A DNA stretch of 64,000 bases from Fulvivirga ligni (GTDB lineage Bacteria; Bacteroidota; Bacteroidia; Cytophagales; Cyclobacteriaceae). The position numbers and the translations under genes were made by a program. The stretch is taken from positions 4,011,001 through 4,075,000 of the forward strand of contig NZ_CP089979.1 of NCBI RefSeq assembly GCF_021389935.1, read 5' to 3'. Positions 1-64,000 of this stretch are shown here, piece after piece (the first letter of the stretch is position 1; each line of letters begins with the position of its first letter). Under the pieces are notes generated by a model. That model had not been told where the DNA came from and searched no databases. It was given only the letters and a program-made list of their open reading frames with translations.

Positions 1-2071
1 CATCGATCACGAACTTTTTACCATCTTCCAAAGTCAGGGTGATCTTCTCGAACATCGGGCTACCCAGCACATACTGATCCGTTCCCGGGCAAACACTGTA
101 AAAGCCCATGGCACTTAAGATGTACCATGAAGACATGCCGCCCTGATCTTCATCACCAGGATAGCCTTTCTCTGTACCGCTGTAGAGCTGGCTCATGATT
201 TTCCTTACTCTTGACTGGGTTTTCCAGGGCTGACCCACAAAGCTATAGAGGTAAGGAACATGCTGCACTGGCTGATTACCATGAGCGTACTGCCCCATAT
301 TGGCCGCCTCCATCTCACGCATTTCATGGATCACCTGACCATAATGGCCCACGTCATAAACTGACTCCATGGTGAAGAAGGTATCCAGCTTATGAATGAA
401 CTTATCTCTGCCTCCCATGAGATCCACCAGGCCATCTACATCATGAAATACTGACCATGAATATTGCCAGGCATTGGCTTCGGTAAATGGATTACCCCAG
501 GCAATTGGATTGAACTCTTCAGGTACCCATTCACCCGTGATCTTGCGACCTCTCATAAAGCCCACTTCATTATCATAAATGTTTTTATAATTGTACATCT
601 GACGTGAGAAAATCTGCATATAGTACTCATTACCAATAGATTTAGCCATGTTATAGGCACACCAGTCGTCATAGGAATATTCTAAAGTTTTGGCAGCACT
701 CTCTCCTACTTCAGGATAAGGAATGTAGCCTAATTCAAACCATTCTTTGTGGGCTTCTCTACCATTTGAGCCACCCCATGGACCTTTGTTGGTCACTTCA
801 TGGAAATAGGCCTTTAGGGCTTCCTCAGGATCAAAACCTCCGACCCCTTTAATGTGAGCATCGGCCAGTAAGCTGATGGCATGGTTGCCGATCATGATGC
901 CTGACATTCCAGGGCATGACCAGGTGGGTAAGAAACCACTTTGCTGCTGTGCATCCAACAGGGATTGCATATAGCGCGCTTGCATGGTGGGGTGCAGTAA
1001 GTTGCTTAGCGGAAATTGTGCTCTGAAAGTATCCCAAAAGCCATTATCTGTGTACATGTAGCCATCATGAATCTTGCCATCGTATGGACTGAAATAGTAA
1101 GGCTTGCCTTGCTCATTGATCTCAAAAAAACGATGAGAAAAGAGGTTCGCTCTGAATAAACAAGAATAGAAAGTGGCTTTATCTTCTTCTGAGCCTCCTT
1201 CTACCTTGACCCTGCTCATAAGTTTATTCCATTTGTCAGCGGCCTTCTTTTTAGTAACGTCCAGACTCTTATCATTGCCTACTTCCTGCCTCATGGTCAG
1301 CACCGCCTGCTCCGGACTGATGTATGATGAAGCGATTTTCACCTGAACGGTTGTGCCTGGCTTAAATTCAATGTATGCGCCTTTTCCATCACCTTCTGCG
1401 CTAGTCTGACCTTTCTGTATAGTATTTTCTCTGTTTTCCCAGGTACCATAGGCCTTAAAGGGCTTGTCAAATACAATTTCGAAATAACATTTGAAGTTGA
1501 CCGGTATGAGCAAGCCATTGTGCACCCATCCGGTTATCTTCCTTTCTTTAGAATGAATTTGCACTGAACTCTGCTTGGTATAGCCATCAAAAACCAGGTA
1601 CGCCTCCTGCCCTTTTGGAAAGGTAAATCTCATGTGGCCTGATCTTTCTGAAGGCGATATTTCAGCTCTCACACCATTATCAAGATCAACTTTGTAGTAA
1701 TGCGGTTTAGCTATTTCTTTGTCATGAGTAAAACCAGTGGCCCTTTCATCTTCGTTTACCTTCAGCTCTCCCAGCACAGGCATGAGTGAGAAAGTGGCAT
1801 AATCATTTACCCAGGGACTACACTGGTGCACCTGTTGAAAGCCTCTGATAGTGGTTTTGGAATATTGGTATTTCCAGCCATCTCCATTTTTACCGGTTTG
1901 GGCAGAAAAGGAATGCACAGGAAAAGGCACCGCCACGGTTGGATAAGTGTTTCCATAACTAAAACCAGGGTCTGATTCCGTACCCTGTAAAGTGTTTACA
2001 TAGTTGACCAGGTCTTGCGCTTGAGCGGCCAAACCGATCAACATTAAGGTAGATATTATAAATACTCTCAT
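1..2071 (-). CDS. GH92 family glycosidase, C-terminus cut by window edge
   Basis: I translated this frame by hand; it is open from the ATG at 2071 to the window edge (690 codons), so the end of the protein is missing. The N-terminus is a signal peptide ending AAQAQ. GH92 enzymes are calcium-dependent exo-alpha-mannosidases acting in the periplasm or at the cell surface. Family signatures seen are QHVPYLY near residue 603, GDEDQGGMSSWY (Asp640, Asp642, matching the paired catalytic-base aspartates) and FYSVCPGTDQY. The motif that reads NEP in ordinary GH92 mannosidases reads NQP here: Gln600, codon 272-274. Gln at this place is known from a GH92 member that cleaves mannose-1-phospho-6-mannose diesters, so phosphomannan uncapping is possible. 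It is the last visible gene of block E, 19 bp after the esterase gene. Confidence 0.9.
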   Translation of the reverse strand, partial: MRVFIISTLMLIGLAAQAQDLVNYVNTLQGTESDPGFSYGNTYPTVAVPFPVHSFSAQTGKNGDGWKYQYSKTTIRGFQQVHQCSPWVNDYATFSLMPVLGELKVNEDERATGFTHDKEIAKPHYYKVDLDNGVRAEISPSERSGHMRFTFPKGQEAYLVFDGYTKQSSVQIHSKERKITGWVHNGLLIPVNFKCYFEIVFDKPFKAYGTWENRENTIQKGQTSAEGDGKGAYIEFKPGTTVQVKIASSYISPEQAVLTMRQEVGNDKSLDVTKKKAADKWNKLMSRVKVEGGSEEDKATFYSCLFRANLFSHRFFEINEQGKPYYFSPYDGKIHDGYMYTDNGFWDTFRAQFPLSNLLHPTMQARYMQSLLDAQQQSGFLPTWSCPGMSGIMIGNHAISLLADAHIKGVGGFDPEEALKAYFHEVTNKGPWGGSNGREAHKEWFELGYIPYPEVGESAAKTLEYSYDDWCAYNMAKSIGNEYYMQIFSRQMYNYKNIYDNEVGFMRGRKITGEWVPEEFNPIAWGNPFTEANAWQYSWSVFHDVDGLVDLMGGRDKFIHKLDTFFTMESVYDVGHYGQVIHEMREMEAANMGQYAHGNQPVQHVPYLYSFVGQPWKTQSRVRKIMSQLYSGTEKGYPGDEDQGGMSSWYILSAMGFYSVCPGTDQYVLGSPMFEKITLTLEDGKKFVID

Positions 2072-2090
2072 AGATAAGTGCTTGTCTTAA

Positions 2091-3572
2091 TTATTTCTTT
2101 TTTACAGGTGGCTCGGGCCAATTATCTGACCTGAAAGGTACCGCAGGAAAGCCTGCTCCATTCTCCAAATTGGTGACTGGATAATTGGTGAAAGCATAAC
2201 GAACAGCCACTGGCTTCTTCACTTCCTTGCTGCTTACAATGATTTGATTGCCAGATATTTGAGCATGAGCTGGATGAAATACCTGATCCTCTCCTGCCAC
2301 TTCAAAAAACTTGGGTGCTGCGCCATCATTGGTTTTTAATCCACCGGTTACCGTGCCTGGTTGGAAGGTGACAATGGCCTGGCTTTTATTGAATTCTGCT
2401 GACTCAAAGTGTGGGCCCTGATAAGCTACATTCAACTGTCCATAGTATCTGTTTAGGGCTGTTTTTTCTAGCCTTACACCAATTGGCTTTTTGTTTTTCG
2501 GGTGCAGGTCTTTAGCTTCCCCCACATCCATGGTGATGACCATTTCTGTATTGCCCATATCAGTAATGGCTTCCTGAGCTTCTCTGAAGAAAGCATAATC
2601 GGCCATGGTTGGATCCTCAATATCATAATAATAAGGAGCTACCTGAACAAAATAGAATGGTAATTCTCCTTGTTGAAAAGCATCTCGCCAGCTGCTGATC
2701 ATCTTGTACATGAGCTGAGTATACTGGCTTCTGTCGTCTCGGTTAGACTCTCCCTGATACCAGCAGAAGCCTGAGATAGAGAGGTTTTTAAAAGGGTGTA
2801 TAACGGCATTATATAACAAAAAAGGCCTTGTTACTTTTTCGAAGCTGAAGCCACCATCAATCTTCTCCTTGCTTTTGTCAGACTCCAGGTATGGTTGAAG
2901 ATAGGCTTTATTCAACACCGGATCAGCGGCCAACACCTCCCTGGGCACATACGCCTGAGCTGCAGAAGCTCCTATACCGGTAAAAACTATACCTACCGGA
3001 ATGTTAAGGTCCTTTTGTAGTTCTGTACCAAAGAAATAGGCTACTGCGGAAAACTTCTTGGCTGATACTGAATCGCATACCTTCCATTCACCAGATATAT
3101 TCATCAAAGGGTCATTGCTGAAGTTAAGGCCGGCAGAGAAAAGCCTCACCTGAGGATGTGATGCCTTGGCCAGTTCCTCCCTGGCATTGGGCACCTCATG
3201 TAATCCAAATTGCATATTGGACTGCCCGCTACAAATCCAAACATCACCGATTAAAACATCTTCTAACTTCTTGGTCTGTCCTTCGCTCCCAATGCTGAGC
3301 CAATGATTTTTAAAATCTCCTTTTTTGATGGCTGGAACAGTGATAATACCGATAAACTGTCCATCTTCATCGGCTTTTACTGTCACAGATGAAGACAGCC
3401 AATCCGCTGATATCTCCACGGAGGTTCCTGATTTGGCAGTACCCCAGACTTTGAATGGCTTGTTCTGCTGGATCACCATGTGCTCTCCCAGAGGGTCGGC
3501 AAAGGACAGATCCTGCCCATAGCTGATCACAGCAAATGCTAGTAATAAATTGATTAACAGTAGTTTCTTCAT
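2091..3572 (-). CDS. Sialate O-acetylesterase-type SGNH carbohydrate esterase
   Basis: This 493-residue exported enzyme has a signal peptide ending VISYGQ. It matches the sialate 9-O-acetylesterase (SASA) family of SGNH hydrolases, which remove acetyl groups from sugars. The nucleophile block CSGQSNMQ gives Ser118, a middle block reads WYQGESN, and the C-terminal DLHPKNK gives Asp355 and His357 of the triad. Length is typical for the family. It lies 4 bp after the GH2 gene and directly before GH92, so it is probably co-transcribed with both. In a mannan-type locus the substrate is more likely an acetylated mannose or related sugar than sialic acid; that is inference, since no sialidase or sialic acid catabolic gene is visible. 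Confidence 0.85.
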   Translation of the reverse strand: MKKLLLINLLLAFAVISYGQDLSFADPLGEHMVIQQNKPFKVWGTAKSGTSVEISADWLSSSVTVKADEDGQFIGIITVPAIKKGDFKNHWLSIGSEGQTKKLEDVLIGDVWICSGQSNMQFGLHEVPNAREELAKASHPQVRLFSAGLNFSNDPLMNISGEWKVCDSVSAKKFSAVAYFFGTELQKDLNIPVGIVFTGIGASAAQAYVPREVLAADPVLNKAYLQPYLESDKSKEKIDGGFSFEKVTRPFLLYNAVIHPFKNLSISGFCWYQGESNRDDRSQYTQLMYKMISSWRDAFQQGELPFYFVQVAPYYYDIEDPTMADYAFFREAQEAITDMGNTEMVITMDVGEAKDLHPKNKKPIGVRLEKTALNRYYGQLNVAYQGPHFESAEFNKSQAIVTFQPGTVTGGLKTNDGAAPKFFEVAGEDQVFHPAHAQISGNQIIVSSKEVKKPVAVRYAFTNYPVTNLENGAGFPAVPFRSDNWPEPPVKKK

Positions 3573-3576
3573 GGCA

Positions 3577-6537
3577 CTAATTATTGTAAGGTTCCACCAC
3601 CAGTTTTGGCGTGTCTTTTCCTATTATACTCTTGGCTATTTCCAGCTGCACCTTTTTACTTTCACCCGGCAGCAGACTGAAATAACTATCTGATTTAAAG
3701 GTTGGTAAGTATTGCTCTCCCGTTTCACTGTTCACCAGTTTTACACGGATAGCCAATGCCACACCTCTTGCATCTTTAGGGTTCATAATCTCAGCATTCA
3801 CCAGATAATTGCCGTCCTTTTCAGCTACGGCTGAGTTCACTTCTAAGTGTGCTTTTGGTAAATCATTGATAGCTGTGTAATCTAAAGGCGTTGATCCTCT
3901 CCAATAGAAGTTATCAGAAATTATATTTCCTTCTTTATCGGTCAGCTTGAGTTTGATGAAATGCACAGGATCCAGCTGATCAGGGCTTTCACCATATACT
4001 TCAATTTCAAAGATGGAATAGCCCCAGTCGGTGGCCCTTTTCTTACCTTTCATACGCACATATCTGGCTTCCTGTTTAAGGAATTGAATATGATCGATGC
4101 TGCCGTTGCCGTCAGTAGTTTGATATACATCTTTCCAGTTTTTGGCGTCATCTGAAAGTTGTAGTTTATACGCTTTGGCGAAGGCCGATTCCCAGTAGAT
4201 TCTTACAGTGGTAAAGCTCTTTTTCTCCCCTAAATCAACATACACCCAGTTGTCATCGTCATATGAGCTGCTCCATCTGGTGCCGCTGCTGGCATCACTT
4301 ACTGATGAAGCATCCCCAGCGTCTTTCGAGGTGGATGAGGCTACGGCTTGAGCATTGGCTGCCAGGTTATTGACATTGAAATTAATTTTAAATACATCGT
4401 AGATGCCATTGGCGGGAGCATCAAGCTTTACTTTTCCTCCGAGCTCTTCATATGGTTTGCCGGCAGGATCGTATACGGCTATTTCCGCGGTTACCCCTTC
4501 CAAGTCTTCACGAGTGGAGTTCAACACTTTTACTGAATTATCAGAAGCGCTCCATTGAATGTGTACCGGCTCGCTTCCTCTTCTGGCTCCCCAGAAAGCA
4601 CCATTCAGATCATAATAATAGTCGTAGGTTTGCCACACAAATGATGGATAGGCAGATTGGCTCATCCAGGTTAAAATCCCGGAGGCTTTATCCCAGCTGT
4701 CATGTCTCCAGCCTTCGTACATGGCTTTGTTGGTTTCCAAATTAAGCAACTGCGCTTTTCTACACCAGTCTTCTATTCCATTAGCCTGGCCGTACCTTTC
4801 ATTGATGCTTTGCTCATAAGTATCAGGGCCACCATTCGCGGCTGACTTACCAAAGAAATGCTTATTCCACATCTCATTTCTCGGCCACCAATCTTCTTTG
4901 GGCATGAACTTCTTGAAACTCTCAAATGTGGTAAAAACTGCTGTTCCTACTTCGCTTCTGAAGCCTTTAACCGGTGAGTTTTCATCTCCATTAAAACCTG
5001 CCAGGCCACTGAAGTATACTTTTGGATCGGCGTTAGTCCAAGGGCCGCTGCCTGAGAATCCGCCACCTTTCCTGGAGTTGGATTGATAGCGTCTGTCACC
5101 GGCATCATACTTGGCAACATGAGCAGCCAAAATAGAATCTAATGGTGGCTGTGGACTAGCCTCATTGTCACCACACCATAAGGCGACCGATGCATAGTTT
5201 CTGTATCTTTTGATTTTCTGGATGGCGTTATCACTAAAAGCATCGATATCAGTAGGCAAATTAGGATGTGAGTTTAACCAGAAATCATCCCAAACCATGA
5301 TGCCGTATTTATCACAAGCCTTATAAAACTCTTCATCAGTGGTGGAGCCGATCCAGTTACGGATCATGTTGAAATTCAATTCTTTATGTAACCTTAGTTT
5401 GGTCTCATATTCTTCACCACGGCAGCGCAACATGTATTCTGACATGCCCCAGTTCCCACCTCTTACAAAGATTTTCTCACCGTTAATCAGTAAATGAAAG
5501 GCATGATTGGTACTGTCATAACCATATTCTCTGATACCGAAAGTCACCTGATCATAATCAGAGGGTTCATTATTTGCAGAAAACTCAAAATCACAGGTGT
5601 AAAGTGGCTGATCACCGTAGCCATTAGGCCACCAAAGTTGTGGTTCATCAATATTCAGTTGAGTGAATTCTGAGGGAGTGAAAGCTATAGTTTTTCTCTC
5701 ATTAGCAGCCAGGGTCACTTCTTGAGAAAACTCGATATTTCCAGGTTTAATGAACCCTTTCAATGTGCCTTTCACTGGTTCACCGGCATTATTTTGAACT
5801 TCAGTTTGAATAGTTAAATGTGCCTTTTTCTGACCTTCCAGCTTGGTTCTTATCCATGGATCATGAATGGTGACATCACCGCTATTGCTCAGGTAAACGT
5901 CATCCGTGATCCCCATAAGCAAGCCAGGTACGTAAGGCATCCAATCCCAACTGGCACTGGAAATGTAAGTAGGACTTGCCAGGTTTGGAATAGGTAATGT
6001 GGGCCAATAAACCAGCACGGCTAGTACATTATTGCCCTCCTTTTCAAGCTCATCGGTAATATCAAAATGGCCTCTGTCCATGAAGCCATCCAGTTTACCC
6101 AATAGCTTACCGTTGAAAAAAACATCTGCCTTTCGATTTACACCTTCAAAGTTTAGCCAGGTTTTGCCCGACTTGTAGCTTTCCGGTGCCTTCAATTCCG
6201 TTCTGTACCAGAAATTACGATCGTAAAGCTTCTTATCTACCTGATAGATATTGTCACCAAAGTTAGGATCCTTTTCTATGCCTGCTTCTACATAAGAAGT
6301 AAATACTGCTCCCGGCACCACGGCTTTTACCCACCCGTCAGTGTTATAATCAGGCGCGAAAATGTTAAGACTGTCCTTGCCTATGGAGTCCTGCGGATAG
6401 ACCTTCCATTGAACAGATTCCTGATCGCTGTTTAAAGAAATATGAGTGTACTCCCCTTTCGAATGGTCTGCCGACTGACAGCAGAATAACAAGAAGGAAA
6501 GAGTGATTGATAGTAGTATATATATGCCTTTACGCAT
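3577..6537 (-). CDS. GH2 beta-mannosidase/exo-beta-glucosaminidase-like lipoprotein with inserted CBM32
   Basis: A 986-residue lipoprotein (lipobox around LLFCCQS). It has the GH2 order: sugar-binding jelly roll, Ig-like domain, then a TIM barrel with WCGDNE (Glu459, acid/base) and RSEVG (Glu529, nucleophile). It resembles the GH2 branch holding exo-beta-glucosaminidases and mannosylglycoprotein endo-beta-mannosidases, so cleavage of a beta-linked core sugar is likely, but the exact linkage is not readable. A discoidin/CBM32 module (about residues 720-850) sits inside the C-terminal Ig-like domain; the paralogue at 18558-22610 has that domain uninterrupted. First gene of block E, with an operator-like palindrome 56 bp upstream. 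There is no T9SS tail, so it is anchored as a lipoprotein. Confidence 0.9.
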   Translation of the reverse strand: MRKGIYILLSITLSFLLFCCQSADHSKGEYTHISLNSDQESVQWKVYPQDSIGKDSLNIFAPDYNTDGWVKAVVPGAVFTSYVEAGIEKDPNFGDNIYQVDKKLYDRNFWYRTELKAPESYKSGKTWLNFEGVNRKADVFFNGKLLGKLDGFMDRGHFDITDELEKEGNNVLAVLVYWPTLPIPNLASPTYISSASWDWMPYVPGLLMGITDDVYLSNSGDVTIHDPWIRTKLEGQKKAHLTIQTEVQNNAGEPVKGTLKGFIKPGNIEFSQEVTLAANERKTIAFTPSEFTQLNIDEPQLWWPNGYGDQPLYTCDFEFSANNEPSDYDQVTFGIREYGYDSTNHAFHLLINGEKIFVRGGNWGMSEYMLRCRGEEYETKLRLHKELNFNMIRNWIGSTTDEEFYKACDKYGIMVWDDFWLNSHPNLPTDIDAFSDNAIQKIKRYRNYASVALWCGDNEASPQPPLDSILAAHVAKYDAGDRRYQSNSRKGGGFSGSGPWTNADPKVYFSGLAGFNGDENSPVKGFRSEVGTAVFTTFESFKKFMPKEDWWPRNEMWNKHFFGKSAANGGPDTYEQSINERYGQANGIEDWCRKAQLLNLETNKAMYEGWRHDSWDKASGILTWMSQSAYPSFVWQTYDYYYDLNGAFWGARRGSEPVHIQWSASDNSVKVLNSTREDLEGVTAEIAVYDPAGKPYEELGGKVKLDAPANGIYDVFKINFNVNNLAANAQAVASSTSKDAGDASSVSDASSGTRWSSSYDDDNWVYVDLGEKKSFTTVRIYWESAFAKAYKLQLSDDAKNWKDVYQTTDGNGSIDHIQFLKQEARYVRMKGKKRATDWGYSIFEIEVYGESPDQLDPVHFIKLKLTDKEGNIISDNFYWRGSTPLDYTAINDLPKAHLEVNSAVAEKDGNYLVNAEIMNPKDARGVALAIRVKLVNSETGEQYLPTFKSDSYFSLLPGESKKVQLEIAKSIIGKDTPKLVVEPYNN

Positions 6538-6592
6538 TGGTAATGAGGATATTGATTGTAAGTTTTAACTGATCTTAAAGATATAAAATATA

Positions 6593-6612
6593 TTACTAAA
6601 TCGTTTTAGTAA
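6593..6612. promoter_or_regulatory. LacI-type operator-like palindrome upstream of block E
   Basis: TTACTAAATCGTTTTAGTAA: 8-bp perfect arms around a central CG, 18 of 20 positions symmetrical. It lies 56 bp before the GH2 start at 6537. Related palindromes occur upstream of 12926, 25062 and 38102. A central CG is usual for LacI-family operators; regulator identity is inference. Confidence 0.65.
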
Positions 6613-6631
6613 AAACATAAAATTTAGGGAA

Positions 6632-6659
6632 TACCGGTGGACTTATTGAGCCACCGGTA
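6632..6659 (-). terminator. Stem-loop at the end of block D
   Basis: A 9-bp perfect stem (TACCGGTGG / CCACCGGTA) with a 10-nt loop overlaps the stop codon of the SGNH gene. In the direction of transcription it is followed by a T-rich run (AAATTTTATGTTTTT). Probably a Rho-independent terminator separating block D from block E. Confidence 0.6.
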
Positions 6660-8028
6660 CAATCTTAAAATTATGTGTTTTAGGCTTGTTTAGCTTGTAG
6701 ATTAAATCGGCCAATGCTTCCTTTTGATCGTAATAGGTTTTACGAATGCTTTCAAACCTCATAGCCTCGTAAGTGTCCATTTTAGATTTCAACCAGAAGT
6801 TGTTTTCAGATTGCTTTCTGGCAAATTCAACGGCCTCATCATCATTCTGGAATAACATACCGTGCTCTAAAAAGAAGTCGAACTGGATCCAGTAGTATTC
6901 TCTTAGCTTATTGTCAATGTCTCTGATGGAATTGGCAAGGTGCCCCACTGTCCATGCTTGTCTGTATTGAGGTGTATTCTGTTGCAAAGCCAGATTAATT
7001 CCGTTATTTAAAGCCTGTGCATCCCAAATTCCGATGCTATCTCCGTCAATCAATAATTGATACTTGCCTGCTTTCAGGTTTTCTAATTTTAGCATCTCTC
7101 TGTTGAAATCCTGAGTAAAAGGAACCACGTCCAAAGCCAGGTTCATCTTCTGATCATTACCCCACATTCTGGAGCTGCTGTCCACCGGATAAGGTAAGGA
7201 TTTAGCTAAATAATCGAAGGTTATGCTACTTTTGCTGGCTTGCAGATTGCTGATCTTAGCATTGTTTTCTTGCAGTACTTTACCTTTTTTCAAGTCTATA
7301 CTTACCTCTGCTACAGGCGCTTCCAGGCCTTGTGCTTTTAAGAATAGATAGGCCATCACCAGATGACCACCATTGCCCGGGTGGATTCTATCAGGACCGG
7401 TGATGGTGAATTCAGGATTCGTTTTTTGTCCTTCTGTATTGATGGCTTGCATTGGATAATACAGATCAACAAAAGGCCAATTATACTTAGCTGCTTCCTC
7501 CTTCTGGAAAGCCACAATTCTTTCTATGGTTTTGCTTTTACCAGGGAAGTAGTTTTGCTCATTCTTCATAGTTTCATCATAAGGAGAAGTGCTCATGATG
7601 ATCTTTTCTACATTAGGTTTAGCCTTAAGCTTTTTAATGATCTCCTGGAAATACTTGTTAGATTCCTTCACCTTGTCATCAGCAAATTGCTGCGGATTAT
7701 CACCATTATACTCATGATAACCGGAGTCATTCATTCCAAATGTTACTACCACCACGGTAGGATTGAGCGCAAAAGCATCAGATTCTATTCGGGCATCAAT
7801 CTGTCGGGAAACATCTCCTCCGATACCTACATTGATCACCTCTATCCTACGATCAGGGAAATGAGTCATGTAGTAAAGCCAGATGTACTCTTCATAAAAA
7901 CCTGCCTCCGTGATGCTATTCCCCACAAAAGCCACCTTTTCACCTTCTTTGAATGGTTTCACAGTCTGCGCTAGCAAACTCCAGGAGAAACCGAGTAAAA
8001 TAATAACAGTAAAGCCTATTCTACGCAT
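6643..8028 (-). CDS. SGNH/GDSL-type esterase
   Basis: A 461-residue exported protein with a signal peptide ending SLLAQ. The N-terminal half is an SGNH hydrolase: block I VGNSITE (Ser38), block II Gly in GIGGDVSR, block III GMNDSGYH, and block V DRIHPGNGGH (Asp213, His216). Such enzymes deacylate sugars, usually as acetylesterases. The C-terminal half (about residues 235-461) is helical and unassigned; long PUL-associated GDSL proteins often carry such an extension. It is the last gene of block D, 2 bp after the GH92 gene, and followed by a stem-loop. With the SASA-type esterase this gives the locus two esterases, which suggests the target glycan carries ester groups. Confidence 0.85.
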   Translation of the reverse strand: MRRIGFTVIILLGFSWSLLAQTVKPFKEGEKVAFVGNSITEAGFYEEYIWLYYMTHFPDRRIEVINVGIGGDVSRQIDARIESDAFALNPTVVVVTFGMNDSGYHEYNGDNPQQFADDKVKESNKYFQEIIKKLKAKPNVEKIIMSTSPYDETMKNEQNYFPGKSKTIERIVAFQKEEAAKYNWPFVDLYYPMQAINTEGQKTNPEFTITGPDRIHPGNGGHLVMAYLFLKAQGLEAPVAEVSIDLKKGKVLQENNAKISNLQASKSSITFDYLAKSLPYPVDSSSRMWGNDQKMNLALDVVPFTQDFNREMLKLENLKAGKYQLLIDGDSIGIWDAQALNNGINLALQQNTPQYRQAWTVGHLANSIRDIDNKLREYYWIQFDFFLEHGMLFQNDDEAVEFARKQSENNFWLKSKMDTYEAMRFESIRKTYYDQKEALADLIYKLNKPKTHNFKIVPVAQ

Positions 8029-8030
8029 GA

Positions 8031-10382
8031 TTATTTAAGTTTATAGTTTGGTTCAGAACCCATAGTTAACTCCAGCTTCCCTCCTTCTTTGATATCTTCA
8101 AAATCAAGATATGGCTCGTTATGTGCCTTACCATTCAACTTGATCTCCTGGATATAGAGGTTTTCCGGGCTATTATTATGAGCTATGATTGTAAAAGTCT
8201 TTCCTTTGGCATATTTGGGATCCAGCTGAAACTGAATTTCATCGAATACCGGGCTGGTGATATCAATCCTGTTATTTCCAGGGCATACCTGATAAATGCC
8301 TGAAGCTGAAAGTATATACCAGGCCGACATTTGACCAACATCTTCATTGCCTACCAGTCCTTCCACGCCATCTTTGTAGCCTCTGTCGCAGATCAGTCTG
8401 GTCCATTTTTGGGTGAGCCATGGAGCATCTACATAGTTAAACAGGTATGGTACATGATGCACGGGTTCATTGGCATGGTTATAATATTCATTCCACATGA
8501 GGTTTTCCGGGGCTTTTTCGAAAAAGTTGGTCAGATCATCCTTCACTTCTTCTTTACCTCCCATCAGCTTGATCATACCATCTATGTCCTGAGGTACAAA
8601 CCACCCCTGTTGGTAAGGGTTGCTCTCTACGCTTCCATACCACTCTTTCAATCTGCCGCCTTCAGGCCAGGGCTCAAAGGAGCCATCTTTTCTGCGGGGA
8701 CGAAACCATGAAACTGAGTCGTCAAATATGTTTTTATAGCTCTCTGATCTTTTATAAAAGTCTTTGGCGATTTCCTTCTCTCCCATTAATTCGGCCATAT
8801 GAGCAGTACACCATTCCGTATAGGCGTATTCCAGGGTATTTGAAATACCAAGCGACTCATAGGTATAGCCCACCTCGTTGTTACCGAACTGATTATCAGT
8901 ATTTACCATGTACTTTAATGCTTTCTCCGCATCAAAATCTCTTATGCCTTTAGAGTAGGCATCCGAAATGACAGAAACGGCAGGATTACCGATCATACAG
9001 CCACTGTAGGCGTTGAGCAGCTCCCATCTTTCCAGGTAAGATTTGTCTTTTTCATCGGCCAGCGTTACCAGTGAGTTTATCATGTCATTCACCAATGAAG
9101 GATTAATGATGGTTTGCAGTGGAAACTGGCTTCTAAACACATCCCAACCACTGAAAATAGTCCTTTTTGTGAAATGCTCTGATTGGTGTGCTTCTCCGTC
9201 ACCACCCATATATTCACCACTCACATCCTCAAAAACTCTTGGGTCGATCATGGTGTGATATAGGGCCGTGTAGAAAACTTTCTTTTCTTCATCGCTGCCG
9301 CCAGCCACCTTTACTTTAGAAAGGGCGTCATTCCATAGCTGCGTAGCTTCGGACTTTAGCTTTTCAAAATCCCAATCCTTTATCTCTGCTTTCAAATTCT
9401 GCTCTGCTCCTTCTAAACTCACGAAGGAAATACCTGCTTTCAGTTGAATTTGCTCGTCCTTTTTGGTGTCATATTCGGCAAAGAAGCCCAGATGTTTGCC
9501 TTCAGCCTTGTCCACATTATGGGAAACTTTTGCTTCAGCTATTCTTTGTTGATAACGATCACTCTCAATGTCTTCTCTCTTCCTGGTCCAGTTATCAGGT
9601 ATGTCGGCTTCCCAGATTCCGTATTCCGTAAAAGGTCTGCTCATTTGGGCATAGAAATAAACTGTATAGTTGGCCTGACCATCGCCATTGCCCCAGCCAC
9701 CACCGTCAGGAGTACATTTCATCCAGCCACGAATGGTGTGATCATTAAGCACTTCGATGGATTGTAGTGTAGAGGTGCCTCCAACTCTTCGGGCTAGATC
9801 AATTTGAATGCGTGATTGCTTGTTTTCGGGGAAAGTAAACTGTAGCATGCCGCTGTGGGGCGCAGCAGTCATTTCCGCTTTAATGTTATAGTCACTTAGT
9901 GCGACACCGTAGTAGCCCGCAGAGGCAGTTTCACTTTTCTTATCATACGCTGAACGATATCCTGCCGAAGGGTTGTCGCCTTTGCCAGCAGCGGTATGCA
10001 ATTCACCCACTGAAGGCATAACAAGGAAGTTACCCATATCTCCAAACCAGCCTATTCCGCTCATTTGGGTAAAAGCAAAGCCCTCGATGGACGTATGCTC
10101 ATAACTATAGCCCGAGCCATTATCGCCTCCCGTGATGGTGTTTGGACTCACCTGCACCAGTCCATAAGGCGTGGTGGCACCTGGGAATGTTTTACCTAAC
10201 CCATGGTAGACGCCAGCAGCATCTGTGCTGGTGCTAGCCCCGATAAACGGGTTGACGAAACTGGCCGGAGACTCCACCCATGCTTCCTTTTCCGCTGTCG
10301 CTTCTTCAGCCCGTTGGGTGAAGGCACAGGCGTTGAGCATAAGCAATGCAGCCAGCGTACACGATTTACTAATTATTTTCAT
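8031..10382 (-). CDS. GH92 alpha-mannosidase lipoprotein
   Basis: A 783-residue lipoprotein (lipobox LMLNAC). Full-length GH92: N-terminal beta-sandwich with NPFIGAS and GLGKTFPGATTPYG, then the (alpha/alpha)6 barrel with CDRGYKDG, HANEPVHHVPYLF (Glu639, the usual general acid) and GNEDVGQMSAWY (Asp681 as base; the first base position is Asn679, a variant common in part of the family). The intact NEP motif predicts true exo-alpha-mannosidase activity, in contrast to the NQP enzyme at the left edge. The linkage (1,2, 1,3 or 1,4) cannot be read from sequence. It sits between the GH38-like and SGNH genes with gaps of 9 and 2 bp, so it is surely co-transcribed. Confidence 0.93.
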   Translation of the reverse strand: MKIISKSCTLAALLMLNACAFTQRAEEATAEKEAWVESPASFVNPFIGASTSTDAAGVYHGLGKTFPGATTPYGLVQVSPNTITGGDNGSGYSYEHTSIEGFAFTQMSGIGWFGDMGNFLVMPSVGELHTAAGKGDNPSAGYRSAYDKKSETASAGYYGVALSDYNIKAEMTAAPHSGMLQFTFPENKQSRIQIDLARRVGGTSTLQSIEVLNDHTIRGWMKCTPDGGGWGNGDGQANYTVYFYAQMSRPFTEYGIWEADIPDNWTRKREDIESDRYQQRIAEAKVSHNVDKAEGKHLGFFAEYDTKKDEQIQLKAGISFVSLEGAEQNLKAEIKDWDFEKLKSEATQLWNDALSKVKVAGGSDEEKKVFYTALYHTMIDPRVFEDVSGEYMGGDGEAHQSEHFTKRTIFSGWDVFRSQFPLQTIINPSLVNDMINSLVTLADEKDKSYLERWELLNAYSGCMIGNPAVSVISDAYSKGIRDFDAEKALKYMVNTDNQFGNNEVGYTYESLGISNTLEYAYTEWCTAHMAELMGEKEIAKDFYKRSESYKNIFDDSVSWFRPRRKDGSFEPWPEGGRLKEWYGSVESNPYQQGWFVPQDIDGMIKLMGGKEEVKDDLTNFFEKAPENLMWNEYYNHANEPVHHVPYLFNYVDAPWLTQKWTRLICDRGYKDGVEGLVGNEDVGQMSAWYILSASGIYQVCPGNNRIDITSPVFDEIQFQLDPKYAKGKTFTIIAHNNSPENLYIQEIKLNGKAHNEPYLDFEDIKEGGKLELTMGSEPNYKLK

Positions 10383-10391
10383 TGAATTCCT

Positions 10392-12926
10392 TTATCGTTT
10401 TACAGACTTAAAACCTTTTATTTTTAATGTTCTTATACCAAAATGAGGTATGCTTAGCGATACCGTCTTTTGGCCTTTGACGTCCTTTATTGGTAGTGTT
10501 TCAAGCACCTCTCCATTAAGAGCGACTAATTTTATTTCATCAAAATCACCATTCAGAGTTATGTTCTGAGGCTCTTCATTTCCTTCGGCATTAAACACAC
10601 GTACCAGCAAATCCTGATCATACTGCACTGAGATGAGCTCCCAACCCTGATTTTCGAAGTTGATGAGCGACTGATCATTGGCTTTTTTACTTATAATTTG
10701 GGCTGGCAACGATTCATTCCATGCTACACTTTGCATCCATATGCCTGCTTTATCCCATTTCTGCTGATGTGGAACAATGGCATATTTCATATGGGTATGA
10801 CCTTCCAGGCTGTAGTTTCTACCCCAAAGCCCTCTACCAGAGTACTGTACATTAAGCGCCAAAGGATGATCATCAGCATGTGCATAGCTGGTGGTATGAT
10901 CAGTGAAAAGCGCAACACCTTGATTATCATCACCATCCATCACATCCACCCAATTGAGGATGACATTATTTTTTATGCTGTCCCATCGATCAAAGAAGGT
11001 GGATTGCAGCCGACTTTCTGTGACATCAAATGGCGCATTTTTATATATTTTCTGGTGATCAAAAGCCAATGGAAAATGAACAAGCAACTTGTATTCATCA
11101 TTATAAAAGGCCTTTTTTGGGTCCTTGGCTTCATACTCTTCCATTTGTGAATATTTACCAATGCCCGGGCTGCCCTGCCAATCAATATCGAGTTCAAAAT
11201 CTATCCTCCCATCGGACTGATAAAGTGTGATCCACTGGGTAAAGGGGTGCTTATCGATATGACCTTTTACCGCTATGGTAGTTAACACGGGTCCATCATT
11301 TACGACCTCAATTTCAGCGGGATGGTCTTTACTAGAAATTAATTTATTCTGTTCATAAAAGTGCCCTCTTAGCTCGTTGAAAGCTCTTTGCGATTGTAGA
11401 TCCACCAGTTCCTTATTGCCATTCTTTTTATCGACCAAACTGGTGATAACACCTCCTTTGGTAGGATCGAGGGTAAGCTTATAAAAGGCAGTTTCAATGA
11501 TGGATTCGTTATTACTGAAGTGTTCCCCTGATTCTTGTTTCAGCTTTTCCACTTTGAAATAAGTCATCCCGAAGGGTTTTACTTTGCCTACAAATACCAA
11601 TTGTTTGCTTCCGTCAGCGGCTGTAATTACCTGAGCAGGAGTTTTCTGGCCATCGTCAGCAGTCAGTAAGACATTCTTGTTCCAATCTGGCTGTATGTTT
11701 ACACGAATAACATCCTCACGGTCAACCGCTTGAGTATTAAAGATTTTTATATATTCCCCGTAAGCTATATCCTGTGCAGCGCCAAGTACTTGCTGTGTTA
11801 CGCTATCGCTGATGGCATTGGTGCTGTGTGTCCAGTCCACCACTTTATCAGCCCAGGTGTCTCCTTTTCTGCCATTGTAGGGCACAATCCAGCAATCATG
11901 ATGCTGTGATAGTAAAATGGTGCGCCAGGCCTCATCGAATCTGCTTTGTGGCCAGGTGGTTTGATGGGTAGCTTTTGAAAAGGCCGATGCTTTTTCAGCC
12001 ATGGTAATTTTGTTTTCTGAGGTGCGTACTTGCTGCGCTATTCTCTGCAATACCTGAGCTCCCCAAACCAGGCTGACCTTGATATCTTCCTGGCTAAAAT
12101 CCCATTGACTGGTAGGTTGTTTCACAGCATAATCCTCGAAATAATCTGTCCAGGTGACATATTGTGAAGGTCTATAGGTGGATTTCGCAATGCCTAGCCA
12201 TGGGCCACCTTTCCAGCCGGCATCTTGCAAACACATGCCCACGGGGTGCTCAATGCCTTGAGCCAGAGCCGCTTTCACATAAGTATCACTGTTGCCCCAG
12301 GCAGTGGTTTGCCAGGTAGAATTCTTTTCAAAAGCCTCACTTTCATATCTGGTGACGGTGTTAATCATGGTTTTGTCTGGTCCTTCCCAGCCTACCAGTT
12401 CACCACCATAATTCTGCACATAGCCACCCCAGCAGGTATTGGGGTTTTTCAAAACGGCATTTTTAAAACCAAATGATTTTAATATCTGAGGCAAAGCACT
12501 GGTAAAACAAGGCTCTTCGGAGGAATAAGTGGTGTAGCTAAAGCCAGGGAAATGTTCATTCAATCGTCTGATACCCAGATCAAACTGCCGAATAATAGAC
12601 TCCCCTGAAATATTATATAAGTAGGCCTGACCATAGGCAGGATTTACAATGTCGATTCGTTCGGATAGCTCAGGATTTTTCATGGCTTGTTGAAATTCTA
12701 CGTAAGCCTCAGGGTCGTAAACCTTTACCGAATCCCAGGTCTCAGGCTCTATTTCCAGATTGATTTTCCAATCAGGATGCGCCTTGAGCTTTTCTACCAT
12801 GAAGTGGGTCTGCCATCTTGGATAATGACCATAAATACCCCCATGATATCCGTCCACAAAATAAGCTTGCTGAGCTAACACTATTTGAGGAAACAGCACG
12901 ATCAGCAATAACCATCTTATTTTCAT
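10392..12926 (-). CDS. GH38-like alpha-mannosidase with divergent active-site motifs
   Basis: An 844-residue exported protein with signal peptide ending IVLAQ. GH38 features are seen: GESIIRQ near residue 110, SALPQIL at 143-149, QHHDCW (the conserved His-His-Asp zinc-ligand region, about residue 335) and a long C-terminal beta-sandwich half. Two key motifs differ from textbook GH38. The N-terminal H-x-D zinc motif is replaced by VDGYHGGIYGHYP, and the nucleophile stretch (Asp eight residues before LPQIL) reads SSEEPC, placing Glu137 at that position. It may belong to a separate GH38 clade of PULs with altered metal binding or specificity. First gene of block D; an operator-like palindrome lies 40 bp upstream. 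Confidence 0.8.
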   Translation of the reverse strand: MKIRWLLLIVLFPQIVLAQQAYFVDGYHGGIYGHYPRWQTHFMVEKLKAHPDWKINLEIEPETWDSVKVYDPEAYVEFQQAMKNPELSERIDIVNPAYGQAYLYNISGESIIRQFDLGIRRLNEHFPGFSYTTYSSEEPCFTSALPQILKSFGFKNAVLKNPNTCWGGYVQNYGGELVGWEGPDKTMINTVTRYESEAFEKNSTWQTTAWGNSDTYVKAALAQGIEHPVGMCLQDAGWKGGPWLGIAKSTYRPSQYVTWTDYFEDYAVKQPTSQWDFSQEDIKVSLVWGAQVLQRIAQQVRTSENKITMAEKASAFSKATHQTTWPQSRFDEAWRTILLSQHHDCWIVPYNGRKGDTWADKVVDWTHSTNAISDSVTQQVLGAAQDIAYGEYIKIFNTQAVDREDVIRVNIQPDWNKNVLLTADDGQKTPAQVITAADGSKQLVFVGKVKPFGMTYFKVEKLKQESGEHFSNNESIIETAFYKLTLDPTKGGVITSLVDKKNGNKELVDLQSQRAFNELRGHFYEQNKLISSKDHPAEIEVVNDGPVLTTIAVKGHIDKHPFTQWITLYQSDGRIDFELDIDWQGSPGIGKYSQMEEYEAKDPKKAFYNDEYKLLVHFPLAFDHQKIYKNAPFDVTESRLQSTFFDRWDSIKNNVILNWVDVMDGDDNQGVALFTDHTTSYAHADDHPLALNVQYSGRGLWGRNYSLEGHTHMKYAIVPHQQKWDKAGIWMQSVAWNESLPAQIISKKANDQSLINFENQGWELISVQYDQDLLVRVFNAEGNEEPQNITLNGDFDEIKLVALNGEVLETLPIKDVKGQKTVSLSIPHFGIRTLKIKGFKSVKR

Positions 12927-12966
12927 TTAAACACAAAAATTATAATCAGTAGTACGTAAATCTAAT

Positions 12967-12986
12967 CAATTAAATCGATTTAGTAA
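12967..12986. promoter_or_regulatory. LacI-type operator-like palindrome upstream of block D
   Basis: CAATTAAATCGATTTAGTAA: the right half is identical to the best site at 38212-38231 and the left half is degenerate. It is 40 bp before the GH38-like start. Confidence 0.6.
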
Positions 12987-13033
12987 GTAAATATAAAAAT
13001 AGTTTTCCTCATTGGTAACGATTTCTGAGAATT

Positions 13034-13081
13034 GGGCCTTCTAAAACTAATTTTCATTTGCTAAATCAGTTTAGAAGGCCC
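13034..13081 (-). terminator. Stem-loop at the end of block C
   Basis: Arms GGGCCTTCTAAAACT and AGTTTAGAAGGCCC pair over 14 bp with one bulged A and a 19-nt loop, 9 bp past the GH43 stop codon. No clear T-tract follows, so termination is likely but not certain. The inner part (CTAAATCAGTTTAG) also resembles the operator palindrome. Confidence 0.55.
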
Positions 13082-13090
13082 TCCATCATA

Positions 13091-15595
13091 TTATTCCTTA
13101 ATCACCTTTTTGGACAGAACAAAAGCCTCTGACTCTATCTTAATAATGTAAATTCCTGGCTTCACCTTAGTACCATTTTCATTTTTTCCTTGCCATTTGA
13201 TGATCTCTTTTTGAGAAGACAGATTCATTTCTTTTGAAAAGACAATCTTACCTGAGAAATCATAAACAGTCATAACTCCTTGAGTAGGCTCTTCTATTTC
13301 TAACGGTATTAATACATCATCCTCAAAAGGCATAGGATATGGTTTTTTATCTAAACTCTGTCTTGGGCTTATTTTGGGAATGCTGTTGCTGGCCATGGTG
13401 TCTTCAAATAACTCCAATTCTGAAAGTTGTAATATATTTCCACTATTATTATTAAAATTAAATTTATAATATCTGTAAGCTGTATTATTACTAATGGAGA
13501 AACTTCTGGCTTGAAACCTATTATTAAAATCTTCATCATTACGCGTGTCCAATGTATGCCAGGTTACACCATCAGCACTTCCTTCCAAGGTCCAGCTTAG
13601 AGGGTCTCGCTGCGGGTTATCATTGGCTGAGACGAGCTCATAACTTCTGATAATATGACTCTCATCTGCCTGATATTCTATGTAGCAGTTAGGGTTTAAG
13701 GTAAGGTATTTGGTATCAATATTATTATCAATCAAATTACCCAACCCCTCGCCTATCGGCGAATCTGAATATTGGCTTGTGAGCACTCCTCCTAAATCTG
13801 TAATGCCAATACTTCCTGGTCGTAAAGGTTCACCGTATACTTCCACCTCGTATATTGAATAACCCCAGATGGTAGCCCTGGTAGTACCCAATATTCTGAA
13901 ATATCTACCACTTGTATTTAGGTCATTATGATCATTTACAATAGAGTTATTGGCGGTAACTGACTTAACCGTAGACCAATTAGAGCCATCTTGCGATACT
14001 TGAAGTTCGTAGTTAGAAGCATATGCTCCCTCCCACGTTATTTTTACATTTCTAATATTATAATTTTGTTCCAAATCCACATATAGCCATTGAGGGTCAC
14101 TGTATTCACTTTCCCAGCGACTATCTGTTTTGTCGCCATCAACAGCCAGACCACCAGCATTACCACCAATAAATGAACTTGCAACCACAGGCTGGTTAAA
14201 GGCCCTATTAGGTGCAATATAACGGTTGCCAAAAATTGAGAGCTCGTATATTGAGTATCCCCAAATGGTGCCGCGCGTAGCACCAAATATTCTAACAAAC
14301 CTCCCACGGGCATTAAGATTGTTATAACTGACATCGAGTTCCGTATTTCCGGTTATCGACCTTACAGTAGTCCAGCTGCTGGCATCTTCCGATACCTGAA
14401 TCATATAGTTACTACCATAGGCATTTTCCCACAAAATATCTACCTGGCTAATATCATAAATGCCACCTAGATCAACGTAAACCCACTGATAATCAGTATA
14501 TTCGCTCTCCCATCGTGTGCTTATGTTATTGTCTGTTATATTACTTCCAATGTTACCGCCAAAAGTTGATGAAGCAATCACCGGCTTTCCGGAGGCAATG
14601 TTGATGCTTCCTAACGGCCTTTTTTCTACACCTTGATTGGTCATTTGTATAGGTTGGATAAAGCCATTTCCATCAAAATACATCTTATCTATACAGGTAT
14701 ATCGGTGATTTCCATCATTATCACCCAAGGGTTTCCTATGATAAACCATGTACCATTCATCAGCCTCTGGCACCTGAATAATTGAATGATGGCCAGGCCC
14801 TGAAGCTATCTGATCATTGCCCTGGAGCACGGTGGCGACTCTATCAAAGGGACCAAACGGGCTGTCACTGACGCCATAGGCCACTCTATAATTACCAGCA
14901 AACCAAAGACCTTCAGACCACATTAAGTAGTACTGATTGTTTCTGCGGAACATTACTGGTCCTTCAACATAATCAGGGTGTGGGGTGATCTCTCTAAAAA
15001 CAGAGCCATCTTCGAACGGTACAAATCCCGTGAAATTATCATTGAGTTTCACTATGTTACAGTGACCTTCTCCCCCATATAGCATATAAAATTGTCCATC
15101 TACATCCTGAAAAATAGATTGATCTATAGGTTGAGCTCCATTGTGATATTCACCTAGTAGCGGAGCCCCAATAAGATCTACGTAAGGGCCTGCAGGATTA
15201 TCGGCAACACAAACACCAATAGCATTATCAAAATCAATACCCTCAGCGCTGAAGAAGAAATAGTACTTGCCATCCTTCTCAGCTATACCAGGAGCCCACA
15301 TACATCGATCAGCCCAGGTGACAATATCATTATTTACAATGCTGTTGTGCTTAGTCCAGTTGACCAAATCGGGTGATGAGAAAGCATCAAAATAAGTCTG
15401 ATCCACACAGTCAATGGATGAAGTTGGAAATATCCAATATTCTTCATTTAATACTGCAGCATCAGGGTCGGCATACCAGCCTTCTATCACTGGATTTCCG
15501 GCATATTGTTGCGCTTTGCATATGCCACTTGTGAGCATGATAAGAAGCACGAGGTAGCTACTACCTCGCGCCTTTTCTGTGAATCTTCTTCTCAT
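13091..15595 (-). CDS. GH43 glycosidase with three discoidin modules and T9SS tail
   Basis: I start at the ATG at 15595, which overlaps the upstream stop (TGATG); a TTG one codon earlier is less likely. The 834-residue protein has a signal peptide ending ICKAQ and a five-bladed GH43 propeller with WYADPD (Asp43, base), IDQSIF (Asp158) and VEGPVMF (Glu211, acid). GH43 enzymes mostly release arabinofuranose, xylose or galactose, so this probably trims side chains; specificity is unknown. Two typical CBM32 modules follow (about 331-457 and 460-590), then a divergent discoidin domain (about 600-735) and a T9SS sorting domain (YPMPFEDDV ... GIYIIKI). Last gene of block C. Confidence 0.88.
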   Translation of the reverse strand: MRRRFTEKARGSSYLVLLIMLTSGICKAQQYAGNPVIEGWYADPDAAVLNEEYWIFPTSSIDCVDQTYFDAFSSPDLVNWTKHNSIVNNDIVTWADRCMWAPGIAEKDGKYYFFFSAEGIDFDNAIGVCVADNPAGPYVDLIGAPLLGEYHNGAQPIDQSIFQDVDGQFYMLYGGEGHCNIVKLNDNFTGFVPFEDGSVFREITPHPDYVEGPVMFRRNNQYYLMWSEGLWFAGNYRVAYGVSDSPFGPFDRVATVLQGNDQIASGPGHHSIIQVPEADEWYMVYHRKPLGDNDGNHRYTCIDKMYFDGNGFIQPIQMTNQGVEKRPLGSINIASGKPVIASSTFGGNIGSNITDNNISTRWESEYTDYQWVYVDLGGIYDISQVDILWENAYGSNYMIQVSEDASSWTTVRSITGNTELDVSYNNLNARGRFVRIFGATRGTIWGYSIYELSIFGNRYIAPNRAFNQPVVASSFIGGNAGGLAVDGDKTDSRWESEYSDPQWLYVDLEQNYNIRNVKITWEGAYASNYELQVSQDGSNWSTVKSVTANNSIVNDHNDLNTSGRYFRILGTTRATIWGYSIYEVEVYGEPLRPGSIGITDLGGVLTSQYSDSPIGEGLGNLIDNNIDTKYLTLNPNCYIEYQADESHIIRSYELVSANDNPQRDPLSWTLEGSADGVTWHTLDTRNDEDFNNRFQARSFSISNNTAYRYYKFNFNNNSGNILQLSELELFEDTMASNSIPKISPRQSLDKKPYPMPFEDDVLIPLEIEEPTQGVMTVYDFSGKIVFSKEMNLSSQKEIIKWQGKNENGTKVKPGIYIIKIESEAFVLSKKVIKE

Positions 15596-18561
15596 CAATT
15601 TTTAATGATTTTAAACTGATGACTTTCCTTTCCCATCTGTACTTTTAGAAAGAAAATACCCTTGTCCAATGGCCTTAATTTCTCTGTCAGATCTATCTTA
15701 TGACTCCCTTCTTTCAGGTGATATGAAAAGGTGTCTATCTCCTGCCCTGCAACATTAGCGACCGTTATCTTCACTTTAGCAGCTGATTTTATTTGCAATG
15801 GCAAGATAATCTCTTCTTTGAATGGATTGGGATAAGGTGAATGGTCATCAATACTCTCGCTTGTTTCTTCTCCTAACCTCGCCTGAATATTGCTGGTAGC
15901 TGGCCCGTACACCTCTAGTTCATAGATAGAATAGCCCCACATGGTGGCCGCTTTAGTGCCATATATTCGTACATATCTGCCGTGCCCAGAAAGACCAATG
16001 TGGTCATTTTCTTCTTCGGTATTTCCGGATATGGTTTTAATGGTGGTCCAGTTGCTGGCGTCATTAGACACCTGAATCTGATAGTCGGTGGCGCGTGCAA
16101 ATTCCCAGAAAACTTTCACCCGGCTAATATCATATTCCTGACCGAGATCAACATAAATCCATTGTGGGTTGCTGTAGACGCTGCCCCATCTTGAACCTTT
16201 ATTGCCATCCACTGCAAAGAAGGCTGGGAAATAGCCATTGATAGTTGAAGACACCGTTGTCGGTTGGTTCAGTGCCAGGTTGTTGCTATACTGGTCGTCC
16301 TGATATGCGATATAAACAATGCCTGCATCAATAAACTGACCACCATAAGTTTGATGGCAATGTATGGCAATGGTATTCATATCATTTTCTCTCAGAGCAT
16401 TCAGGGCATTTTGGCTAATAGCTACTTCTTCATAGCTGGTGGTGAATCCCATGACAGAAGCGGCTTGTACTCCATTGATGTAGATTTCACAGGCTTCATC
16501 ATGAAAAAGGCTAAACTTCAGGCTATTCAACTGATCATCAGATAGATTACCAACATGGAATTGCTTTCGCAGCCAGATGTCTGAGCTGGTCCAGCTGGTT
16601 TGTACATTGGCATTGGGCACGCCACCACCGCCAAATCCCCCGAGACTAGAAGTCCATGACTGATCGTTAAAACCCTCATTCATCCAGCCAGTTCCCGGTT
16701 GACTGGTGGTGTACTTCCAGGTTTGAGGCACCTTCCCTGAATTCGGCAGCAGGGCTTCTACACCTTTGATCTTAATGACTTCTTCATTGATTTGACGGAT
16801 ACTTTCAGCAGGTACCTTCATGATGCGGTCATAGGTTAACATGCCATTGATCTCATTTTCAACATCCGTAATCTCTGTGTAAACCGCCGCACTGAGGCCA
16901 TAATTTATGATATGGCTTTTTAAAGTATTAGCAAAGCCAGCATACATATCTATCAATTCCTGAGGGCTATTAACCACCACATAAGAATCAGCATCATCAG
17001 ACCAATAGTGGCCATCCACACGGAGGCCTATGCCACCGTACTCACCGATTACCTTGGCTACGTCATCCCTATTTTCAAGGCCATTGATCACTGGAGCAGG
17101 ATAAGGATGCACATCTACCATATCTCCGGCATCTACCCATCCAGAACCGCTGGCAGGATTAACAACACGAGATGGATCCAGCTGCTCTACAAAATGTGTG
17201 AGCTCCACAGCGTCATGCTGGCCTTGCTCTTCGTTGAATACCACCCAGGTAATGATGGAAGGAACACTTATGAGCCCTGTAACCATTCTTTCTAATTCAG
17301 CCTTAAATTGCGGCCTATCAATAGGCTGCTCTGGATAAAAAGGCCAGATGTAAGAGTTTACTGATGGCATATCCTGCCACACCATAAGTCCCAGTTTATC
17401 AGCCCAATAGTACCATCGCATAGGTTCTACTTTAATGTGCTTTCTCACCATATTGAATCCCATCGCTTTCATTTGCTCAAGGTCAGATCTGAGAGCCTCA
17501 TCGGTGGGAGCCGTATACACGCCATCAGGCCAAAAGCCTTGATCCAATGGACCGAACTGGAAGACGAATTCATTGTTCAGCATAAGCTTTTTCACGCCAT
17601 CTACTTCTTCCAGAGCTATCTTTCTCATTCCAAAATAGCTATCCACCTCATCTATGACAACATTTCCTTGTTTAAGGTAAACTTTCAAATCATAGAGCTT
17701 GGGTGAAGCTGGTGACCACAGTTTGGGATTGGACACTGGCAGCTGTAAGTGGCTATTCGGACTGCCGGTGATAGACGCCACTTCCACGCCATTGTCATAG
17801 GCCACCGCCTGCACCGTTACATTGTTGGCATTGTTAACATTGACGGTGACATTGAGTCTGCCCGCGTCAATATCAGGGATCAGTTTCAGGCTCGAAATGC
17901 TTTGAGAAGGGAGCGGCTCGAGCCAAACGGTCTGCCAAATACCTGTTGCACTGGTATACATAATGCCATATGACGTTTTCGACTGTTTGCCACGGGCGTA
18001 GCCACCATCATTGGTGGGATCATACACCCGAACCGCGAGCTCTTGAGGTCCTGTTCCATTCAGATAATTGGTAATATCAATACTAAATGGATCATAGCCA
18101 CCCCTGTGCAAAGTCACGCTGGTGCCGTTTACAAATACCTCTGATTCCCAATCCACTGCTCCAAAATGGAGTATTATCCGCTGACCTGACCAGTCTGAAG
18201 GAACCGTAAATGCACGATTGTACCAGATGGCATTATGCCTTTCCATTACCCCTGAAATGGCTGATTCTACCGGAAATGGCACTAAAATTTGTCGTGACAA
18301 GTTTCCAGCTGGCAAGGGTTCTGTTCTGGAGTTGGCAGCCTGAAACTGCCATAATCCATTGAGGTTGAGCCACTTTTCTCTTACCAGTTGTGGTCTGGGG
18401 TATTCTGGTAGCACATTTTGCGGGTTTACATCATTGGCAAACTCTGTCATTAGATTGGCTTGCTTCATTTGCCAATCCTGAGCATGTAAGCCAAAAGCTG
18501 CGGTCATGAACAGTATAACTATGAGACCGGATCTGTTTAGTTTAAGGTTTAATATGCTCAT
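15595..18561 (-). CDS. GH2 beta-glycosidase with CBM32 and T9SS tail
   Basis: A 988-residue exported enzyme (signal peptide ending GLHAQ). It has the GH2 order: jelly roll (WLNLNGLWQF, WYNRAF), Ig-like domain, and TIM barrel with RKHIKVEP, FNEEQG (Glu444, acid/base) and GEYGG (Glu507, nucleophile). It looks closer to the beta-galactosidase/glucuronidase branch than to its two GH2 neighbours. A second jelly-roll-like segment (about 635-750, IYINGVQAA) precedes a CBM32 (about 755-885) and a T9SS sorting domain (YPNPFKEEI ... GIFFLKV). Its ATG overlaps the stop of the upstream GH2 by 4 bp (ATGA), and its stop overlaps the GH43 start, so the three are translationally coupled. Substrate linkage is not readable. 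Confidence 0.88.
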   Translation of the reverse strand: MSILNLKLNRSGLIVILFMTAAFGLHAQDWQMKQANLMTEFANDVNPQNVLPEYPRPQLVREKWLNLNGLWQFQAANSRTEPLPAGNLSRQILVPFPVESAISGVMERHNAIWYNRAFTVPSDWSGQRIILHFGAVDWESEVFVNGTSVTLHRGGYDPFSIDITNYLNGTGPQELAVRVYDPTNDGGYARGKQSKTSYGIMYTSATGIWQTVWLEPLPSQSISSLKLIPDIDAGRLNVTVNVNNANNVTVQAVAYDNGVEVASITGSPNSHLQLPVSNPKLWSPASPKLYDLKVYLKQGNVVIDEVDSYFGMRKIALEEVDGVKKLMLNNEFVFQFGPLDQGFWPDGVYTAPTDEALRSDLEQMKAMGFNMVRKHIKVEPMRWYYWADKLGLMVWQDMPSVNSYIWPFYPEQPIDRPQFKAELERMVTGLISVPSIITWVVFNEEQGQHDAVELTHFVEQLDPSRVVNPASGSGWVDAGDMVDVHPYPAPVINGLENRDDVAKVIGEYGGIGLRVDGHYWSDDADSYVVVNSPQELIDMYAGFANTLKSHIINYGLSAAVYTEITDVENEINGMLTYDRIMKVPAESIRQINEEVIKIKGVEALLPNSGKVPQTWKYTTSQPGTGWMNEGFNDQSWTSSLGGFGGGGVPNANVQTSWTSSDIWLRKQFHVGNLSDDQLNSLKFSLFHDEACEIYINGVQAASVMGFTTSYEEVAISQNALNALRENDMNTIAIHCHQTYGGQFIDAGIVYIAYQDDQYSNNLALNQPTTVSSTINGYFPAFFAVDGNKGSRWGSVYSNPQWIYVDLGQEYDISRVKVFWEFARATDYQIQVSNDASNWTTIKTISGNTEEENDHIGLSGHGRYVRIYGTKAATMWGYSIYELEVYGPATSNIQARLGEETSESIDDHSPYPNPFKEEIILPLQIKSAAKVKITVANVAGQEIDTFSYHLKEGSHKIDLTEKLRPLDKGIFFLKVQMGKESHQFKIIKN

Positions 18562-21500
18562 TTGTCTGATTGGTTTTTGATTAGACGATGCGTGACTTTT
18601 CCTTCTGGTGTTTTCACCTCAATGAAATAGACACCGTTGGTTAAGGGCTTCACCAGATCATCAAGTATGAGTTCATTCGATCCTTGTGAAATTTGATAGT
18701 CTTTAGAAGCCACCTCCTGACCTGCATAGCTGGTAATTTTGATCTGCACACTGGCCGACTGCTCAACATTTACAGGTAATGTTAAATGTTCTCCAAATGG
18801 ATTTGGATAAGGAATAACTGATTGATTATTAGCTTCTTCAGCAATTTCTGATCTTCCCAGAACCATGGCCGCGGATGAACCATATACTTCTAATTCAAAT
18901 AAGGAATAACCCCAAATGGTAGCGCGACCAGTGCCATAAACTCTAACATATCTGGCAGTGGAATTAATACCGGTGTACTCATTCTCCAAGCTTGAATTTG
19001 ATGATTCAGAACGCACAATGGACCAGTTGTTTGCATCATTGGATACTTCCACTCTGAAGGCACTGGCGTAGGCTCCTTCCCAGGTGAGCTTGATCCTGTC
19101 AATTAAATATTGGTTTTGTAAATCAACATAGAGCCATTGGGGATCACTGTATTCACTTTCCCAACGAGAATTCAGGCTGCCATCCACGGAATTGCTACCC
19201 TGATTATTATTGAAAGTGCTGGAGCTGGATGTCGGCTTGTTCAGTGCTAAATTGGTAATTCCGCCCACATACGGTGTTCCGAAAAGCTCCAACTCCGCTA
19301 ATTGCAGCGATGCTGCGCCATTATTGGTAATATTCAATCGATAATAGGCATAGCCTCCGGAAGTTGAAACATTATACGTTTTGGTCTGAAAACGTGCATT
19401 GAAACTTTCACTACTGCGGGCATCCAATTGCGTCCAGGTATTACCATCGTTAGAACCCTGTAGGCTCCAGGAGGCAGGATCTCTCGGTGGGTTGTCATTG
19501 GCTGATGTAATGGTATAACCGCTGAGCGTATATCTTTCATTGGCCTGAAACTGCACCCAGCCGCTGTTATGAAAGGTCAGGTATTTGGTGGATGAGCTAT
19601 TGTCTATCAGCTTATTGATGTCCTCACCGGCAGGTGAATCTGTATACTGAGCTGAAATTGTACCTCCTAGATCGGTAATGTCTTCCCCCTGCAGACCTTT
19701 GCTGCCATATACTTCCAGTTCATATATCGAATAGCCAAAAATGGTTGCTCGCGCTGTACCGTAAATCCTGACATAGCGTGCAGAAGTGGTAAGGTTAGAG
19801 AATTCATTTACCAGATTAGCATTACCCGTCACACTCTGAATGGTAGTCCAGTTGGTAGCATTATCTGATACCTGAACCTGATAGCTGCTAGCATAGGCTC
19901 CCTCCCAGGTGATCTTGATTCTATTGATGTCATAATTATCCTGGAGATCGACATACATCCATTGCGGATCGCTGTACTCGCTTTCCCAGCGCGTACCATA
20001 ACCACCGTCTACGGCCTTACTTCCGGCATTATCTCCCAGGGTTGATGAAGTGACCACCGGCTTATACAAAGCCAGATTATCATTGCCTGAGGAAGTGCTG
20101 TTGTAAGGCGTGATTTTAACATCAGGCGATTGTCCTTCTAGCAAATCAGAATTAAAGCGAATGGTTAAGTTCTTAGATTCACCAGGAAGCAAAGTGAAAT
20201 AGCCATCGCTAATGATAGATGGCAGAATGCGCTCTTTAGATGAACCTTTGATGGCCTGCACTCTATTGGCAAAAGCAATGGATTGGCCTTGATTAGCCAC
20301 TGTTACATTCATCAGCATCTCTCCATTACTGTTGCTTATCGTTTTAGTGACGTTGAGAACTGCTGGTTGCAAGGTATTGATGGCGCTCAAAGCATTTTCT
20401 GTTTTGCCTCTGATGTAGAAGTTCTGAGAAACTACATTTCCTGAGCCATTGCTTAAAGTTAATCGCACGAAGTAGACCTCCGTAAGTTGCTGATTATTAA
20501 ATTGTAATGTAGATATTTTAGATAAGGTGTTTGAATTGACGGAACCTACATTCACCACCGTATTTTGTACCTTTTGTCCATCCAGATTAATGACTTCAAG
20601 TCGGGCTGAAAGACCACTATAATTTTGAGCGGTGGTGTTCGACACTTCCACATCTCCTGATGATGGCACCATGAGAATATGTAGTGGCTCACAGGCGGAT
20701 TTAGCTCCCCAATAAGCTCCCGTTTGGTCATGATAGTAGTCATAAGTTTGCCAAACCATGGATGGATAGGCTGATTGGCTCATCCAGATTAACAGGCCGG
20801 AGGCATCATCCCACATGTTATGGAGCCAGCCTTCAAACATGGCTTTGTTGGTTCTCATATTTAGAATTTGAGACTTTTTACAGAAATCCTGTATGTTGTC
20901 ACTGGCGCCATATCGCTGCTGCACACTGTTAAAATAGCCATCAGCACCTGCGGCTCGTGAATAAGTATCTCCGAAGAAATGCTGATCCCACATGCTGTTA
21001 CGAGGCCATTGATTAGACTCTGGCATAAACTCCTTGAAGCTGTCATAATTCGGGAAAACCGCAGTTCCCAATTCTGTCTTAAGTCCCCAACTTTCAGGTC
21101 CGTAAATTCTTGGCGGGCTGTCATAATAGCTGGCCGGATTCAGGTTGAGCCATGGGCCGCTGGAGCTCAGGGCCTCTCCTATCGAATTGGCCTGAAATCG
21201 TCTGTCATTGCCATCATAGGTGGAAACAGCGGCAGTGTAGAGGTCAATATATTCCTGCGATGGGTCGAACTCATTGGCACCACACCACACCGCAATGGAA
21301 GGATGATTGCGATAGCGCTTTACCTTTTCAATGACATTATTATTGAAGATTGGAACGCTTCTAGGCCAGTAGATATACGTGGTAATCAGCCAGAAATCAT
21401 CCCAAACCATGATGCCGTATTTATCGCAGGCTGCATAGAATTCTTCATCGGTAGTAGAACCCACCCAGTTTCGTATCATATTGAAATTCATCTCTTTATG

Positions 21501-22610
21501 CAGGCGAAGCTTGGTGTCATACTCATCACCACGGCACCGCAGCATATATTCTGACATGCCCCAGTTTCCTCCTTTCACAAATATTCGGACTCCGTTTACC
21601 TTCAAGTGAAGTATGTCTCCCTCAGTATCATAGCTGTATTCTTTTATTCCGAAAGTCACGTCCTTCTGATCGCGAACGCCACCGGCATTGAATTCAAAAT
21701 GGCAGGTGTAAAGGTTGGGATCACCATAGCCATTGGGCCACCATAATTGTGGATTGCTTATGGTGAGCAGATTTTGCACTGTGGTGCTTTGTCCCGCGGC
21801 AATGGTAACATTCTGCGAAAACTGGTGATTACCCGGCTGAATAGTTCCTGTTAAGGTACCTGTTATGCTCTGGTTGGTGTGGTTTTCCAACTCCGTTCTA
21901 ACGTCCAGATTTCCTGTGTTCAGGCTGGGCACTTTAGTTCTTATCCAGGGATCATTGATGGTGATGCCGTTAGTGGTGGTCAGATAAACATCATCGGTGA
22001 TGCCCATATTGAGACCGGGAACCGATGGCATCCAATCCCAGCTGTCGCTCGAAACATAGCTTGGCATGGCAGAGCAGTTCATTGGTACCACAGGTAGATA
22101 GACCTTGATGGCCAAAGTGTTATTACCAGTATTTAGTAAGCTGCTAACATTATACTTACCCCTTTCCATAAAGCCATGAAGTGAGCCTAAGAGATTGCCA
22201 TTCAGATAGATATCAGCATCGCGGTTGATCCCTTCAAAGTTGAGCCAAACATTTCCCTGATTAAAGCCAGCGTTATAATTAAATTCTGTTCGATACCAAT
22301 AATCACGGTTATAAATGGCTTTGTCTACTTTGTATATGTTATCTCCAAAATTGGGATCAGCCTCCAGGCCTTGTTCTACATAGGAGCCAAACACAGTTCC
22401 CGGCACTGAAGCATTTACCCAGGCTGAGGTATTGTAACCTACCTGATGAATGGCAGGATCGTTATTCACATCTTCTGCAGAGCGAACCTTCCAGTTGGCA
22501 GGACCGCTTGCACTGTTGAGCGAAATCTGGTTAAGCTGGGCACTAGCGTTAAAAAAAAGACATAGCAATGCCAGCACACCTCCAAATTTCAGTGTTGAAG
22601 TGTATTTCAT
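18558..22610 (-). CDS. Large GH2 beta-mannosidase/glucosaminidase-like enzyme with three discoidin modules and T9SS tail
   Basis: A 1350-residue exported enzyme (signal peptide ending NASAQ). The GH2 core (about 25-830) is paralogous to the 986-residue lipoprotein at 3577-6537: shared IRNW.GSTTDEEFY, GIMVWDDFW, WCGANE (Glu447, acid/base) and KTELGTAVF (Glu513, nucleophile). Then come CBM32 (about 839-970), a divergent discoidin domain (about 972-1110), CBM32 (about 1118-1241) and a T9SS domain (YPNPFGEHL ... GVYFIEV). The C-terminal Ig-like domain is uninterrupted here. The T9SS tail predicts secretion to the surface, whereas the paralogue is a lipoprotein, so the pair may act at different sites on the same glycan. 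First gene of block C; no operator-like palindrome is seen just upstream, only a stem-loop. Confidence 0.9.
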   Translation of the reverse strand: MKYTSTLKFGGVLALLCLFFNASAQLNQISLNSASGPANWKVRSAEDVNNDPAIHQVGYNTSAWVNASVPGTVFGSYVEQGLEADPNFGDNIYKVDKAIYNRDYWYRTEFNYNAGFNQGNVWLNFEGINRDADIYLNGNLLGSLHGFMERGKYNVSSLLNTGNNTLAIKVYLPVVPMNCSAMPSYVSSDSWDWMPSVPGLNMGITDDVYLTTTNGITINDPWIRTKVPSLNTGNLDVRTELENHTNQSITGTLTGTIQPGNHQFSQNVTIAAGQSTTVQNLLTISNPQLWWPNGYGDPNLYTCHFEFNAGGVRDQKDVTFGIKEYSYDTEGDILHLKVNGVRIFVKGGNWGMSEYMLRCRGDEYDTKLRLHKEMNFNMIRNWVGSTTDEEFYAACDKYGIMVWDDFWLITTYIYWPRSVPIFNNNVIEKVKRYRNHPSIAVWCGANEFDPSQEYIDLYTAAVSTYDGNDRRFQANSIGEALSSSGPWLNLNPASYYDSPPRIYGPESWGLKTELGTAVFPNYDSFKEFMPESNQWPRNSMWDQHFFGDTYSRAAGADGYFNSVQQRYGASDNIQDFCKKSQILNMRTNKAMFEGWLHNMWDDASGLLIWMSQSAYPSMVWQTYDYYHDQTGAYWGAKSACEPLHILMVPSSGDVEVSNTTAQNYSGLSARLEVINLDGQKVQNTVVNVGSVNSNTLSKISTLQFNNQQLTEVYFVRLTLSNGSGNVVSQNFYIRGKTENALSAINTLQPAVLNVTKTISNSNGEMLMNVTVANQGQSIAFANRVQAIKGSSKERILPSIISDGYFTLLPGESKNLTIRFNSDLLEGQSPDVKITPYNSTSSGNDNLALYKPVVTSSTLGDNAGSKAVDGGYGTRWESEYSDPQWMYVDLQDNYDINRIKITWEGAYASSYQVQVSDNATNWTTIQSVTGNANLVNEFSNLTTSARYVRIYGTARATIFGYSIYELEVYGSKGLQGEDITDLGGTISAQYTDSPAGEDINKLIDNSSSTKYLTFHNSGWVQFQANERYTLSGYTITSANDNPPRDPASWSLQGSNDGNTWTQLDARSSESFNARFQTKTYNVSTSGGYAYYRLNITNNGAASLQLAELELFGTPYVGGITNLALNKPTSSSSTFNNNQGSNSVDGSLNSRWESEYSDPQWLYVDLQNQYLIDRIKLTWEGAYASAFRVEVSNDANNWSIVRSESSNSSLENEYTGINSTARYVRVYGTGRATIWGYSLFELEVYGSSAAMVLGRSEIAEEANNQSVIPYPNPFGEHLTLPVNVEQSASVQIKITSYAGQEVASKDYQISQGSNELILDDLVKPLTNGVYFIEVKTPEGKVTHRLIKNQSDK

Positions 22611-22640
22611 AAGAGATTAATATTTTGATAAAATGAAATT

Positions 22641-22708
22641 GAGGCTACCTCAAAAGCACTGACCTAACCATCCCCATATGATGATTAGGTCCCTTTTTTG
22701 GTAGCCTC
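22641..22708 (-). terminator. Nested stem-loop between blocks B and C
   Basis: Outer arms GAGGCTACC / GGTAGCCTC (9 bp) enclose inner arms GACCTAA / TTAGGTC (7 bp). It starts 11 bp past the stop of the lectin-propeller gene and ends 31 bp before the GH2 start. It may be a terminator, or an attenuator that lowers expression of block C, since no separate operator was found for that block. Confidence 0.5.
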
Positions 22709-22719
22709 GCATTACCCAT

Positions 22720-25062
22720 TTATAAGCCCATTTTAGAATATGGTATTCTCACTCCTCTGATTCTATAATAATTTGGATCGATATAGCCATCGATACAATC
22801 ACTTTCACCGCAAGCGGACTGGTTCACAGAATAAGTCATGAGCAGCTCATTGCGTCCATTGTCATATTGTGGATGCACATTTGGCGTATAATAGCGAGTG
22901 TATTGGCCCTGCATATAGTCATTAATCTTGTACACCTCGGTAAGTGGTGTAAATGGTCCGGTAGGGCTATCTGAAGTAGCAGCGTAAATATTTCTAGTAT
23001 TATCACAATTGAAGCCTTGATCCATTGAGATCATCACGTATTTACCATTTACCTGGCAGATAGAAACCGTACCTTTGCCTTCAGTAATTCGTGCAGCGGC
23101 ACCAGTAACCGGATTATTCACCCAGGTTGAGCCATTCCAGAAGGTCCATGACATAGGGTTTGATTGCGGGAATCTAGCCACGTGAACACCGGTATTGTAA
23201 CCGAATCCAAGGGTCTGAACACCAAATACATATACATAGCCATCATTCGCTTTTACCATTCCATGTGCATAACCAATGGCGGTTTGATTACTCATGCCCG
23301 CAGGCTCAGTTCGTTCTACTTGCCACAGAGTACCCGCTGATTCCGTAAGCACATAAATAGATTGGTTCGTAGCGCCAAGTCCTTGTCCTTCACCGCAATG
23401 CATGTATACTTTGTTCCCAATTTCCACCCCATTACTTGGCCAGCTCCAATCAGTGCCAGGCTGATTGCTACAGATCTGTTTTGGTCTACCCATCGGGCTG
23501 TTAATAGTCATGTTAGGATCATCCGGTGTCCAGTCATTCTTATCTTGCTGAATGAAGATGGAATTATTATAACTGAAGAAGTAATTACAAGGGAACTTGT
23601 TGTTAGGCTGCAGCGAGGTACCATCCCAGGCATCTTGCGTAACCCAAAGTACTTTACCTGCATTGCTGCCCCACTCTAATGGAATACTGCTACCCTGATC
23701 AAAGGCTACTGAGCCTAAAGACTGGTCATTTCTTTGGAAATAACGAGTCACTTCATCATCTCTATAAGAATCTGGTGCCAAGGCATTTAAAACAAAGACC
23801 TGACTTGGATCTGCTGCTGCAGCACTACCGGCATCATACACTTCTAGTTCGAAAATAGAATAGCCCCAAATGGTAGCCCGATTGGTGCCATATATTCTCA
23901 CATATCTACCCGTTCCATTGATATTGGTTAGGTTATTATTGGTGCTGCTATTGCCCTGAACATTTCTAACGGTAGTCCAATCTAAGGCATTATTGGATAC
24001 TTGCACCTGATAGTTGCTCGCTAGCGCTGTTTCCCAGGTAATGTTGACTCTTCCTATAATGTGTGGTTCACCCAGATCAACATAAATCCATTGAGGATCA
24101 CTGTATTGGCTTGACCATCTTGTAGTTCCATTGCCATCTACAGCATTACTTGCGGCCAAATTAGTGTTTTCAGTAGATGATACAGTTACAGGTCTGTTAA
24201 AAGCAATATTACCTGCTTCTCCGCCACTCACTACGATGGAAGAAATAAGATCATTCCAACTGTCATCTACCAGGCAATCATCATCTGCTGATTTGCTCAA
24301 TGAACTGCCAGTGAAATTCCCTTCTGAATACAAAGTAGCCTGAAATCCGGCTGGTATTCTCATGGAGGAAACATCATTATTAGTCACACCCAGAGCCTGT
24401 AGCTGCGTGGCGGTATAACTTCCCGGAGCCAGCGTAACGGCATAACCGCCATAGGCACAATGCTGATAAACTGTGATGCCTTCACCTCCAGAAAATGGCT
24501 CTTGCACTATGGCTGACCCATTGGAACCAGATCCATTCTGATTGGTTACGGCAAGTCCATTTGCTTTGTTGATGATGGCATAGCCACCGGGCTGCTCTCT
24601 GAATTCAAATAGCTGAGCATCAGAACCATTGTATTGCCACTGCTGCAACTGAAGTCCATTGGTACCTGAACCACTAGGCACGTCTAAAAACTTGCCACTG
24701 TGCAGGTTCATCAAAGAGTAATACCTGATGCCATTATCAGTTTTCTCATAAATGGATTGCCATTTTTGCCATAAGTTGCCGGCAGCTGTGGCTCCATATT
24801 GGCTGATTTTGGCGGCATTATTGAACTTCTCATTGTAGGTGAAATCTCCTGACACCTCCATGTAGAGATTACTGGCTGCATTTTGAATGGTAAAAGTACC
24901 ATAATCACTAACAGCTGCGCCAACTCGGCCATTAGCATTGTTTTTCACGAATTCTTTTGTTCCTGTCTCTCCTTTGTCTGTTATCTCCTGAACAATATCT
25001 TGCTGGCAAGCCTGTAGTAGTGCTACAGAAAGTGCTAAGCCTAATATTCTTTTGATTTTCAT
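22720..25062 (-). CDS. Multi-domain glycan-binding lipoprotein: ricin-like, crystallin-like, CBM32 and propeller
   Basis: A 780-residue lipoprotein (lipobox VALLQACQ). Domains in order: ricin-type beta-trefoil-like region (about 50-190, LQQWQYNGSDAQLFEF), beta/gamma-crystallin-like region (about 195-280, ITVYQHCAYGGYAV), CBM32 (about 283-408), then a propeller-like C-terminal half (about 420-780) with repeated strands such as KVLWVTQ, GNKVYMHCG and GKYVMISM, and TSDSPTGPF. This last region resembles the C-terminal part of the 480-residue protein at 25433-26875 and the DUF4185/DUF5005 kind of five-bladed propeller. It may be an enzyme of unknown activity or a surface glycan-binding protein. 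It stands alone between a long leader and a stem-loop. Confidence 0.75.
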   Translation of the reverse strand: MKIKRILGLALSVALLQACQQDIVQEITDKGETGTKEFVKNNANGRVGAAVSDYGTFTIQNAASNLYMEVSGDFTYNEKFNNAAKISQYGATAAGNLWQKWQSIYEKTDNGIRYYSLMNLHSGKFLDVPSGSGTNGLQLQQWQYNGSDAQLFEFREQPGGYAIINKANGLAVTNQNGSGSNGSAIVQEPFSGGEGITVYQHCAYGGYAVTLAPGSYTATQLQALGVTNNDVSSMRIPAGFQATLYSEGNFTGSSLSKSADDDCLVDDSWNDLISSIVVSGGEAGNIAFNRPVTVSSTENTNLAASNAVDGNGTTRWSSQYSDPQWIYVDLGEPHIIGRVNITWETALASNYQVQVSNNALDWTTVRNVQGNSSTNNNLTNINGTGRYVRIYGTNRATIWGYSIFELEVYDAGSAAAADPSQVFVLNALAPDSYRDDEVTRYFQRNDQSLGSVAFDQGSSIPLEWGSNAGKVLWVTQDAWDGTSLQPNNKFPCNYFFSYNNSIFIQQDKNDWTPDDPNMTINSPMGRPKQICSNQPGTDWSWPSNGVEIGNKVYMHCGEGQGLGATNQSIYVLTESAGTLWQVERTEPAGMSNQTAIGYAHGMVKANDGYVYVFGVQTLGFGYNTGVHVARFPQSNPMSWTFWNGSTWVNNPVTGAAARITEGKGTVSICQVNGKYVMISMDQGFNCDNTRNIYAATSDSPTGPFTPLTEVYKINDYMQGQYTRYYTPNVHPQYDNGRNELLMTYSVNQSACGESDCIDGYIDPNYYRIRGVRIPYSKMGL

Positions 25063-25291
25063 AATTAAGTTGTTTTAAAATTGGTAGCATAAACTTGATT
25101 AGGGAAATAGTTAAATGCACCATAGACAATTGAGTTAGTAGTGTTTAACTACTTAGCTATCAGTCAGATAAAACCAGACCAACAAGAGAGCCGGTATAGC
25201 TGGTGTTGAGACACAGCTACACGGAATTTCATTTGTAATGAAATGATTACGTTGTGTTTCATAATATAAGGGTTTAGGTGAGTTGCGAAGA

Positions 25292-25311
25292 AAACTAAAT
25301 CGATTTAATTA
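25292..25311. promoter_or_regulatory. LacI-type operator-like palindrome in the 370-bp gap 25063-25432
   Basis: AAACTAAATCGATTTAATTA, centred on CG like the other sites. It is about 230 bp before the start at 25062, implying a long 5' leader or a promoter far upstream. The rest of the gap is AT-rich, holds no coding frame that I can support, and carries a hairpin at 25389-25415. Confidence 0.6.
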
Positions 25312-25388
25312 CATGGTTAAAAAAATTTAATTGAACAATTAGGTAGATAAAAGGTGGCCTGAAAGGTATGAATTACCCTTCAAGCCCA

Positions 25389-25415
25389 AAGATTATCACT
25401 ACCTCTGATAATCTT
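25389..25415 (-). terminator. Perfect 10-bp stem-loop after the import operon
   Basis: AAGATTATCA and TGATAATCTT pair perfectly around a 7-nt loop, 17 bp past the stop of the propeller lipoprotein gene. The stem is AT-rich and no T-tract follows, so it could be a weak terminator or an RNA processing or stabilising hairpin closing block A. Confidence 0.5.
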
Positions 25416-25432
25416 AACCCCTACCTCATAAG

Positions 25433-26875
25433 CTATTTCCAATTATAGACCCTCACAAAGTATGGTCGGTAATTGTCCGCCGTTCCAGGGCTATTGAAAT
25501 TATTCTCAAAACCTATAGGGTTGATATTATATGAAACCACCAGTTCTCCCTCTTGCGATAATGCATGATGCACTACAGCATTATAGGTAATGTAGCCTGG
25601 AGGTTCAGGACTATCACTGGTGTATTTTTCAGGAATCATGTATATAGTTCTTTCATTAGTAAAGCCACTAACAGGGCTGTCACTTTCCATGATATTGATA
25701 TCTAAACCAAAGCAGCCGCCTTGTGAAACCAGGTAGAATTTTTCACCATCCTGGAATACATTAGGTTGGGTTATTCTACCTTCAGCCACCACTACATAAT
25801 CATCATGGTTTTCTGGTGGTGTGGTTGACCAGCCTGTCTTGGTGTAATATTCCCAGTCTCCTCTCAGATCGTGATCTGCTACTCTGGCCACGTACATTCT
25901 GGAATAGCAAAAGCCAATTCCCTCAGTGGCATACATGTATGTGTAGCCATCAGGACCGTAGAAGATGCTGGAATCCCAGGTGAGATTCCCTTCATATTTA
26001 TTCAATAAAAGCTCTTTGAAAGACATGTCTGATACATTGAAAACAGCCACATCGGTAGAAGCATGAACTCCTGCAAAGTCACCAGGAATAACATGTCCTA
26101 ACACCATTTGCAGTTCGTCTCCCACTATTTGAGAAGGTCCTCCCCAGTACCAGTGATCATCATTGTTTTCATTCGCTCCTGGGTATTTGATCCAGGTTTG
26201 TGCTTTACCGAAGAAATTTTCCGGATTAAGCTGCTGGTATCCAGATAATAAACCATCAGTTTGGATAAATCCTGCATTTCTAACAAATACATTATCTTGT
26301 CTTATTCTATCTTGAGATACCGTACCAAAGAAGCTATCCTGAAATGACCAAAGTATACTGCCATCGGGCAATTCTGTGCTTACACAGCCGTCACCACCGT
26401 TCCAACCTGAATAGCGGGTAAGAAAGTCGTTATAGGTCAGGTCATGATAAACAGTGACATTGGCATCCCAGCCTCCGTTGGGTATCAGCTCTAATCTAAT
26501 AGCTTCAGGATCAGGTAGTTCTTGTATTTGAACAGTCCAGATATATTCTCTGCCTGAGGCGGCAGTTAATGTGTACACCTGGGTATTATTATTTTCCTCA
26601 AAATTAATAGCAGTGCCTGACGCCGGCTCTATAGTGGCATAAGGAGAAATTTCAATCTCCGGCGCAACCGACGAAAGATCAGTACCATATTCTACCGTAA
26701 TTTTCACTGAATTTTCCGTTCTGCTATTGGTAATCACCTCATTACCAACCTGGCCAACATCTATCTTATATGAGTAAATGTTTGCATGAAATGGTAAGGG
26801 TACTGAATCATCTGTGTCTTTACAGCTGGCCAGAATGTATAGCAACGCAAGTATGAATAATTTTGCCTTTTTCAT
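25433..26875 (-). CDS. Surface lipoprotein with Ig-like N-terminus and DUF5005-like propeller
   Basis: A 480-residue lipoprotein (lipobox ALLYILASC). Residues 25-125 look like the Ig-fold domain found at the N-terminus of PUL surface glycan-binding proteins (YTLTAASGREYIWTV). The rest (about 130-480) is a propeller-like region with GGWDANVTVYHDLTYND, GRITQPNVF, FYLVSQGG and ESDSPVSGF. It resembles what databases call DUF5005, recalled from memory and not searched. Its position directly after SusC, 17 bp downstream, is where SusE/SusF-type binding proteins usually sit, but the propeller also resembles several glycosidase folds. Function is therefore open: binding protein or uncharacterised enzyme. 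Confidence 0.75.
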   Translation of the reverse strand: MKKAKLFILALLYILASCKDTDDSVPLPFHANIYSYKIDVGQVGNEVITNSRTENSVKITVEYGTDLSSVAPEIEISPYATIEPASGTAINFEENNNTQVYTLTAASGREYIWTVQIQELPDPEAIRLELIPNGGWDANVTVYHDLTYNDFLTRYSGWNGGDGCVSTELPDGSILWSFQDSFFGTVSQDRIRQDNVFVRNAGFIQTDGLLSGYQQLNPENFFGKAQTWIKYPGANENNDDHWYWGGPSQIVGDELQMVLGHVIPGDFAGVHASTDVAVFNVSDMSFKELLLNKYEGNLTWDSSIFYGPDGYTYMYATEGIGFCYSRMYVARVADHDLRGDWEYYTKTGWSTTPPENHDDYVVVAEGRITQPNVFQDGEKFYLVSQGGCFGLDINIMESDSPVSGFTNERTIYMIPEKYTSDSPEPPGYITYNAVVHHALSQEGELVVSYNINPIGFENNFNSPGTADNYRPYFVRVYNWK

Positions 26876-26892
26876 TTTCGTATTTTCAACTA

Positions 26893-29800
26893 TTAAAAAC
26901 CAATTTGAATACCCAGGTTAACTACTCTCTGATTCAGATAGGCATCACCGGCTGTGTTAGTAGATATCTCCGGATCTTGCTGATACTTGTCATAGCTTGT
27001 CTTAGTCAGCAGGTTATATCCGCTGAGGTAAACTCTGGCATTTTCGATGTTTCCTGGCAGGAATTTCTGAGGAAGTACATAACCTATATCTACAGTTTTC
27101 AACCTGATATACCAGGCATCAACCAACCAGAAGTCTGACATGTATGCGCTGCTGCTATTCACGGTAGTTGGATTACTGGTCAGTCTTGGAAACTCTGCAT
27201 TGTCAGCATTTTCTGGTGTCCATCTTTGCTGGTGAATAGGCTGGAATTGGCTCTTGAAAGGTTCAATACCTGTACCTACAACACTGAAACTATAGTTAAA
27301 AGAACCCTGGAATAAAACATTAATGCTCAAGCCTTTATAACTAAATCCTGTCGACAGTCCTAATGTAGTGTTAGGCAAGTTAGGTTTGCCAATGGCGGAC
27401 TTATCCAGGTCGTTGATTATTCCATCGCCACTTAGATCTTTGTATTTCAAATCACCTGCCTGAATTTCAGTGTCATTCAATGGCACTGGCACATCATTAT
27501 CCGGGTTCTCATCATTGTTTCTGGCTATGTCTTCTTCAGAATAGTAGCCTACCCATGTATAGCCAAATGGCTGATTGATAGGATGGCCAGTTTCTGCTAA
27601 CCAAGGGAAAGCAGGCTGAGCTTCGTCTTTATAGATCACCTTGTTTTTGGCTATGGAGAATACCAGACTAGTATTGAAGAAAAGGTCTTTTGTGATATTG
27701 GTTTCATAACCTAACTTACCATCAAAGCCTCTATTTACCGTCTCTGCTATGTTAGTTGGTGACGTACCGATACCAATGATATTGGGCACGCTCCCTCGTG
27801 GCACGAGCTGATCATAACGGAAGTCATAGAAGTAATCTACCGTCAGCGTAAGCTTGTTTTTGAACAGGTTCATATCTAGTCCTACATCAAACTTTCTGGC
27901 TTTCTCCCAAACAACGTTAGGATTACCCAGGTCGCCTTCATAGATGGTAGGATAACCGGTAGTGGCTGTTCCGAAGAAATACCCACCACCAGGACTATAT
28001 ACCTGATTAAATAAATATCTGTTTCCTGAAGTAGCGTCAGACCCTACCAGACCATAAGATGTTCTCAGCTTTAATAATTGCACGAATGGCACACTGAAGA
28101 AATTCTCCTCTGAGATAGTCCAGCCTAAACCTACAGCTGGAAAAAAGCCATAGCGATTGTCCTCACCAAATCTATCAGATCCATTGTAGGCTCCATTAAG
28201 ATCGATCAGGTACTTATTACGGTAATTATAGCTCAACTTACCTGTGTAGCCCACAAAGTTTTGAGGAACGTTGGCAGAAGTGAAACCGTCTTTATCTACA
28301 GTATTACTTTGTCTGTTGTAAAATAATAAAGCTTTGATGGTATGATCATCATTAATTTGCTTGTCATAATTCAGAAAGCCTTGAATGTTTACATTTTTGG
28401 TGAAAACACCTATATCACCCAGGCTGGTGTAGCCATCAAACTTATACTGCTTGCTCGGATGTATGGTGTAAGTGCTGTTTTCAGAGTCATAGTGATAACT
28501 TGGAAACCCAGATCTGAAAAGACTTTTACTGTTCTCTTCAATACTTGAATAGGCAATCCTTGCTGAAACAGAAAGACCTTCCACTAAATCGCTTAGATCT
28601 TGAGATAAACCAAACAATACATTGGTATCTGTCCTCCGTGTTCTTCTATAACCACCGTTGGCCAATCTGGCGTTAAGTGTAGGCAGTTTGCCTTCCGTAT
28701 CAAAAGCATAGGCATATGACCCATTAGGATTATAAAGCGGGGCAGAATAAGGACGTATTTGGGCGAAATTATAGATTTCACCAATAGCATTCTGATTATA
28801 TGGCTCGTTAATATTTCCGAATCTTGAGGTTACATCCAATCTCATTTTCAATGATTTAGTCACGTCAAAATCCAGGTTAGTACGGAAGTTAAATCTACGA
28901 TAGAAGTAGTTGTTATTCACCTCGTTAAATGGATCTGAGAAGTCTTTCACCAAACCATTCTGAGCAAAAGCACCGCCTGATATGAAGTATTTCAGTCTAT
29001 CAGTACCACCTGACACATCCAGGTTCATGTTTTGCTGAGTAGCATATTTTTTGAAGATTTCATCGTACCAATTCACATTAGGATGTCCGTATGGGTCTTC
29101 TCCATTTTTGAATAACTCAAGGTCTTCTTCAGTGAATATGGGCTGTAAACCATCATTCTCATAAGCCTCATTCACCAAAAGAGCTGTATTGTAAGAATCC
29201 AGAAACTCCGGCGTTCTCACAGGCGTTTGTACACCACCTTCCACTCTGAAATTGATTTTAGGCTTGCCTTCTTTACCTCTTCTGGTTTTGATTACCAAAA
29301 CACCATTAGCACCTTTAATTCCATATATGGCAGTAGTTGAAGCGTCTTTTAGTATTGAAATGCTTTCGATTTCGTTCACATTGATTTGTTGTAGCTGATC
29401 ATAAGTGTATTGTACATCATCTACAATGATCAGCGGTCTGTTACCTTCAGCATTTAATGAACTTACCCCTCTGATAAAGAAATCTGAAGCATCTCTTCCC
29501 GGCTGCCCTGAGCGCTGCTGAGAAAAGAAGCCCGGCATTCTACCAGATAATGTGTTCTGAATATTTGGTGTAGGCACGGTTTGCACGTCTTTAGCAGAAA
29601 TGGCACTTACCGATCCTGTATTGGTGATCCGTTTTACCTCACCATAACCTACCACAATTACCTCTTCAAGAGAAGTGAGGTCCATGCTGAGCACAACGTT
29701 CAATTGTTGCTGATCACCTATTTGTATTTCTTTAGTCTTAAAGCCTATGAAAGAGAAAATCAAAACATCTCCTTTATTAGCTTTGAGCATATAATTACCA

Positions 29801-29964
29801 TCTACGTCTGTGGACATACCGGTGTTAGTACCTTTTTTAATGATGTTCACTCCTGGCAGGCTTTCTCCATCATCTGAAGTGACTTTACCTCTCACCACCA
29901 TTTCCTGAGCGTAGGAAAGCTGGGCGGTGAAGGCGATGATCAATAGCAGTATAATTTTTTTCAT
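26893..29964 (-). CDS. SusC/RagA-type TonB-dependent outer-membrane transporter
   Basis: A 1023-residue outer-membrane protein with signal peptide ending AQLSYAQ. It has a carboxypeptidase-D-regulatory-like domain (about 22-95, GKVTSDDGESLPGVNI), the SusC plug signature EEVIVVGYG (about 97-105), SGRMPGFFSQQ, FFIRGVSSL and ILKDASTTAIYGIKGANGVLVIKT, then a 22-strand barrel region ending in LGIQIGF. It imports oligosaccharides with TonB energy, together with a SusD lid. Here the SusD gene precedes it by 20 bp, the reverse of the usual SusC-SusD order. This is the more canonical of the two SusC proteins. Confidence 0.95.
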   Translation of the reverse strand: MKKIILLLIIAFTAQLSYAQEMVVRGKVTSDDGESLPGVNIIKKGTNTGMSTDVDGNYMLKANKGDVLIFSFIGFKTKEIQIGDQQQLNVVLSMDLTSLEEVIVVGYGEVKRITNTGSVSAISAKDVQTVPTPNIQNTLSGRMPGFFSQQRSGQPGRDASDFFIRGVSSLNAEGNRPLIIVDDVQYTYDQLQQINVNEIESISILKDASTTAIYGIKGANGVLVIKTRRGKEGKPKINFRVEGGVQTPVRTPEFLDSYNTALLVNEAYENDGLQPIFTEEDLELFKNGEDPYGHPNVNWYDEIFKKYATQQNMNLDVSGGTDRLKYFISGGAFAQNGLVKDFSDPFNEVNNNYFYRRFNFRTNLDFDVTKSLKMRLDVTSRFGNINEPYNQNAIGEIYNFAQIRPYSAPLYNPNGSYAYAFDTEGKLPTLNARLANGGYRRTRRTDTNVLFGLSQDLSDLVEGLSVSARIAYSSIEENSKSLFRSGFPSYHYDSENSTYTIHPSKQYKFDGYTSLGDIGVFTKNVNIQGFLNYDKQINDDHTIKALLFYNRQSNTVDKDGFTSANVPQNFVGYTGKLSYNYRNKYLIDLNGAYNGSDRFGEDNRYGFFPAVGLGWTISEENFFSVPFVQLLKLRTSYGLVGSDATSGNRYLFNQVYSPGGGYFFGTATTGYPTIYEGDLGNPNVVWEKARKFDVGLDMNLFKNKLTLTVDYFYDFRYDQLVPRGSVPNIIGIGTSPTNIAETVNRGFDGKLGYETNITKDLFFNTSLVFSIAKNKVIYKDEAQPAFPWLAETGHPINQPFGYTWVGYYSEEDIARNNDENPDNDVPVPLNDTEIQAGDLKYKDLSGDGIINDLDKSAIGKPNLPNTTLGLSTGFSYKGLSINVLFQGSFNYSFSVVGTGIEPFKSQFQPIHQQRWTPENADNAEFPRLTSNPTTVNSSSAYMSDFWLVDAWYIRLKTVDIGYVLPQKFLPGNIENARVYLSGYNLLTKTSYDKYQQDPEISTNTAGDAYLNQRVVNLGIQIGF

Positions 29965-29984
29965 AACTCCTTAATTATTAGGTA

Positions 29985-31715
29985 TTACCAGTTTGGATTC
30001 TGAATCATATTATCATTTTTAAGCACCTCATCATTAGGTATGGGGTACAGATACTGCCTGGTTTCAAAAGAAGGCGTAAGCACGGCAGTTTCGTTGTAAA
30101 TAAAGGTTGGTCCGGATTGTATAATGACCATGCCATTGATTGCATTATTCAGTACGCTTTCTGCTTTTTTCCATCTTCTCAGATCCCAGTAGCGTTGCTC
30201 TTCAAATGCCATTTCTATTCTTCTTTCATTATGAATAGCTTCTCTCATTTCATCTTTGCTCATACCGGCCTTTAGACCATACATGTCATCTAATCCTGCT
30301 TCTATTCCGGACCTTGCACGTAAGTCTTTAAGCACCTGATATATGTCTGTAGATGGGCCGCTGTACTCATTTTGAGCCTCAGCGTAGTTGAGCATTACTT
30401 CAGCATATCTGAATACCACCCAGTCATGCGTAGTAGATGAGTAGCCAGAAGCTGTTTCAAACTTCCCCATGAACTTGCGGAGATAATAGCTGGTTCTGGT
30501 CTGCTGCAGGGCTCCACCTGGCCTGTTTTTACCTCCTTCGAAGGTCTCTAGAATGGTGTTCAGCCATAGAGAACCGTTATGAAGTACTGTATTTTCAAGT
30601 CGTGGATCTCTGTTAGCATAAGGATCGTTCTGATTGTAAACATAGGCCGATGTAGGGTCACCAATAGACTTACCATCTAGCATAGGGAATGCATCTACCA
30701 GGTTTTGTGATGGGCTGGTTCTGCCCTGCCCTAAGCCCTGACCTGAAAAACCTACCGGACCATTGTTGGTTTCCATAACATTATTAGGGCCCTCAGGTCT
30801 GAAGAAGATCACTTCAGAATTTCCTTCTTCCAGAAATACATCAAGATAATTGGCTTGCAGGGAGAATGTACCTTCATCCATAAGCTGTTTGGCTGCATCA
30901 GCTGCTGCTTTCCATTTCTCATTATCAAGGCTGGCGTAACCAGTAAGCGGATTAGATCCATCTATATTACCACCATTAAACAGCGGGCTGGCGGCGTAGA
31001 GCAATACTCTGGCTTTCAGGGCCATAGCTGCTTCTCTAGTCACCACATGGGCATCGCTGCTAGGGTTGCTTACTGGGTATGTACGCAGTGTACCAGTGAT
31101 GTCATTAAGCTCACTTACAATATAGCTGATGCATTCATCAAAACTGCTTCTTGGTATTTCCAGGTCATCGCCCAGCTGACGGACTACATCACCCATTAAA
31201 GGTACGCCACCATATCTTTTTACAAGGTTGAAGTAATGCCATGCTCTGATGAATCTGGCTTCACTTTTCCATACTTTGGCTAATGACATGCCATTGTACT
31301 GTTGCTGCACAGGTACGATGTCAATATTGGTAATAAACTCTGTAGAGCTTCTAATACCAGCATAGTGATAGCCCCAAAGCATTTCAGAACCCACAGTAAG
31401 AGAAGCATTGTAAGCTCCGGTAAGCAATTTGTCGGCGTCTGTAAGCGTATTGCTAGAAGAAATAGCATCATCAGTAGCTGAAGCCAGATAGTCTCCTCCT
31501 ACCCTGTTATGACCATTTTGTAGCCTGGAATAAACTGTATTAAGGTATTGCTTAGCCACTTCACCGGTAGAATCAGCCGTACTGAACACATAGTCCTGTG
31601 TGAACTGTTCCAAGGGCACATCTTCAAAATCATTCTGACAAGAGAACAAAGCGGATGCTATCATTACTCCGAGCAGAGATTTATATATAAATTGTATCTT
31701 TTTCATGATTGTCAT
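29985..31715 (-). CDS. SusD/RagB-type glycan-binding lipoprotein
   Basis: A 576-residue lipoprotein (lipobox ASALFSCQN). It has SusD-family features: helical TPR-like N-terminal half with ARFIRAWHYFNLVKRYGGVPL, and the C-terminal FRYAEVMLNYAEAQNE, HNERRIEMAFEEQRYWDLRRWK and YLYPIPNDEV motifs. It forms the lid over a SusC barrel. Gene neighbours on both sides encode SusC (5 bp and 20 bp away), so its partner is not obvious from order alone. A second Met three codons in (31706) is an equally possible start. Confidence 0.95.
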   Translation of the reverse strand: MTIMKKIQFIYKSLLGVMIASALFSCQNDFEDVPLEQFTQDYVFSTADSTGEVAKQYLNTVYSRLQNGHNRVGGDYLASATDDAISSSNTLTDADKLLTGAYNASLTVGSEMLWGYHYAGIRSSTEFITNIDIVPVQQQYNGMSLAKVWKSEARFIRAWHYFNLVKRYGGVPLMGDVVRQLGDDLEIPRSSFDECISYIVSELNDITGTLRTYPVSNPSSDAHVVTREAAMALKARVLLYAASPLFNGGNIDGSNPLTGYASLDNEKWKAAADAAKQLMDEGTFSLQANYLDVFLEEGNSEVIFFRPEGPNNVMETNNGPVGFSGQGLGQGRTSPSQNLVDAFPMLDGKSIGDPTSAYVYNQNDPYANRDPRLENTVLHNGSLWLNTILETFEGGKNRPGGALQQTRTSYYLRKFMGKFETASGYSSTTHDWVVFRYAEVMLNYAEAQNEYSGPSTDIYQVLKDLRARSGIEAGLDDMYGLKAGMSKDEMREAIHNERRIEMAFEEQRYWDLRRWKKAESVLNNAINGMVIIQSGPTFIYNETAVLTPSFETRQYLYPIPNDEVLKNDNMIQNPNW

Positions 31716-31720
31716 AGCGC

Positions 31721-34700
31721 TTATAGTTTTATTTTGATACCACCACTAATCACCTTCTGAATAGGATAATTGTAGAAACTTGTTACTTCAGGATCTACCT
31801 GATCATAAGCTGCTTCGGTGAATAGGTTTTGGCCATTCATGAATAGCTTCACTTCTGACACACTCTTATTTCTAAACCAGTGTTGTGGGAGTGTGTAGGC
31901 TATACTTAGATTCTTTAGTCTGAAATAGTCACCTGAGTGAACGAAGAAAGAAGTGTTGTAATCTGGAGCGTTATTCACGTTTCTACCTGCAGAGAGTCTT
32001 GGGTAAGTCGCCGTTTCGGCTGTCTCTGGTGTCCATCTGCCAATGATAGGTTCATAGGCCTGACCATAACTCTGGCCCGCCGTCTGGAAGCCTGCCTGCA
32101 TGGCTAAATCAGCCACATAGATATCTCTATTGTAAGCACCCTGAAGCAAAGCACTCACTTCGAAACCTTTGTAGTTGAAACCAGCTGTGATGCCATAGTA
32201 GCTCAAAGGCTTAGTATTACCAATCGGTTGGATATCGTTGATATCAATGACACCATCATTATTCATGTCTTTGTATTTGATATCACCTGGCTGCACCTCA
32301 ATACCATCAAAAGTGGCACTGTTGGCGATTTCCTCTTGTGAATTGAAGAAGCCATCAGTCTCCAGGCCGAAAATGGTGCCTACTGGCCTGCCTGTTTGTC
32401 TGGTGTAATCAAATTCTCTAAACTGTTCATCAATGAAAAGCACTTCCGTTTCCATTCTGGACCAGTTTCCGGTAACAAAATAATTGAAGTTGCCCAGGTT
32501 ATTCTGGTAGGTTAGAGAGAGCTCTAAACCTTTGTACAGGTTCTCTCCAATGTTCTCTACCGGGTAAGCTAATCCCATAAGAGCTATGCTTTTACCTCTG
32601 ATCTGAAGTAGATCATAATACTTGTCATAATAATAATCAGCGGTAAACTGAAGGTGATTATCCATTACAGCTACGTCGGCACCAATATTCAGCTTGTTAG
32701 CCTTCTCCCAGCTGATATTCGGGTTTGCTAAGCCGTTTGGAGCTTCACCATTTCCTGGTCCTCTGGAATAACCCTGAGGGTAAGTTCCTTCAAGCACTGT
32801 GGTTCGGTATGTCTGCCTCCAGATGTAATAGCCTGAGTTATCAATACCATTACCGGTTTTACCATATACTCCTCTGATTTTCAATTGGTTTAACCAATCT
32901 GTTGAACTTAAAAAGTCTTCTTTGGATATATCCCAACCTAAGCCTAAGGCGTAGAAAGTGCCCCACTGATCATCAGTAGGATATCTATTGAAACTACTGA
33001 AGTCTATGGCCGCTTCAGCAAAGTATTTACCGTCGTAATCGTAATTTACTTTAGCCGCTACGTTATTAGACTTAGCTGGCAAATCATAGTTCACAGATAC
33101 TATTCTCTTGTCACCAAAGATCATGGCTCCCAGATTATGCTTTCCTACCTGCTTTTCATAATTCAGAGAAAGCTGACCATACCAAAAGCGGGTGCTAGCC
33201 ACGTTTACGAATGAGTTAGACTGAGGAATGTTTGAGCCATAAGGCGAATAAGACCCAGCGCTTTCTTCTGTAGGCGGAGTATACTCATAAACCGTATTTT
33301 GCTTATTTCTAACAATAGCAGTAAGGTTCTGCGTAGACATGTTAGTGACTCCTTTTACTGATAAGCCTTCTACAAAATCACCCAGGTCATAATTGAGCTC
33401 CACGTTTGCCATGATATCTCTGCTGTTATCCTGGATATAGCCGGAGTTAATGGTTTGGGCATACAGGTTTACCGGAAAAGAAACATTACCAGCATATGAG
33501 TCATCTTCATTATACACCGGATAGGCAGATCCTGGCGTGTTAACCAGACCTGATAATATAGCTCCTGTACCAGCTCCGGGTTGATTTCCCTCTTGTACTC
33601 TTCCAAAAAGTGTTACTCCTACCTCAAAATCATCCGTTACATCTACCGCTACACTGGAAGTAAAAAGATATCTGTTAAGCTCCAGATTAGTGTTGTAGCT
33701 ATTGATATCGGAGGTTTTGAATAGCCCTTCCTGATTGAGATAGTTTAGACTTAATGAATACCTGGCCACTTTGCCACCACCGTTAACATTTAAGTTGTAA
33801 GTGGATATAGGGGCATTCTTCTTCAGCACCTGATTATACCAGTTTACATTGGGGTGAGTGTATGGACTAGTACCATCTCTGAAAGCCTGGAAGTCCTCAT
33901 CGGTATAAGCCGCTGTTTGGCCATCATTTAGCAATGCTTCATTTAGCAAGTAAGCATACTGATAAGTAGGTAATGGCTTAGGCATGTTCAAGGGAGTCTG
34001 CACTCCTATTTCACCCGAAAAAGACAGTTGAAACCTATCCGCTTCTGGCTTTCTGGTGTTTACCAAAACCAGACCTCTTGAGCTTCGCATTCCCAACAAA
34101 ATGGATGATAAGGCGTCTTTTTGTACTGAAATAGATTCTATGTTTTCAGGATCTATTGAGTAAATATCTCTTTGGATACCGTCAATCACGGTTACGGGAC
34201 CCTGACCTCTTAGTGATAAGGCAAACATGGTGTTGTCTGTAGGTACTGCGTTGTTAGTTTGCGGTACCTGTCCTACTATATCGCTATTGGTATTACCTGA
34301 AGTATAAGTATTTCTAATACCTCTGTACTGCTGTACATAAAGCCCTGGCATTCTACCCGCTAAGGCAGCTGCATAATTGGGTGATAAGGTAGTATTTATT
34401 TGATCAGTATACACCGTTGAAGTAGCTCCCAGCATACTTTTTCGGTCTTTCTCACCGTACAAAACAGGTAAAATCTCCGGGCTTTGAAGGTACCTTTCTA
34501 TGAGACTGATCACCAGTTCATTATTTTGGCCTGTAACAAACTCAAAGGTGGCATAATCAGGATGAGTGAACACAAGAACACTACTTGATGACGCTTGTAT
34601 TTCAAATTGCCCTTCTGCGTTAGTAACAGTGCTGGTTTCCTGACCTTCTACAGAAACGTTTACGCTTTCTATGGCATTACCATAACTGTCCTGAACTATT

Positions 34701-34819
34701 CCTTTTACGGAAGTATCCTGAGCCTGAACTGCATGTGAGAGCAGAGCGACAGCTAACAGTGTAAATATGGTAATGCTCCTTTTTAAATAAAGATTAAGCA
34801 TATATTCAATATTTTTCAT
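31721..34819 (-). CDS. Divergent SusC-type TonB-dependent transporter
   Basis: A 1032-residue outer-membrane protein with signal peptide ending HAVQAQ and a carboxypeptidase-regulatory-like domain (about 35-110). The plug is recognisable (LAGRMPGLYVQQ, SVQKDALSSILLGMRSSRGLVLVNT), but the usual VVVGYG box is replaced by PVLYGEKDRKSML. The barrel ends in GGIKIKL. The plug has an unusual loop rich in Asn/Thr before SLRGQGP. It follows the DUF4961-like gene by 11 bp and precedes SusD by 5 bp. It probably imports a second or differently sized product of the same glycan. The missing box raises the question of how it couples to TonB. Confidence 0.92.
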   Translation of the reverse strand: MKNIEYMLNLYLKRSITIFTLLAVALLSHAVQAQDTSVKGIVQDSYGNAIESVNVSVEGQETSTVTNAEGQFEIQASSSSVLVFTHPDYATFEFVTGQNNELVISLIERYLQSPEILPVLYGEKDRKSMLGATSTVYTDQINTTLSPNYAAALAGRMPGLYVQQYRGIRNTYTSGNTNSDIVGQVPQTNNAVPTDNTMFALSLRGQGPVTVIDGIQRDIYSIDPENIESISVQKDALSSILLGMRSSRGLVLVNTRKPEADRFQLSFSGEIGVQTPLNMPKPLPTYQYAYLLNEALLNDGQTAAYTDEDFQAFRDGTSPYTHPNVNWYNQVLKKNAPISTYNLNVNGGGKVARYSLSLNYLNQEGLFKTSDINSYNTNLELNRYLFTSSVAVDVTDDFEVGVTLFGRVQEGNQPGAGTGAILSGLVNTPGSAYPVYNEDDSYAGNVSFPVNLYAQTINSGYIQDNSRDIMANVELNYDLGDFVEGLSVKGVTNMSTQNLTAIVRNKQNTVYEYTPPTEESAGSYSPYGSNIPQSNSFVNVASTRFWYGQLSLNYEKQVGKHNLGAMIFGDKRIVSVNYDLPAKSNNVAAKVNYDYDGKYFAEAAIDFSSFNRYPTDDQWGTFYALGLGWDISKEDFLSSTDWLNQLKIRGVYGKTGNGIDNSGYYIWRQTYRTTVLEGTYPQGYSRGPGNGEAPNGLANPNISWEKANKLNIGADVAVMDNHLQFTADYYYDKYYDLLQIRGKSIALMGLAYPVENIGENLYKGLELSLTYQNNLGNFNYFVTGNWSRMETEVLFIDEQFREFDYTRQTGRPVGTIFGLETDGFFNSQEEIANSATFDGIEVQPGDIKYKDMNNDGVIDINDIQPIGNTKPLSYYGITAGFNYKGFEVSALLQGAYNRDIYVADLAMQAGFQTAGQSYGQAYEPIIGRWTPETAETATYPRLSAGRNVNNAPDYNTSFFVHSGDYFRLKNLSIAYTLPQHWFRNKSVSEVKLFMNGQNLFTEAAYDQVDPEVTSFYNYPIQKVISGGIKIKL

Positions 34820-34830
34820 GGTGGTTTAGA

Positions 34831-35871
34831 CTAGTTACAGCGTAAAGCATAGCTGTAAGGCTGGTTAGTATCTTCATCTCCTAAATCATCCATAATCTGA
34901 ATAGCGCCATCAGCGCTTGTAAATGAATAAGAGATGGAGGAAATGATTTCATCTTCGGCTATGCCAAAATAGGAAGCCGGCCACATGGTAAGCTCGAAGG
35001 TATTACCAAATCGAAATGGATTCTTCATCGCTGATTTTGCCTCCCGATTACACACTTCGTAAACCTTGCCGTTATCAGTGTAGGCCGTAGCGCATAGGTA
35101 AACCTCATCGGCTCCCTGAAGATCGTTGTCTTTGATATCGCCCTGATAAGTAAAGGTTACAAGATCATCTTTAGTGGAAAATACAGGTTGTACAGAGTTA
35201 ATGTGAAGCTCACAAAAATCTATTACATCTCCCTCACCATCAGTTACTTCAAAACAATCTGTAACTAGCATGTCGGTGTAGTTTCCGGAGCGTGTACCAT
35301 CTTCTGTTTCTGCAATAACAAACATGGGCCTTACCCGCATATTCTGAGCACCCAGCTTTACTTTCAGGTCTACATCTATATGTATATCTTCTTCATTTTG
35401 TACAGCATAGGTTTTGTCTGACCAGTAAACAATCCACTCCATGTCGTTAATCACATTAGGACCAACACCATATTTGTTTCTCAGCGCTACTTTCCAGGTT
35501 TGCTTTTCGCCACCACCTTCATCACTCCAGTTGGCAAGTGTATTATCTGGTATCAGCGACATGGTGCCCACCATGCCTTCTTCCAGGTCACTAGTGTAAG
35601 TGACAACAGTGTTTTGGGCTGCTTTCCAGCTTTTAGGAGCTAGAAATCCGATAACCATTCTGGCGCCACTTCTTCCATCCGCTACATCGAAAAATGGATG
35701 CACGGTGAAGGTAACTTCTTCGCCTGCTTTGCCTGACTCCGGGTGATCCACTTCGCCTTCGAAAGAAACACAGGTCATCATGAAAATGCCAAGGAGCACA
35801 ATGGCCACTTTGCTGTGCCACCATCCTCGTTTTAACTTCAAATTGATCTTCATTACGTTCAGATTTTTCAT
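34831..35871 (-). CDS. DUF4961-like PUL lipoprotein
   Basis: A 346-residue protein with an N-terminal hydrophobic segment and a possible lipobox (GIFMMTC). Its ATG overlaps the upstream stop (TAATG), implying translational coupling. The body is beta-rich (VTFTVHPFFDVADG, NDMEWIVYWSDKTY, LCATAYTDNGKVYEVC), with Cys pairs toward the end. From memory it fits DUF4961, often next to DUF5004 and SusC/SusD in Bacteroidota; I could not search. It is probably a surface or outer-leaflet accessory of the SusC complex, for example a glycan-binding or assembly subunit. No catalytic motif was recognised. Confidence 0.65.
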   Translation of the reverse strand: MKNLNVMKINLKLKRGWWHSKVAIVLLGIFMMTCVSFEGEVDHPESGKAGEEVTFTVHPFFDVADGRSGARMVIGFLAPKSWKAAQNTVVTYTSDLEEGMVGTMSLIPDNTLANWSDEGGGEKQTWKVALRNKYGVGPNVINDMEWIVYWSDKTYAVQNEEDIHIDVDLKVKLGAQNMRVRPMFVIAETEDGTRSGNYTDMLVTDCFEVTDGEGDVIDFCELHINSVQPVFSTKDDLVTFTYQGDIKDNDLQGADEVYLCATAYTDNGKVYEVCNREAKSAMKNPFRFGNTFELTMWPASYFGIAEDEIISSISYSFTSADGAIQIMDDLGDEDTNQPYSYALRCN

Positions 35872-36317
35872 TATTCAGCGGATCTTTTCATGGTATATTC
35901 ATATACATTTGAGCTACAGCCGGGGCTAAAAACCAGCTTCAGTCGTCTCTCACCATCTACCACAGGATAGTTGAGCTTGGTTTGCACCGTTTCTTTACCT
36001 GTCTCGTCAAATGATATATTGAATGGATATAAGGGATCATCCACTGCCCAATTGCCTTCTCCTTTTACTATGAAGGGTACATAGTTATCAATGGTGTAGG
36101 TATAGTCCGGGTTGAAATGAATTTTGAATGTAGTGAAATCAAAACCTGCCGTAATATCCTGTCCGTTACGCGTAACAGCGGTAATCTGCCAGGTCCCGTC
36201 TATGCTTTTCTCTGCTTCTTCTGCTATCTGTGTATCATCATTAAGAGAACACGCCCATAGAGACACGCTGAGCAGTGAAAACAAGCATAATCGCTTTACT
36301 TGTATAAGTGCTTTCAT
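35871..36317 (-). CDS. DUF5004-like small lipocalin-type lipoprotein
   Basis: A 148-residue lipoprotein (lipobox SVSLWAC). The pattern DGTWQITAVTRNGQDIT followed by alternating strands (FKIHFNPDYTYTI, GNWAVDD) is that of lipocalin-like DUF5004 domains found in PULs. Function is unknown; a small beta-barrel binding a ligand is plausible. It sits 24 bp after SusD and overlaps the DUF4961-like gene. The pair lies between a SusD and its presumed SusC, which suggests they are part of that transport complex. Confidence 0.65.
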   Translation of the reverse strand: MKALIQVKRLCLFSLLSVSLWACSLNDDTQIAEEAEKSIDGTWQITAVTRNGQDITAGFDFTTFKIHFNPDYTYTIDNYVPFIVKGEGNWAVDDPLYPFNISFDETGKETVQTKLNYPVVDGERRLKLVFSPGCSSNVYEYTMKRSAE

Positions 36318-36341
36318 ATTCTTAAGGGGTTGATTTAAATT

Positions 36342-38102
36342 TTAGTAATATGGATTTTGAAGCATTTCAGGGCTTTTACCCACTTCGCTCTGAGGAATAG
36401 GCCAATAGTAGAGGGCATCTCTGAAGATGTGCTTTCTCACATTAAACTTATTGTAGCTTACAGCCTCACCATTGCGCTTTACTTCCATACCAGTCATGGT
36501 ATTGGCCTGAGTTTCTTCGGCTATCATCCATCTTCTTACATCCCAGAATCGGAATCCTTCAAAGGCAAGTTCTACCCTTCTTTCATGATGGATCACCTCT
36601 CTCATAGCTTCTTTAGAAAGGCCTGCTGGTAGTATAAATGGATCTAAACCAGCTCTTTCCCTCACTGCTTCTACAGCTTGATATACTTCTGAGATGGGAC
36701 CACTAAATTCATTAGTTGCCTCAGCAAAATTGAGTAATACCTCAGCGTATCTAATCAGAGGACGCGACTGTGGGCCTCCTATCCAATAGTTAGCAACTAT
36801 CTCTCTGTGAAGCATTTTGTTAGTGTAATAACCTGTAGGAGTGCCTGTAAATACTGCATCTTCAGAAGCAGCGGATCCTTGATATGTGCCAGTATAGATA
36901 TCAACCGGGGTCAATGATCCTGCAGGGACAATTAGCTGTGTCTGATCATAAATGATGGAATTATAAAATCTGGGATCTCTACCCACATAAGGATCTTGAG
37001 GATCATAACCAGACGATGGGTCAGTGATTAATTTACCGTTGCTCATGGCAAAAGCATCTACTGTTTCCTGATAAGGAAAGCCGCCACCACCTGTTCCACC
37101 TCTGGATGGTGGTTGGAAAAGCCTTTCTCGACCCTGGCCCTTATCTTCCATCTTCATCAAAATGATGCACTGGTCAATGGGATCACCATTACCTATAGCG
37201 TCGCTGGCTATAAAAAGGCTATAGAAACCACGGCCGGGTTCCTCTGAGTTATCGTTGAATAATTTAAAGACTTCCAAATTAATGAGGTCTTTAGCGGCAT
37301 CTGCGGCCAGTTTCCAACGGTTAGCATCAAAGCTAGCATAACCTAGTATTTCCTTAAGATCACCAGAAGCAAAATCGCTACCGTTATGCAAAGGGCTGGC
37401 AGCGTGCAGTAGCATTCTGGCTTTAAGACCCATACATGCACCAGCTCCTACCCTACCAAAATCACGACCTCTAGGTCTGATGGCCAATACCTTAGCTGCT
37501 TCATCGCATTCAGAAACAATGTAGTTCACACACTGCTCATAAGTAGCACGCGCACCAGAAATCTCACCCTCAGCAGTGTAGATTTCATCTCCAATTAACG
37601 GTACACCACCATAATGCTGCACCAGCAGGTAATAGTACCAGGCCCTCAAAAATCTACCTTCAGCCGCGTATTGTGCTTTAAGGTTATCATTCAGAGGTGC
37701 ATTTGGAAGGTTCTTTAATAGCTGATTAACCTTCCTGATGTTTCGATAAGGAATGTTCCAGGGATCACTGCTGATAATAATGGGATTTACGGTGCCAGTG
37801 ATAAACTGTATGTCAGTGGTGATGGCATTGATAATTCTCGGTTCGGATTCATCAGATGCCGTTTGCAGACCTCCAGTGGTCTGAGGGAAAAATCCGCCAC
37901 TATTAAAACGGGCCGGACTGTTACTGAACCCAATATCTCTGTAGATATCGAAGAGAAACTGGGTAGTGTACGCACTATCAGAAAAAACTACCTCTTCATT
38001 GAGGTTAGTGGTTTCCGTTTCATCAAGAAATCTCTCTTCCTGACAGGACCAGCCAAGTCCCCCTAATAATGTCAGGATTAGCAAATAGTAAGTGTTCTTC
38101 AT
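36342..38102 (-). CDS. SusD/RagB-type glycan-binding lipoprotein, first gene of the PUL
   Basis: A 586-residue lipoprotein (lipobox LGGLGWSCQE). SusD features are AEGRFLRAWYYYLLVQHYGGVPLI, the Cys-containing VNYIVSECDEAAK, LIRYAEVLLNFAEATNE, HHERRVELAFEGFRFWDVRRW and YYWPIPQSEV. It is the first gene of block A, with three operator-like palindromes 110-193 bp upstream. Having SusD first, separated from SusC by two small lipoprotein genes, is unusual. Its likely SusC partner is the divergent one at 31721-34819. Confidence 0.95.
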   Translation of the reverse strand: MKNTYYLLILTLLGGLGWSCQEERFLDETETTNLNEEVVFSDSAYTTQFLFDIYRDIGFSNSPARFNSGGFFPQTTGGLQTASDESEPRIINAITTDIQFITGTVNPIIISSDPWNIPYRNIRKVNQLLKNLPNAPLNDNLKAQYAAEGRFLRAWYYYLLVQHYGGVPLIGDEIYTAEGEISGARATYEQCVNYIVSECDEAAKVLAIRPRGRDFGRVGAGACMGLKARMLLHAASPLHNGSDFASGDLKEILGYASFDANRWKLAADAAKDLINLEVFKLFNDNSEEPGRGFYSLFIASDAIGNGDPIDQCIILMKMEDKGQGRERLFQPPSRGGTGGGGFPYQETVDAFAMSNGKLITDPSSGYDPQDPYVGRDPRFYNSIIYDQTQLIVPAGSLTPVDIYTGTYQGSAASEDAVFTGTPTGYYTNKMLHREIVANYWIGGPQSRPLIRYAEVLLNFAEATNEFSGPISEVYQAVEAVRERAGLDPFILPAGLSKEAMREVIHHERRVELAFEGFRFWDVRRWMIAEETQANTMTGMEVKRNGEAVSYNKFNVRKHIFRDALYYWPIPQSEVGKSPEMLQNPYY

Positions 38103-38211
38103 AAGGGTTATATTTCATTAGCGTTGTTTTAATTGCAATTCGGAAACGATTGCTTAATTCATCTTAAATAAAGCCATCAGATCTGAGCATGCTATTGCCA
38201 ATTGTTGATGT

Positions 38212-38231
38212 TTACTAAAACGATTTAGTAA
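38212..38231. promoter_or_regulatory. LacI-type operator-like palindrome upstream of block A, best copy
   Basis: TTACTAAAACGATTTAGTAA: 8-bp perfect arms around a central CG, the strongest of the set. It is 110 bp before the first SusD start. The 313-bp gap 38103-38415 contains this site, two overlapping sites (38263-38295) and a long hairpin (38317-38360). Confidence 0.7.
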
Positions 38232-38262
38232 ATGTATAAAAATTTTATCGTTAATCAAGTAT

Positions 38263-38295
38263 TTCTGCAATCGTTTTAGTAAATCGATTTAGGAA
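38263..38295. promoter_or_regulatory. Two overlapping operator-like sites
   Basis: TTCTGCAATCGTTTTAGTAA (38263-38282) keeps the right half only. TTAGTAAATCGATTTAGGAA (38276-38295) keeps both halves with one mismatch each. They overlap by 7 bp and their CG centres are 13 bp apart. Together with 38212-38231 they could allow cooperative or looped repressor binding. Confidence 0.55.
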
Positions 38296-38316
38296 ATAAA
38301 TGATATAAAACATAAC

Positions 38317-38360
38317 AACAATCTGTAAATTCAAATTAATTAACTGATTTACAGATTGTT
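38317..38360 (-). terminator. Perfect 14-bp inverted repeat between the YceI gene and the PUL
   Basis: AACAATCTGTAAAT and ATTTACAGATTGTT pair perfectly around a 16-nt AT-rich loop, 55 bp past the YceI stop. Read on the minus strand the stem is followed by ATGTTTTATATC. It probably ends YceI transcription upstream of the PUL promoter; a protein-binding dyad is the alternative. Confidence 0.5.
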
Positions 38361-38415
38361 AGCAATAAAATAATTGAAAGAAAATGTTATGAAGGGCCTA
38401 ATGAAATTATTGTAA

Positions 38416-38964
38416 CTACTTGGTGTACTGCACGTTAAACGAAACCGTTACTTCGTCACCACATTTTAAGGTACCTAGCAAAGCTGTGGGCGGGTCAATC
38501 TTAAAATCCGTCATTTCAAAACTCACTTTACCAACAAATTTCACCACACCATTTTCTACTGAATATTTCACTGGAATGGACATACTTTTTGAAACACCAG
38601 CTATTTCCAATGTACCTGTTGCAGTCAGATCAGAAGCTGATACACTTTTAGCTGTTTTAAATTGGAAAGTGATGTATGGATGGTCATCGGTTTTTAAAGC
38701 CTCATAAATATCCTTTTCCATAGATTCCTTACCGCTTTTAAGGCTCTCCCCTTTCACTTTGAAACTAAGCGATTGAATTTCCAACTTATCACCAGTGGTC
38801 AGTTTAGCACTCCCTGAAATGGTTTCAGCTTTTAGCTCCCAATCATGTAGTGTAGAGGTACCGAAAACCTCTAGTTTACTGTTTTTAGCATCCACAGAGT
38901 ATTCCTGGGCATAAAGTGAAACTGTAGAGATTAAAGCAAGGATTATTGAAGTAAGGTATTTCAT
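38416..38964 (-). CDS. YceI-family periplasmic lipocalin-like protein
   Basis: A 182-residue exported protein with signal peptide ending SLYAQ. The YceI pattern is clear: YSVDAKNSKLEVFGTSTLHDW at the start, ITFQFKT, GTLEIAGVSKSMSIPV and FEMTDFKIDPP at the end. YceI proteins are small beta-barrels that bind polyisoprenoid or other amphipathic molecules; the physiological role is often unclear. It appears to be a single-gene unit, separated from the PUL by a perfect hairpin, and is probably unrelated to glycan use. The 188-bp gap on its right side shows no gene. Confidence 0.88.
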   Translation of the reverse strand: MKYLTSIILALISTVSLYAQEYSVDAKNSKLEVFGTSTLHDWELKAETISGSAKLTTGDKLEIQSLSFKVKGESLKSGKESMEKDIYEALKTDDHPYITFQFKTAKSVSASDLTATGTLEIAGVSKSMSIPVKYSVENGVVKFVGKVSFEMTDFKIDPPTALLGTLKCGDEVTVSFNVQYTK

Positions 38965-39152
38965 AAGGTTTAAGTAAATGATTAAGTGTTACAAATATAG
39001 TGAAAGGTTTTGCAAGGATGGTGCCATGAATACTGAGTATTAGGTAGACTCAAGCAACGCCAATTTGTGTTTTTGTCTTCCAAATAACATGGAACATATG
39101 CCAATGTTATCTACAGGAATCAAATTTTCCTACCAAAGAGATAGTGCCAGAC

Positions 39153-39788
39153 TTACTTCAGTTTTACCATTTCATTAAAGCCATGATACTCTTCTTCTAT
39201 GAGATCACCTTGCTCATTGTAAAATTTCGCAGAATCATATTTATATTTTGTCTTTAATCTATCGCTAAGGAGCTCCTTATAATCTTTGACCAGGAAGCAG
39301 AACTCCCCGTCAATGTTTCCATTTCGATGAAATGTCTTTATTCTCTGAACCAGAAATGTATCCATTTCAATTACTTCAAAACTTGAAGACCATGATTCTA
39401 ATAGTTTAAATTCAGATGCAATATTTGGTTTTTCGGTAACTGTTCTAGTCAGTATGTTACCATATTTGTCGTATAATATCGACCGTTTGTCTATGCCAAG
39501 AGGCTTTCCATTTTGATAATATTTGGATTCTTCAGTCCAGTTTCCAATTTCCACAAAATTAAAGCTCTTTGATCCTTCTGGGCGGGTTACATATAATTGC
39601 CCTTTAGAAAAGCCCTCTTCACTTTTGCTGTACCAATCCCAAATGATGTATCCCTGTTGATCAATCTTACTAATTTGGTCAGAAGATAATCCCTTTTCGT
39701 AGTAAGCATGCTGATTGTCTTTGTGTCCATCCAAGACAGCACATGATGATAAAGCGATAATGGTAATAATAACAAGTATTCTTGTCAT
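39153..39788 (-). CDS. Hypothetical lipoprotein with MORN-like text pattern
   Basis: I start at the ATG at 39788 rather than 26 codons earlier, because it places a lipobox (IIALSSCAV) right after a short hydrophobic stretch. The 211-residue product has repeated pieces such as YYQNGKPLGIDKR, YDKYGNILTRT, FHRNGNIDGEF and YNEQGDLIEEEY, the pattern of toxin-antitoxin-like or MORN-type antitoxin repeats common in Bacteroidota lipoproteins. No catalytic motif was found. It stands alone; function unknown. Confidence 0.7.
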   Translation of the reverse strand: MTRILVIITIIALSSCAVLDGHKDNQHAYYEKGLSSDQISKIDQQGYIIWDWYSKSEEGFSKGQLYVTRPEGSKSFNFVEIGNWTEESKYYQNGKPLGIDKRSILYDKYGNILTRTVTEKPNIASEFKLLESWSSSFEVIEMDTFLVQRIKTFHRNGNIDGEFCFLVKDYKELLSDRLKTKYKYDSAKFYNEQGDLIEEEYHGFNEMVKLK

Positions 39789-39859
39789 AGTATGCTGAGA
39801 TTCGTTAAAGGTTACGATATAGATTGCTAATGTAGAGAAACAGCTTGCGCAGGGAAAGA

Positions 39860-39975
39860 CTGTCACTGCTACCGAACACTAAGATGCCGGATATTATTTC
39901 GCTACGCTACATAATTCCGGCATGAGGGTATTAATACAGCTTGTACTTACCTCGCTCCAATCCTGACTTCGACCG
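39860..39975. repeat. Copy of the intergenic hairpin repeat, left of the sugar dehydrogenase gene
   Basis: It contains ATGCCGGATATTA / TAATTCCGGCAT arms (39884-39923), flanked by sequence matching the copies at 41401-41675 (CGAACACTAAG before the hairpin and TTACCTCGCTCCAATCCTGACT after it). It is diverged from the other two copies and lies just past the stop of the dehydrogenase gene. Confidence 0.6.
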
Positions 39976-39986
39976 TTGAAACCTTA

Positions 39987-41228
39987 CTACAGCCCTATTT
40001 TATACATCAATCCGCTATCGGTGATGGCATACAAAGCTCCGTCTGTACCTTCTAGGACATCGCGAAAACGCTCATTTTCAGAGGCTAGTAAGCGCTCTTC
40101 ACCTACCACCAGGTTATCTTTTATTACCAACCTTACGATATGTTGCCCACTTAAAGCTCCGAGGAAAAGGTTATTTTCCCATTCAGAAATTAGGCTTCCG
40201 GTGTAGAAAGTGATACCACTTGGTGAAACTACTGGGTCCCAATAGTATACAGGCTGCTCCATGCCGGCTTGTTGAGTAATTCCCTGTCCGATAGGTGAGC
40301 CGGAATATTCTATACCATAAGATATAGTAGGCCAGCCATAATCTTTACCTGGCTCTATCAAGTTCACTTCGTCACCACCTCTTGGACCAAACTCGGCTTC
40401 CCAGAGATCTCCTGTAGCAGGGTGAACGGCCAAGCCTTGTACGTTTCTATGTCCGTAAGAATAGATTTCTGGTAATTTATTTTCCTGACCTGCAAATGGA
40501 TTACCTTCGGCTGGCTCACCGTTGGTAGTTATTCTAAGCACTTTACCCAAGGCAGCGTCTAACTCCTGTGCTTCAGGCCTTGATTCCAAATCAGATCTTT
40601 CTCCTGTGCTAACAAATAAATTTCCGCTGCCATCCCAGACTAATCTGCCGCCATAATGCAAGGAGCTATTAAATTCTGGAATCGCTGTGTAGATCACTTC
40701 TGCGTTCTCAATGTTGGTTTCGTCATCAGACAATCTCCCCTTGCCCACCGCGGTAGCTGTTCCTCCAGATCCATCTTGAGAAAATGTCCAATAGACTATT
40801 CTGTTGCTTTCAAAAGCAGGATCCACCGCCACATCTAATAGTCCTCCTTGACCAGAGCTATTCACTGCAGGAAGACCTGAAATAGCTGAACTTACCTCTC
40901 CCGAGGCTGATACAATACGCATGGTCCCTCCTTTTTCTGTAACAATTATCCGACCATCAGGTAGATTGGTCATACCCCATGGATTGCTTAGTCCAGTGGC
41001 CAGCTTAGTTACTTTATAAGCAGTTTTAGTAACTCTACCAGAAACTCTGGTCTGCCCAGAAAATGCCGCTGCATAGTCAGTATTGGGAGGCAATGTTTCT
41101 ACAGGAGCTGTTACGCTATCGCTCTCTATAGGATCTTTTTCATCGGTAACTTCATCATTACTACCACAAGAAACACCAATTAGACCAAATACTATAGAAA
41201 CAAGACAAATATTGAGGATCACTCTCAT
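39987..41228 (-). CDS. PQQ-dependent aldose/sorbosone-type sugar dehydrogenase lipoprotein
   Basis: A 413-residue lipoprotein (lipobox LIGVSCGS). It is a six-bladed propeller of the soluble glucose/sorbosone dehydrogenase family (YliI-like): ATGLSNPWGMTNLPDGRIIVTEK, GLLDVAVDPAF, LHYGGRLVWDGSGNLFVSTGER, SYGHRNVQGLAVHP and EFGPRGGDEVN, which carry the calcium/PQQ-binding residues. It oxidises aldoses in the periplasm with PQQ as cofactor; no PQQ biosynthesis gene is in the window. It is flanked by copies of an intergenic repeat and seems to be a single-gene unit. Confidence 0.9.
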   Translation of the reverse strand: MRVILNICLVSIVFGLIGVSCGSNDEVTDEKDPIESDSVTAPVETLPPNTDYAAAFSGQTRVSGRVTKTAYKVTKLATGLSNPWGMTNLPDGRIIVTEKGGTMRIVSASGEVSSAISGLPAVNSSGQGGLLDVAVDPAFESNRIVYWTFSQDGSGGTATAVGKGRLSDDETNIENAEVIYTAIPEFNSSLHYGGRLVWDGSGNLFVSTGERSDLESRPEAQELDAALGKVLRITTNGEPAEGNPFAGQENKLPEIYSYGHRNVQGLAVHPATGDLWEAEFGPRGGDEVNLIEPGKDYGWPTISYGIEYSGSPIGQGITQQAGMEQPVYYWDPVVSPSGITFYTGSLISEWENNLFLGALSGQHIVRLVIKDNLVVGEERLLASENERFRDVLEGTDGALYAITDSGLMYKIGL

Positions 41229-41400
41229 ATTAAAGTGGGTTATTTTAAAGGTTTTAAGCTTATGCTTTGTAAGATTAACACTTATATTATGATTTAGGTA
41301 TGAATTGAGGGAGGAATTTTTAGTGGGTCATGCTTGAGAAATCGGTAATGCAGTATTTCATATTGAATTATTTTACTCAGGCTTCACCTTCATTAATTGC

Positions 41401-41675
41401 AAATCCGCAGCGAAGCGTAGAGCCAGAGTATTTGCTGATCAAGACTGCTATTGAACATTAGAGATGCCGGATATTACTCCACTACGCTACATAATTCCGG
41501 CATGACGGTTCTTTTATTGTTTGACAATGCAGAACCGTTGATACCTACCTCACCACAACCGTCACTCCGGCCGCAGAGAAGCGGAGAGCCGGAGTCTCTG
41601 CTGATCGGGACTGTTTCTGAACATTAAAGATGCCGGTATTATTCGGCTACGCTGTATAATTCCGGCATGACGGTT
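41401..41675. repeat. Two direct copies of an intergenic hairpin repeat (165-bp period) in the 568-bp gap
   Basis: Each unit has a CCGCAG.GAAGCG...GAG block, then GCTGATC..GACTG, GAACATTA, and a hairpin with ATGCCGG / CCGGCAT arms (41464-41503 and 41630-41668) ending in GACGGTTCTT. The second unit also has perfect arms ACTCCGGC / GCCGGAGT (about 41565-41596). The gap 41229-41796 holds no gene I can support, only these repeats and a terminator. Confidence 0.75.
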
Positions 41676-41728
41676 CTTGTATAGTTTAACAGTCTTACCT
41701 GCTCTTACGCCTTTTCACCACATAGTGA

Positions 41729-41768
41729 ACAAAACAAAAACGAGCTATTCAAATATGATAGCTCGCTT
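41729..41768 (-). terminator. Rho-independent terminator of the efflux operon
   Basis: Stem CGAGCTAT / ATAGCTCG with a 9-nt loop, extended by pairing of flanking A-rich and T-rich runs; on the minus strand it ends in TTTTTGTTTTG. It begins about 30 bp past the stop of the MFS transporter gene. Confidence 0.85.
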
Positions 41769-41796
41769 TGTTTTGTTTAGTATGGTCAAAAAATGC

Positions 41797-43377
41797 TTAA
41801 TGCACTGCTGAAGTGTCTGTTTTTGCATGTTTATCATGCTTCATTAGAAACAACAGTGGTAAAACAATTATACAGGCTAGTCCTACTACATGAAATGAAT
41901 CTAGATATCCGAGGATAGATGTCTGCTGAAAAACAGAAAAATCCAGAACTTTTAATGCCATGGTTTGGGCTTCTTGCTGCGGGTAGCCATTACCTACAAA
42001 GCCTTGAGTGACATTTTGAATCGTTGCTGAAGGAACTACATCTATATTATTAATATTAGAAACTAAATCATTTCTGAAGACAGAATTCATAGTGGTCATG
42101 CGATTACTTACCAGGGCTAGTCCGCAGGCACTTCCTAGCTGACGAGTCATGTTACAAATACCTGTACCTTGAGACAAATCGTAGCCTTGAAGGCCTTCAA
42201 TGGCTAGCGTGATTACTGGCAGCATTAGAAAGCTTAGTCCCAGCCCCCTAAGGATCATCGGCCAAAAGAGGCTATCCCAATTGGAGGCTGGAGACTGCGC
42301 AGACATCCAGAAACAAAAAACACTGGTTATAACAAAACCTGTAAGCACTATAATTTTCGGGTTTAAACCTTTTCTAAATAGCACCTGAACGAAGGCAATT
42401 CCTACACCTGTCATGATAGCGCCAGGTGTTATACCAAGACCTGTTAAGGTGGGTGTCCAACCCAGGCTTATCTGTGTAAATAATGGATAAGAATAGAGCA
42501 CACTGATTAACACGGCACCAATTACGAAGTTAAATAGTGCCCCTACTGCTACGTTGGTTCTCTTTAGCAAGCGCAGATCAGCAGCAGGATACTTTGTATT
42601 TAACTCCCAGATAATGAATGATATAATTCCCACTACGGCTAGCGAGGTGAAGAATATAATCTCTTTACTATCGAACCATTCATAAGAATTACCTTCCTCT
42701 AGTACGAACTGTAGGCTTCCCAGCCCAATGGCAAGCAGAATGATGCCGCCCCAATCAAACTTGCCCGTTTTCACCCTATTCTTCTCATCGGCAATATAGA
42801 ACCATGAGAGCATGGTTACCAACATTCCTAGCGGCACGTTGATAAAGAATATCCAGTGCCATGAAATATTATCAGTAAGATAGCCGCCCAAAAGTGGACC
42901 TAAAGCGGGGCCCATGGCAATACTGCCACCAAAAATAGCCATACCGACAACCAGTTTTTTAGGTGGGAAAACTTCTCCTAATACGGTTTGCGATGTAGCT
43001 ATAAGTGCTCCACCTCCAAGGCCTTGTATAAATCTCCAAAGTACTAGTTGAGCAAGACTATCAGACAATCCGCACATCAGGGAAGACAGGGTGAATATAG
43101 CTATAGAGGCTGTGAAATATATTTTGCGGCCGAACAAGTTACTCAGCATCCCGCTCAGTGGGATAATGATCACATTGGAAATGGCATACGCCGTAACCAC
43201 CCAGGTAATCTCTTTAGTGGTAGCTCCTATGCTACCACTAATCTCTCTCAAAGCTACGTTGACAATAGTCATATCCAGCAGTTCCAGCATGGATGCAAGT
43301 ACCACCGTGACCACAATGATTACTAAAGTCAACCCTTTGGGATATTGTTTTTCTTCTGTAGTTAATTCAGCTGTCAT
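41797..43377 (-). CDS. DHA2-family (EmrB/QacA-type) drug efflux MFS transporter
   Basis: A 526-residue inner-membrane protein with 14 predicted helices. Family motifs: LDMTIVNVALREI in helix 1 (motif D1), GRKIYF after helix 2 (motif A), WRFIQGLGGGAL (motif B) and GPALGPLLGG with WHWIFFINVPLG (motif C region), all typical of DHA2 proton antiporters. It partners with the EmrA-type adaptor and TolC-type channel encoded upstream to form a tripartite pump. Its start overlaps the adaptor stop by one base. It is the last gene of the operon, followed by a strong terminator. The substrate is unknown. Confidence 0.93.
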   Translation of the reverse strand: MTAELTTEEKQYPKGLTLVIIVVTVVLASMLELLDMTIVNVALREISGSIGATTKEITWVVTAYAISNVIIIPLSGMLSNLFGRKIYFTASIAIFTLSSLMCGLSDSLAQLVLWRFIQGLGGGALIATSQTVLGEVFPPKKLVVGMAIFGGSIAMGPALGPLLGGYLTDNISWHWIFFINVPLGMLVTMLSWFYIADEKNRVKTGKFDWGGIILLAIGLGSLQFVLEEGNSYEWFDSKEIIFFTSLAVVGIISFIIWELNTKYPAADLRLLKRTNVAVGALFNFVIGAVLISVLYSYPLFTQISLGWTPTLTGLGITPGAIMTGVGIAFVQVLFRKGLNPKIIVLTGFVITSVFCFWMSAQSPASNWDSLFWPMILRGLGLSFLMLPVITLAIEGLQGYDLSQGTGICNMTRQLGSACGLALVSNRMTTMNSVFRNDLVSNINNIDVVPSATIQNVTQGFVGNGYPQQEAQTMALKVLDFSVFQQTSILGYLDSFHVVGLACIIVLPLLFLMKHDKHAKTDTSAVH

Positions 43378-44438
43378 TACTTGCTGGCTTTAATGTCTAC
43401 CACTACATTCATACCTGGTACCAGTTGCTGTTTTTTCTCGTTTTGAATGTTAGTAATGGCTATTTTCACTGGTACTCTCTGAGTTACCTTTACAAAGTTT
43501 CCAGTGGCGTTGTCAGCTGGGAGTAGTGAGAATTTAGGTCCTGTAGCTCCAGCAAGACTCTCCACCTTACCAGTCATTTCAATATCAGGGTAGGCATCTA
43601 TAGAAATGTTTACTTCTGCACCCATTGTCACTTTATCCAACTGCGTTTCTTTCAAATTGGCCGTTACCCAAATGTTTTCTAAGTCGATAAGCATGCCTAC
43701 AGCTGTACCAGGAAGGCACAATTGACCCACTTCCACTGATTTTTTTGAGATAATACCATCGCTTGGAGCTATGATAAAGCAGTTTTCTAATAAATATCTT
43801 GCTGACACCAACTGAGCCTTAGCTTCTTTCACCATGGCTTCAGCCATTTGTATTTGATACTCCTGAGCAGTTATTTGTGTGCCTGCGGTAGCTCTCTGTG
43901 CTGATAGCGCTTTATATTGTGCATCGGCCATATCTAAACCAGACTTGGCTGCATCATAAGCCTGAGGCGTAGCAGCTCCTTTTTTGTACATGGCTTCTAT
44001 CCTTTCGAAATCATTTCTCGCCTGAGTAAGTTTGGCCTTGGCGGAAGAGATGTTTTCTGATGCCGCTCTGGTATTATAGGCAGCTGATTGCTTACCAGTT
44101 TGATTGGCCTGCACACCTAACATAGCACTTTCTAACCTGGCTTCAGCCTGGTGAAATTTGGCCTTGATATCCACTGTATCCATAATGGCCAGCGTATCAC
44201 CCTTCTTTACCTGCTGATTCTCTTCAAATCTTAGGTCTATGATGTGGCCACTGGTGTTTACCCTTAATGGAATGATATCTCCATCAATCTGGGCATTGTC
44301 ACTATTTTCAAAGTTAGCACTATGGATAATGGCTTTTGTGGCGAAAAACAGCCCCACTATTACCACGGCACTTATAATTACTATCCTGATCACCTTGCTT
44401 CCTTTTTTAGCAGTCTTTTTGTTATTTGCTGTTTCCAT
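43377..44438 (-). CDS. EmrA/HlyD-type membrane-fusion adaptor
   Basis: A 353-residue protein anchored by one N-terminal helix (about 18-38). It shows the adaptor order: N-terminal barrel/lipoyl half (SGHIIDLRFEENQQVKKGDTL), a long coiled-coil hairpin rich in Ala/Gln/Lys (about 85-210), the second lipoyl half (NCFIIAPSDGIISKKSVEVGQ) and a beta-barrel domain (VTANLKETQLDKV). It links the MFS transporter in the inner membrane to the TolC-type channel. It lies 35 bp after the channel gene and overlaps the transporter gene. Confidence 0.92.
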   Translation of the reverse strand: METANNKKTAKKGSKVIRIVIISAVVIVGLFFATKAIIHSANFENSDNAQIDGDIIPLRVNTSGHIIDLRFEENQQVKKGDTLAIMDTVDIKAKFHQAEARLESAMLGVQANQTGKQSAAYNTRAASENISSAKAKLTQARNDFERIEAMYKKGAATPQAYDAAKSGLDMADAQYKALSAQRATAGTQITAQEYQIQMAEAMVKEAKAQLVSARYLLENCFIIAPSDGIISKKSVEVGQLCLPGTAVGMLIDLENIWVTANLKETQLDKVTMGAEVNISIDAYPDIEMTGKVESLAGATGPKFSLLPADNATGNFVKVTQRVPVKIAITNIQNEKKQQLVPGMNVVVDIKASK

Positions 44439-44473
44439 TTTATTAATATTCTTTAATGTCTTCTGATTATAAA

Positions 44474-45784
44474 TTATTTACCAAGAATGGTGTTGTAGTT
44501 GATATAGGCCATTACTAGTTGTATCCTGTGCATGCTGCTGGTAATGATGGCCTGGGTCTCAGCGTTAAGCTTCAAAATGTAGTCTGTGGTGGTGATACTT
44601 CCGTTTTCATATTGCACCGCTGCCACTTCTTTTACCTCTGTACGGATCTGCTCCACTGAGCTATCCTTCACAATCAGCTCTTGCAGTTTTCTGATTTCTA
44701 TCTCCTGTTCCGTCAGCTGGCTTTTGGTTCTTATCTCGAATAGTTCTATCTGATTTTGAGCCAGTTCCTTATCTATAAGGTTCTTCTTCTTTTGATGTGT
44801 AGACGTGTAATACCCTCCTACATTCCATGATAAGCTCAATCCTGCCATTCCGTAAAGACGGAAATCATTATTAAAGAAATCAAGTCCTGGGCGACCAAAA
44901 TATCCGTTTCCAAATAGTGATAATCTAGGTCTGTTGCCTCTATCAATAAGTTCGTTTCTATAGTCTACTAACTCCATCTGAGTGCTGAGTTGTCTATATT
45001 CTGGTCTTAAAGACACTTCCTTTTCAAAAGACGGTTGTTCTACCTCTGGCAGTTCGAAAACAGTGAAAGCATCAAGCTCCTCTTGTACCAGAAAAGATAG
45101 GGTTGAAAGCAAGGTCAATCTTTCGGCTTTGTTTTCTACCATCTGCTGATCTACTCCTATCATTTCGGCTTCCAACTCTCTCATGGTGCTTCTTAGGGTA
45201 GTTCCACTATTTACGGCCGCTTCAATATTGTCGTATCTAGCTATCAGATCCTTTTTCATGTTAGCGAGTGCCTTGAATGATTCTTCATTGATAAGCAACC
45301 CTAAGAACAGATCATTTACTGTGCTTTTTACTGTAAGTAGCTCACCTTCTATTCTGTTAGTTTCAGACTTAAGGTTGAGTTGTTCTATAGTTTTGCTGGT
45401 GGCACTGGCTCCTCCATCAAATATGAGCTGAGATAATTCCAACCCTATTTTATATTGGTCTTTCTTCGGACTTTCAATGCTCGCAGGAATACTCTCAGGT
45501 AAGGATACACTGGAAACCTCAGACTGGTAAGATGCTGTACCTACCACATTAGTTTTTGGCAGCCAATTGCTTTCTATCACTTTAATGGACTCGTCACCCT
45601 TCCTACTGGCCAATAGCAACTGCCTGGTTTGTGGGTATCGATTCCGGGCCATGGATTGTAAACTATCCAGTGTATACCTGGCCCTTTCCTGGGACATGGC
45701 ATCTTCCCCTACTAACAGCATCACTATGCAGACGCACACCTTACAGATGGTGTAAAAGTCTGTCCTGGAATAAAATTTAATCAT
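44474..45784 (-). CDS. TolC-type outer-membrane efflux channel
   Basis: A 436-residue exported protein (hydrophobic N-terminus ending VGEDAMSQ). It has two outer-membrane-factor repeats with long coiled-coil helices and the strand motif YKIGLELSQLIFDGG followed by a second FGNGYFGRPGLDFF / LSWNVGGYYTS. It forms a trimeric channel for the pump encoded by the next two genes. It is the first structural gene of the operon, with a TetR-type palindrome 100 bp upstream (45884-45899). Confidence 0.92.
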   Translation of the reverse strand: MIKFYSRTDFYTICKVCVCIVMLLVGEDAMSQERARYTLDSLQSMARNRYPQTRQLLLASRKGDESIKVIESNWLPKTNVVGTASYQSEVSSVSLPESIPASIESPKKDQYKIGLELSQLIFDGGASATSKTIEQLNLKSETNRIEGELLTVKSTVNDLFLGLLINEESFKALANMKKDLIARYDNIEAAVNSGTTLRSTMRELEAEMIGVDQQMVENKAERLTLLSTLSFLVQEELDAFTVFELPEVEQPSFEKEVSLRPEYRQLSTQMELVDYRNELIDRGNRPRLSLFGNGYFGRPGLDFFNNDFRLYGMAGLSLSWNVGGYYTSTHQKKKNLIDKELAQNQIELFEIRTKSQLTEQEIEIRKLQELIVKDSSVEQIRTEVKEVAAVQYENGSITTTDYILKLNAETQAIITSSMHRIQLVMAYINYNTILGK

Positions 45785-45883
45785 TGATTCTGATATTAAA
45801 ATGTTGATAAATAACTAATTATAAGATTTAGGAATGATTGTGCTGGCCGTTTTAAAGCCACCTCATTAAACTATACAGATGAA

Positions 45884-45899
45884 TTAATCATTTGATTAA
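45884..45899. promoter_or_regulatory. TetR operator-like palindrome before the efflux operon
   Basis: TTAATCATTTGATTAA, a 7-bp perfect inverted repeat around 2 bp, extended to 20 bp at 45882-45901. It matches the pattern TTAAWCANNTGWTTAA shared with 46549-46564. It lies between the regulator stop and the channel start. Confidence 0.7.
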
Positions 45900-45918
45900 T
45901 TTTTAAGCAAAAAATATA

Positions 45919-46533
45919 TTAAGCTTTTATAGATTGTATGATCATGTTGCTAATCTCCACCTTGCGGTTCAGCACAAATTGTTTGTAATCCTCAGAACTA
46001 AGACCATATGACTCCTGTATTATGGGCTGAGAAATAATAGGAAAAACAGTTAAAGAGATGATGTTAATAAAAATCTGAAGGATGTTAGTTCCTGGTTTGA
46101 ATACACCAGCTTCCACGTGTTGCCTTAGCTTAACCTCAAAATCTTTATGGATATTGCTTTCAGAAACTTTCTCTTTGATCAAGGCAGCAATCTTCTTCGG
46201 ATTCCGGATTATCTCACCTGATATAAATGATGGAATCTGCGGATTAAGCATGAAGAAATCTGTATACTCGTTCACTATTCCGGTAATCTTTTCTTCTATT
46301 GACTCTTCACGAAGAATGCATTGAGACACTTTGCTTAAAAGCGTTGTAAATGTTTCATCATTAATGAGATAAAACAAGTTCTCTTTAGATCTGAAGTAAT
46401 AATTAACCATAGAAAGATTACCACCCGCTTCCGCTGCAATTTCCCTCATGGTGGCCCCTTTAAATCCCTTCTCAAAGAATACCTTGCGCGCTGCGTTGAT
46501 AATCTTTATTTCAGTGTCAGTAATTTCTTTCAT
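45919..46533 (-). CDS. TetR/AcrR-family repressor of the efflux operon
   Basis: A 204-residue regulator. The N-terminal helix-turn-helix (about 8-55: INAARKVFFEKGFKGATMREIAAEAGGNLSMVNYYFRSKENLF) is typical TetR. The C-terminal helical ligand domain resembles efflux regulators with a TetR_C-type dimer region. It is transcribed in the same direction as the pump genes, 134 bp upstream of them. Matching palindromes lie in front of its own gene and in front of the pump operon, so it probably represses both until a toxic ligand binds. Confidence 0.92.
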   Translation of the reverse strand: MKEITDTEIKIINAARKVFFEKGFKGATMREIAAEAGGNLSMVNYYFRSKENLFYLINDETFTTLLSKVSQCILREESIEEKITGIVNEYTDFFMLNPQIPSFISGEIIRNPKKIAALIKEKVSESNIHKDFEVKLRQHVEAGVFKPGTNILQIFINIISLTVFPIISQPIIQESYGLSSEDYKQFVLNRKVEISNMIIQSIKA

Positions 46534-46548
46534 ATTAAATCAAATGTT

Positions 46549-46564
46549 TTAAACAACTGTTTAA
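46549..46564. promoter_or_regulatory. TetR operator-like palindrome before the regulator gene
   Basis: TTAAACAACTGTTTAA, a perfect 7-bp inverted repeat around 2 bp, 15 bp upstream of the TetR start. It shares the TTAAWCANNTGWTTAA pattern with 45884-45899 and suggests autoregulation. Confidence 0.75.
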
Positions 46565-46808
46565 TTTATGCAAATATGAAATTAATTTTTAAAATTCTCA
46601 AAGAGTGTTGAGAAAAAAATTCAGCGCATCATTCAGAATTTATCTGAGTTTAGATTCAAGCAAACCTACCAATCGCCAACATATAGTCTTGATTGTCAAT
46701 TGCATATAAAATAACAATCCCCAAAAAAAAGTCTTTGTTTGAACTTTAAAAAAAAAATAAAACAAGTTGAGGTTGAAGCTGCGAAATAGGTTTGGGTATA
46801 CTACTGGT

Positions 46809-47387
46809 CTACTCTTGAAGTAGGCAGGGTCTATGAAGATTCAGGTAATCAAACTGTCTTTTTTCGAATAGGTCCTCCAAAGCTTCAACGCCTTCTTCCA
46901 TTTTGAAATCACGCTCTCTCTCAGTAATAGGAATAAACCAATAGCAATGGAATCTTTTGCCTGCAAACTCAAAGATTTCCAATGCTTCTCCATCTAAGTA
47001 GGGCAAGGAGATAAATCCATGATCACAGTTCGAGCCATGAATACAGGGCTGACCGATATTTACACTATGGTGAAGGTTTAAGGCATCGGCGTTTCTATGA
47101 AAGGAGGCATTGAGCGTCAGCAACTCTACCAGCGATTCATTCTGTGTAGGGGAATAGACTACGAGTTCAATTAAATTATGGTCTTCACGGTCCACTGACA
47201 TTCCAACTGTAAGGTATGCCCACATATTATGTACTCGATTGGGTGCAATCTCCAATACATAAAAGTCAGGATGCAGTTTATCCTGAGGACCCTTTTTCCA
47301 CCTCCTGACATTTCCTGATGATCCAAAATAGTTTTTATAATGCCTACGAAGTGCTTCAGTGTAGTTCCGTTTGCGGAATAGCCTCAT
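46809..47387 (-). CDS. Suppressor-of-fused (SUFU) domain protein
   Basis: A 192-residue cytoplasmic protein without signal peptide. The pattern DFYVLEIAPNRVHNMWAYLTVGMS, HNLIELVVYSP, LHHSVNIGQP and FHCYWFIPITERERDF ... GVEALEDLFE fits bacterial SUFU-domain proteins, which often occur in immunity or toxin-neutralising settings. No toxin gene is visible next to it, so it may be a stand-alone immunity-like protein. The 275-bp gap to its left carries only the TetR operator and A/T-rich tracts. Confidence 0.8.
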   Translation of the reverse strand: MRLFRKRNYTEALRRHYKNYFGSSGNVRRWKKGPQDKLHPDFYVLEIAPNRVHNMWAYLTVGMSVDREDHNLIELVVYSPTQNESLVELLTLNASFHRNADALNLHHSVNIGQPCIHGSNCDHGFISLPYLDGEALEIFEFAGKRFHCYWFIPITERERDFKMEEGVEALEDLFEKRQFDYLNLHRPCLLQE

Positions 47388-47424
47388 TTGCGCATGATCT
47401 TGTGAACTGTATGGGCAAATTACG

Positions 47425-47862
47425 CTAATTTACTATATCTACCAGTTCGACTCGATATAAAAGTGTAGAGTCAGGGTGTGGGAAGCTGTGCTCACCAGTT
47501 CTTCTACTTAAATTTGGTGGTACAATCAGCTCTTTAATTTCTCGCTTTTTCATTCCAACTAATGCTTCATCTACACCTGCAATGGCCTGGCTTCCTCCCA
47601 CTAAAATCTTAACTGGGTTAGGTAAAGTCCTGGAATCAAACAGTAATGAATCATTCATATATGACATGGTTTCATGCACCAATACCTCCTGCCCTGCTTT
47701 AGCCGGTTCACCAGAGCCTTCCTTAAGGATTTTATACTTTAGGCCTGAAGAGCTCTCAATAAAGTCATCATTATTTGAATCAGATACTGCGTTACAGCTC
47801 AAGGCAATAGTGAAGCATAAAAGCAGTATTGGTGATAGTGTATGCGGGTTATGGCTTATCAT
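47425..47862 (-). CDS. FKBP-type peptidyl-prolyl isomerase lipoprotein
   Basis: A 145-residue lipoprotein (lipobox TIALSC). The body is one FKBP domain: LKYKILKEGSGEPAKAGQEV, LLFDSRTLPNPVKILVGGSQAIAGVDEALVGMKKREIKELIVPPNL, and a closing LLYRVELVDI. It probably assists folding of proteins in the periplasm. The active-site aromatic set is only partly kept, as in many small lipoprotein FKBPs. It is 37 bp before the SUFU gene on the same strand. Confidence 0.88.
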   Translation of the reverse strand: MISHNPHTLSPILLLCFTIALSCNAVSDSNNDDFIESSSGLKYKILKEGSGEPAKAGQEVLVHETMSYMNDSLLFDSRTLPNPVKILVGGSQAIAGVDEALVGMKKREIKELIVPPNLSRRTGEHSFPHPDSTLLYRVELVDIVN

Positions 47863-47968
47863 GGTATGTAGGATTAAGTAATTTTGCTATTTAAAATCCA
47901 GGTATTTGATTTTAGAGGTCATGCTTTGATAATAAATAATATCACAGCAATGCTCAACAGTCGCCATG

Positions 47969-48352
47969 CTAACCTTGCCAAACTGTATAATTTACAACCA
48001 CACCATTTTTAATTTCAAGATCCAAGAAACCAGTATCTATTCCATGTCTGGCCATGCCGAGGTAATAGCACATCTTCGAAATACTCTGTTCAGATGGAAT
48101 GCCTAAAAGCTCAATTATTTCCCCGGTTGTCATCCCTTTCAGTTCATAATTAGTCGTTAGGCTATGAGCCATATCCCATCTTAGAGATTGGTTCGTTTCC
48201 GTTTCTTCCCATTTCTTCCATGCTTCTGAGTTAAACTCCGTCCTACTTGTGTAGTTTTCAATATCACCACTAAAAATCATGAAAATGGTAAGTGCAAAAT
48301 AACAGATTACAAAGGCTGCTACAATTCCAAATGCAAGTTTTAGAGTTTTCAT
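47969..48352 (-). CDS. Hypothetical single-pass membrane protein
   Basis: A 127-residue protein with one N-terminal membrane helix (about 7-28) and a soluble tail with EAWKKWEETETNQSLRWDMAHSL and LKGMTTGEIIELLGIPSEQ, the latter resembling the small SmpA/BamE-like or DUF-type folds in which a helix plus short strands follow. It ends YTVWQG. It is 3 bp after the gene at 48356-48958, so the two are probably one operon. Function unknown. Confidence 0.7.
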   Translation of the reverse strand: MKTLKLAFGIVAAFVICYFALTIFMIFSGDIENYTSRTEFNSEAWKKWEETETNQSLRWDMAHSLTTNYELKGMTTGEIIELLGIPSEQSISKMCYYLGMARHGIDTGFLDLEIKNGVVVNYTVWQG

Positions 48353-48355
48353 GAT

Positions 48356-48958
48356 CTATTTCAAAATTGAATTGTAACGGGCTACTTCTTCTGAAGTTAA
48401 ATACATAAAGTATGCATCTAGTGAATCTTTACTGAAAATTGAAATAAGCTTTAGGTGCTCTTGATGATAAGCCATATCTACATTTTGAGAAAAATTATGA
48501 ATTTTCATCATCAAATCATCATCTATTATCCTCACTGCTTTTTCCTTTCTTTTATGCTCTCCAAATCTGATCCTTTGCCAATCGCTGCCGTCATCAGAAT
48601 AATATATAAAATGTTCTTGATGAAGCCTGATGTCTCCATAATAATTTTGGTCAACAATCAGATGATTATGATGAGATAGTGGTTCATACGTCAATTTACA
48701 GATATCTCTGCTAGAATAAAATGTTGCTTCATGATTAGTGGCACCGGTGATAACTCCTTCTCCACCCCAGTTGCTATTATTCATAAATGCTTGTTTCCAA
48801 CCTTCCTGAAATTCTTCCAATGAATTTAGGGTATATTTCACCTTGCTGGTGTTACTCAATTCTTGATCAAATTGAGAGAAATTTATTAAGTAATAGCATA
48901 CCACGGATATTCCTAAGGCAACTAAAATGATGTTAGCTAGCGCTGTTTTCTTTTGCAA
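48356..48958 (-). CDS. Hypothetical single-pass membrane protein
   Basis: A 200-residue protein with an N-terminal helix (about 7-27) and a soluble domain with no recognised motif. It is rich in His and aromatic residues (HHNHLIVDQNYYGDIRLHQEH). It lies upstream of and close to the 127-residue membrane protein gene. Codon use looks like its neighbours. Function unknown. Confidence 0.65.
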   Translation of the reverse strand: MQKKTALANIILVALGISVVCYYLINFSQFDQELSNTSKVKYTLNSLEEFQEGWKQAFMNNSNWGGEGVITGATNHEATFYSSRDICKLTYEPLSHHNHLIVDQNYYGDIRLHQEHFIYYSDDGSDWQRIRFGEHKRKEKAVRIIDDDLMMKIHNFSQNVDMAYHQEHLKLISIFSKDSLDAYFMYLTSEEVARYNSILK

Positions 48959-49020
48959 CGGACCTTTTTTAACTATCGAATATTAAAGGAAAACTGTTTA
49001 TCTAAATAATGAAAATGCTA

Positions 49021-49509
49021 CTAGTACTTTATCCTTGCTATATTTACCAGAACTTTCGCATTCTTGGATACATGAAATTGATATTTTTCGCCCACTTGAA
49101 AATGACCCAGATGCTTTTCAAAGGTTAAATATTGTTCAGTTAAGCCCAATGATGTTTCAATCACAAGTTCATAAGTTACATCACCATAGTCATTTTTCTT
49201 CCTAACCCATTTCACAATTTTACCAGTAGTGATTACTTTTTTCTTAAAAAGAATGTCATTCAAATATTTGTTTCGTGCCCAATAATACAGAACAAATAAT
49301 CCCGTGATTAACATATATCCAGGTATCATATCAAAATATTCGCTAATAGATGGAAACGACTTAGATCTTCCCCTTTTAAATGGAAATACAGGAGCGACTA
49401 AGGCAATGAAAAAAATTGATGCCGAATAAGTTATTTGTTCTATGATTCGATTTTTTGCTCTTTCTTTTACAAGTAAGACTTCGTTAGTCGATAGCTTTTT
49501 TGTCTCCAT
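49021..49509 (-). CDS. Hypothetical two-helix membrane protein
   Basis: A 162-residue protein with two membrane helices (about 27-44 and 61-79), followed by a small beta-rich cytoplasmic tail (TTGKIVKWVRKKNDYGDVTYELVIE ... YLTFEKHLGHFQVGEKYQFHV). The overall shape resembles DUF3592-type proteins, though that is a guess. No operon partner is obvious. Function unknown. Confidence 0.65.
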   Translation of the reverse strand: METKKLSTNEVLLVKERAKNRIIEQITYSASIFFIALVAPVFPFKRGRSKSFPSISEYFDMIPGYMLITGLFVLYYWARNKYLNDILFKKKVITTGKIVKWVRKKNDYGDVTYELVIETSLGLTEQYLTFEKHLGHFQVGEKYQFHVSKNAKVLVNIARIKY

Positions 49510-49629
49510 TCTTGAAATTTTAATCCGGCTTAAATTATCAAATCAGTTTGGATATTAGAATTTAGTTTTCCCATTGTATAAATGATAGTTGTTAACAACA
49601 CGAATCATTATCAAGAGAACATCCGTTCA

Positions 49630-50601
49630 TTATTTCTTCTCCAATTTTGAAAGGAATTTAAATACACGTTGGTAAGCATCTTTTTGTGCTTTCATATCTC
49701 CCCCTTCGTTACCCCCAAATCTAAAGTTATAACTTTTTCCATCTATCATCATTTCTCCTTGTCTCATAGATGAAGGATTGTTAGGATTGGATGATATTAA
49801 ATGACCAGCATTTTCATATTGAACATTTTCAATATCAAAACTTGAATCTATTTTTTTAACTCTAGTCTCTATCATATCGGCCATCATGGCTGAGGGCCAT
49901 ACCTCATCCTCAACACCAGAGAACAATAGTACAGGACCATTAATGTCTTCCACATGAATTACAGCTCGACTAACTGAGGCACTGTCTGCCAAGGGCTGAG
50001 ACCAATAAGTAAGTGTCTCAATAGTATCTGATTTGCCACCCTTTAGCTTAGCCATAGGAATATATGGTATAGGCTGATTATCAAATGTCCAACTTGGTTT
50101 AATTGTGTCTGAATTAAAAGGAAGCACAGTATTAGACCAGCTCACTGCAGAGGGACTATAAGAAATAACTCCATGCACCAAATTCGGATATTTTGAAGCT
50201 ATAAGCAGTGCTAATTCAGCATTTCTGGATGCGCCCATTACAACAATTTTATCTGCATTCACTTCGGGTTGATCTTTCAACCATTTAATAGCTGTTTCAA
50301 AATACTCCAATGGAATTTCTTCCATAAGAGTGGGTAGGCCTTCCTGACGGTAGTATGGCAGAGACAACCCTACATAATTGGCCTTACTCAATTCCTGCCC
50401 CCAGAAATCACCCCAAACTCCACCTCCTATCAAGACTACGGTGGGTTGACTTATCACATCATCTTTAGCAAAAAAGGAAGCCGTTATACCCTTATGATTT
50501 ACTGACTGGGGTTTTACCCCGTCAAACAAAAAGCTATCTATGAGGAAGTAAGCTCCTATTAAGATCGCTATTACGATTATGATCTTTACTAAAATCTTCA
50601 T
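49630..50601 (-). CDS. Alpha/beta hydrolase, BAAT-C/dienelactone-hydrolase-like
   Basis: I start at the ATG at 50601, not 24 codons upstream, because it gives MKILVKIIIVIAILIGAYFLI, a clean N-terminal membrane helix. The 323-residue product has the hydrolase elbow GASRNAE (Ser125), an acid region near SGVEDEVWP and a late His in NAGHLIS, which complete a catalytic triad. The best family match is the acyl-CoA thioester hydrolase/BAAT C-terminal type; the substrate is unknown. It is divergent from the hybrid sensor gene, with a 233-bp AT-rich gap between them. Confidence 0.8.
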   Translation of the reverse strand: MKILVKIIIVIAILIGAYFLIDSFLFDGVKPQSVNHKGITASFFAKDDVISQPTVVLIGGGVWGDFWGQELSKANYVGLSLPYYRQEGLPTLMEEIPLEYFETAIKWLKDQPEVNADKIVVMGASRNAELALLIASKYPNLVHGVISYSPSAVSWSNTVLPFNSDTIKPSWTFDNQPIPYIPMAKLKGGKSDTIETLTYWSQPLADSASVSRAVIHVEDINGPVLLFSGVEDEVWPSAMMADMIETRVKKIDSSFDIENVQYENAGHLISSNPNNPSSMRQGEMMIDGKSYNFRFGGNEGGDMKAQKDAYQRVFKFLSKLEKK

Positions 50602-50834
50602 ATGGTCATGGTCAAATATTAATTCTTTCTTAACATAAAATTTAAATATATATAATTTACTTATATATATCAAATGTATAATATATAAATTAGAGAGTAA
50701 CTATAATCCATTACCATTATACTACCTAGTTGATAATAAAAACATATGGTCAAAATGATCACAAGATTTAATTATCTGGATAAAATTACTTACCTTATAA
50801 CCCTTGTACCTACTCATGAATAACCTGAACCAAC

Positions 50835-53800
50835 GTGTTTTACATACTCAAAAAACTGCTGTTTTGTCTACCCTTTTTGGTGCTCACTCACCACTGTCTG
50901 GCGCAGAGGGCCCGGCTCTTTTCTACTGACTCTGAGCTTTCTAATAGCTTGATAGGTGATATAGAACAGGACTATTCTGGCAGTATTTGGATCACTACAG
51001 AAGAGGGTATTAATCGATATGATGGTTCTAAATTCACTGCTTATAAGGAGGAAGATGGCATTCTTAATAACTACGTTAGGTTAGTTTATGAAGATTGCCA
51101 TCATCAGCTCTATTTTGGTTATTTCAATGGCGTTCAGACCTTTGACCATGCCACTGACTCATTTCAAAATATACCTTTAATATTAGCCACGCAAGATACT
51201 TTCCCGGCACATGTGCTCAGCATGATAGAGCGAAAAGATGGCTCCACGCTTATCGGTACTTCTGGTCATGGTATTTTCAAAGTCATAGAAACCAGTAAGG
51301 GTAAGGTAGCGCGACAGCAGATAGATTTTATACCTAGCTATTTTGTCAATCATATGTTTGAGGATAGTGAGGAGAATCTCTGGCTCGCCACGCAAGATAA
51401 GGGCTTGTTTTGTATTCAGGCTAATGGCAATACTGTGAGCTATTTCGACCCGAAACATGGCATTGGTAATAATATAAACAGCGTCTGTGAAGATCATCAA
51501 GGCAATATTTATGCAGGAAGTTTAAGCAAAGGCCTTTTTAAGTTGAATAAAAGCACCGGTCGCTTTGATAAAATTCCAGATACCGGGTTTCCTCCCCCAC
51601 CTATTATGGTGCTGCACACGCTGCCTAATAATCAAATCCTCATAGGTACCGATGGCCGTGGCACTAAGCTTTATGATCCTGAAAACAATATCATTTCTGA
51701 CCTTAATTTCAACGTCTCCAACTTCGATTTTTCAAAATCTAAGGTACATACCATTACTGAAGATAATAATGGCAATTTCTGGCTCGGTCTATACCAGAAA
51801 GGTGTAGCGGTGATACCGGCCCGAATGAATAATTTCAAATATATGGGCTATCAGTCCGTGACCAAAAACATTATAGGTTCCAACTATATCATGTCGTTAT
51901 ATAAAGACCACAATGACATTCTATGGGTAGGCACTGATAGTGATGGATTGTATGCTGTAAAGGATGATGCGGAGCAAGTGGCCCATTATGCTTATTCCAA
52001 GGAAAACACTGGGTCGCCGTCTACGGTGATGTGTATTTTTGAGGACAGCAACCTTGATCTCTGGGTAGGCTCATACCTGGGCGGATTGTCAAAATTCAAC
52101 AAAACTACTCAGCAATTCGAAAAGTTTGATCATTTGCTGGATCATCAGTCGAACCCTATACAGCGGGTGTACAGCATTACCGAAGGTGATGATAAAACAC
52201 TGTGGATCGGTACATTAGGCTTTGGTTTGTATTCCATGAATCTGAACACTGGCGACATTAAAAACTACAATGCCATTCCTAATCCCATCCAACCGCATGA
52301 TGCCTCAAACACCTTACACAATGCCTGGATTAGCAGCTTGCTGATAGCTGCAGATAAAAAGCTTTACTTTGGCACTACTGATGGAGTGGGTTGCTATGAT
52401 CCTGATACTAAAACCTTTACTTCGCTTAACGCCCTCTACCCTAGCCTGTCATTACAAAACGTAATGACGCTGTTTCAAAACAAACAGGGTGAGCTGTGGG
52501 TAGGCTCATCTCATGGGCTGCTGAAGCTAGGACTTGAAAATCATTCCATAGTAAAATACACTGCTGATGACGGTCTGCCCAGTAATGTCATCGGTGGCAT
52601 TTCTGATGATTTGAAAGGTAATCTGTGGATCAGTACCAATTATGGCATTTCAAAGTTTAACCCTTCAAATGAATCATTTGTAAACTATTATTTTCATGAT
52701 GGCTTGCAAGGCAATGAGTTCAGCAGAAGAGCCTCTTTTAAAGATGAGAAAGGTCAATTTTACTTTGGTGGAATCAATGGCATTACCTATTTCAAACCAG
52801 AAGAAATTACAGACCATGTTAGAGATTTGGATTTAGCCATTACAGGCTTTTACCTGAATGATACTCCTGTGAAGAAGGGGCTAAAGTCAGGCAGATATCA
52901 GGTAATCGATACCACCGTAATGGCTGCTAACCACTATAATTTGGCCTATGACGATAATTCCTTCACCGTAGAGTTTTCGGCCATGGAATATATTAATCCA
53001 AAGCGTATCACCTATTTATATGCCATTGATGGCGGCCCGTGGGTAAGATTGCAAAGAGGCATTAATACCGTCACATTCAATAATCTTGATCCTGGCACCT
53101 ATCATTTTCAGGTAAAGGCCAAGGATTTTACCACTTACTCTGAAACGAGAAACTTAACAGTAGTGATTCATCCTGTCTGGTATTTCTCGCCATGGGCCAA
53201 ACTGGGTTATTTTCTATTAGGTATCATCATAGTGGTGGCCATTCTGCACCAGACTAACCAATGGTACAAAACCAGAAAGCGCATGCGAGAACATCAGTTA
53301 GCAGAACAGATCAATGAAGCCAAACTAGAGTTCTTCACCAACATATCTCATGAAATAAGAACGCCACTTTCCTTAATTCTTAATCCACTAAGAAAGCTGA
53401 TTGCTAACGATGGTGATAATGACCGTCAGCGCGCTTATACCATCATGCGAAGAAATACGGAAAGAGTGCTGCATTTAGTCAACCAGCTGATGGACCTGAG
53501 AAAGATTGACCATGGAAAAATAGCTCTAAAATTTCGTAAAACGAATATTCTGAAGTTTGTACATGAGACCACAGAGATGTTTCAAGAGCAAATTCTGGCC
53601 AAGCACATCCATTTCCAGATATTAAGGAAAGAATCGCTCCCTAAGGTGTATATAGATCAAAACTTCTTTGATAAAACTATCCATAATCTTCTGTCTAATG
53701 CCATTAAGTTCACTCCTGAAAATGGTGAAATCACTTTGTCGCTAGAAACACATGAGGTTATTACATTCAATGGCACCTTTGAAAAGCAACTAAAGATCAC

Positions 53801-54917
53801 CTGCAGCGACACTGGCATTGGCCTTAAAGACCAGGATCTGGAACGCATATTTGACCGTTTCTACCAGGTCTCGGATAATAACTCTTCCGTAGGTAATGGC
53901 ATAGGATTGCACCTTACCAGATCGATTGTTGATTTACACCATGGGCACATTTATGCCCTGAATAATGCCAATGGCTTCGGTTGTAGCTTTGTGATCAGTC
54001 TCCCATTGGGCAAAGAACATCTGCAAGCAGATGAGATTATAGAACCTAACACCCAAAAGCCCAGACCGTCAGACCAAGGGGTGAAAATAACACCACCACC
54101 GGTGATGAGCACTAATGATGATGCCAGGGTAAAGTCTAAAACTAAAAAGCGGGTGCTGGTAGTAGATGATAATGCAGAAGTGCGCCAATACATATGCAAT
54201 GAGCTGGCGTCTGAGTATCATATGAACGACTGTAATAATGGTAAGGAAGCTTTGTCCATCACCCTTGCCGAGAAGCCCGATCTGGTGATCAGTGATATTG
54301 TAATGGATGAAATGGATGGTATTACCTTTTGCAGGAAGCTAAAGCAGAACGTGAACACCAATCATATTCCGGTGATCCTATTAACCGCCAAATCAGGTGA
54401 AAAGGACAATATAGCCGGTTTAGGCACAGGTGCTGATGCCTATATCTCCAAGCCATTTAATATGGAGATATTGAAAAAAACCGCTGAAAACATTATCAAA
54501 AATCGTGAGCTATTGAAAAACAACTACAGTGGCCAGCAAGCTCAAAAAGATAAGATTAAAGACCTGGAAGTAGAATCTCCTGATGAGAAACTGATGCAGA
54601 AGATCATGGAAATCATTAACCAGAACCTTGACAACCCCACGCTCAATGTAGAAATGATAGCCAATGAAATAGGTATCAGTAGAGTTCATCTCTATCGTAA
54701 ATTAAAGGAGATCACCAATCAATCGGTTAGAGACCTGATCCGGAACATAAGACTAAGACAGGCCGCTGAAATATTGAACACTAAAAACCTAAACATCAGT
54801 GAAGTAGCCTATGCTACCGGCTTTTCCAACCCCTCAAAATTCTCCACCAGCTTTAAAGAGTTTTACGGCGTATCCCCTACTGTTTACCTTCAAAACATAC
54901 AGCGGGGTGATAGGTAG
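50835..54917 (+). CDS. Hybrid two-component system regulator (HTCS)
   Basis: A 1360-residue membrane protein; the start is a GTG because an in-frame stop lies 9 bp upstream. It has a signal peptide ending HHCLAQ, then a two-bladed set of Reg_prop propeller repeats (IWITTEEGINRYDG, LWVGTDSDGLYAV and others, about 25-660), a Y_Y_Y domain (about 690-775), one membrane helix (about 788-810), HisKA (NISHEIRTPLS, His839), HATPase (NLLSNAIKFTP, DTGIGL, GNGIGLHL), a receiver domain (VLVVDDN, SDIVMDEMDG, Asp1154, LLTAK) and an AraC-type HTH (about 1255-1355). It binds an oligosaccharide in the periplasm and activates PUL transcription. Its target in this window is not proven. Confidence 0.97.
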   Translation: MFYILKKLLFCLPFLVLTHHCLAQRARLFSTDSELSNSLIGDIEQDYSGSIWITTEEGINRYDGSKFTAYKEEDGILNNYVRLVYEDCHHQLYFGYFNGVQTFDHATDSFQNIPLILATQDTFPAHVLSMIERKDGSTLIGTSGHGIFKVIETSKGKVARQQIDFIPSYFVNHMFEDSEENLWLATQDKGLFCIQANGNTVSYFDPKHGIGNNINSVCEDHQGNIYAGSLSKGLFKLNKSTGRFDKIPDTGFPPPPIMVLHTLPNNQILIGTDGRGTKLYDPENNIISDLNFNVSNFDFSKSKVHTITEDNNGNFWLGLYQKGVAVIPARMNNFKYMGYQSVTKNIIGSNYIMSLYKDHNDILWVGTDSDGLYAVKDDAEQVAHYAYSKENTGSPSTVMCIFEDSNLDLWVGSYLGGLSKFNKTTQQFEKFDHLLDHQSNPIQRVYSITEGDDKTLWIGTLGFGLYSMNLNTGDIKNYNAIPNPIQPHDASNTLHNAWISSLLIAADKKLYFGTTDGVGCYDPDTKTFTSLNALYPSLSLQNVMTLFQNKQGELWVGSSHGLLKLGLENHSIVKYTADDGLPSNVIGGISDDLKGNLWISTNYGISKFNPSNESFVNYYFHDGLQGNEFSRRASFKDEKGQFYFGGINGITYFKPEEITDHVRDLDLAITGFYLNDTPVKKGLKSGRYQVIDTTVMAANHYNLAYDDNSFTVEFSAMEYINPKRITYLYAIDGGPWVRLQRGINTVTFNNLDPGTYHFQVKAKDFTTYSETRNLTVVIHPVWYFSPWAKLGYFLLGIIIVVAILHQTNQWYKTRKRMREHQLAEQINEAKLEFFTNISHEIRTPLSLILNPLRKLIANDGDNDRQRAYTIMRRNTERVLHLVNQLMDLRKIDHGKIALKFRKTNILKFVHETTEMFQEQILAKHIHFQILRKESLPKVYIDQNFFDKTIHNLLSNAIKFTPENGEITLSLETHEVITFNGTFEKQLKITCSDTGIGLKDQDLERIFDRFYQVSDNNSSVGNGIGLHLTRSIVDLHHGHIYALNNANGFGCSFVISLPLGKEHLQADEIIEPNTQKPRPSDQGVKITPPPVMSTNDDARVKSKTKKRVLVVDDNAEVRQYICNELASEYHMNDCNNGKEALSITLAEKPDLVISDIVMDEMDGITFCRKLKQNVNTNHIPVILLTAKSGEKDNIAGLGTGADAYISKPFNMEILKKTAENIIKNRELLKNNYSGQQAQKDKIKDLEVESPDEKLMQKIMEIINQNLDNPTLNVEMIANEIGISRVHLYRKLKEITNQSVRDLIRNIRLRQAAEILNTKNLNISEVAYATGFSNPSKFSTSFKEFYGVSPTVYLQNIQRGDR

Positions 54918-54954
54918 CGTGTGAAAATGTTTTATTGGGGTTTAAATTGGTGGT

Positions 54955-55139
54955 GAGTGTGGTTGATGGATTTGACTTAAGTAAAGTGAATACCTGCCTG
55001 TTTCCTAATATATAACCACTGGACATTTTATGCAGCTAAAGAAAATTACTTAAAACGATAAAAATCAGTTACTCTATACCGTGTCTGAGACACTAGTAAT
55101 CATTGAAAAATTCGTAGTCTCAGACTACGAATAACAAGG
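54955..55139. repeat. Copy 1 of a ~185-bp intergenic repeat in the 314-bp gap 54918-55231
   Basis: It shares nearly its whole length with 58513-58695, starting GAGTGTGGTTGATGGATTTG and ending ACTAC.AATAAC.AAGG. It contains two hairpins: GTGTC/GACAC (around 55081) and CGTAGTCT/AGACTACG (around 55113-55129). No gene lies in the gap. Confidence 0.85.
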
Positions 55140-55231
55140 GGCATTACAAATGCCCATGAAGATAGCAATCGCAATATAATTGCGATTGAGCTGGTTTTTA
55201 ATGATTAAGACTATTTTAAACAGGGTCCTTG

Positions 55232-56557
55232 CTAGCTTCTCATTATTTCATTCATGCGTTCAATCGCTTCTGGCTCTCCTTTTTCAACTGCCTTTCTCAG
55301 GTATTCCATTCCTTTTTCTTCTTCACCCTTTTTTATAAGGAAATTAGCGTAGTGTAATTCTAAAAGATCAACAGGGAAAGTTTCAGTTTCAAAAGCCAAC
55401 TGGAAATTTGTTTCTGCTTGCTCAAGATCATTTTTAGCCAGATGATATAAGGCTAGATTTCTATATGTATATGCATTGTCATTATTTTCGGTTTTCAATG
55501 CATTTTCAAGTTGCTGTCTTCCTTCTTCCAGTTGTCCCATTTGGATTAAGGAGTATCCTAAATTATCATATGCAAAACCGTAATTCGGATCTATCTCCAG
55601 TGCTTTTTGAAAATTCTGAATACTCTGTTCATAGGCACCGTTTCTCAACTGATAATAGCCCATATTGTTGTATACATCAACTTTTAGAAATACATCTTCA
55701 GTTAAATGCAAAACTTTTTGAATCGTATTAATGGCAGAATCAAAGTCACCATTTTGGTATTCCTCGTGCGCCTGATTAAATAAGTCATGTGCCTCCAATT
55801 CAGCTTTATTAAAAACGTTCGAAGGCGAATCATTTAGAAAAGAAATGGCTCTTTCAAATTGAAGTCTAAGGTCACGTGGCAATTCATTTTTCCAAATTGG
55901 ATCATCTTGTTCAATTAGTTTTGAAAAGGTAGCTAATGCAAAAGCCATTACCTCATTCGGCATTTCAGAAACGTAATGCCATTTGGTTTCCCAAAAGCCA
56001 TCATCCGTTCTCCCTACATCTGTCAAGTTTTGAGAAAGTGGAATTCCAAATCTGAAATAGATCCCTGCTATATAAATGAACAGAGAAGTATCCTCTCCAG
56101 TATCATATTGCACCTTGCTTTCAGACAGCCGGATTCTGATAAACTCATATATCAGGTTGAATATTAGTCGGTTGGGGCGTTTAGAGATACTTTTAGCGAT
56201 GTGTATTTTATAATAATTGTCGCTTATTTCTGTATCCGTTTCGAAAGGCTTGCCTTGAATTTCATATGGCATTCCATAATTATCTCGTAAATCTTCATGT
56301 AGCTCAAACCCGATTTTACCAGACTCTAAGTTGAGCAAATTACAGAGATCTTCAATCAGATTTTTCACTTCTGGTTCACTAGTCGAAAAAGTCTTTGGAA
56401 AGAATTTGTCAGTAATTAGAATTTGTTCACTTTGTCTATTAGGATAGCCAAATATTTGAATCAACCACTTAAAATTATCCTCAACCCAATCTCTATCTGG
56501 TTCCGTTATTCGAAACTTTGGTTCTTTTGTTTTCTTATTGAATCCGAATAATTTCAT
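55232..56557 (-). CDS. TPR-repeat protein
   Basis: A 441-residue cytoplasmic protein. The N-terminal half (about 1-240) is unassigned and mentions no catalytic motif. The C-terminal half has tandem TPR units (about 265-430), for example ALEIDPNYGFAYDNLGYSLIQ, ALKTENNDNAYTYRNLALYHLAKND and FLIKKGEEEKGMEYLRKAVEKGE. Such proteins act as scaffolds; no partner is visible. It stands between repeat copies 1 and 2. Confidence 0.85.
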   Translation of the reverse strand: MKLFGFNKKTKEPKFRITEPDRDWVEDNFKWLIQIFGYPNRQSEQILITDKFFPKTFSTSEPEVKNLIEDLCNLLNLESGKIGFELHEDLRDNYGMPYEIQGKPFETDTEISDNYYKIHIAKSISKRPNRLIFNLIYEFIRIRLSESKVQYDTGEDTSLFIYIAGIYFRFGIPLSQNLTDVGRTDDGFWETKWHYVSEMPNEVMAFALATFSKLIEQDDPIWKNELPRDLRLQFERAISFLNDSPSNVFNKAELEAHDLFNQAHEEYQNGDFDSAINTIQKVLHLTEDVFLKVDVYNNMGYYQLRNGAYEQSIQNFQKALEIDPNYGFAYDNLGYSLIQMGQLEEGRQQLENALKTENNDNAYTYRNLALYHLAKNDLEQAETNFQLAFETETFPVDLLELHYANFLIKKGEEEKGMEYLRKAVEKGEPEAIERMNEIMRS

Positions 56558-56694
56558 TATATCTGTGTGAAGGACGCGTTAAATAACATTTTAAGCTGCC
56601 CAATCTAGACATTTTAATGAAAAACTCATAGTAATTAGGCGGAAGCCTATTTGTGATTCCTTATACACAAGTTTGGGAATTTATTGTTTTTAGA

Positions 56695-56982
56695 TTATAC
56701 GCCATTCACAATTATAGCATTGGTTTTAGCTCCCTTTTTCCTTAGCTCAATGGCTTTCTGGTATTCTTCCGAATTTGACCACTCTATAGCTTTTTCATAA
56801 CTTGGAAATTCAATCACCACAATTCTTTGTGGATTCCATTCTCCTTCCTGAACGACTGACTCTCCTCCACGGATTAAAATTTTTCCTTCATATTTTTCTA
56901 TAATCCCGGGGGCTAAATTTTTATATTCTAGATGTTTTTCGGTGTCAAAAACTTCTAAGTCAAGTATGGCATATGCAGACAT
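56695..56982 (-). CDS. DUF1330 family protein
   Basis: I start at the ATG at 56982, 23 codons into the longest frame, because the family begins with MSAYAILDLEV-type sequence. The 95-residue product shows YKNLAPGIIEKYEGKILIRGGE and WNPQRIVVIEFPSYEKAIEWSNSEEYQKAIELRKKGAKTNAIIV, typical of DUF1330 ferredoxin-like dimers of the antibiotic-biosynthesis monooxygenase type fold. Cellular role unknown. Confidence 0.88.
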   Translation of the reverse strand: MSAYAILDLEVFDTEKHLEYKNLAPGIIEKYEGKILIRGGESVVQEGEWNPQRIVVIEFPSYEKAIEWSNSEEYQKAIELRKKGAKTNAIIVNGV

Positions 56983-57192
56983 ATTTTTGTTGTTTATTTT
57001 CTTAACATTTAAATAATCAATAAAATTATTATTAAACACAACTAATCTCATTATACGTTTTATGGAACTGTATCTTGGTATTTAATCAACAACTTAGAAT
57101 GAATTAGATACGGCCGTTAGAGAAGGCTAAAAATTGACTTTTATTTCGTTTTGGAGAGAAGTAATACTTTCTTGCCGTATTTATTTTCAGCA

Positions 57193-57576
57193 TTACAGTT
57201 TTTTAATCACTTCTTTAGGTGCTTCTATATCTTCATGATGTCTAAACCCAAACTTTGAATAAAAATGAAATAAGTATTCAAAAGGTAAACACCATATGGT
57301 AGATGCATCGAATGGATTTTTCTCACATAAATTGCGAACTATATCCTGGGCAACTCCTAAACCTCTAAAACTTGGAAAAGCATAAATTCCTCCTAGTTCT
57401 ATATTGTCCTCATCAATTTTAACTAATCTACCAAGTCCAGCATTTTCATTCCCAACTTTGGCAATAACAATATACTCGTTTTCGTAATTAGATTTCACAA
57501 AATCTACTTCACTATATTTCTCATTGATCCAGTTAATCTGACTTATTTCAGCCTGTATCACTGTTATTTTCTTCAT
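57193..57576 (-). CDS. GNAT-family N-acetyltransferase
   Basis: A 127-residue protein with the GNAT core: beta strands before NIELGGIYAFPSFRGLGVAQDIVRNL, where RGLGVA is the acetyl-CoA binding loop, and the closing HFYSKFGFRHHE. It probably acetylates a small amine or a protein. It is a little short for the family but has all core elements. No operon partner. Confidence 0.85.
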   Translation of the reverse strand: MKKITVIQAEISQINWINEKYSEVDFVKSNYENEYIVIAKVGNENAGLGRLVKIDEDNIELGGIYAFPSFRGLGVAQDIVRNLCEKNPFDASTIWCLPFEYLFHFYSKFGFRHHEDIEAPKEVIKKL

Positions 57577-57833
57577 TTTGGTGCTGGTTTCTTAAGATCG
57601 AAGTGTCTGGCTATAAAGTGTTATCGTAATTTATTTGTTATTTATAAGCAATACCAAGGGCCGTATAACTGACGTGAATCTCCTCTGATACATTTCACGC
57701 AACTGAATCTAATCATTTAAACAAAGAATTCATAGTGAATTAGTTGACCAGGGTTGGTGAGATTTTAAGTTTGATAGAATAGGCATGGTAATTATACCAA
57801 TATGCGGAGGATGGCTCAACCCTTAATAGATTA

Positions 57834-58214
57834 TTAAATGAAATAGTACAGTAAACAAATTAAGGATGCCAATATTGAATAAATTATAAATGATTTCTTT
57901 AAAAACTTGTAATTAAAAGTCAATCTTGAATTATGTTCACTTACAAGCATATTATATTCAGGATTTATTAAATATGACTCTACAATTGGTGGGGGATAAA
58001 GTTTTGCGCCTGAATCATTAAATTTGAAATTTCTAAATGAACTTATTTGGTACCCTAATCTTTGATCTGATTTCATTCTTGATAATGAGGCATTTAGAAA
58101 CAATATTTTCTGAGTATAAATATTTCTAAACGCTACAAATCTGATATAGTTTAGAGCGTTCGACTGAAGAAAAATTATCGTTAAAAATAGTAATATCAAT
58201 TGCAAATCATTCAT
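57834..58214 (-). CDS. Hypothetical small membrane protein
   Basis: A 126-residue protein with a hydrophobic N-terminus (about 3-22) and a C-terminal membrane helix (about 107-126, IIYSILASLICLLYYFI). No family recognised. It lies next to the inverted-repeat element at 58313-58500. The 257-bp gap to its left holds nothing recognised. Confidence 0.5.
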   Translation of the reverse strand: MNDLQLILLFLTIIFLQSNALNYIRFVAFRNIYTQKILFLNASLSRMKSDQRLGYQISSFRNFKFNDSGAKLYPPPIVESYLINPEYNMLVSEHNSRLTFNYKFLKKSFIIYSILASLICLLYYFI

Positions 58215-58312
58215 ACTATATATTGAGTCGCTAAGGAATTTGGGTATTGCTAATTAATGAACAATTCAAAGGTAATAATTTAAATCTGACACATATCCGC
58301 TTTCCGCAGTTG

Positions 58313-58500
58313 CTCGGCTCTGCCGCGTGACAATCATTTCTGAGGCCTCTGGCCGGTTAGGTACAAATGCATTTGGATAAGTATGGTTAGAATTAGGTTA
58401 TGTCAGGCTTTACTTTATCTTTCAAATCTTTAGGTTTATAATATTTAGTGCTATATCGGCCAGAGGCCTAAATCATAATGATCACTCGGCTGGAGCCGAG
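58313..58500. repeat. Inverted-repeat element with ~43-bp arms
   Basis: Left arm 58313-58355 and right arm 58457-58500 are imperfect reverse complements (CTCGGC...GGCCG against CGGCC...GCCGAG) enclosing about 100 bp. The shape is that of a MITE-like element or a long hairpin; no target duplication was established. It fills most of the 505-bp gap 58215-58719 together with repeat copy 2. Confidence 0.65.
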
Positions 58501-58512
58501 CGATTGTTTAAA

Positions 58513-58695
58513 GAGTGTGGTTGATGGATTTGGCTTGAGTAAATGAATACCTGCCTGTTTCCTTATATAACCACTGGACATTTTATGAAGCTAAAGATAA
58601 TTACTTAAAACGATAAAAATCAGTTGCTCGATACCGTGTCAGAGACACTAGTAATCATTGAAAAATTCGTAGTCGGAGACTACAAATAACCAAGG
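58513..58695. repeat. Copy 2 of the ~185-bp intergenic repeat
   Basis: It matches 54955-55139 over its whole length with small changes and 2 bp less. It keeps both hairpins (GTGTCAGAGACAC and the AGTC..GACT core). It starts 12 bp after the inverted-repeat element, in the same orientation as copy 1. Confidence 0.85.
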
Positions 58696-58719
58696 ATCAT
58701 AATCTCAAATTCGCTTGAA

Positions 58720-58947
58720 TCAGGTTTCAATATTAGTTGCAATTGCCCCTAATATCTGAACCAATAGAATAGTTGCCCCTAGAGAGAGCATTGTGCTAAC
58801 AATTAAGCAAACTATAATTCTTAACCATTTTTTTTGAATGCGATTTCTTAGAATGTTTGATGTAACAAGTTGCCTGAGACAAACAACATTGAGAATAATG
58901 AAAGTCCCACTCACCAAAAATATAAAGACACCTCCTAGAACGAGCAT
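58720..58947 (-). CDS. Hypothetical 75-residue membrane protein
   Basis: Two membrane helices (about 3-23 and 43-68) joined by a basic loop (RNRIQKKWLR), with the orderly hydrophobicity of a real small membrane protein. No family recognised. An overlapping frame at 58796-59014 is less plausible because it lacks this pattern. Short length keeps confidence low. Confidence 0.4.
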   Translation of the reverse strand: MLVLGGVFIFLVSGTFIILNVVCLRQLVTSNILRNRIQKKWLRIIVCLIVSTMLSLGATILLVQILGAIATNIET

Positions 58948-59094
58948 AATTTGAATATGTATGATGTGTTACAACGGACAATGCACCAGCCGGGCCGGCT
59001 TTTTTGTGTTTCAATTTGGCACTCGGAATAACAAGCTCCCAAGCACATTTTCAAGAGGCATGGTTGGTACATACTGTTGGCGTTCGTGTAATCA

Positions 59095-59140
59095 ATACCG
59101 TGTCAGAGACACTCTTAATCATTGTAAAATTTCGAATAAC
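59095..59140. repeat. Partial copy 3 of the ~185-bp repeat
   Basis: ATACCGTGTCAGAGACACT and the following TAATCATTG.AAAATTTCG segment match the right-hand third of copies 1 and 2; the left two thirds are absent. It lies in the gene-free gap 58948-59181. Confidence 0.6.
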
Positions 59141-59181
59141 TAGTAGGCTTATACATACATCTAACTAGGGCTTGATTCATT

Positions 59182-59748
59182 TCAGTCAAATATATCTCTC
59201 ACGAACACCTCGGTACTATCAAGATTAGACCAAATGGTTTGGACATTTCTGCTGTCGTTGGTCGAATATTTGAATAACACTATTGTATCTCCCAAAGTGG
59301 ATGGATTAAACCACTCTAGCTCGCCAAGTTGAATTGAGCCATTCCAATTCTCAGTTGATAGTTTCTCTCCACTAAAATCGTGTTTTGCTAAAATCCTATT
59401 GAGTTCTTTTGGGCATGTTTTAAAATGAAGCCAAATCGCATAATCTATCTTAGGAATAACCTGGTCTTGATAATCCAAAATTTCAATGCAATCTGTTTCT
59501 CTCTGATCAAATAATGCGTCATAAATCTCATCCCCAGTTCTCATTTCAAAAGTTTCAACTACCCTGTTATACGTTTTACTAACAATTTTATATCCAGTCC
59601 AACTGCAACAGCCAATAAACGCAAGAAACAAAAGCCAAGAGGTCAGTTTTAAGTTCTTATTCTTATTTGTGAAGCCCAACACAAGAGTGACGAGGAAAGT
59701 CAAGAAAACAAGCCCCGATATTACTACTGCTATAATTACTTCTTTCAT
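59182..59748 (-). CDS. Hypothetical two-helix membrane protein
   Basis: A 188-residue protein with two N-terminal membrane helices (about 4-27 and 37-57) and a soluble tail with DALFDQRETDCIEILDYQDQVIPKID and FKTCPKELNRILAKHDF. No family recognised. It is a single gene next to the divergent AraC-type regulator; the 227-bp gap between them shows no further gene. Confidence 0.65.
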   Translation of the reverse strand: MKEVIIAVVISGLVFLTFLVTLVLGFTNKNKNLKLTSWLLFLAFIGCCSWTGYKIVSKTYNRVVETFEMRTGDEIYDALFDQRETDCIEILDYQDQVIPKIDYAIWLHFKTCPKELNRILAKHDFSGEKLSTENWNGSIQLGELEWFNPSTLGDTIVLFKYSTNDSRNVQTIWSNLDSTEVFVRDIFD

Positions 59749-59975
59749 TCTTATATATCCATGAGTTTAGACTTCTTGTATTTGATAATTGATTCTATTT
59801 CTTCTCCAGCCTAATCTAACCATTCCAACATAAAATTATATATCTAACCCTGTAACAATTACTTTTCGCTAGGTAACATTGGCTTGCATAATGGGTTTCA
59901 TTGCATTTATTCCACTCTAAAATTGGATAACTTAGAATAAGCGCTCATGCTTAATCACACCTCAACCTAAACGTG

Positions 59976-60590
59976 ATGGACTATGTAATATACGCTACTT
60001 TGTGCTGGCTTGGCTTTACATTTAAGGGCATCTATGGCCTTTCAATATTGTTGGGTGTTCTATTCACTCCTCTTATTTTCTATCGGTTTACTTTGTTTAT
60101 TAAAGGGCTCTTGCGGTCCCTGGGAAGAAAGAACAGGAAGGAGGATCTTCATAAAAACCGAGAGACTATTCACTTTTTGAAGGTGAATCAAATAATGCTG
60201 GAATCTTCTCACAATGAGTCAGTTACATCATCGGAAAGAAAACTAGCGTTCTTCAAAATGGTGAACGAAAACATAGAGCAGGGCATACTTGATGGTAAAC
60301 TGAGTGTAGCTGAATTAGCTAGTAAAATGAATATGAACAGAAGTCAGTTATACCGGAAAATAAAGGCTCATACTGGAGAATCCGCCACGCAATACATTCG
60401 CAATGTCAGGTTAAATAGGTCTTTGGATTATTTAAATGATGATACTTACCATATTTCTGAGGTAGCCTATATGGTAGGCTTTGATTCTCCCTGGTATTTC
60501 AGCAAATGTTTCAAAGAAAAATACGGCCTCTCCCCTTCTCACTACCAGACATTATCAGCAAAAGGCAAACATGAGCTCATATTTAAATGA
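59976..60590 (+). CDS. Membrane-anchored AraC-family regulator
   Basis: I use the ATG at 59976; a GTG one codon upstream is possible. The 204-residue protein has two hydrophobic segments (about 3-18 and 20-45), a basic linker and a C-terminal AraC double helix-turn-helix (about 95-190: LSVAELASKMNMNRSQLYRKIKAHTGESATQYIRNVRLNRSL, then ISEVAYMVGFDSPWYFSKCFKEKYGLSPSHY). Bacteroidota regulators of this kind normally have longer membrane sensor regions, so it is a short form. It sits 129 bp before the xylanolytic genes and may control them. Confidence 0.85.
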   Translation: MDYVIYATLCWLGFTFKGIYGLSILLGVLFTPLIFYRFTLFIKGLLRSLGRKNRKEDLHKNRETIHFLKVNQIMLESSHNESVTSSERKLAFFKMVNENIEQGILDGKLSVAELASKMNMNRSQLYRKIKAHTGESATQYIRNVRLNRSLDYLNDDTYHISEVAYMVGFDSPWYFSKCFKEKYGLSPSHYQTLSAKGKHELIFK

Positions 60591-60599
60591 TCATTTACG

Positions 60600-60609
60600 C
60601 AATCGATTG
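60600..60609. promoter_or_regulatory. CAATCGATTG palindrome upstream of the GH62 gene
   Basis: A perfect 10-bp palindrome with TTTACG and TTAAAT flanks, 110 bp before the GH62 start. It resembles the central part of the PUL operators but with C/G instead of T/A at the outer positions. Could be a chance match. Confidence 0.35.
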
Positions 60610-60719
60610 TTAAATATAAAATAATGCATCATCTGTTGTATTCATAGTATCATCTCTTCGGTATAAGCATCATTGGGTCCACTAATTTGGGATATGTTCA
60701 ATCTAAATTTTTAAACCTT

Positions 60720-62057
60720 ATGAAATGTAAACTAATGCTATTACTGAGTGCCGGCCTGCTCCTCGCAGGCTGCCAGAGTGATCTCACACTTAAAAGTGTA
60801 GAGAGCGATGTACAGCAGGCGGCTGTAACACCTTACCGGCTTCGGGCACGTAGTACCGATGGTCTGGCCAATATCAACTTCAAAATTGGCAATCAGACTG
60901 TTTCCAGTGTTACCCTTACCTCTACTGCCATGGCTGACTACTGGTTTTCCAGCGAGCTCGAGGGTGATATCATTGTTCAATTTGATAATGATGCCAGCGG
61001 CAGAGATGTGCAAATCGACTATTTATCTGTAGATGGTGACTGGCGACAGGCCGAAGACCGCAGCCATAATACCGGCGTATGGCAAAACGGCAGTTGTGGT
61101 GGTTCCAAGAGCGAGTGGCTACATTGCAATGGCAGCATAAGCTTCGGTAGCACACCGGGTTCAGGAGGTGGTGGCGGAGCTGTCAACCCTAACCCCAGTT
61201 GGAATGTGGAATCCAGAGTGTTCTTTGACGGACCCAGCGGCGCTTTTGATGATATAGCCGTGAAGGATCCCAGTATAGTCTATTCAGGAGGCCGTTATCA
61301 CCTATTCTATACCGGCAGGGATAACAGCTACTGGCGTACCGGATATGCCTCAGCCACCTCTTTGGCTGGTTTAGCCAACTCCAGTCACAACTTTTTAAGT
61401 GCCATCAACGGTGGTGGCTACTTCTGTGCTCCTCAGGTTTTTTGGTTTGGTGCCAAGGGCAAGTGGTTTCTCATTTACCAAAGTGGTGTTGGCGCATCGT
61501 TTTCCACAAATACCGATGTAGGCAATCCATCTGGCTGGACAGCGGTCAGATCTATGGGCTTTTCAGATGGCATCGACTTCTGGGTAATTTCTGACGGCAG
61601 CCGAGTCTACTGCTTCTATTCCGCTCAGGACGGCTCGCGAAGTATTAAAAGAAGGAGCACCAGCATAGCAGACTTCCCCTATAACTGGTCTTCTCCTACC
61701 ACCGTGGCTACTAATACATTTGAGGCCCCTCATGTCTATAAAAACCTGGCTGACAGTCAGTTTTACATGGTGGTGGAAGATATAGCCCGCCATCAGGAGT
61801 TATGGCGAGCCTCTAGCCTGAGTGGCAGCTGGACCAAAGTATCAGAAGAATGGGCCCATCGCAATGACCTTAACTATCTATCTGACCATTGGACAGATGA
61901 GGTGTCCCATGTAGAAGTAATCCGTGCGGGCAGCAATGAGCTACTTGAGGTTAACGACCTGAACAGGTGCCAAATGATCATTCAGGGTGTACCTAGCGGC
62001 AACTATGGAGACTATTATCAGATACCTTATGACCTGGGCATTATCCGTAATTACTGA
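60720..62057 (+). CDS. GH62 alpha-L-arabinofuranosidase lipoprotein with CBM60
   Basis: I start at the ATG at 60720, which gives a lipobox (LLLAGCQS). The 445-residue protein has an N-terminal CBM60-like xylan-binding module (about 40-145: FDNDASGRDVQIDY, CGGSKSEWLHCNG), a Gly/Asn linker, and a GH62 five-bladed propeller with VKDPSIV (Asp183, base), FCAPQVFWF, DGIDFWVISDG (Asp286), FEAPHVYK and DEVSHVEVIR (Glu399, acid). GH62 removes arabinofuranose side chains from arabinoxylan. The GH10 xylanase gene follows after 40 bp, so both should be co-expressed. Confidence 0.92.
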   Translation: MKCKLMLLLSAGLLLAGCQSDLTLKSVESDVQQAAVTPYRLRARSTDGLANINFKIGNQTVSSVTLTSTAMADYWFSSELEGDIIVQFDNDASGRDVQIDYLSVDGDWRQAEDRSHNTGVWQNGSCGGSKSEWLHCNGSISFGSTPGSGGGGGAVNPNPSWNVESRVFFDGPSGAFDDIAVKDPSIVYSGGRYHLFYTGRDNSYWRTGYASATSLAGLANSSHNFLSAINGGGYFCAPQVFWFGAKGKWFLIYQSGVGASFSTNTDVGNPSGWTAVRSMGFSDGIDFWVISDGSRVYCFYSAQDGSRSIKRRSTSIADFPYNWSSPTTVATNTFEAPHVYKNLADSQFYMVVEDIARHQELWRASSLSGSWTKVSEEWAHRNDLNYLSDHWTDEVSHVEVIRAGSNELLEVNDLNRCQMIIQGVPSGNYGDYYQIPYDLGIIRNY

Positions 62058-62097
62058 TTGCTCATCCAACTCATCTTTAAACTTAAATTTACAACTT

Positions 62098-63990
62098 ATG
62101 AAAACTTATAATCAGCTATATATCAAGGTCTTATTGCCTTTATTTTTAATTACTATTTCATTTACAAATACGAGAGCCCAGAAGTTTTTAGGTAACATCT
62201 ACCAGAACAGCGCGCCTTCTAATTTCACACAGTTTTGGAATCAGGTAACACCAGAAAACTCAGGCAAATGGGGCAGCGCAGAACCCAGTAGAGACAACTA
62301 TAATTGGGGAGCCCTGGATAATGCCTACAACTTTGCTAACCAAAATGGATTGCCTTTTAAGGGCCATACGCTGGTTTGGGGTAGTCAGGCACCTTCATGG
62401 ATCGGAGGCTTATCTCAGAGCGACCAGCGCGCTGAAGTAGAAGAATGGATTCGAGACTATTTTCAGCGCTATCCTGGTACCGACTATATTGATGTGGTGA
62501 ACGAGCCTCTGCATGCTCCGGCCGGTTACAGAAATGCTCTTGGCGGCAGCGGATCCACTGGCTGGGACTGGGTAATCACTTCCTTTCAGCTGGCCCGTCA
62601 ATATGCTCCTAGCGGATGTAAACTACTGTTGAATGAATATGGGATCATCAGTAATCCTACTGAAGCCAACAACTATATGCAGATAGTAAATCTGCTGAAT
62701 GCCAGAGGTTTAATTGATGGTATTGGTATTCAATGTCATTCCTTCAACATGGATAATGTATCTACCGGTACAATGAACCAAGTGCTAGGTATCCTTGACA
62801 ATGCTGGTTTGCCTATTTATGTATCAGAATTGGATATGAGAGGTACTGACTCACAACAATTGCAGCGCTATCAGCAGAAATTTCCTATTTTCTGGGAAAA
62901 CCCTAACGTAGCTGGTGTCACACTATGGGGCTACATTCAAGGTACCATGTGGGAATCAGAAGCATGGCTCATCACTCAGGGAGGTACACAAAGGCCGGCA
63001 TTACAGTGGCTTATGAACTATGTAAATGATAACACTGGTGGTGGCGGCTCTGAAACCATTACTGTAAGAGCCAGGGGTACCGCCGGCAGCGAACATATCA
63101 ATGTAAGGGTGAATAATACCATTGTTGGCTCGTTTACACTAGGCACCTCCATGCAGAATTATACAGCCACCACTAACGCCACAGGCACCGTATCGGTACA
63201 GTTTGACAATGATGGCAGCGGAAGAGATGTGCAGGTAGACTATATTCAGGTAAACGGCACCACCCGACAGTCAGAAGATCAGAGCTCCAACACGGGCGTG
63301 TACCAGAACAGCTCTTGCGGTGGCAGCTATAGCGAATGGCTGCACTGTAATGGTACTATAACCTACAGCGGTGGATCTAGCGGAACAAGCATTAGTGTAA
63401 GAGCAGTGGGCACGGCAGGCACAGAGCACATTAACCTGCTAGTGAATAATCAGGTGGTGGCCAATTGGACTCTATCTACCTCTCTACAGACCTATACCAC
63501 CTCTACTACAGCATCAGGTGAAATCAGAGTACAGTTTGATAATGACGGCACTGGCAGAGACGCTCGAATAGATTATATACAGGTAAATAACAGTACACTG
63601 CAGGCTGAAAATCAAGCTACTAATACGGGGGTTTGGCAAAACAGCTCTTGTGGTGGTAGTTATAGTGAGTGGTTGCATTGCAATGGCTACATCAGCTTTG
63701 GAAGTAGTAATGCTTTGGCGAAGAAGGCCTCTGAGAATACCTCTGGGCTAATAGGTGAATCTGAGCTGTTTCCAAATCCGGCCAGTAACGTACTGCATGT
63801 AAAAGTATCCGGACAGCAAGACCTGAATAGTGATCTTCAGATTTATGATTTGAATGGAGCAATGATAAAGCAAATAATATTGCCGTCAGGTGCTCATGAG
63901 ATAGACATATCTCACTTACAGAGAGGAATTTATATTGTGAAGTTAAAATCTCAGGATCAGGTAAAATCCTGGAGGCTTTTGAAGCAATAA
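62098..63990 (+). CDS. GH10 endo-beta-1,4-xylanase with two CBM60 modules and T9SS tail
   Basis: I start at the ATG at 62098, 37 codons into the longest frame, because it gives a signal peptide (MKTYNQLY ... NTRAQ) and avoids overlap with the GH62 gene. The 630-residue enzyme has a GH10 barrel (about 30-310) with KGHTLVWGSQAPSW, DVVNEPL (Glu136, acid/base) and YVSELDMRG (Glu244, nucleophile), the usual spacing for GH10. Two CBM60 modules (about 320-425 and 430-535) repeat FDNDGSGRDVQVDYIQVN and CGGSYSEWLHCNG. A T9SS sorting domain follows (FPNPASNVL ... GIYIVKL). It cleaves xylan at the cell surface or outside the cell. Confidence 0.95.
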   Translation: MKTYNQLYIKVLLPLFLITISFTNTRAQKFLGNIYQNSAPSNFTQFWNQVTPENSGKWGSAEPSRDNYNWGALDNAYNFANQNGLPFKGHTLVWGSQAPSWIGGLSQSDQRAEVEEWIRDYFQRYPGTDYIDVVNEPLHAPAGYRNALGGSGSTGWDWVITSFQLARQYAPSGCKLLLNEYGIISNPTEANNYMQIVNLLNARGLIDGIGIQCHSFNMDNVSTGTMNQVLGILDNAGLPIYVSELDMRGTDSQQLQRYQQKFPIFWENPNVAGVTLWGYIQGTMWESEAWLITQGGTQRPALQWLMNYVNDNTGGGGSETITVRARGTAGSEHINVRVNNTIVGSFTLGTSMQNYTATTNATGTVSVQFDNDGSGRDVQVDYIQVNGTTRQSEDQSSNTGVYQNSSCGGSYSEWLHCNGTITYSGGSSGTSISVRAVGTAGTEHINLLVNNQVVANWTLSTSLQTYTTSTTASGEIRVQFDNDGTGRDARIDYIQVNNSTLQAENQATNTGVWQNSSCGGSYSEWLHCNGYISFGSSNALAKKASENTSGLIGESELFPNPASNVLHVKVSGQQDLNSDLQIYDLNGAMIKQIILPSGAHEIDISHLQRGIYIVKLKSQDQVKSWRLLKQ

Positions 63991-64000
63991 TTTAGCCTGG

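Follow-up and report, generated by a model that had tools for sequence, protein, structure and literature searches.

Six 20-bp palindromes in the mannan locus of Fulvivirga ligni are likely the operators of a LacI-family protein whose gene belongs to the same cluster; its dimer would repress five units and be released by a mannoside-derived sugar. By domain content, the predicted targets are mannoside genes (three GH92, GH38, and GH130) as well as GH2 genes, and the regulator is probably a local, and probably autoregulated, LacI repressor of this mannoside PUL. Because the palindromes stand before gene blocks and a likely repressor is encoded in the same locus, this appears to be a sugar-repressor circuit of an ordinary kind, though an unusually clear one.

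Candidate operator sites and gene organization

Five of the palindromes (all unstranded) lie in the window, that is, the whole 64-kb stretch of DNA analysed: O1 (6593..6612), O2 (12967..12986), O3 (25292..25311), O4 (38212..38231), and O5 (38276..38295; TTAGTAAATCGATTTAGGAA; score 25.5), all of them near TTACTAAA(A/T)CG(A/T)TTTAGTAA. The sixth, O6, lies outside the window at -3952 (G000:C1:4007048), 33 bp upstream of a sugar transporter (MFS) gene. All six are even palindromes centred on CG, with symmetry at 7-9 of 10 positions. The four sequences at 6593, 12967, 25292, and 38212 were correctly described in the original prediction as centred on CG; of the two overlapping copies that it placed at 38263-38295, both match the motif and O5 is good, but the copy at 38263-38282 (TTCTGCAATCGTTTTAGTAA; score 15.8) has one degenerate half. 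The centres of O4 and O5 are 64 bp apart. All five good in-window sites are intergenic and upstream of gene blocks, as had been claimed, with the next start codon 40-229 bp away. An operator of LacI-family form, shared among PUL blocks and located ahead of them, is thus retained from the original prediction, although the blocks number five rather than four.

At least one of the six sites heads each of the five putative units, the LacI unit included, and the window genes of these units are on the minus strand. O4 and O5 (the latter 173 bp upstream of its gene) precede a SusD-like gene (36342..38102), which is followed by genes for a DUF5004 protein (35871..36317), a DUF4961 protein (34831..35871), SusC-like (31721..34819), SusD-like (29985..31715), and SusC-like (26893..29964) proteins, and a DUF5005 protein (25433..26875). 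O3 is 229 bp from the gene for a lectin-type protein (ricin-B-like, F5/8-type-C; 22720..25062), behind which are a GH2 with three F5/8-type-C domains (18558..22610), a GH2 with F5/8-type-C (15595..18561), and a GH43 with F5/8-type-C (13091..15598). The first gene behind O2 encodes a GH38 (PF07748, PF01074; 10392..12926), followed by a GH92 (PF07971; 8031..10382) and a GDSL esterase (PF13472; 6643..8028). The first behind O1 encodes a GH2 (exo-glucosaminidase/mannosidase-like) with F5/8-type-C (3577..6537), followed by a SASA-type acetylesterase (PF03629; 2091..3572) and a GH92 cut by the left edge of the window (1..2071; whole gene -193 to 2071). To the left, the cluster comprises, in order, GH92, GH130, O6, MFS, LacI, and MFS.

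Hairpins were found at four of the five putative unit boundaries. Two minus-strand hairpins mark such boundaries, one where the GDSL gene ends, ahead of O1 (6632..6659; 9-bp perfect arms), and one between the DUF5005 gene and O3 (25389..25415; 10-bp perfect arms); a terminator-like hairpin, also on the minus strand, lies at 13034..13081 (12-bp perfect arms), and an unstranded one marks the upstream boundary of the PUL (38317..38360; 14-bp perfect arms). A weak operator look-alike at 13061 (CTAAATCAGTTTAG) is inside the hairpin with 12-bp perfect arms and was rejected as an operator.

Site statistics in the genome

A 20-bp matrix built from the six sites (the own-six matrix) scores them at 22.4-27.1, whereas no score above 20.5 arises when 84 kb is dinucleotide-shuffled 200 times, a comparison that is circular; in leave-one-out scoring, the six reach 19.0-25.3 and hold ranks 1-6 in the 84 kb. 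The pattern CTAAATCGATTTAG, allowing up to three mismatches, occurs 8 times in the window vs. 4.18 expected, which is not significant alone (7 of 100 shuffles reach 8). The motif is not equally common elsewhere in the genome, the counter-case raised in the original prediction: the exact 14-bp core CTAAAWCGWTTTAG is found at two places in the 6.52-Mb genome, both within the cluster, and with at most one mismatch at 19 places, five of them in the cluster (binomial P 2e-7, for a 47-kb cluster span set post hoc). Genome totals are similar to or modestly higher than those of a reversed-pattern control (19 vs. 15, 22 vs. 26, and 20 vs. 11), so the signal resides in clustering and positioning rather than in the genome total.

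One site elsewhere (G000:C1:4731738; score 25.3) lies between converging genes and was taken as chance; a high score by itself is therefore weak proof in 6.5 Mb. Further sites in this genome, scoring 19.9-22.1, occur at 4149673 (before a GH43 gene), 4228820 (before an MFS gene), and 5319770 (before the gene for a DUF285 protein).

The cluster-encoded LacI protein

The PF00356 profile gives seven matches in the whole genome and none inside the 64-kb window, as originally reported. From this absence the original prediction had inferred that a distant regulator may act; instead, the cluster itself contains a LacI-family gene (L008:13446-14471), 5.5 kb past the left edge and flanked by two sugar transporters (MFS), the first of which is preceded by O6. 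This MFS-LacI-MFS arrangement behind O6, its likely unit, also supplies the LacI-family gene near the same motif for which a search had been proposed. With the LacI gene in the cluster and O6 ahead of the first transporter, five putative units, probably including that of the regulator itself, would share one operator.

The protein, 341 aa long, has a LacI helix-turn-helix (PF00356; 32.1 bits vs. a cut-off of 27) and a periplasmic-binding-protein-like ligand domain (PF13377, E 7e-27; PF00532, E 6e-23). Its hinge sequence RPNQFAQGL aligns with RPNAVARGL of CcpA (1rzr), with the leucine matched; the hinge-helix leucine of LacI-family proteins inserts at the central CG. When 3 kb was scanned at each LacI locus, the five other LacI loci of this genome had no site above 14.0, and that of the cluster LacI reached only 9.0 because O6 falls outside those 3 kb. 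The weak site concerned (-5467, upstream of LacI; score 9.0) was rejected as an operator, and the gap there folds as a strong hairpin.

A paralogous LacI, 55% identical and encoded next to a ROK sugar kinase at G000:C1:5763455, would be an improbable binder of these operators, whether alone or with the cluster LacI. The recognition helices of the two proteins are near-identical (ISKTAVSFILNG and ISKTTVSFILNG), and a related operator lies between the ROK and LacI genes of the paralogue; however, the paralogue is ~1.7 Mb distant, its own site matches the matrix less well (16.5), and the cluster already encodes a LacI, which has the same operator ahead of it.

Relatives in other genomes

Regions around LacI relatives were compared as a first set (10 relatives, 395 kb) and a second set (20 further relatives, 389 kb), with 400 kb of control DNA (20 regions) consisting of stretches at hand-picked round positions rather than random draws. 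The second set comprises 20 of 25 rank-ordered relatives (omitting second copies in G070, G045, and G142, plus G029 and G079) from 19 genomes, G047 and G078 being common to both sets; the relatives are mutually non-independent. Five loci from named genomes, with LacI proteins 25-33% identical, were left out of the comparison. At a score of at least 16, the own-six matrix finds 11 matches in the first set (9/10 regions), 11 in the second (10/20 regions, the other 10 having no match), and one in the control (1/20). Counts in the first set, second set, and control are 25, 23, and 2 at threshold 12; 15, 13, and 1 at 14; and 6, 7, and 0 at 18. At threshold 12, the loosest, up to 16 matches (mean 5.85) arise when the second set is shuffled, vs. 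23 observed. An 18-site matrix was trained on own and first-set sites, so that the second set alone gives it an independent test; at a score of at least 15, 3 of the 20 second-set regions (G045, G108a, and G142) lack a match. The sites, the LacI gene, the likely unit boundaries, the positions, and this association of regulator and site across genomes are all evident in the DNA itself.

Neighbouring genes were compared over 39-40 kb per region in the first set and 14-20 kb in the second, vs. 20-kb controls. The two closest LacI relatives (70% and 63% identical; G047 and G162) are likewise within alpha-mannosidase loci. In G047, the SusD orthologue of 36342..38102 (61% identical) is directly behind an operator scoring 22.9, and the GH2 orthologue of 3577..6537 (46% identical) is behind a weaker site (16.3). 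G162, from another family of the order, encodes its 63% identical LacI with MFS, GH38, GH92, and SusCD, with sites ahead of SusC. GH92 is absent within about 20 kb of the next-closest relatives checked (the own paralogue, G107, and G127; 51-55%). GH18 genes lie beside many relatives; their interpretation as N-glycan endoglycosidases was dropped, and the one GH18 tested is closest to chitinases.

The original prediction also allowed for a role of the hybrid sensor (HTCS; 50835..54917, plus strand), a protein type that, like SusC/SusD and the type IX sorting domains, points to Bacteroidota. Control of the PUL by this HTCS, the palindromes being incidental or bound by something else, is highly improbable. 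HTCS proteins are assigned to the alpha-mannan loci of Bacteroides thetaiotaomicron (PMC3878776), but the HTCS_Man motif given there consists of direct repeats and not a CG-centred palindrome, and the palindromes described here follow LacI across genomes. Moreover, the HTCS gene is 12.5 kb past the upstream end of the PUL and so not adjacent to it (between them are YceI, GSDH, efflux, TetR, SUFU, FKBP, acyl-transferase-like, and unassigned genes), GH62 and GH10 genes lie downstream of it on its strand, and no tie to the sites was found.

Proposed regulatory circuit

We infer that the cluster LacI binds the sites, represses its targets instead of activating them, responds to the inducer given below, and regulates itself. 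A LacI dimer would occupy each 20-bp site, with one helix-turn-helix per half and the hinge helix at the central CG. Without substrate, LacI would repress the SusD-SusCD, lectin-GH2-GH43, GH38-GH92-esterase, and GH2-GH92-GH130 units, as well as its own MFS-LacI-MFS unit; a mannoside-derived sugar imported by the MFS transporters would release it, the identity of this inducer being a guess from gene content. Two additional GH92 loci are weaker candidate targets; distal sites of this genome include G000:C1:4608451, 4631342, 6209992, and 6219222.

Site-to-gene spacing bears on the mode of action. Among 60 oriented sites, a number that includes the look-alikes at 13061 and L008:5149, 40 have a predicted start codon within 110 bp and 5 within 25 bp, and 10 are at least 250 bp away. 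Repression fits the distances of 0-23 bp to predicted start codons that occur at 5 of the 60 and also at three distal sites of this genome. Only 9 of the 60 sites have a TAnnTTT promoter box overlapping the operator at the favoured offset (7 at the next best offset). Gene activation is also a function of some LacI-family proteins, CcpA among them, and the distances of O3 and O5 (229 and 173 bp) and of the 10 remote sites would suit an activator or dual regulator; this is nevertheless unlikely here, as activation is hard to picture at the 40 sites within 110 bp and the 5 within 25 bp.

Comparison with known systems and significance

The proposed repressor resembles known LacI-family sugar regulons in its even, CG-centred palindrome and in having sites upstream of sugar genes (PMC4052901). 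In that survey of local sugar regulons, in which the Bacteroides phylum was represented by a single taxonomic group, autoregulation applied to 72% of the regulators studied, and mannose/mannoside groups were named ManR (Ravcheev et al., 2014). In B. thetaiotaomicron, ManR (GntR family) and HTCS_Man are predicted to control mannose/alpha-mannoside genes, including SusCD and alpha-mannosidases (Ravcheev et al., 2013; PMC3878776); the predicted targets are alike, whereas the likely regulator here is of the LacI family rather than GntR or hybrid two-component. LacI-family control of sugar loci in a Bacteroidetes bacterium has also been predicted by comparative genomics for UxuR2 of Algoriphagus marincola HL-49, which controls two separate loci, although its targets are hexuronates and not mannosides (PMC5507952). 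A LacI gene heads a SusCD-containing glycan locus of Rhodothermus marinus, where the substrate is xylan (PMC6987092).

A broader possibility, put forward tentatively, is that a LacI subfamily with a near-invariant recognition helix and one operator has spread through the order, DNA recognition remaining fixed while the cargo varies (alpha-mannoside, chitin-type, and ROK kinase loci). Here it might unite three separate GH92 loci (4.00-4.05, 4.60-4.63, and 6.21-6.22 Mb) in a single regulon for mannosides or N-glycans, superimposed on the ECF sigma control of the second of them and possibly common to two paralogous repressors.

A kind of mannan locus assigned to hybrid two-component and GntR regulators in B. 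thetaiotaomicron (PMC3878776) appears to be LacI-run in F. ligni, with the repressor encoded within it. Its operators are of sufficient quality for sites to be predicted next to relatives in other genomes, and the motif can be used directly to annotate mannoside and chitin loci in this group.

LacI Gene of the Mannan Cluster

A PF00356 search recovered seven LacI-family genes from the Fulvivirga ligni genome, none of them in the window (G000:C1:4011001-4075000), and one LacI-family domain (G000:C1:4005307-4005453) lies 5.5 kb outside the window on its left side. The original prediction was therefore right that the window has no LacI gene, but the likely regulator, which it supposed to be distant, is encoded in the same cluster. 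The gene (-6554 to -5529, minus strand; G000:C1:4004446-4005471; coordinates outside the window are counted leftward from 1, and equal the position in the left-flank locus L008 minus 20000) encodes a protein of 341 aa matched by both HTH and ligand-domain models; its closest solved protein is CcpA (1rzr; E 4e-41), with which the hinge segment aligns. Two MFS sugar transporter genes flank it (-7893 to -6523 and -5434 to -3986), with GH130 (-3843 to -2644), GH92 (-2546 to -300), and a second GH92 that crosses the window edge (-193 to 2071) upstream, all on the minus strand and in the same orientation as the polysaccharide utilization locus (PUL) in the window. Because of this shared gene direction, and because the palindromic site O6 (-3952 to -3933, listed with the minus-strand features) precedes the first MFS gene by 33 bp, the LacI gene is assigned to the same cluster, probably under its own operator. 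The cluster GH130 matches 3qc2 and 5a7v at >520 bits, vs. 44 bits for UHGB_MP; we take the 3qc2/5a7v group to act on beta-1,2-mannosides. The stretch separating LacI from the first MFS gene (L008:14472-14566; window -5528 to -5434) folds into a hairpin of 13 bp (-23.4 kcal/mol, z -5.6) with no clear T-run; this hairpin may adjust the level of LacI expression compared with that of the transporter.

Palindromic Sites and Putative Transcription Units

The four palindromes originally proposed as LacI-type operators (O1, 6593; O2, 12967; O3, 25292; O4, 38212) as well as the better of the two overlapping copies (O5, 38276) were all located at the predicted coordinates. Across 94 kb, a matrix built from these five returned the sites themselves, then TTATAAAATCGATTTAGTCA at -3952 (O6; score 20.3) and the degenerate copy that overlaps O5 (38263; 15.8), and beyond these no score above 12.1. 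With leave-one-out scoring, O1–O6 take ranks 1–6 in 84 kb. Genome-wide (6.52 Mb, single contig), the exact core occurs at two places, both in the cluster, and the 20-mer with up to three mismatches at 22, six of them in the 47-kb cluster. In the motif scan that had been proposed, sites concentrate in the cluster, but genome totals for three patterns are near those of reversed-pattern controls (19 vs. 15, 22 vs. 26, and 20 vs. 11), so that the clustering is the signal.

The PUL is transcribed leftward, and the sites define putative units: SusD-DUF5004-DUF4961-SusC-SusD-SusC-DUF5005 (O4/O5, centers 64 bp or about six helical turns apart); a lectin-type protein, two GH2, and GH43 (O3); GH38-GH92-GDSL (O2); GH2-SASA-GH92-GH92-GH130 (O1); and MFS-LacI-MFS (O6). 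Hairpins with perfect 9–14-bp arms just upstream of O1, O2, O3, and O5 support predicted separate units at four of the five boundaries; an inverted repeat was sought ahead of O6 and none was found.

Conservation of the LacI–Site Association

Matches to the cluster LacI (E 1e-30) occur in 131 of 147 genomes of the family, the closest being in G047 (70% identity), G107 (54%), G127 (51%), and G101 (47%); an own-genome paralogue shares 55%. Two sets of regions were scanned: 39–40 kb around ten relatives (nine other genomes and the paralogue), and 14–20 kb around 20 further relatives. At scores ≥16, a matrix from O1–O6 gave 11 matches in 9/10 regions of the first set, 11 in 10/20 of the second, and one in 1/20 control regions, with a mean of 0.35 (maximum 1) in 20 shuffles of the second set. 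Matches in the first, second, and control sets numbered 25/23/2 at threshold 12 (where shuffles reached 16, vs. 23 in the second set), 15/13/1 at 14, and 6/7/0 at 18. An 18-site matrix that adds the first-set sites gave, at ≥15, 34 matches in 17/20 second-set regions and 0/20 control regions (shuffles: mean 1.0, maximum 3); the regions of G045, G108a, and G142 had none, and the sole G016 match falls within a reading frame. Matches are not all independent, since close relatives share history. Apart from G016 and G025, the relatives vary little in the recognition segment (TTVSFILNGKAKEKRIS or a near variant), in keeping with a putative common operator. Five other own LacI loci gave best scores of 1.1–14.0, a weak control because just 3 kb was scanned at each and a stretch of that size at the cluster LacI itself scores no higher than 9.0.

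In each of three related loci (L092, L093, and L096), a SusC-like gene, equal in length in all three, is preceded by a tandem operator of two sites spaced by 22 bp, or about two helical turns. In a chitin-type subclade (L083–L086), the ROK-gene operator has the center CC/GG, as in TAGATAAAACCTTTTAGCAT, instead of CG.

By phmmer, using own-cluster and relatives' queries, ROK was present in 23 of 30 relatives' neighborhoods, SusC in 22, GH92 in 9, and GH18 in 9, vs. 0, 3, 1, and 0, respectively, of 20 control stretches. The GH18 tested (G001) is chitinase-like, so some members of the LacI clade probably act in chitin use. The two nearest relatives of the cluster LacI serve mannosides: the G047 neighborhood holds GH92, GH2, SusCD, sulfatase, and ROK, and that of G162, from another family, GH38, GH92, MFS, and SusCD. 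The paralogue, G107, and G127 (51–55%) have an adjacent ROK gene and no GH92 in about 40 kb. A further relative with 55% identity is encoded in G151. The G101 neighborhood holds three GH92 and GH125.

Candidate Distal Targets and Mode of Action

A pattern from the relatives' sites occurs at 20 places in the own genome, five of them in the cluster. Of the 15 others, four lie within 15 kb of non-cluster GH92 genes (post hoc P 2.4e-4): 4608451 (75 bp upstream of GH92), 4631342 (7 bp upstream of a sulfatase), 6209992 (23 bp upstream of a beta-mannosidase-type GH2), and 6219222 (0 bp upstream of a CutC gene, then GH92). Three lie within 10 kb (post hoc P 0.0014) and five within 20 kb (also post hoc), the fifth in a reading frame. 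Because the other two patterns place 0/16 and 2/14 outside sites near these genes, the distal GH92 loci are candidate LacI targets rather than a result; the candidacy is supported by G101, where the LacI gene sits within a locus resembling the own 4.60-Mb locus (GH92s and GH125). In the 20 kb scanned around each of two other GH92 loci, at 5.64 and 3.30 Mb, no site scored above 13.0. The sites 4608451 and 4631342 are in a second alpha-mannosidase PUL (G000:C1:4592000-4631400; L135–L137) with four GH92, GH125, two SusCD pairs, a sulfatase, and two ECF-type sigma genes; 6209992 and 6219222 are both within locus L156.

Among 60 oriented sites, 40 lie ≤110 bp from the predicted start codon, five ≤25 bp, and ten ≥250 bp, and three of the four distal own sites lie ≤23 bp away. 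The sites nearest start codons would favor repression; far sites are neutral or against it. The Bacteroidetes promoter box, TAnnTTTG, overlaps the operator at the commonest offset in 9/60 sites (next offset, 7).

The hybrid two-component sensor (50835-54917), which the original prediction had considered as regulator, lies 12.5 kb past the upstream end of the PUL, across frames for YceI, GSDH, efflux, TetR, SUFU, FKBP, and BAAT-type proteins or with no Pfam domain. It may belong instead to a xylan locus, perhaps starting in the window (50835-63990), since an AraC-type regulator (59973), GH62 (60687), and GH10-CBM60 (61987) follow to its right on the same (plus) strand.

Implications for Mannoside Regulation

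A literature search of titles and abstract openings found no LacI operator of a GH92 locus. Two points slightly lower our confidence in the readings below: the next LacI relatives after the closest pair have no GH92 nearby, and the control for the LacI clade is weak. On sequence grounds, the cluster LacI is likely to bind O1–O6 as a local repressor. More tentatively, and with the balance somewhat against it, one LacI subfamily and its operator might extend across an order and link three own GH92 loci into one regulon.
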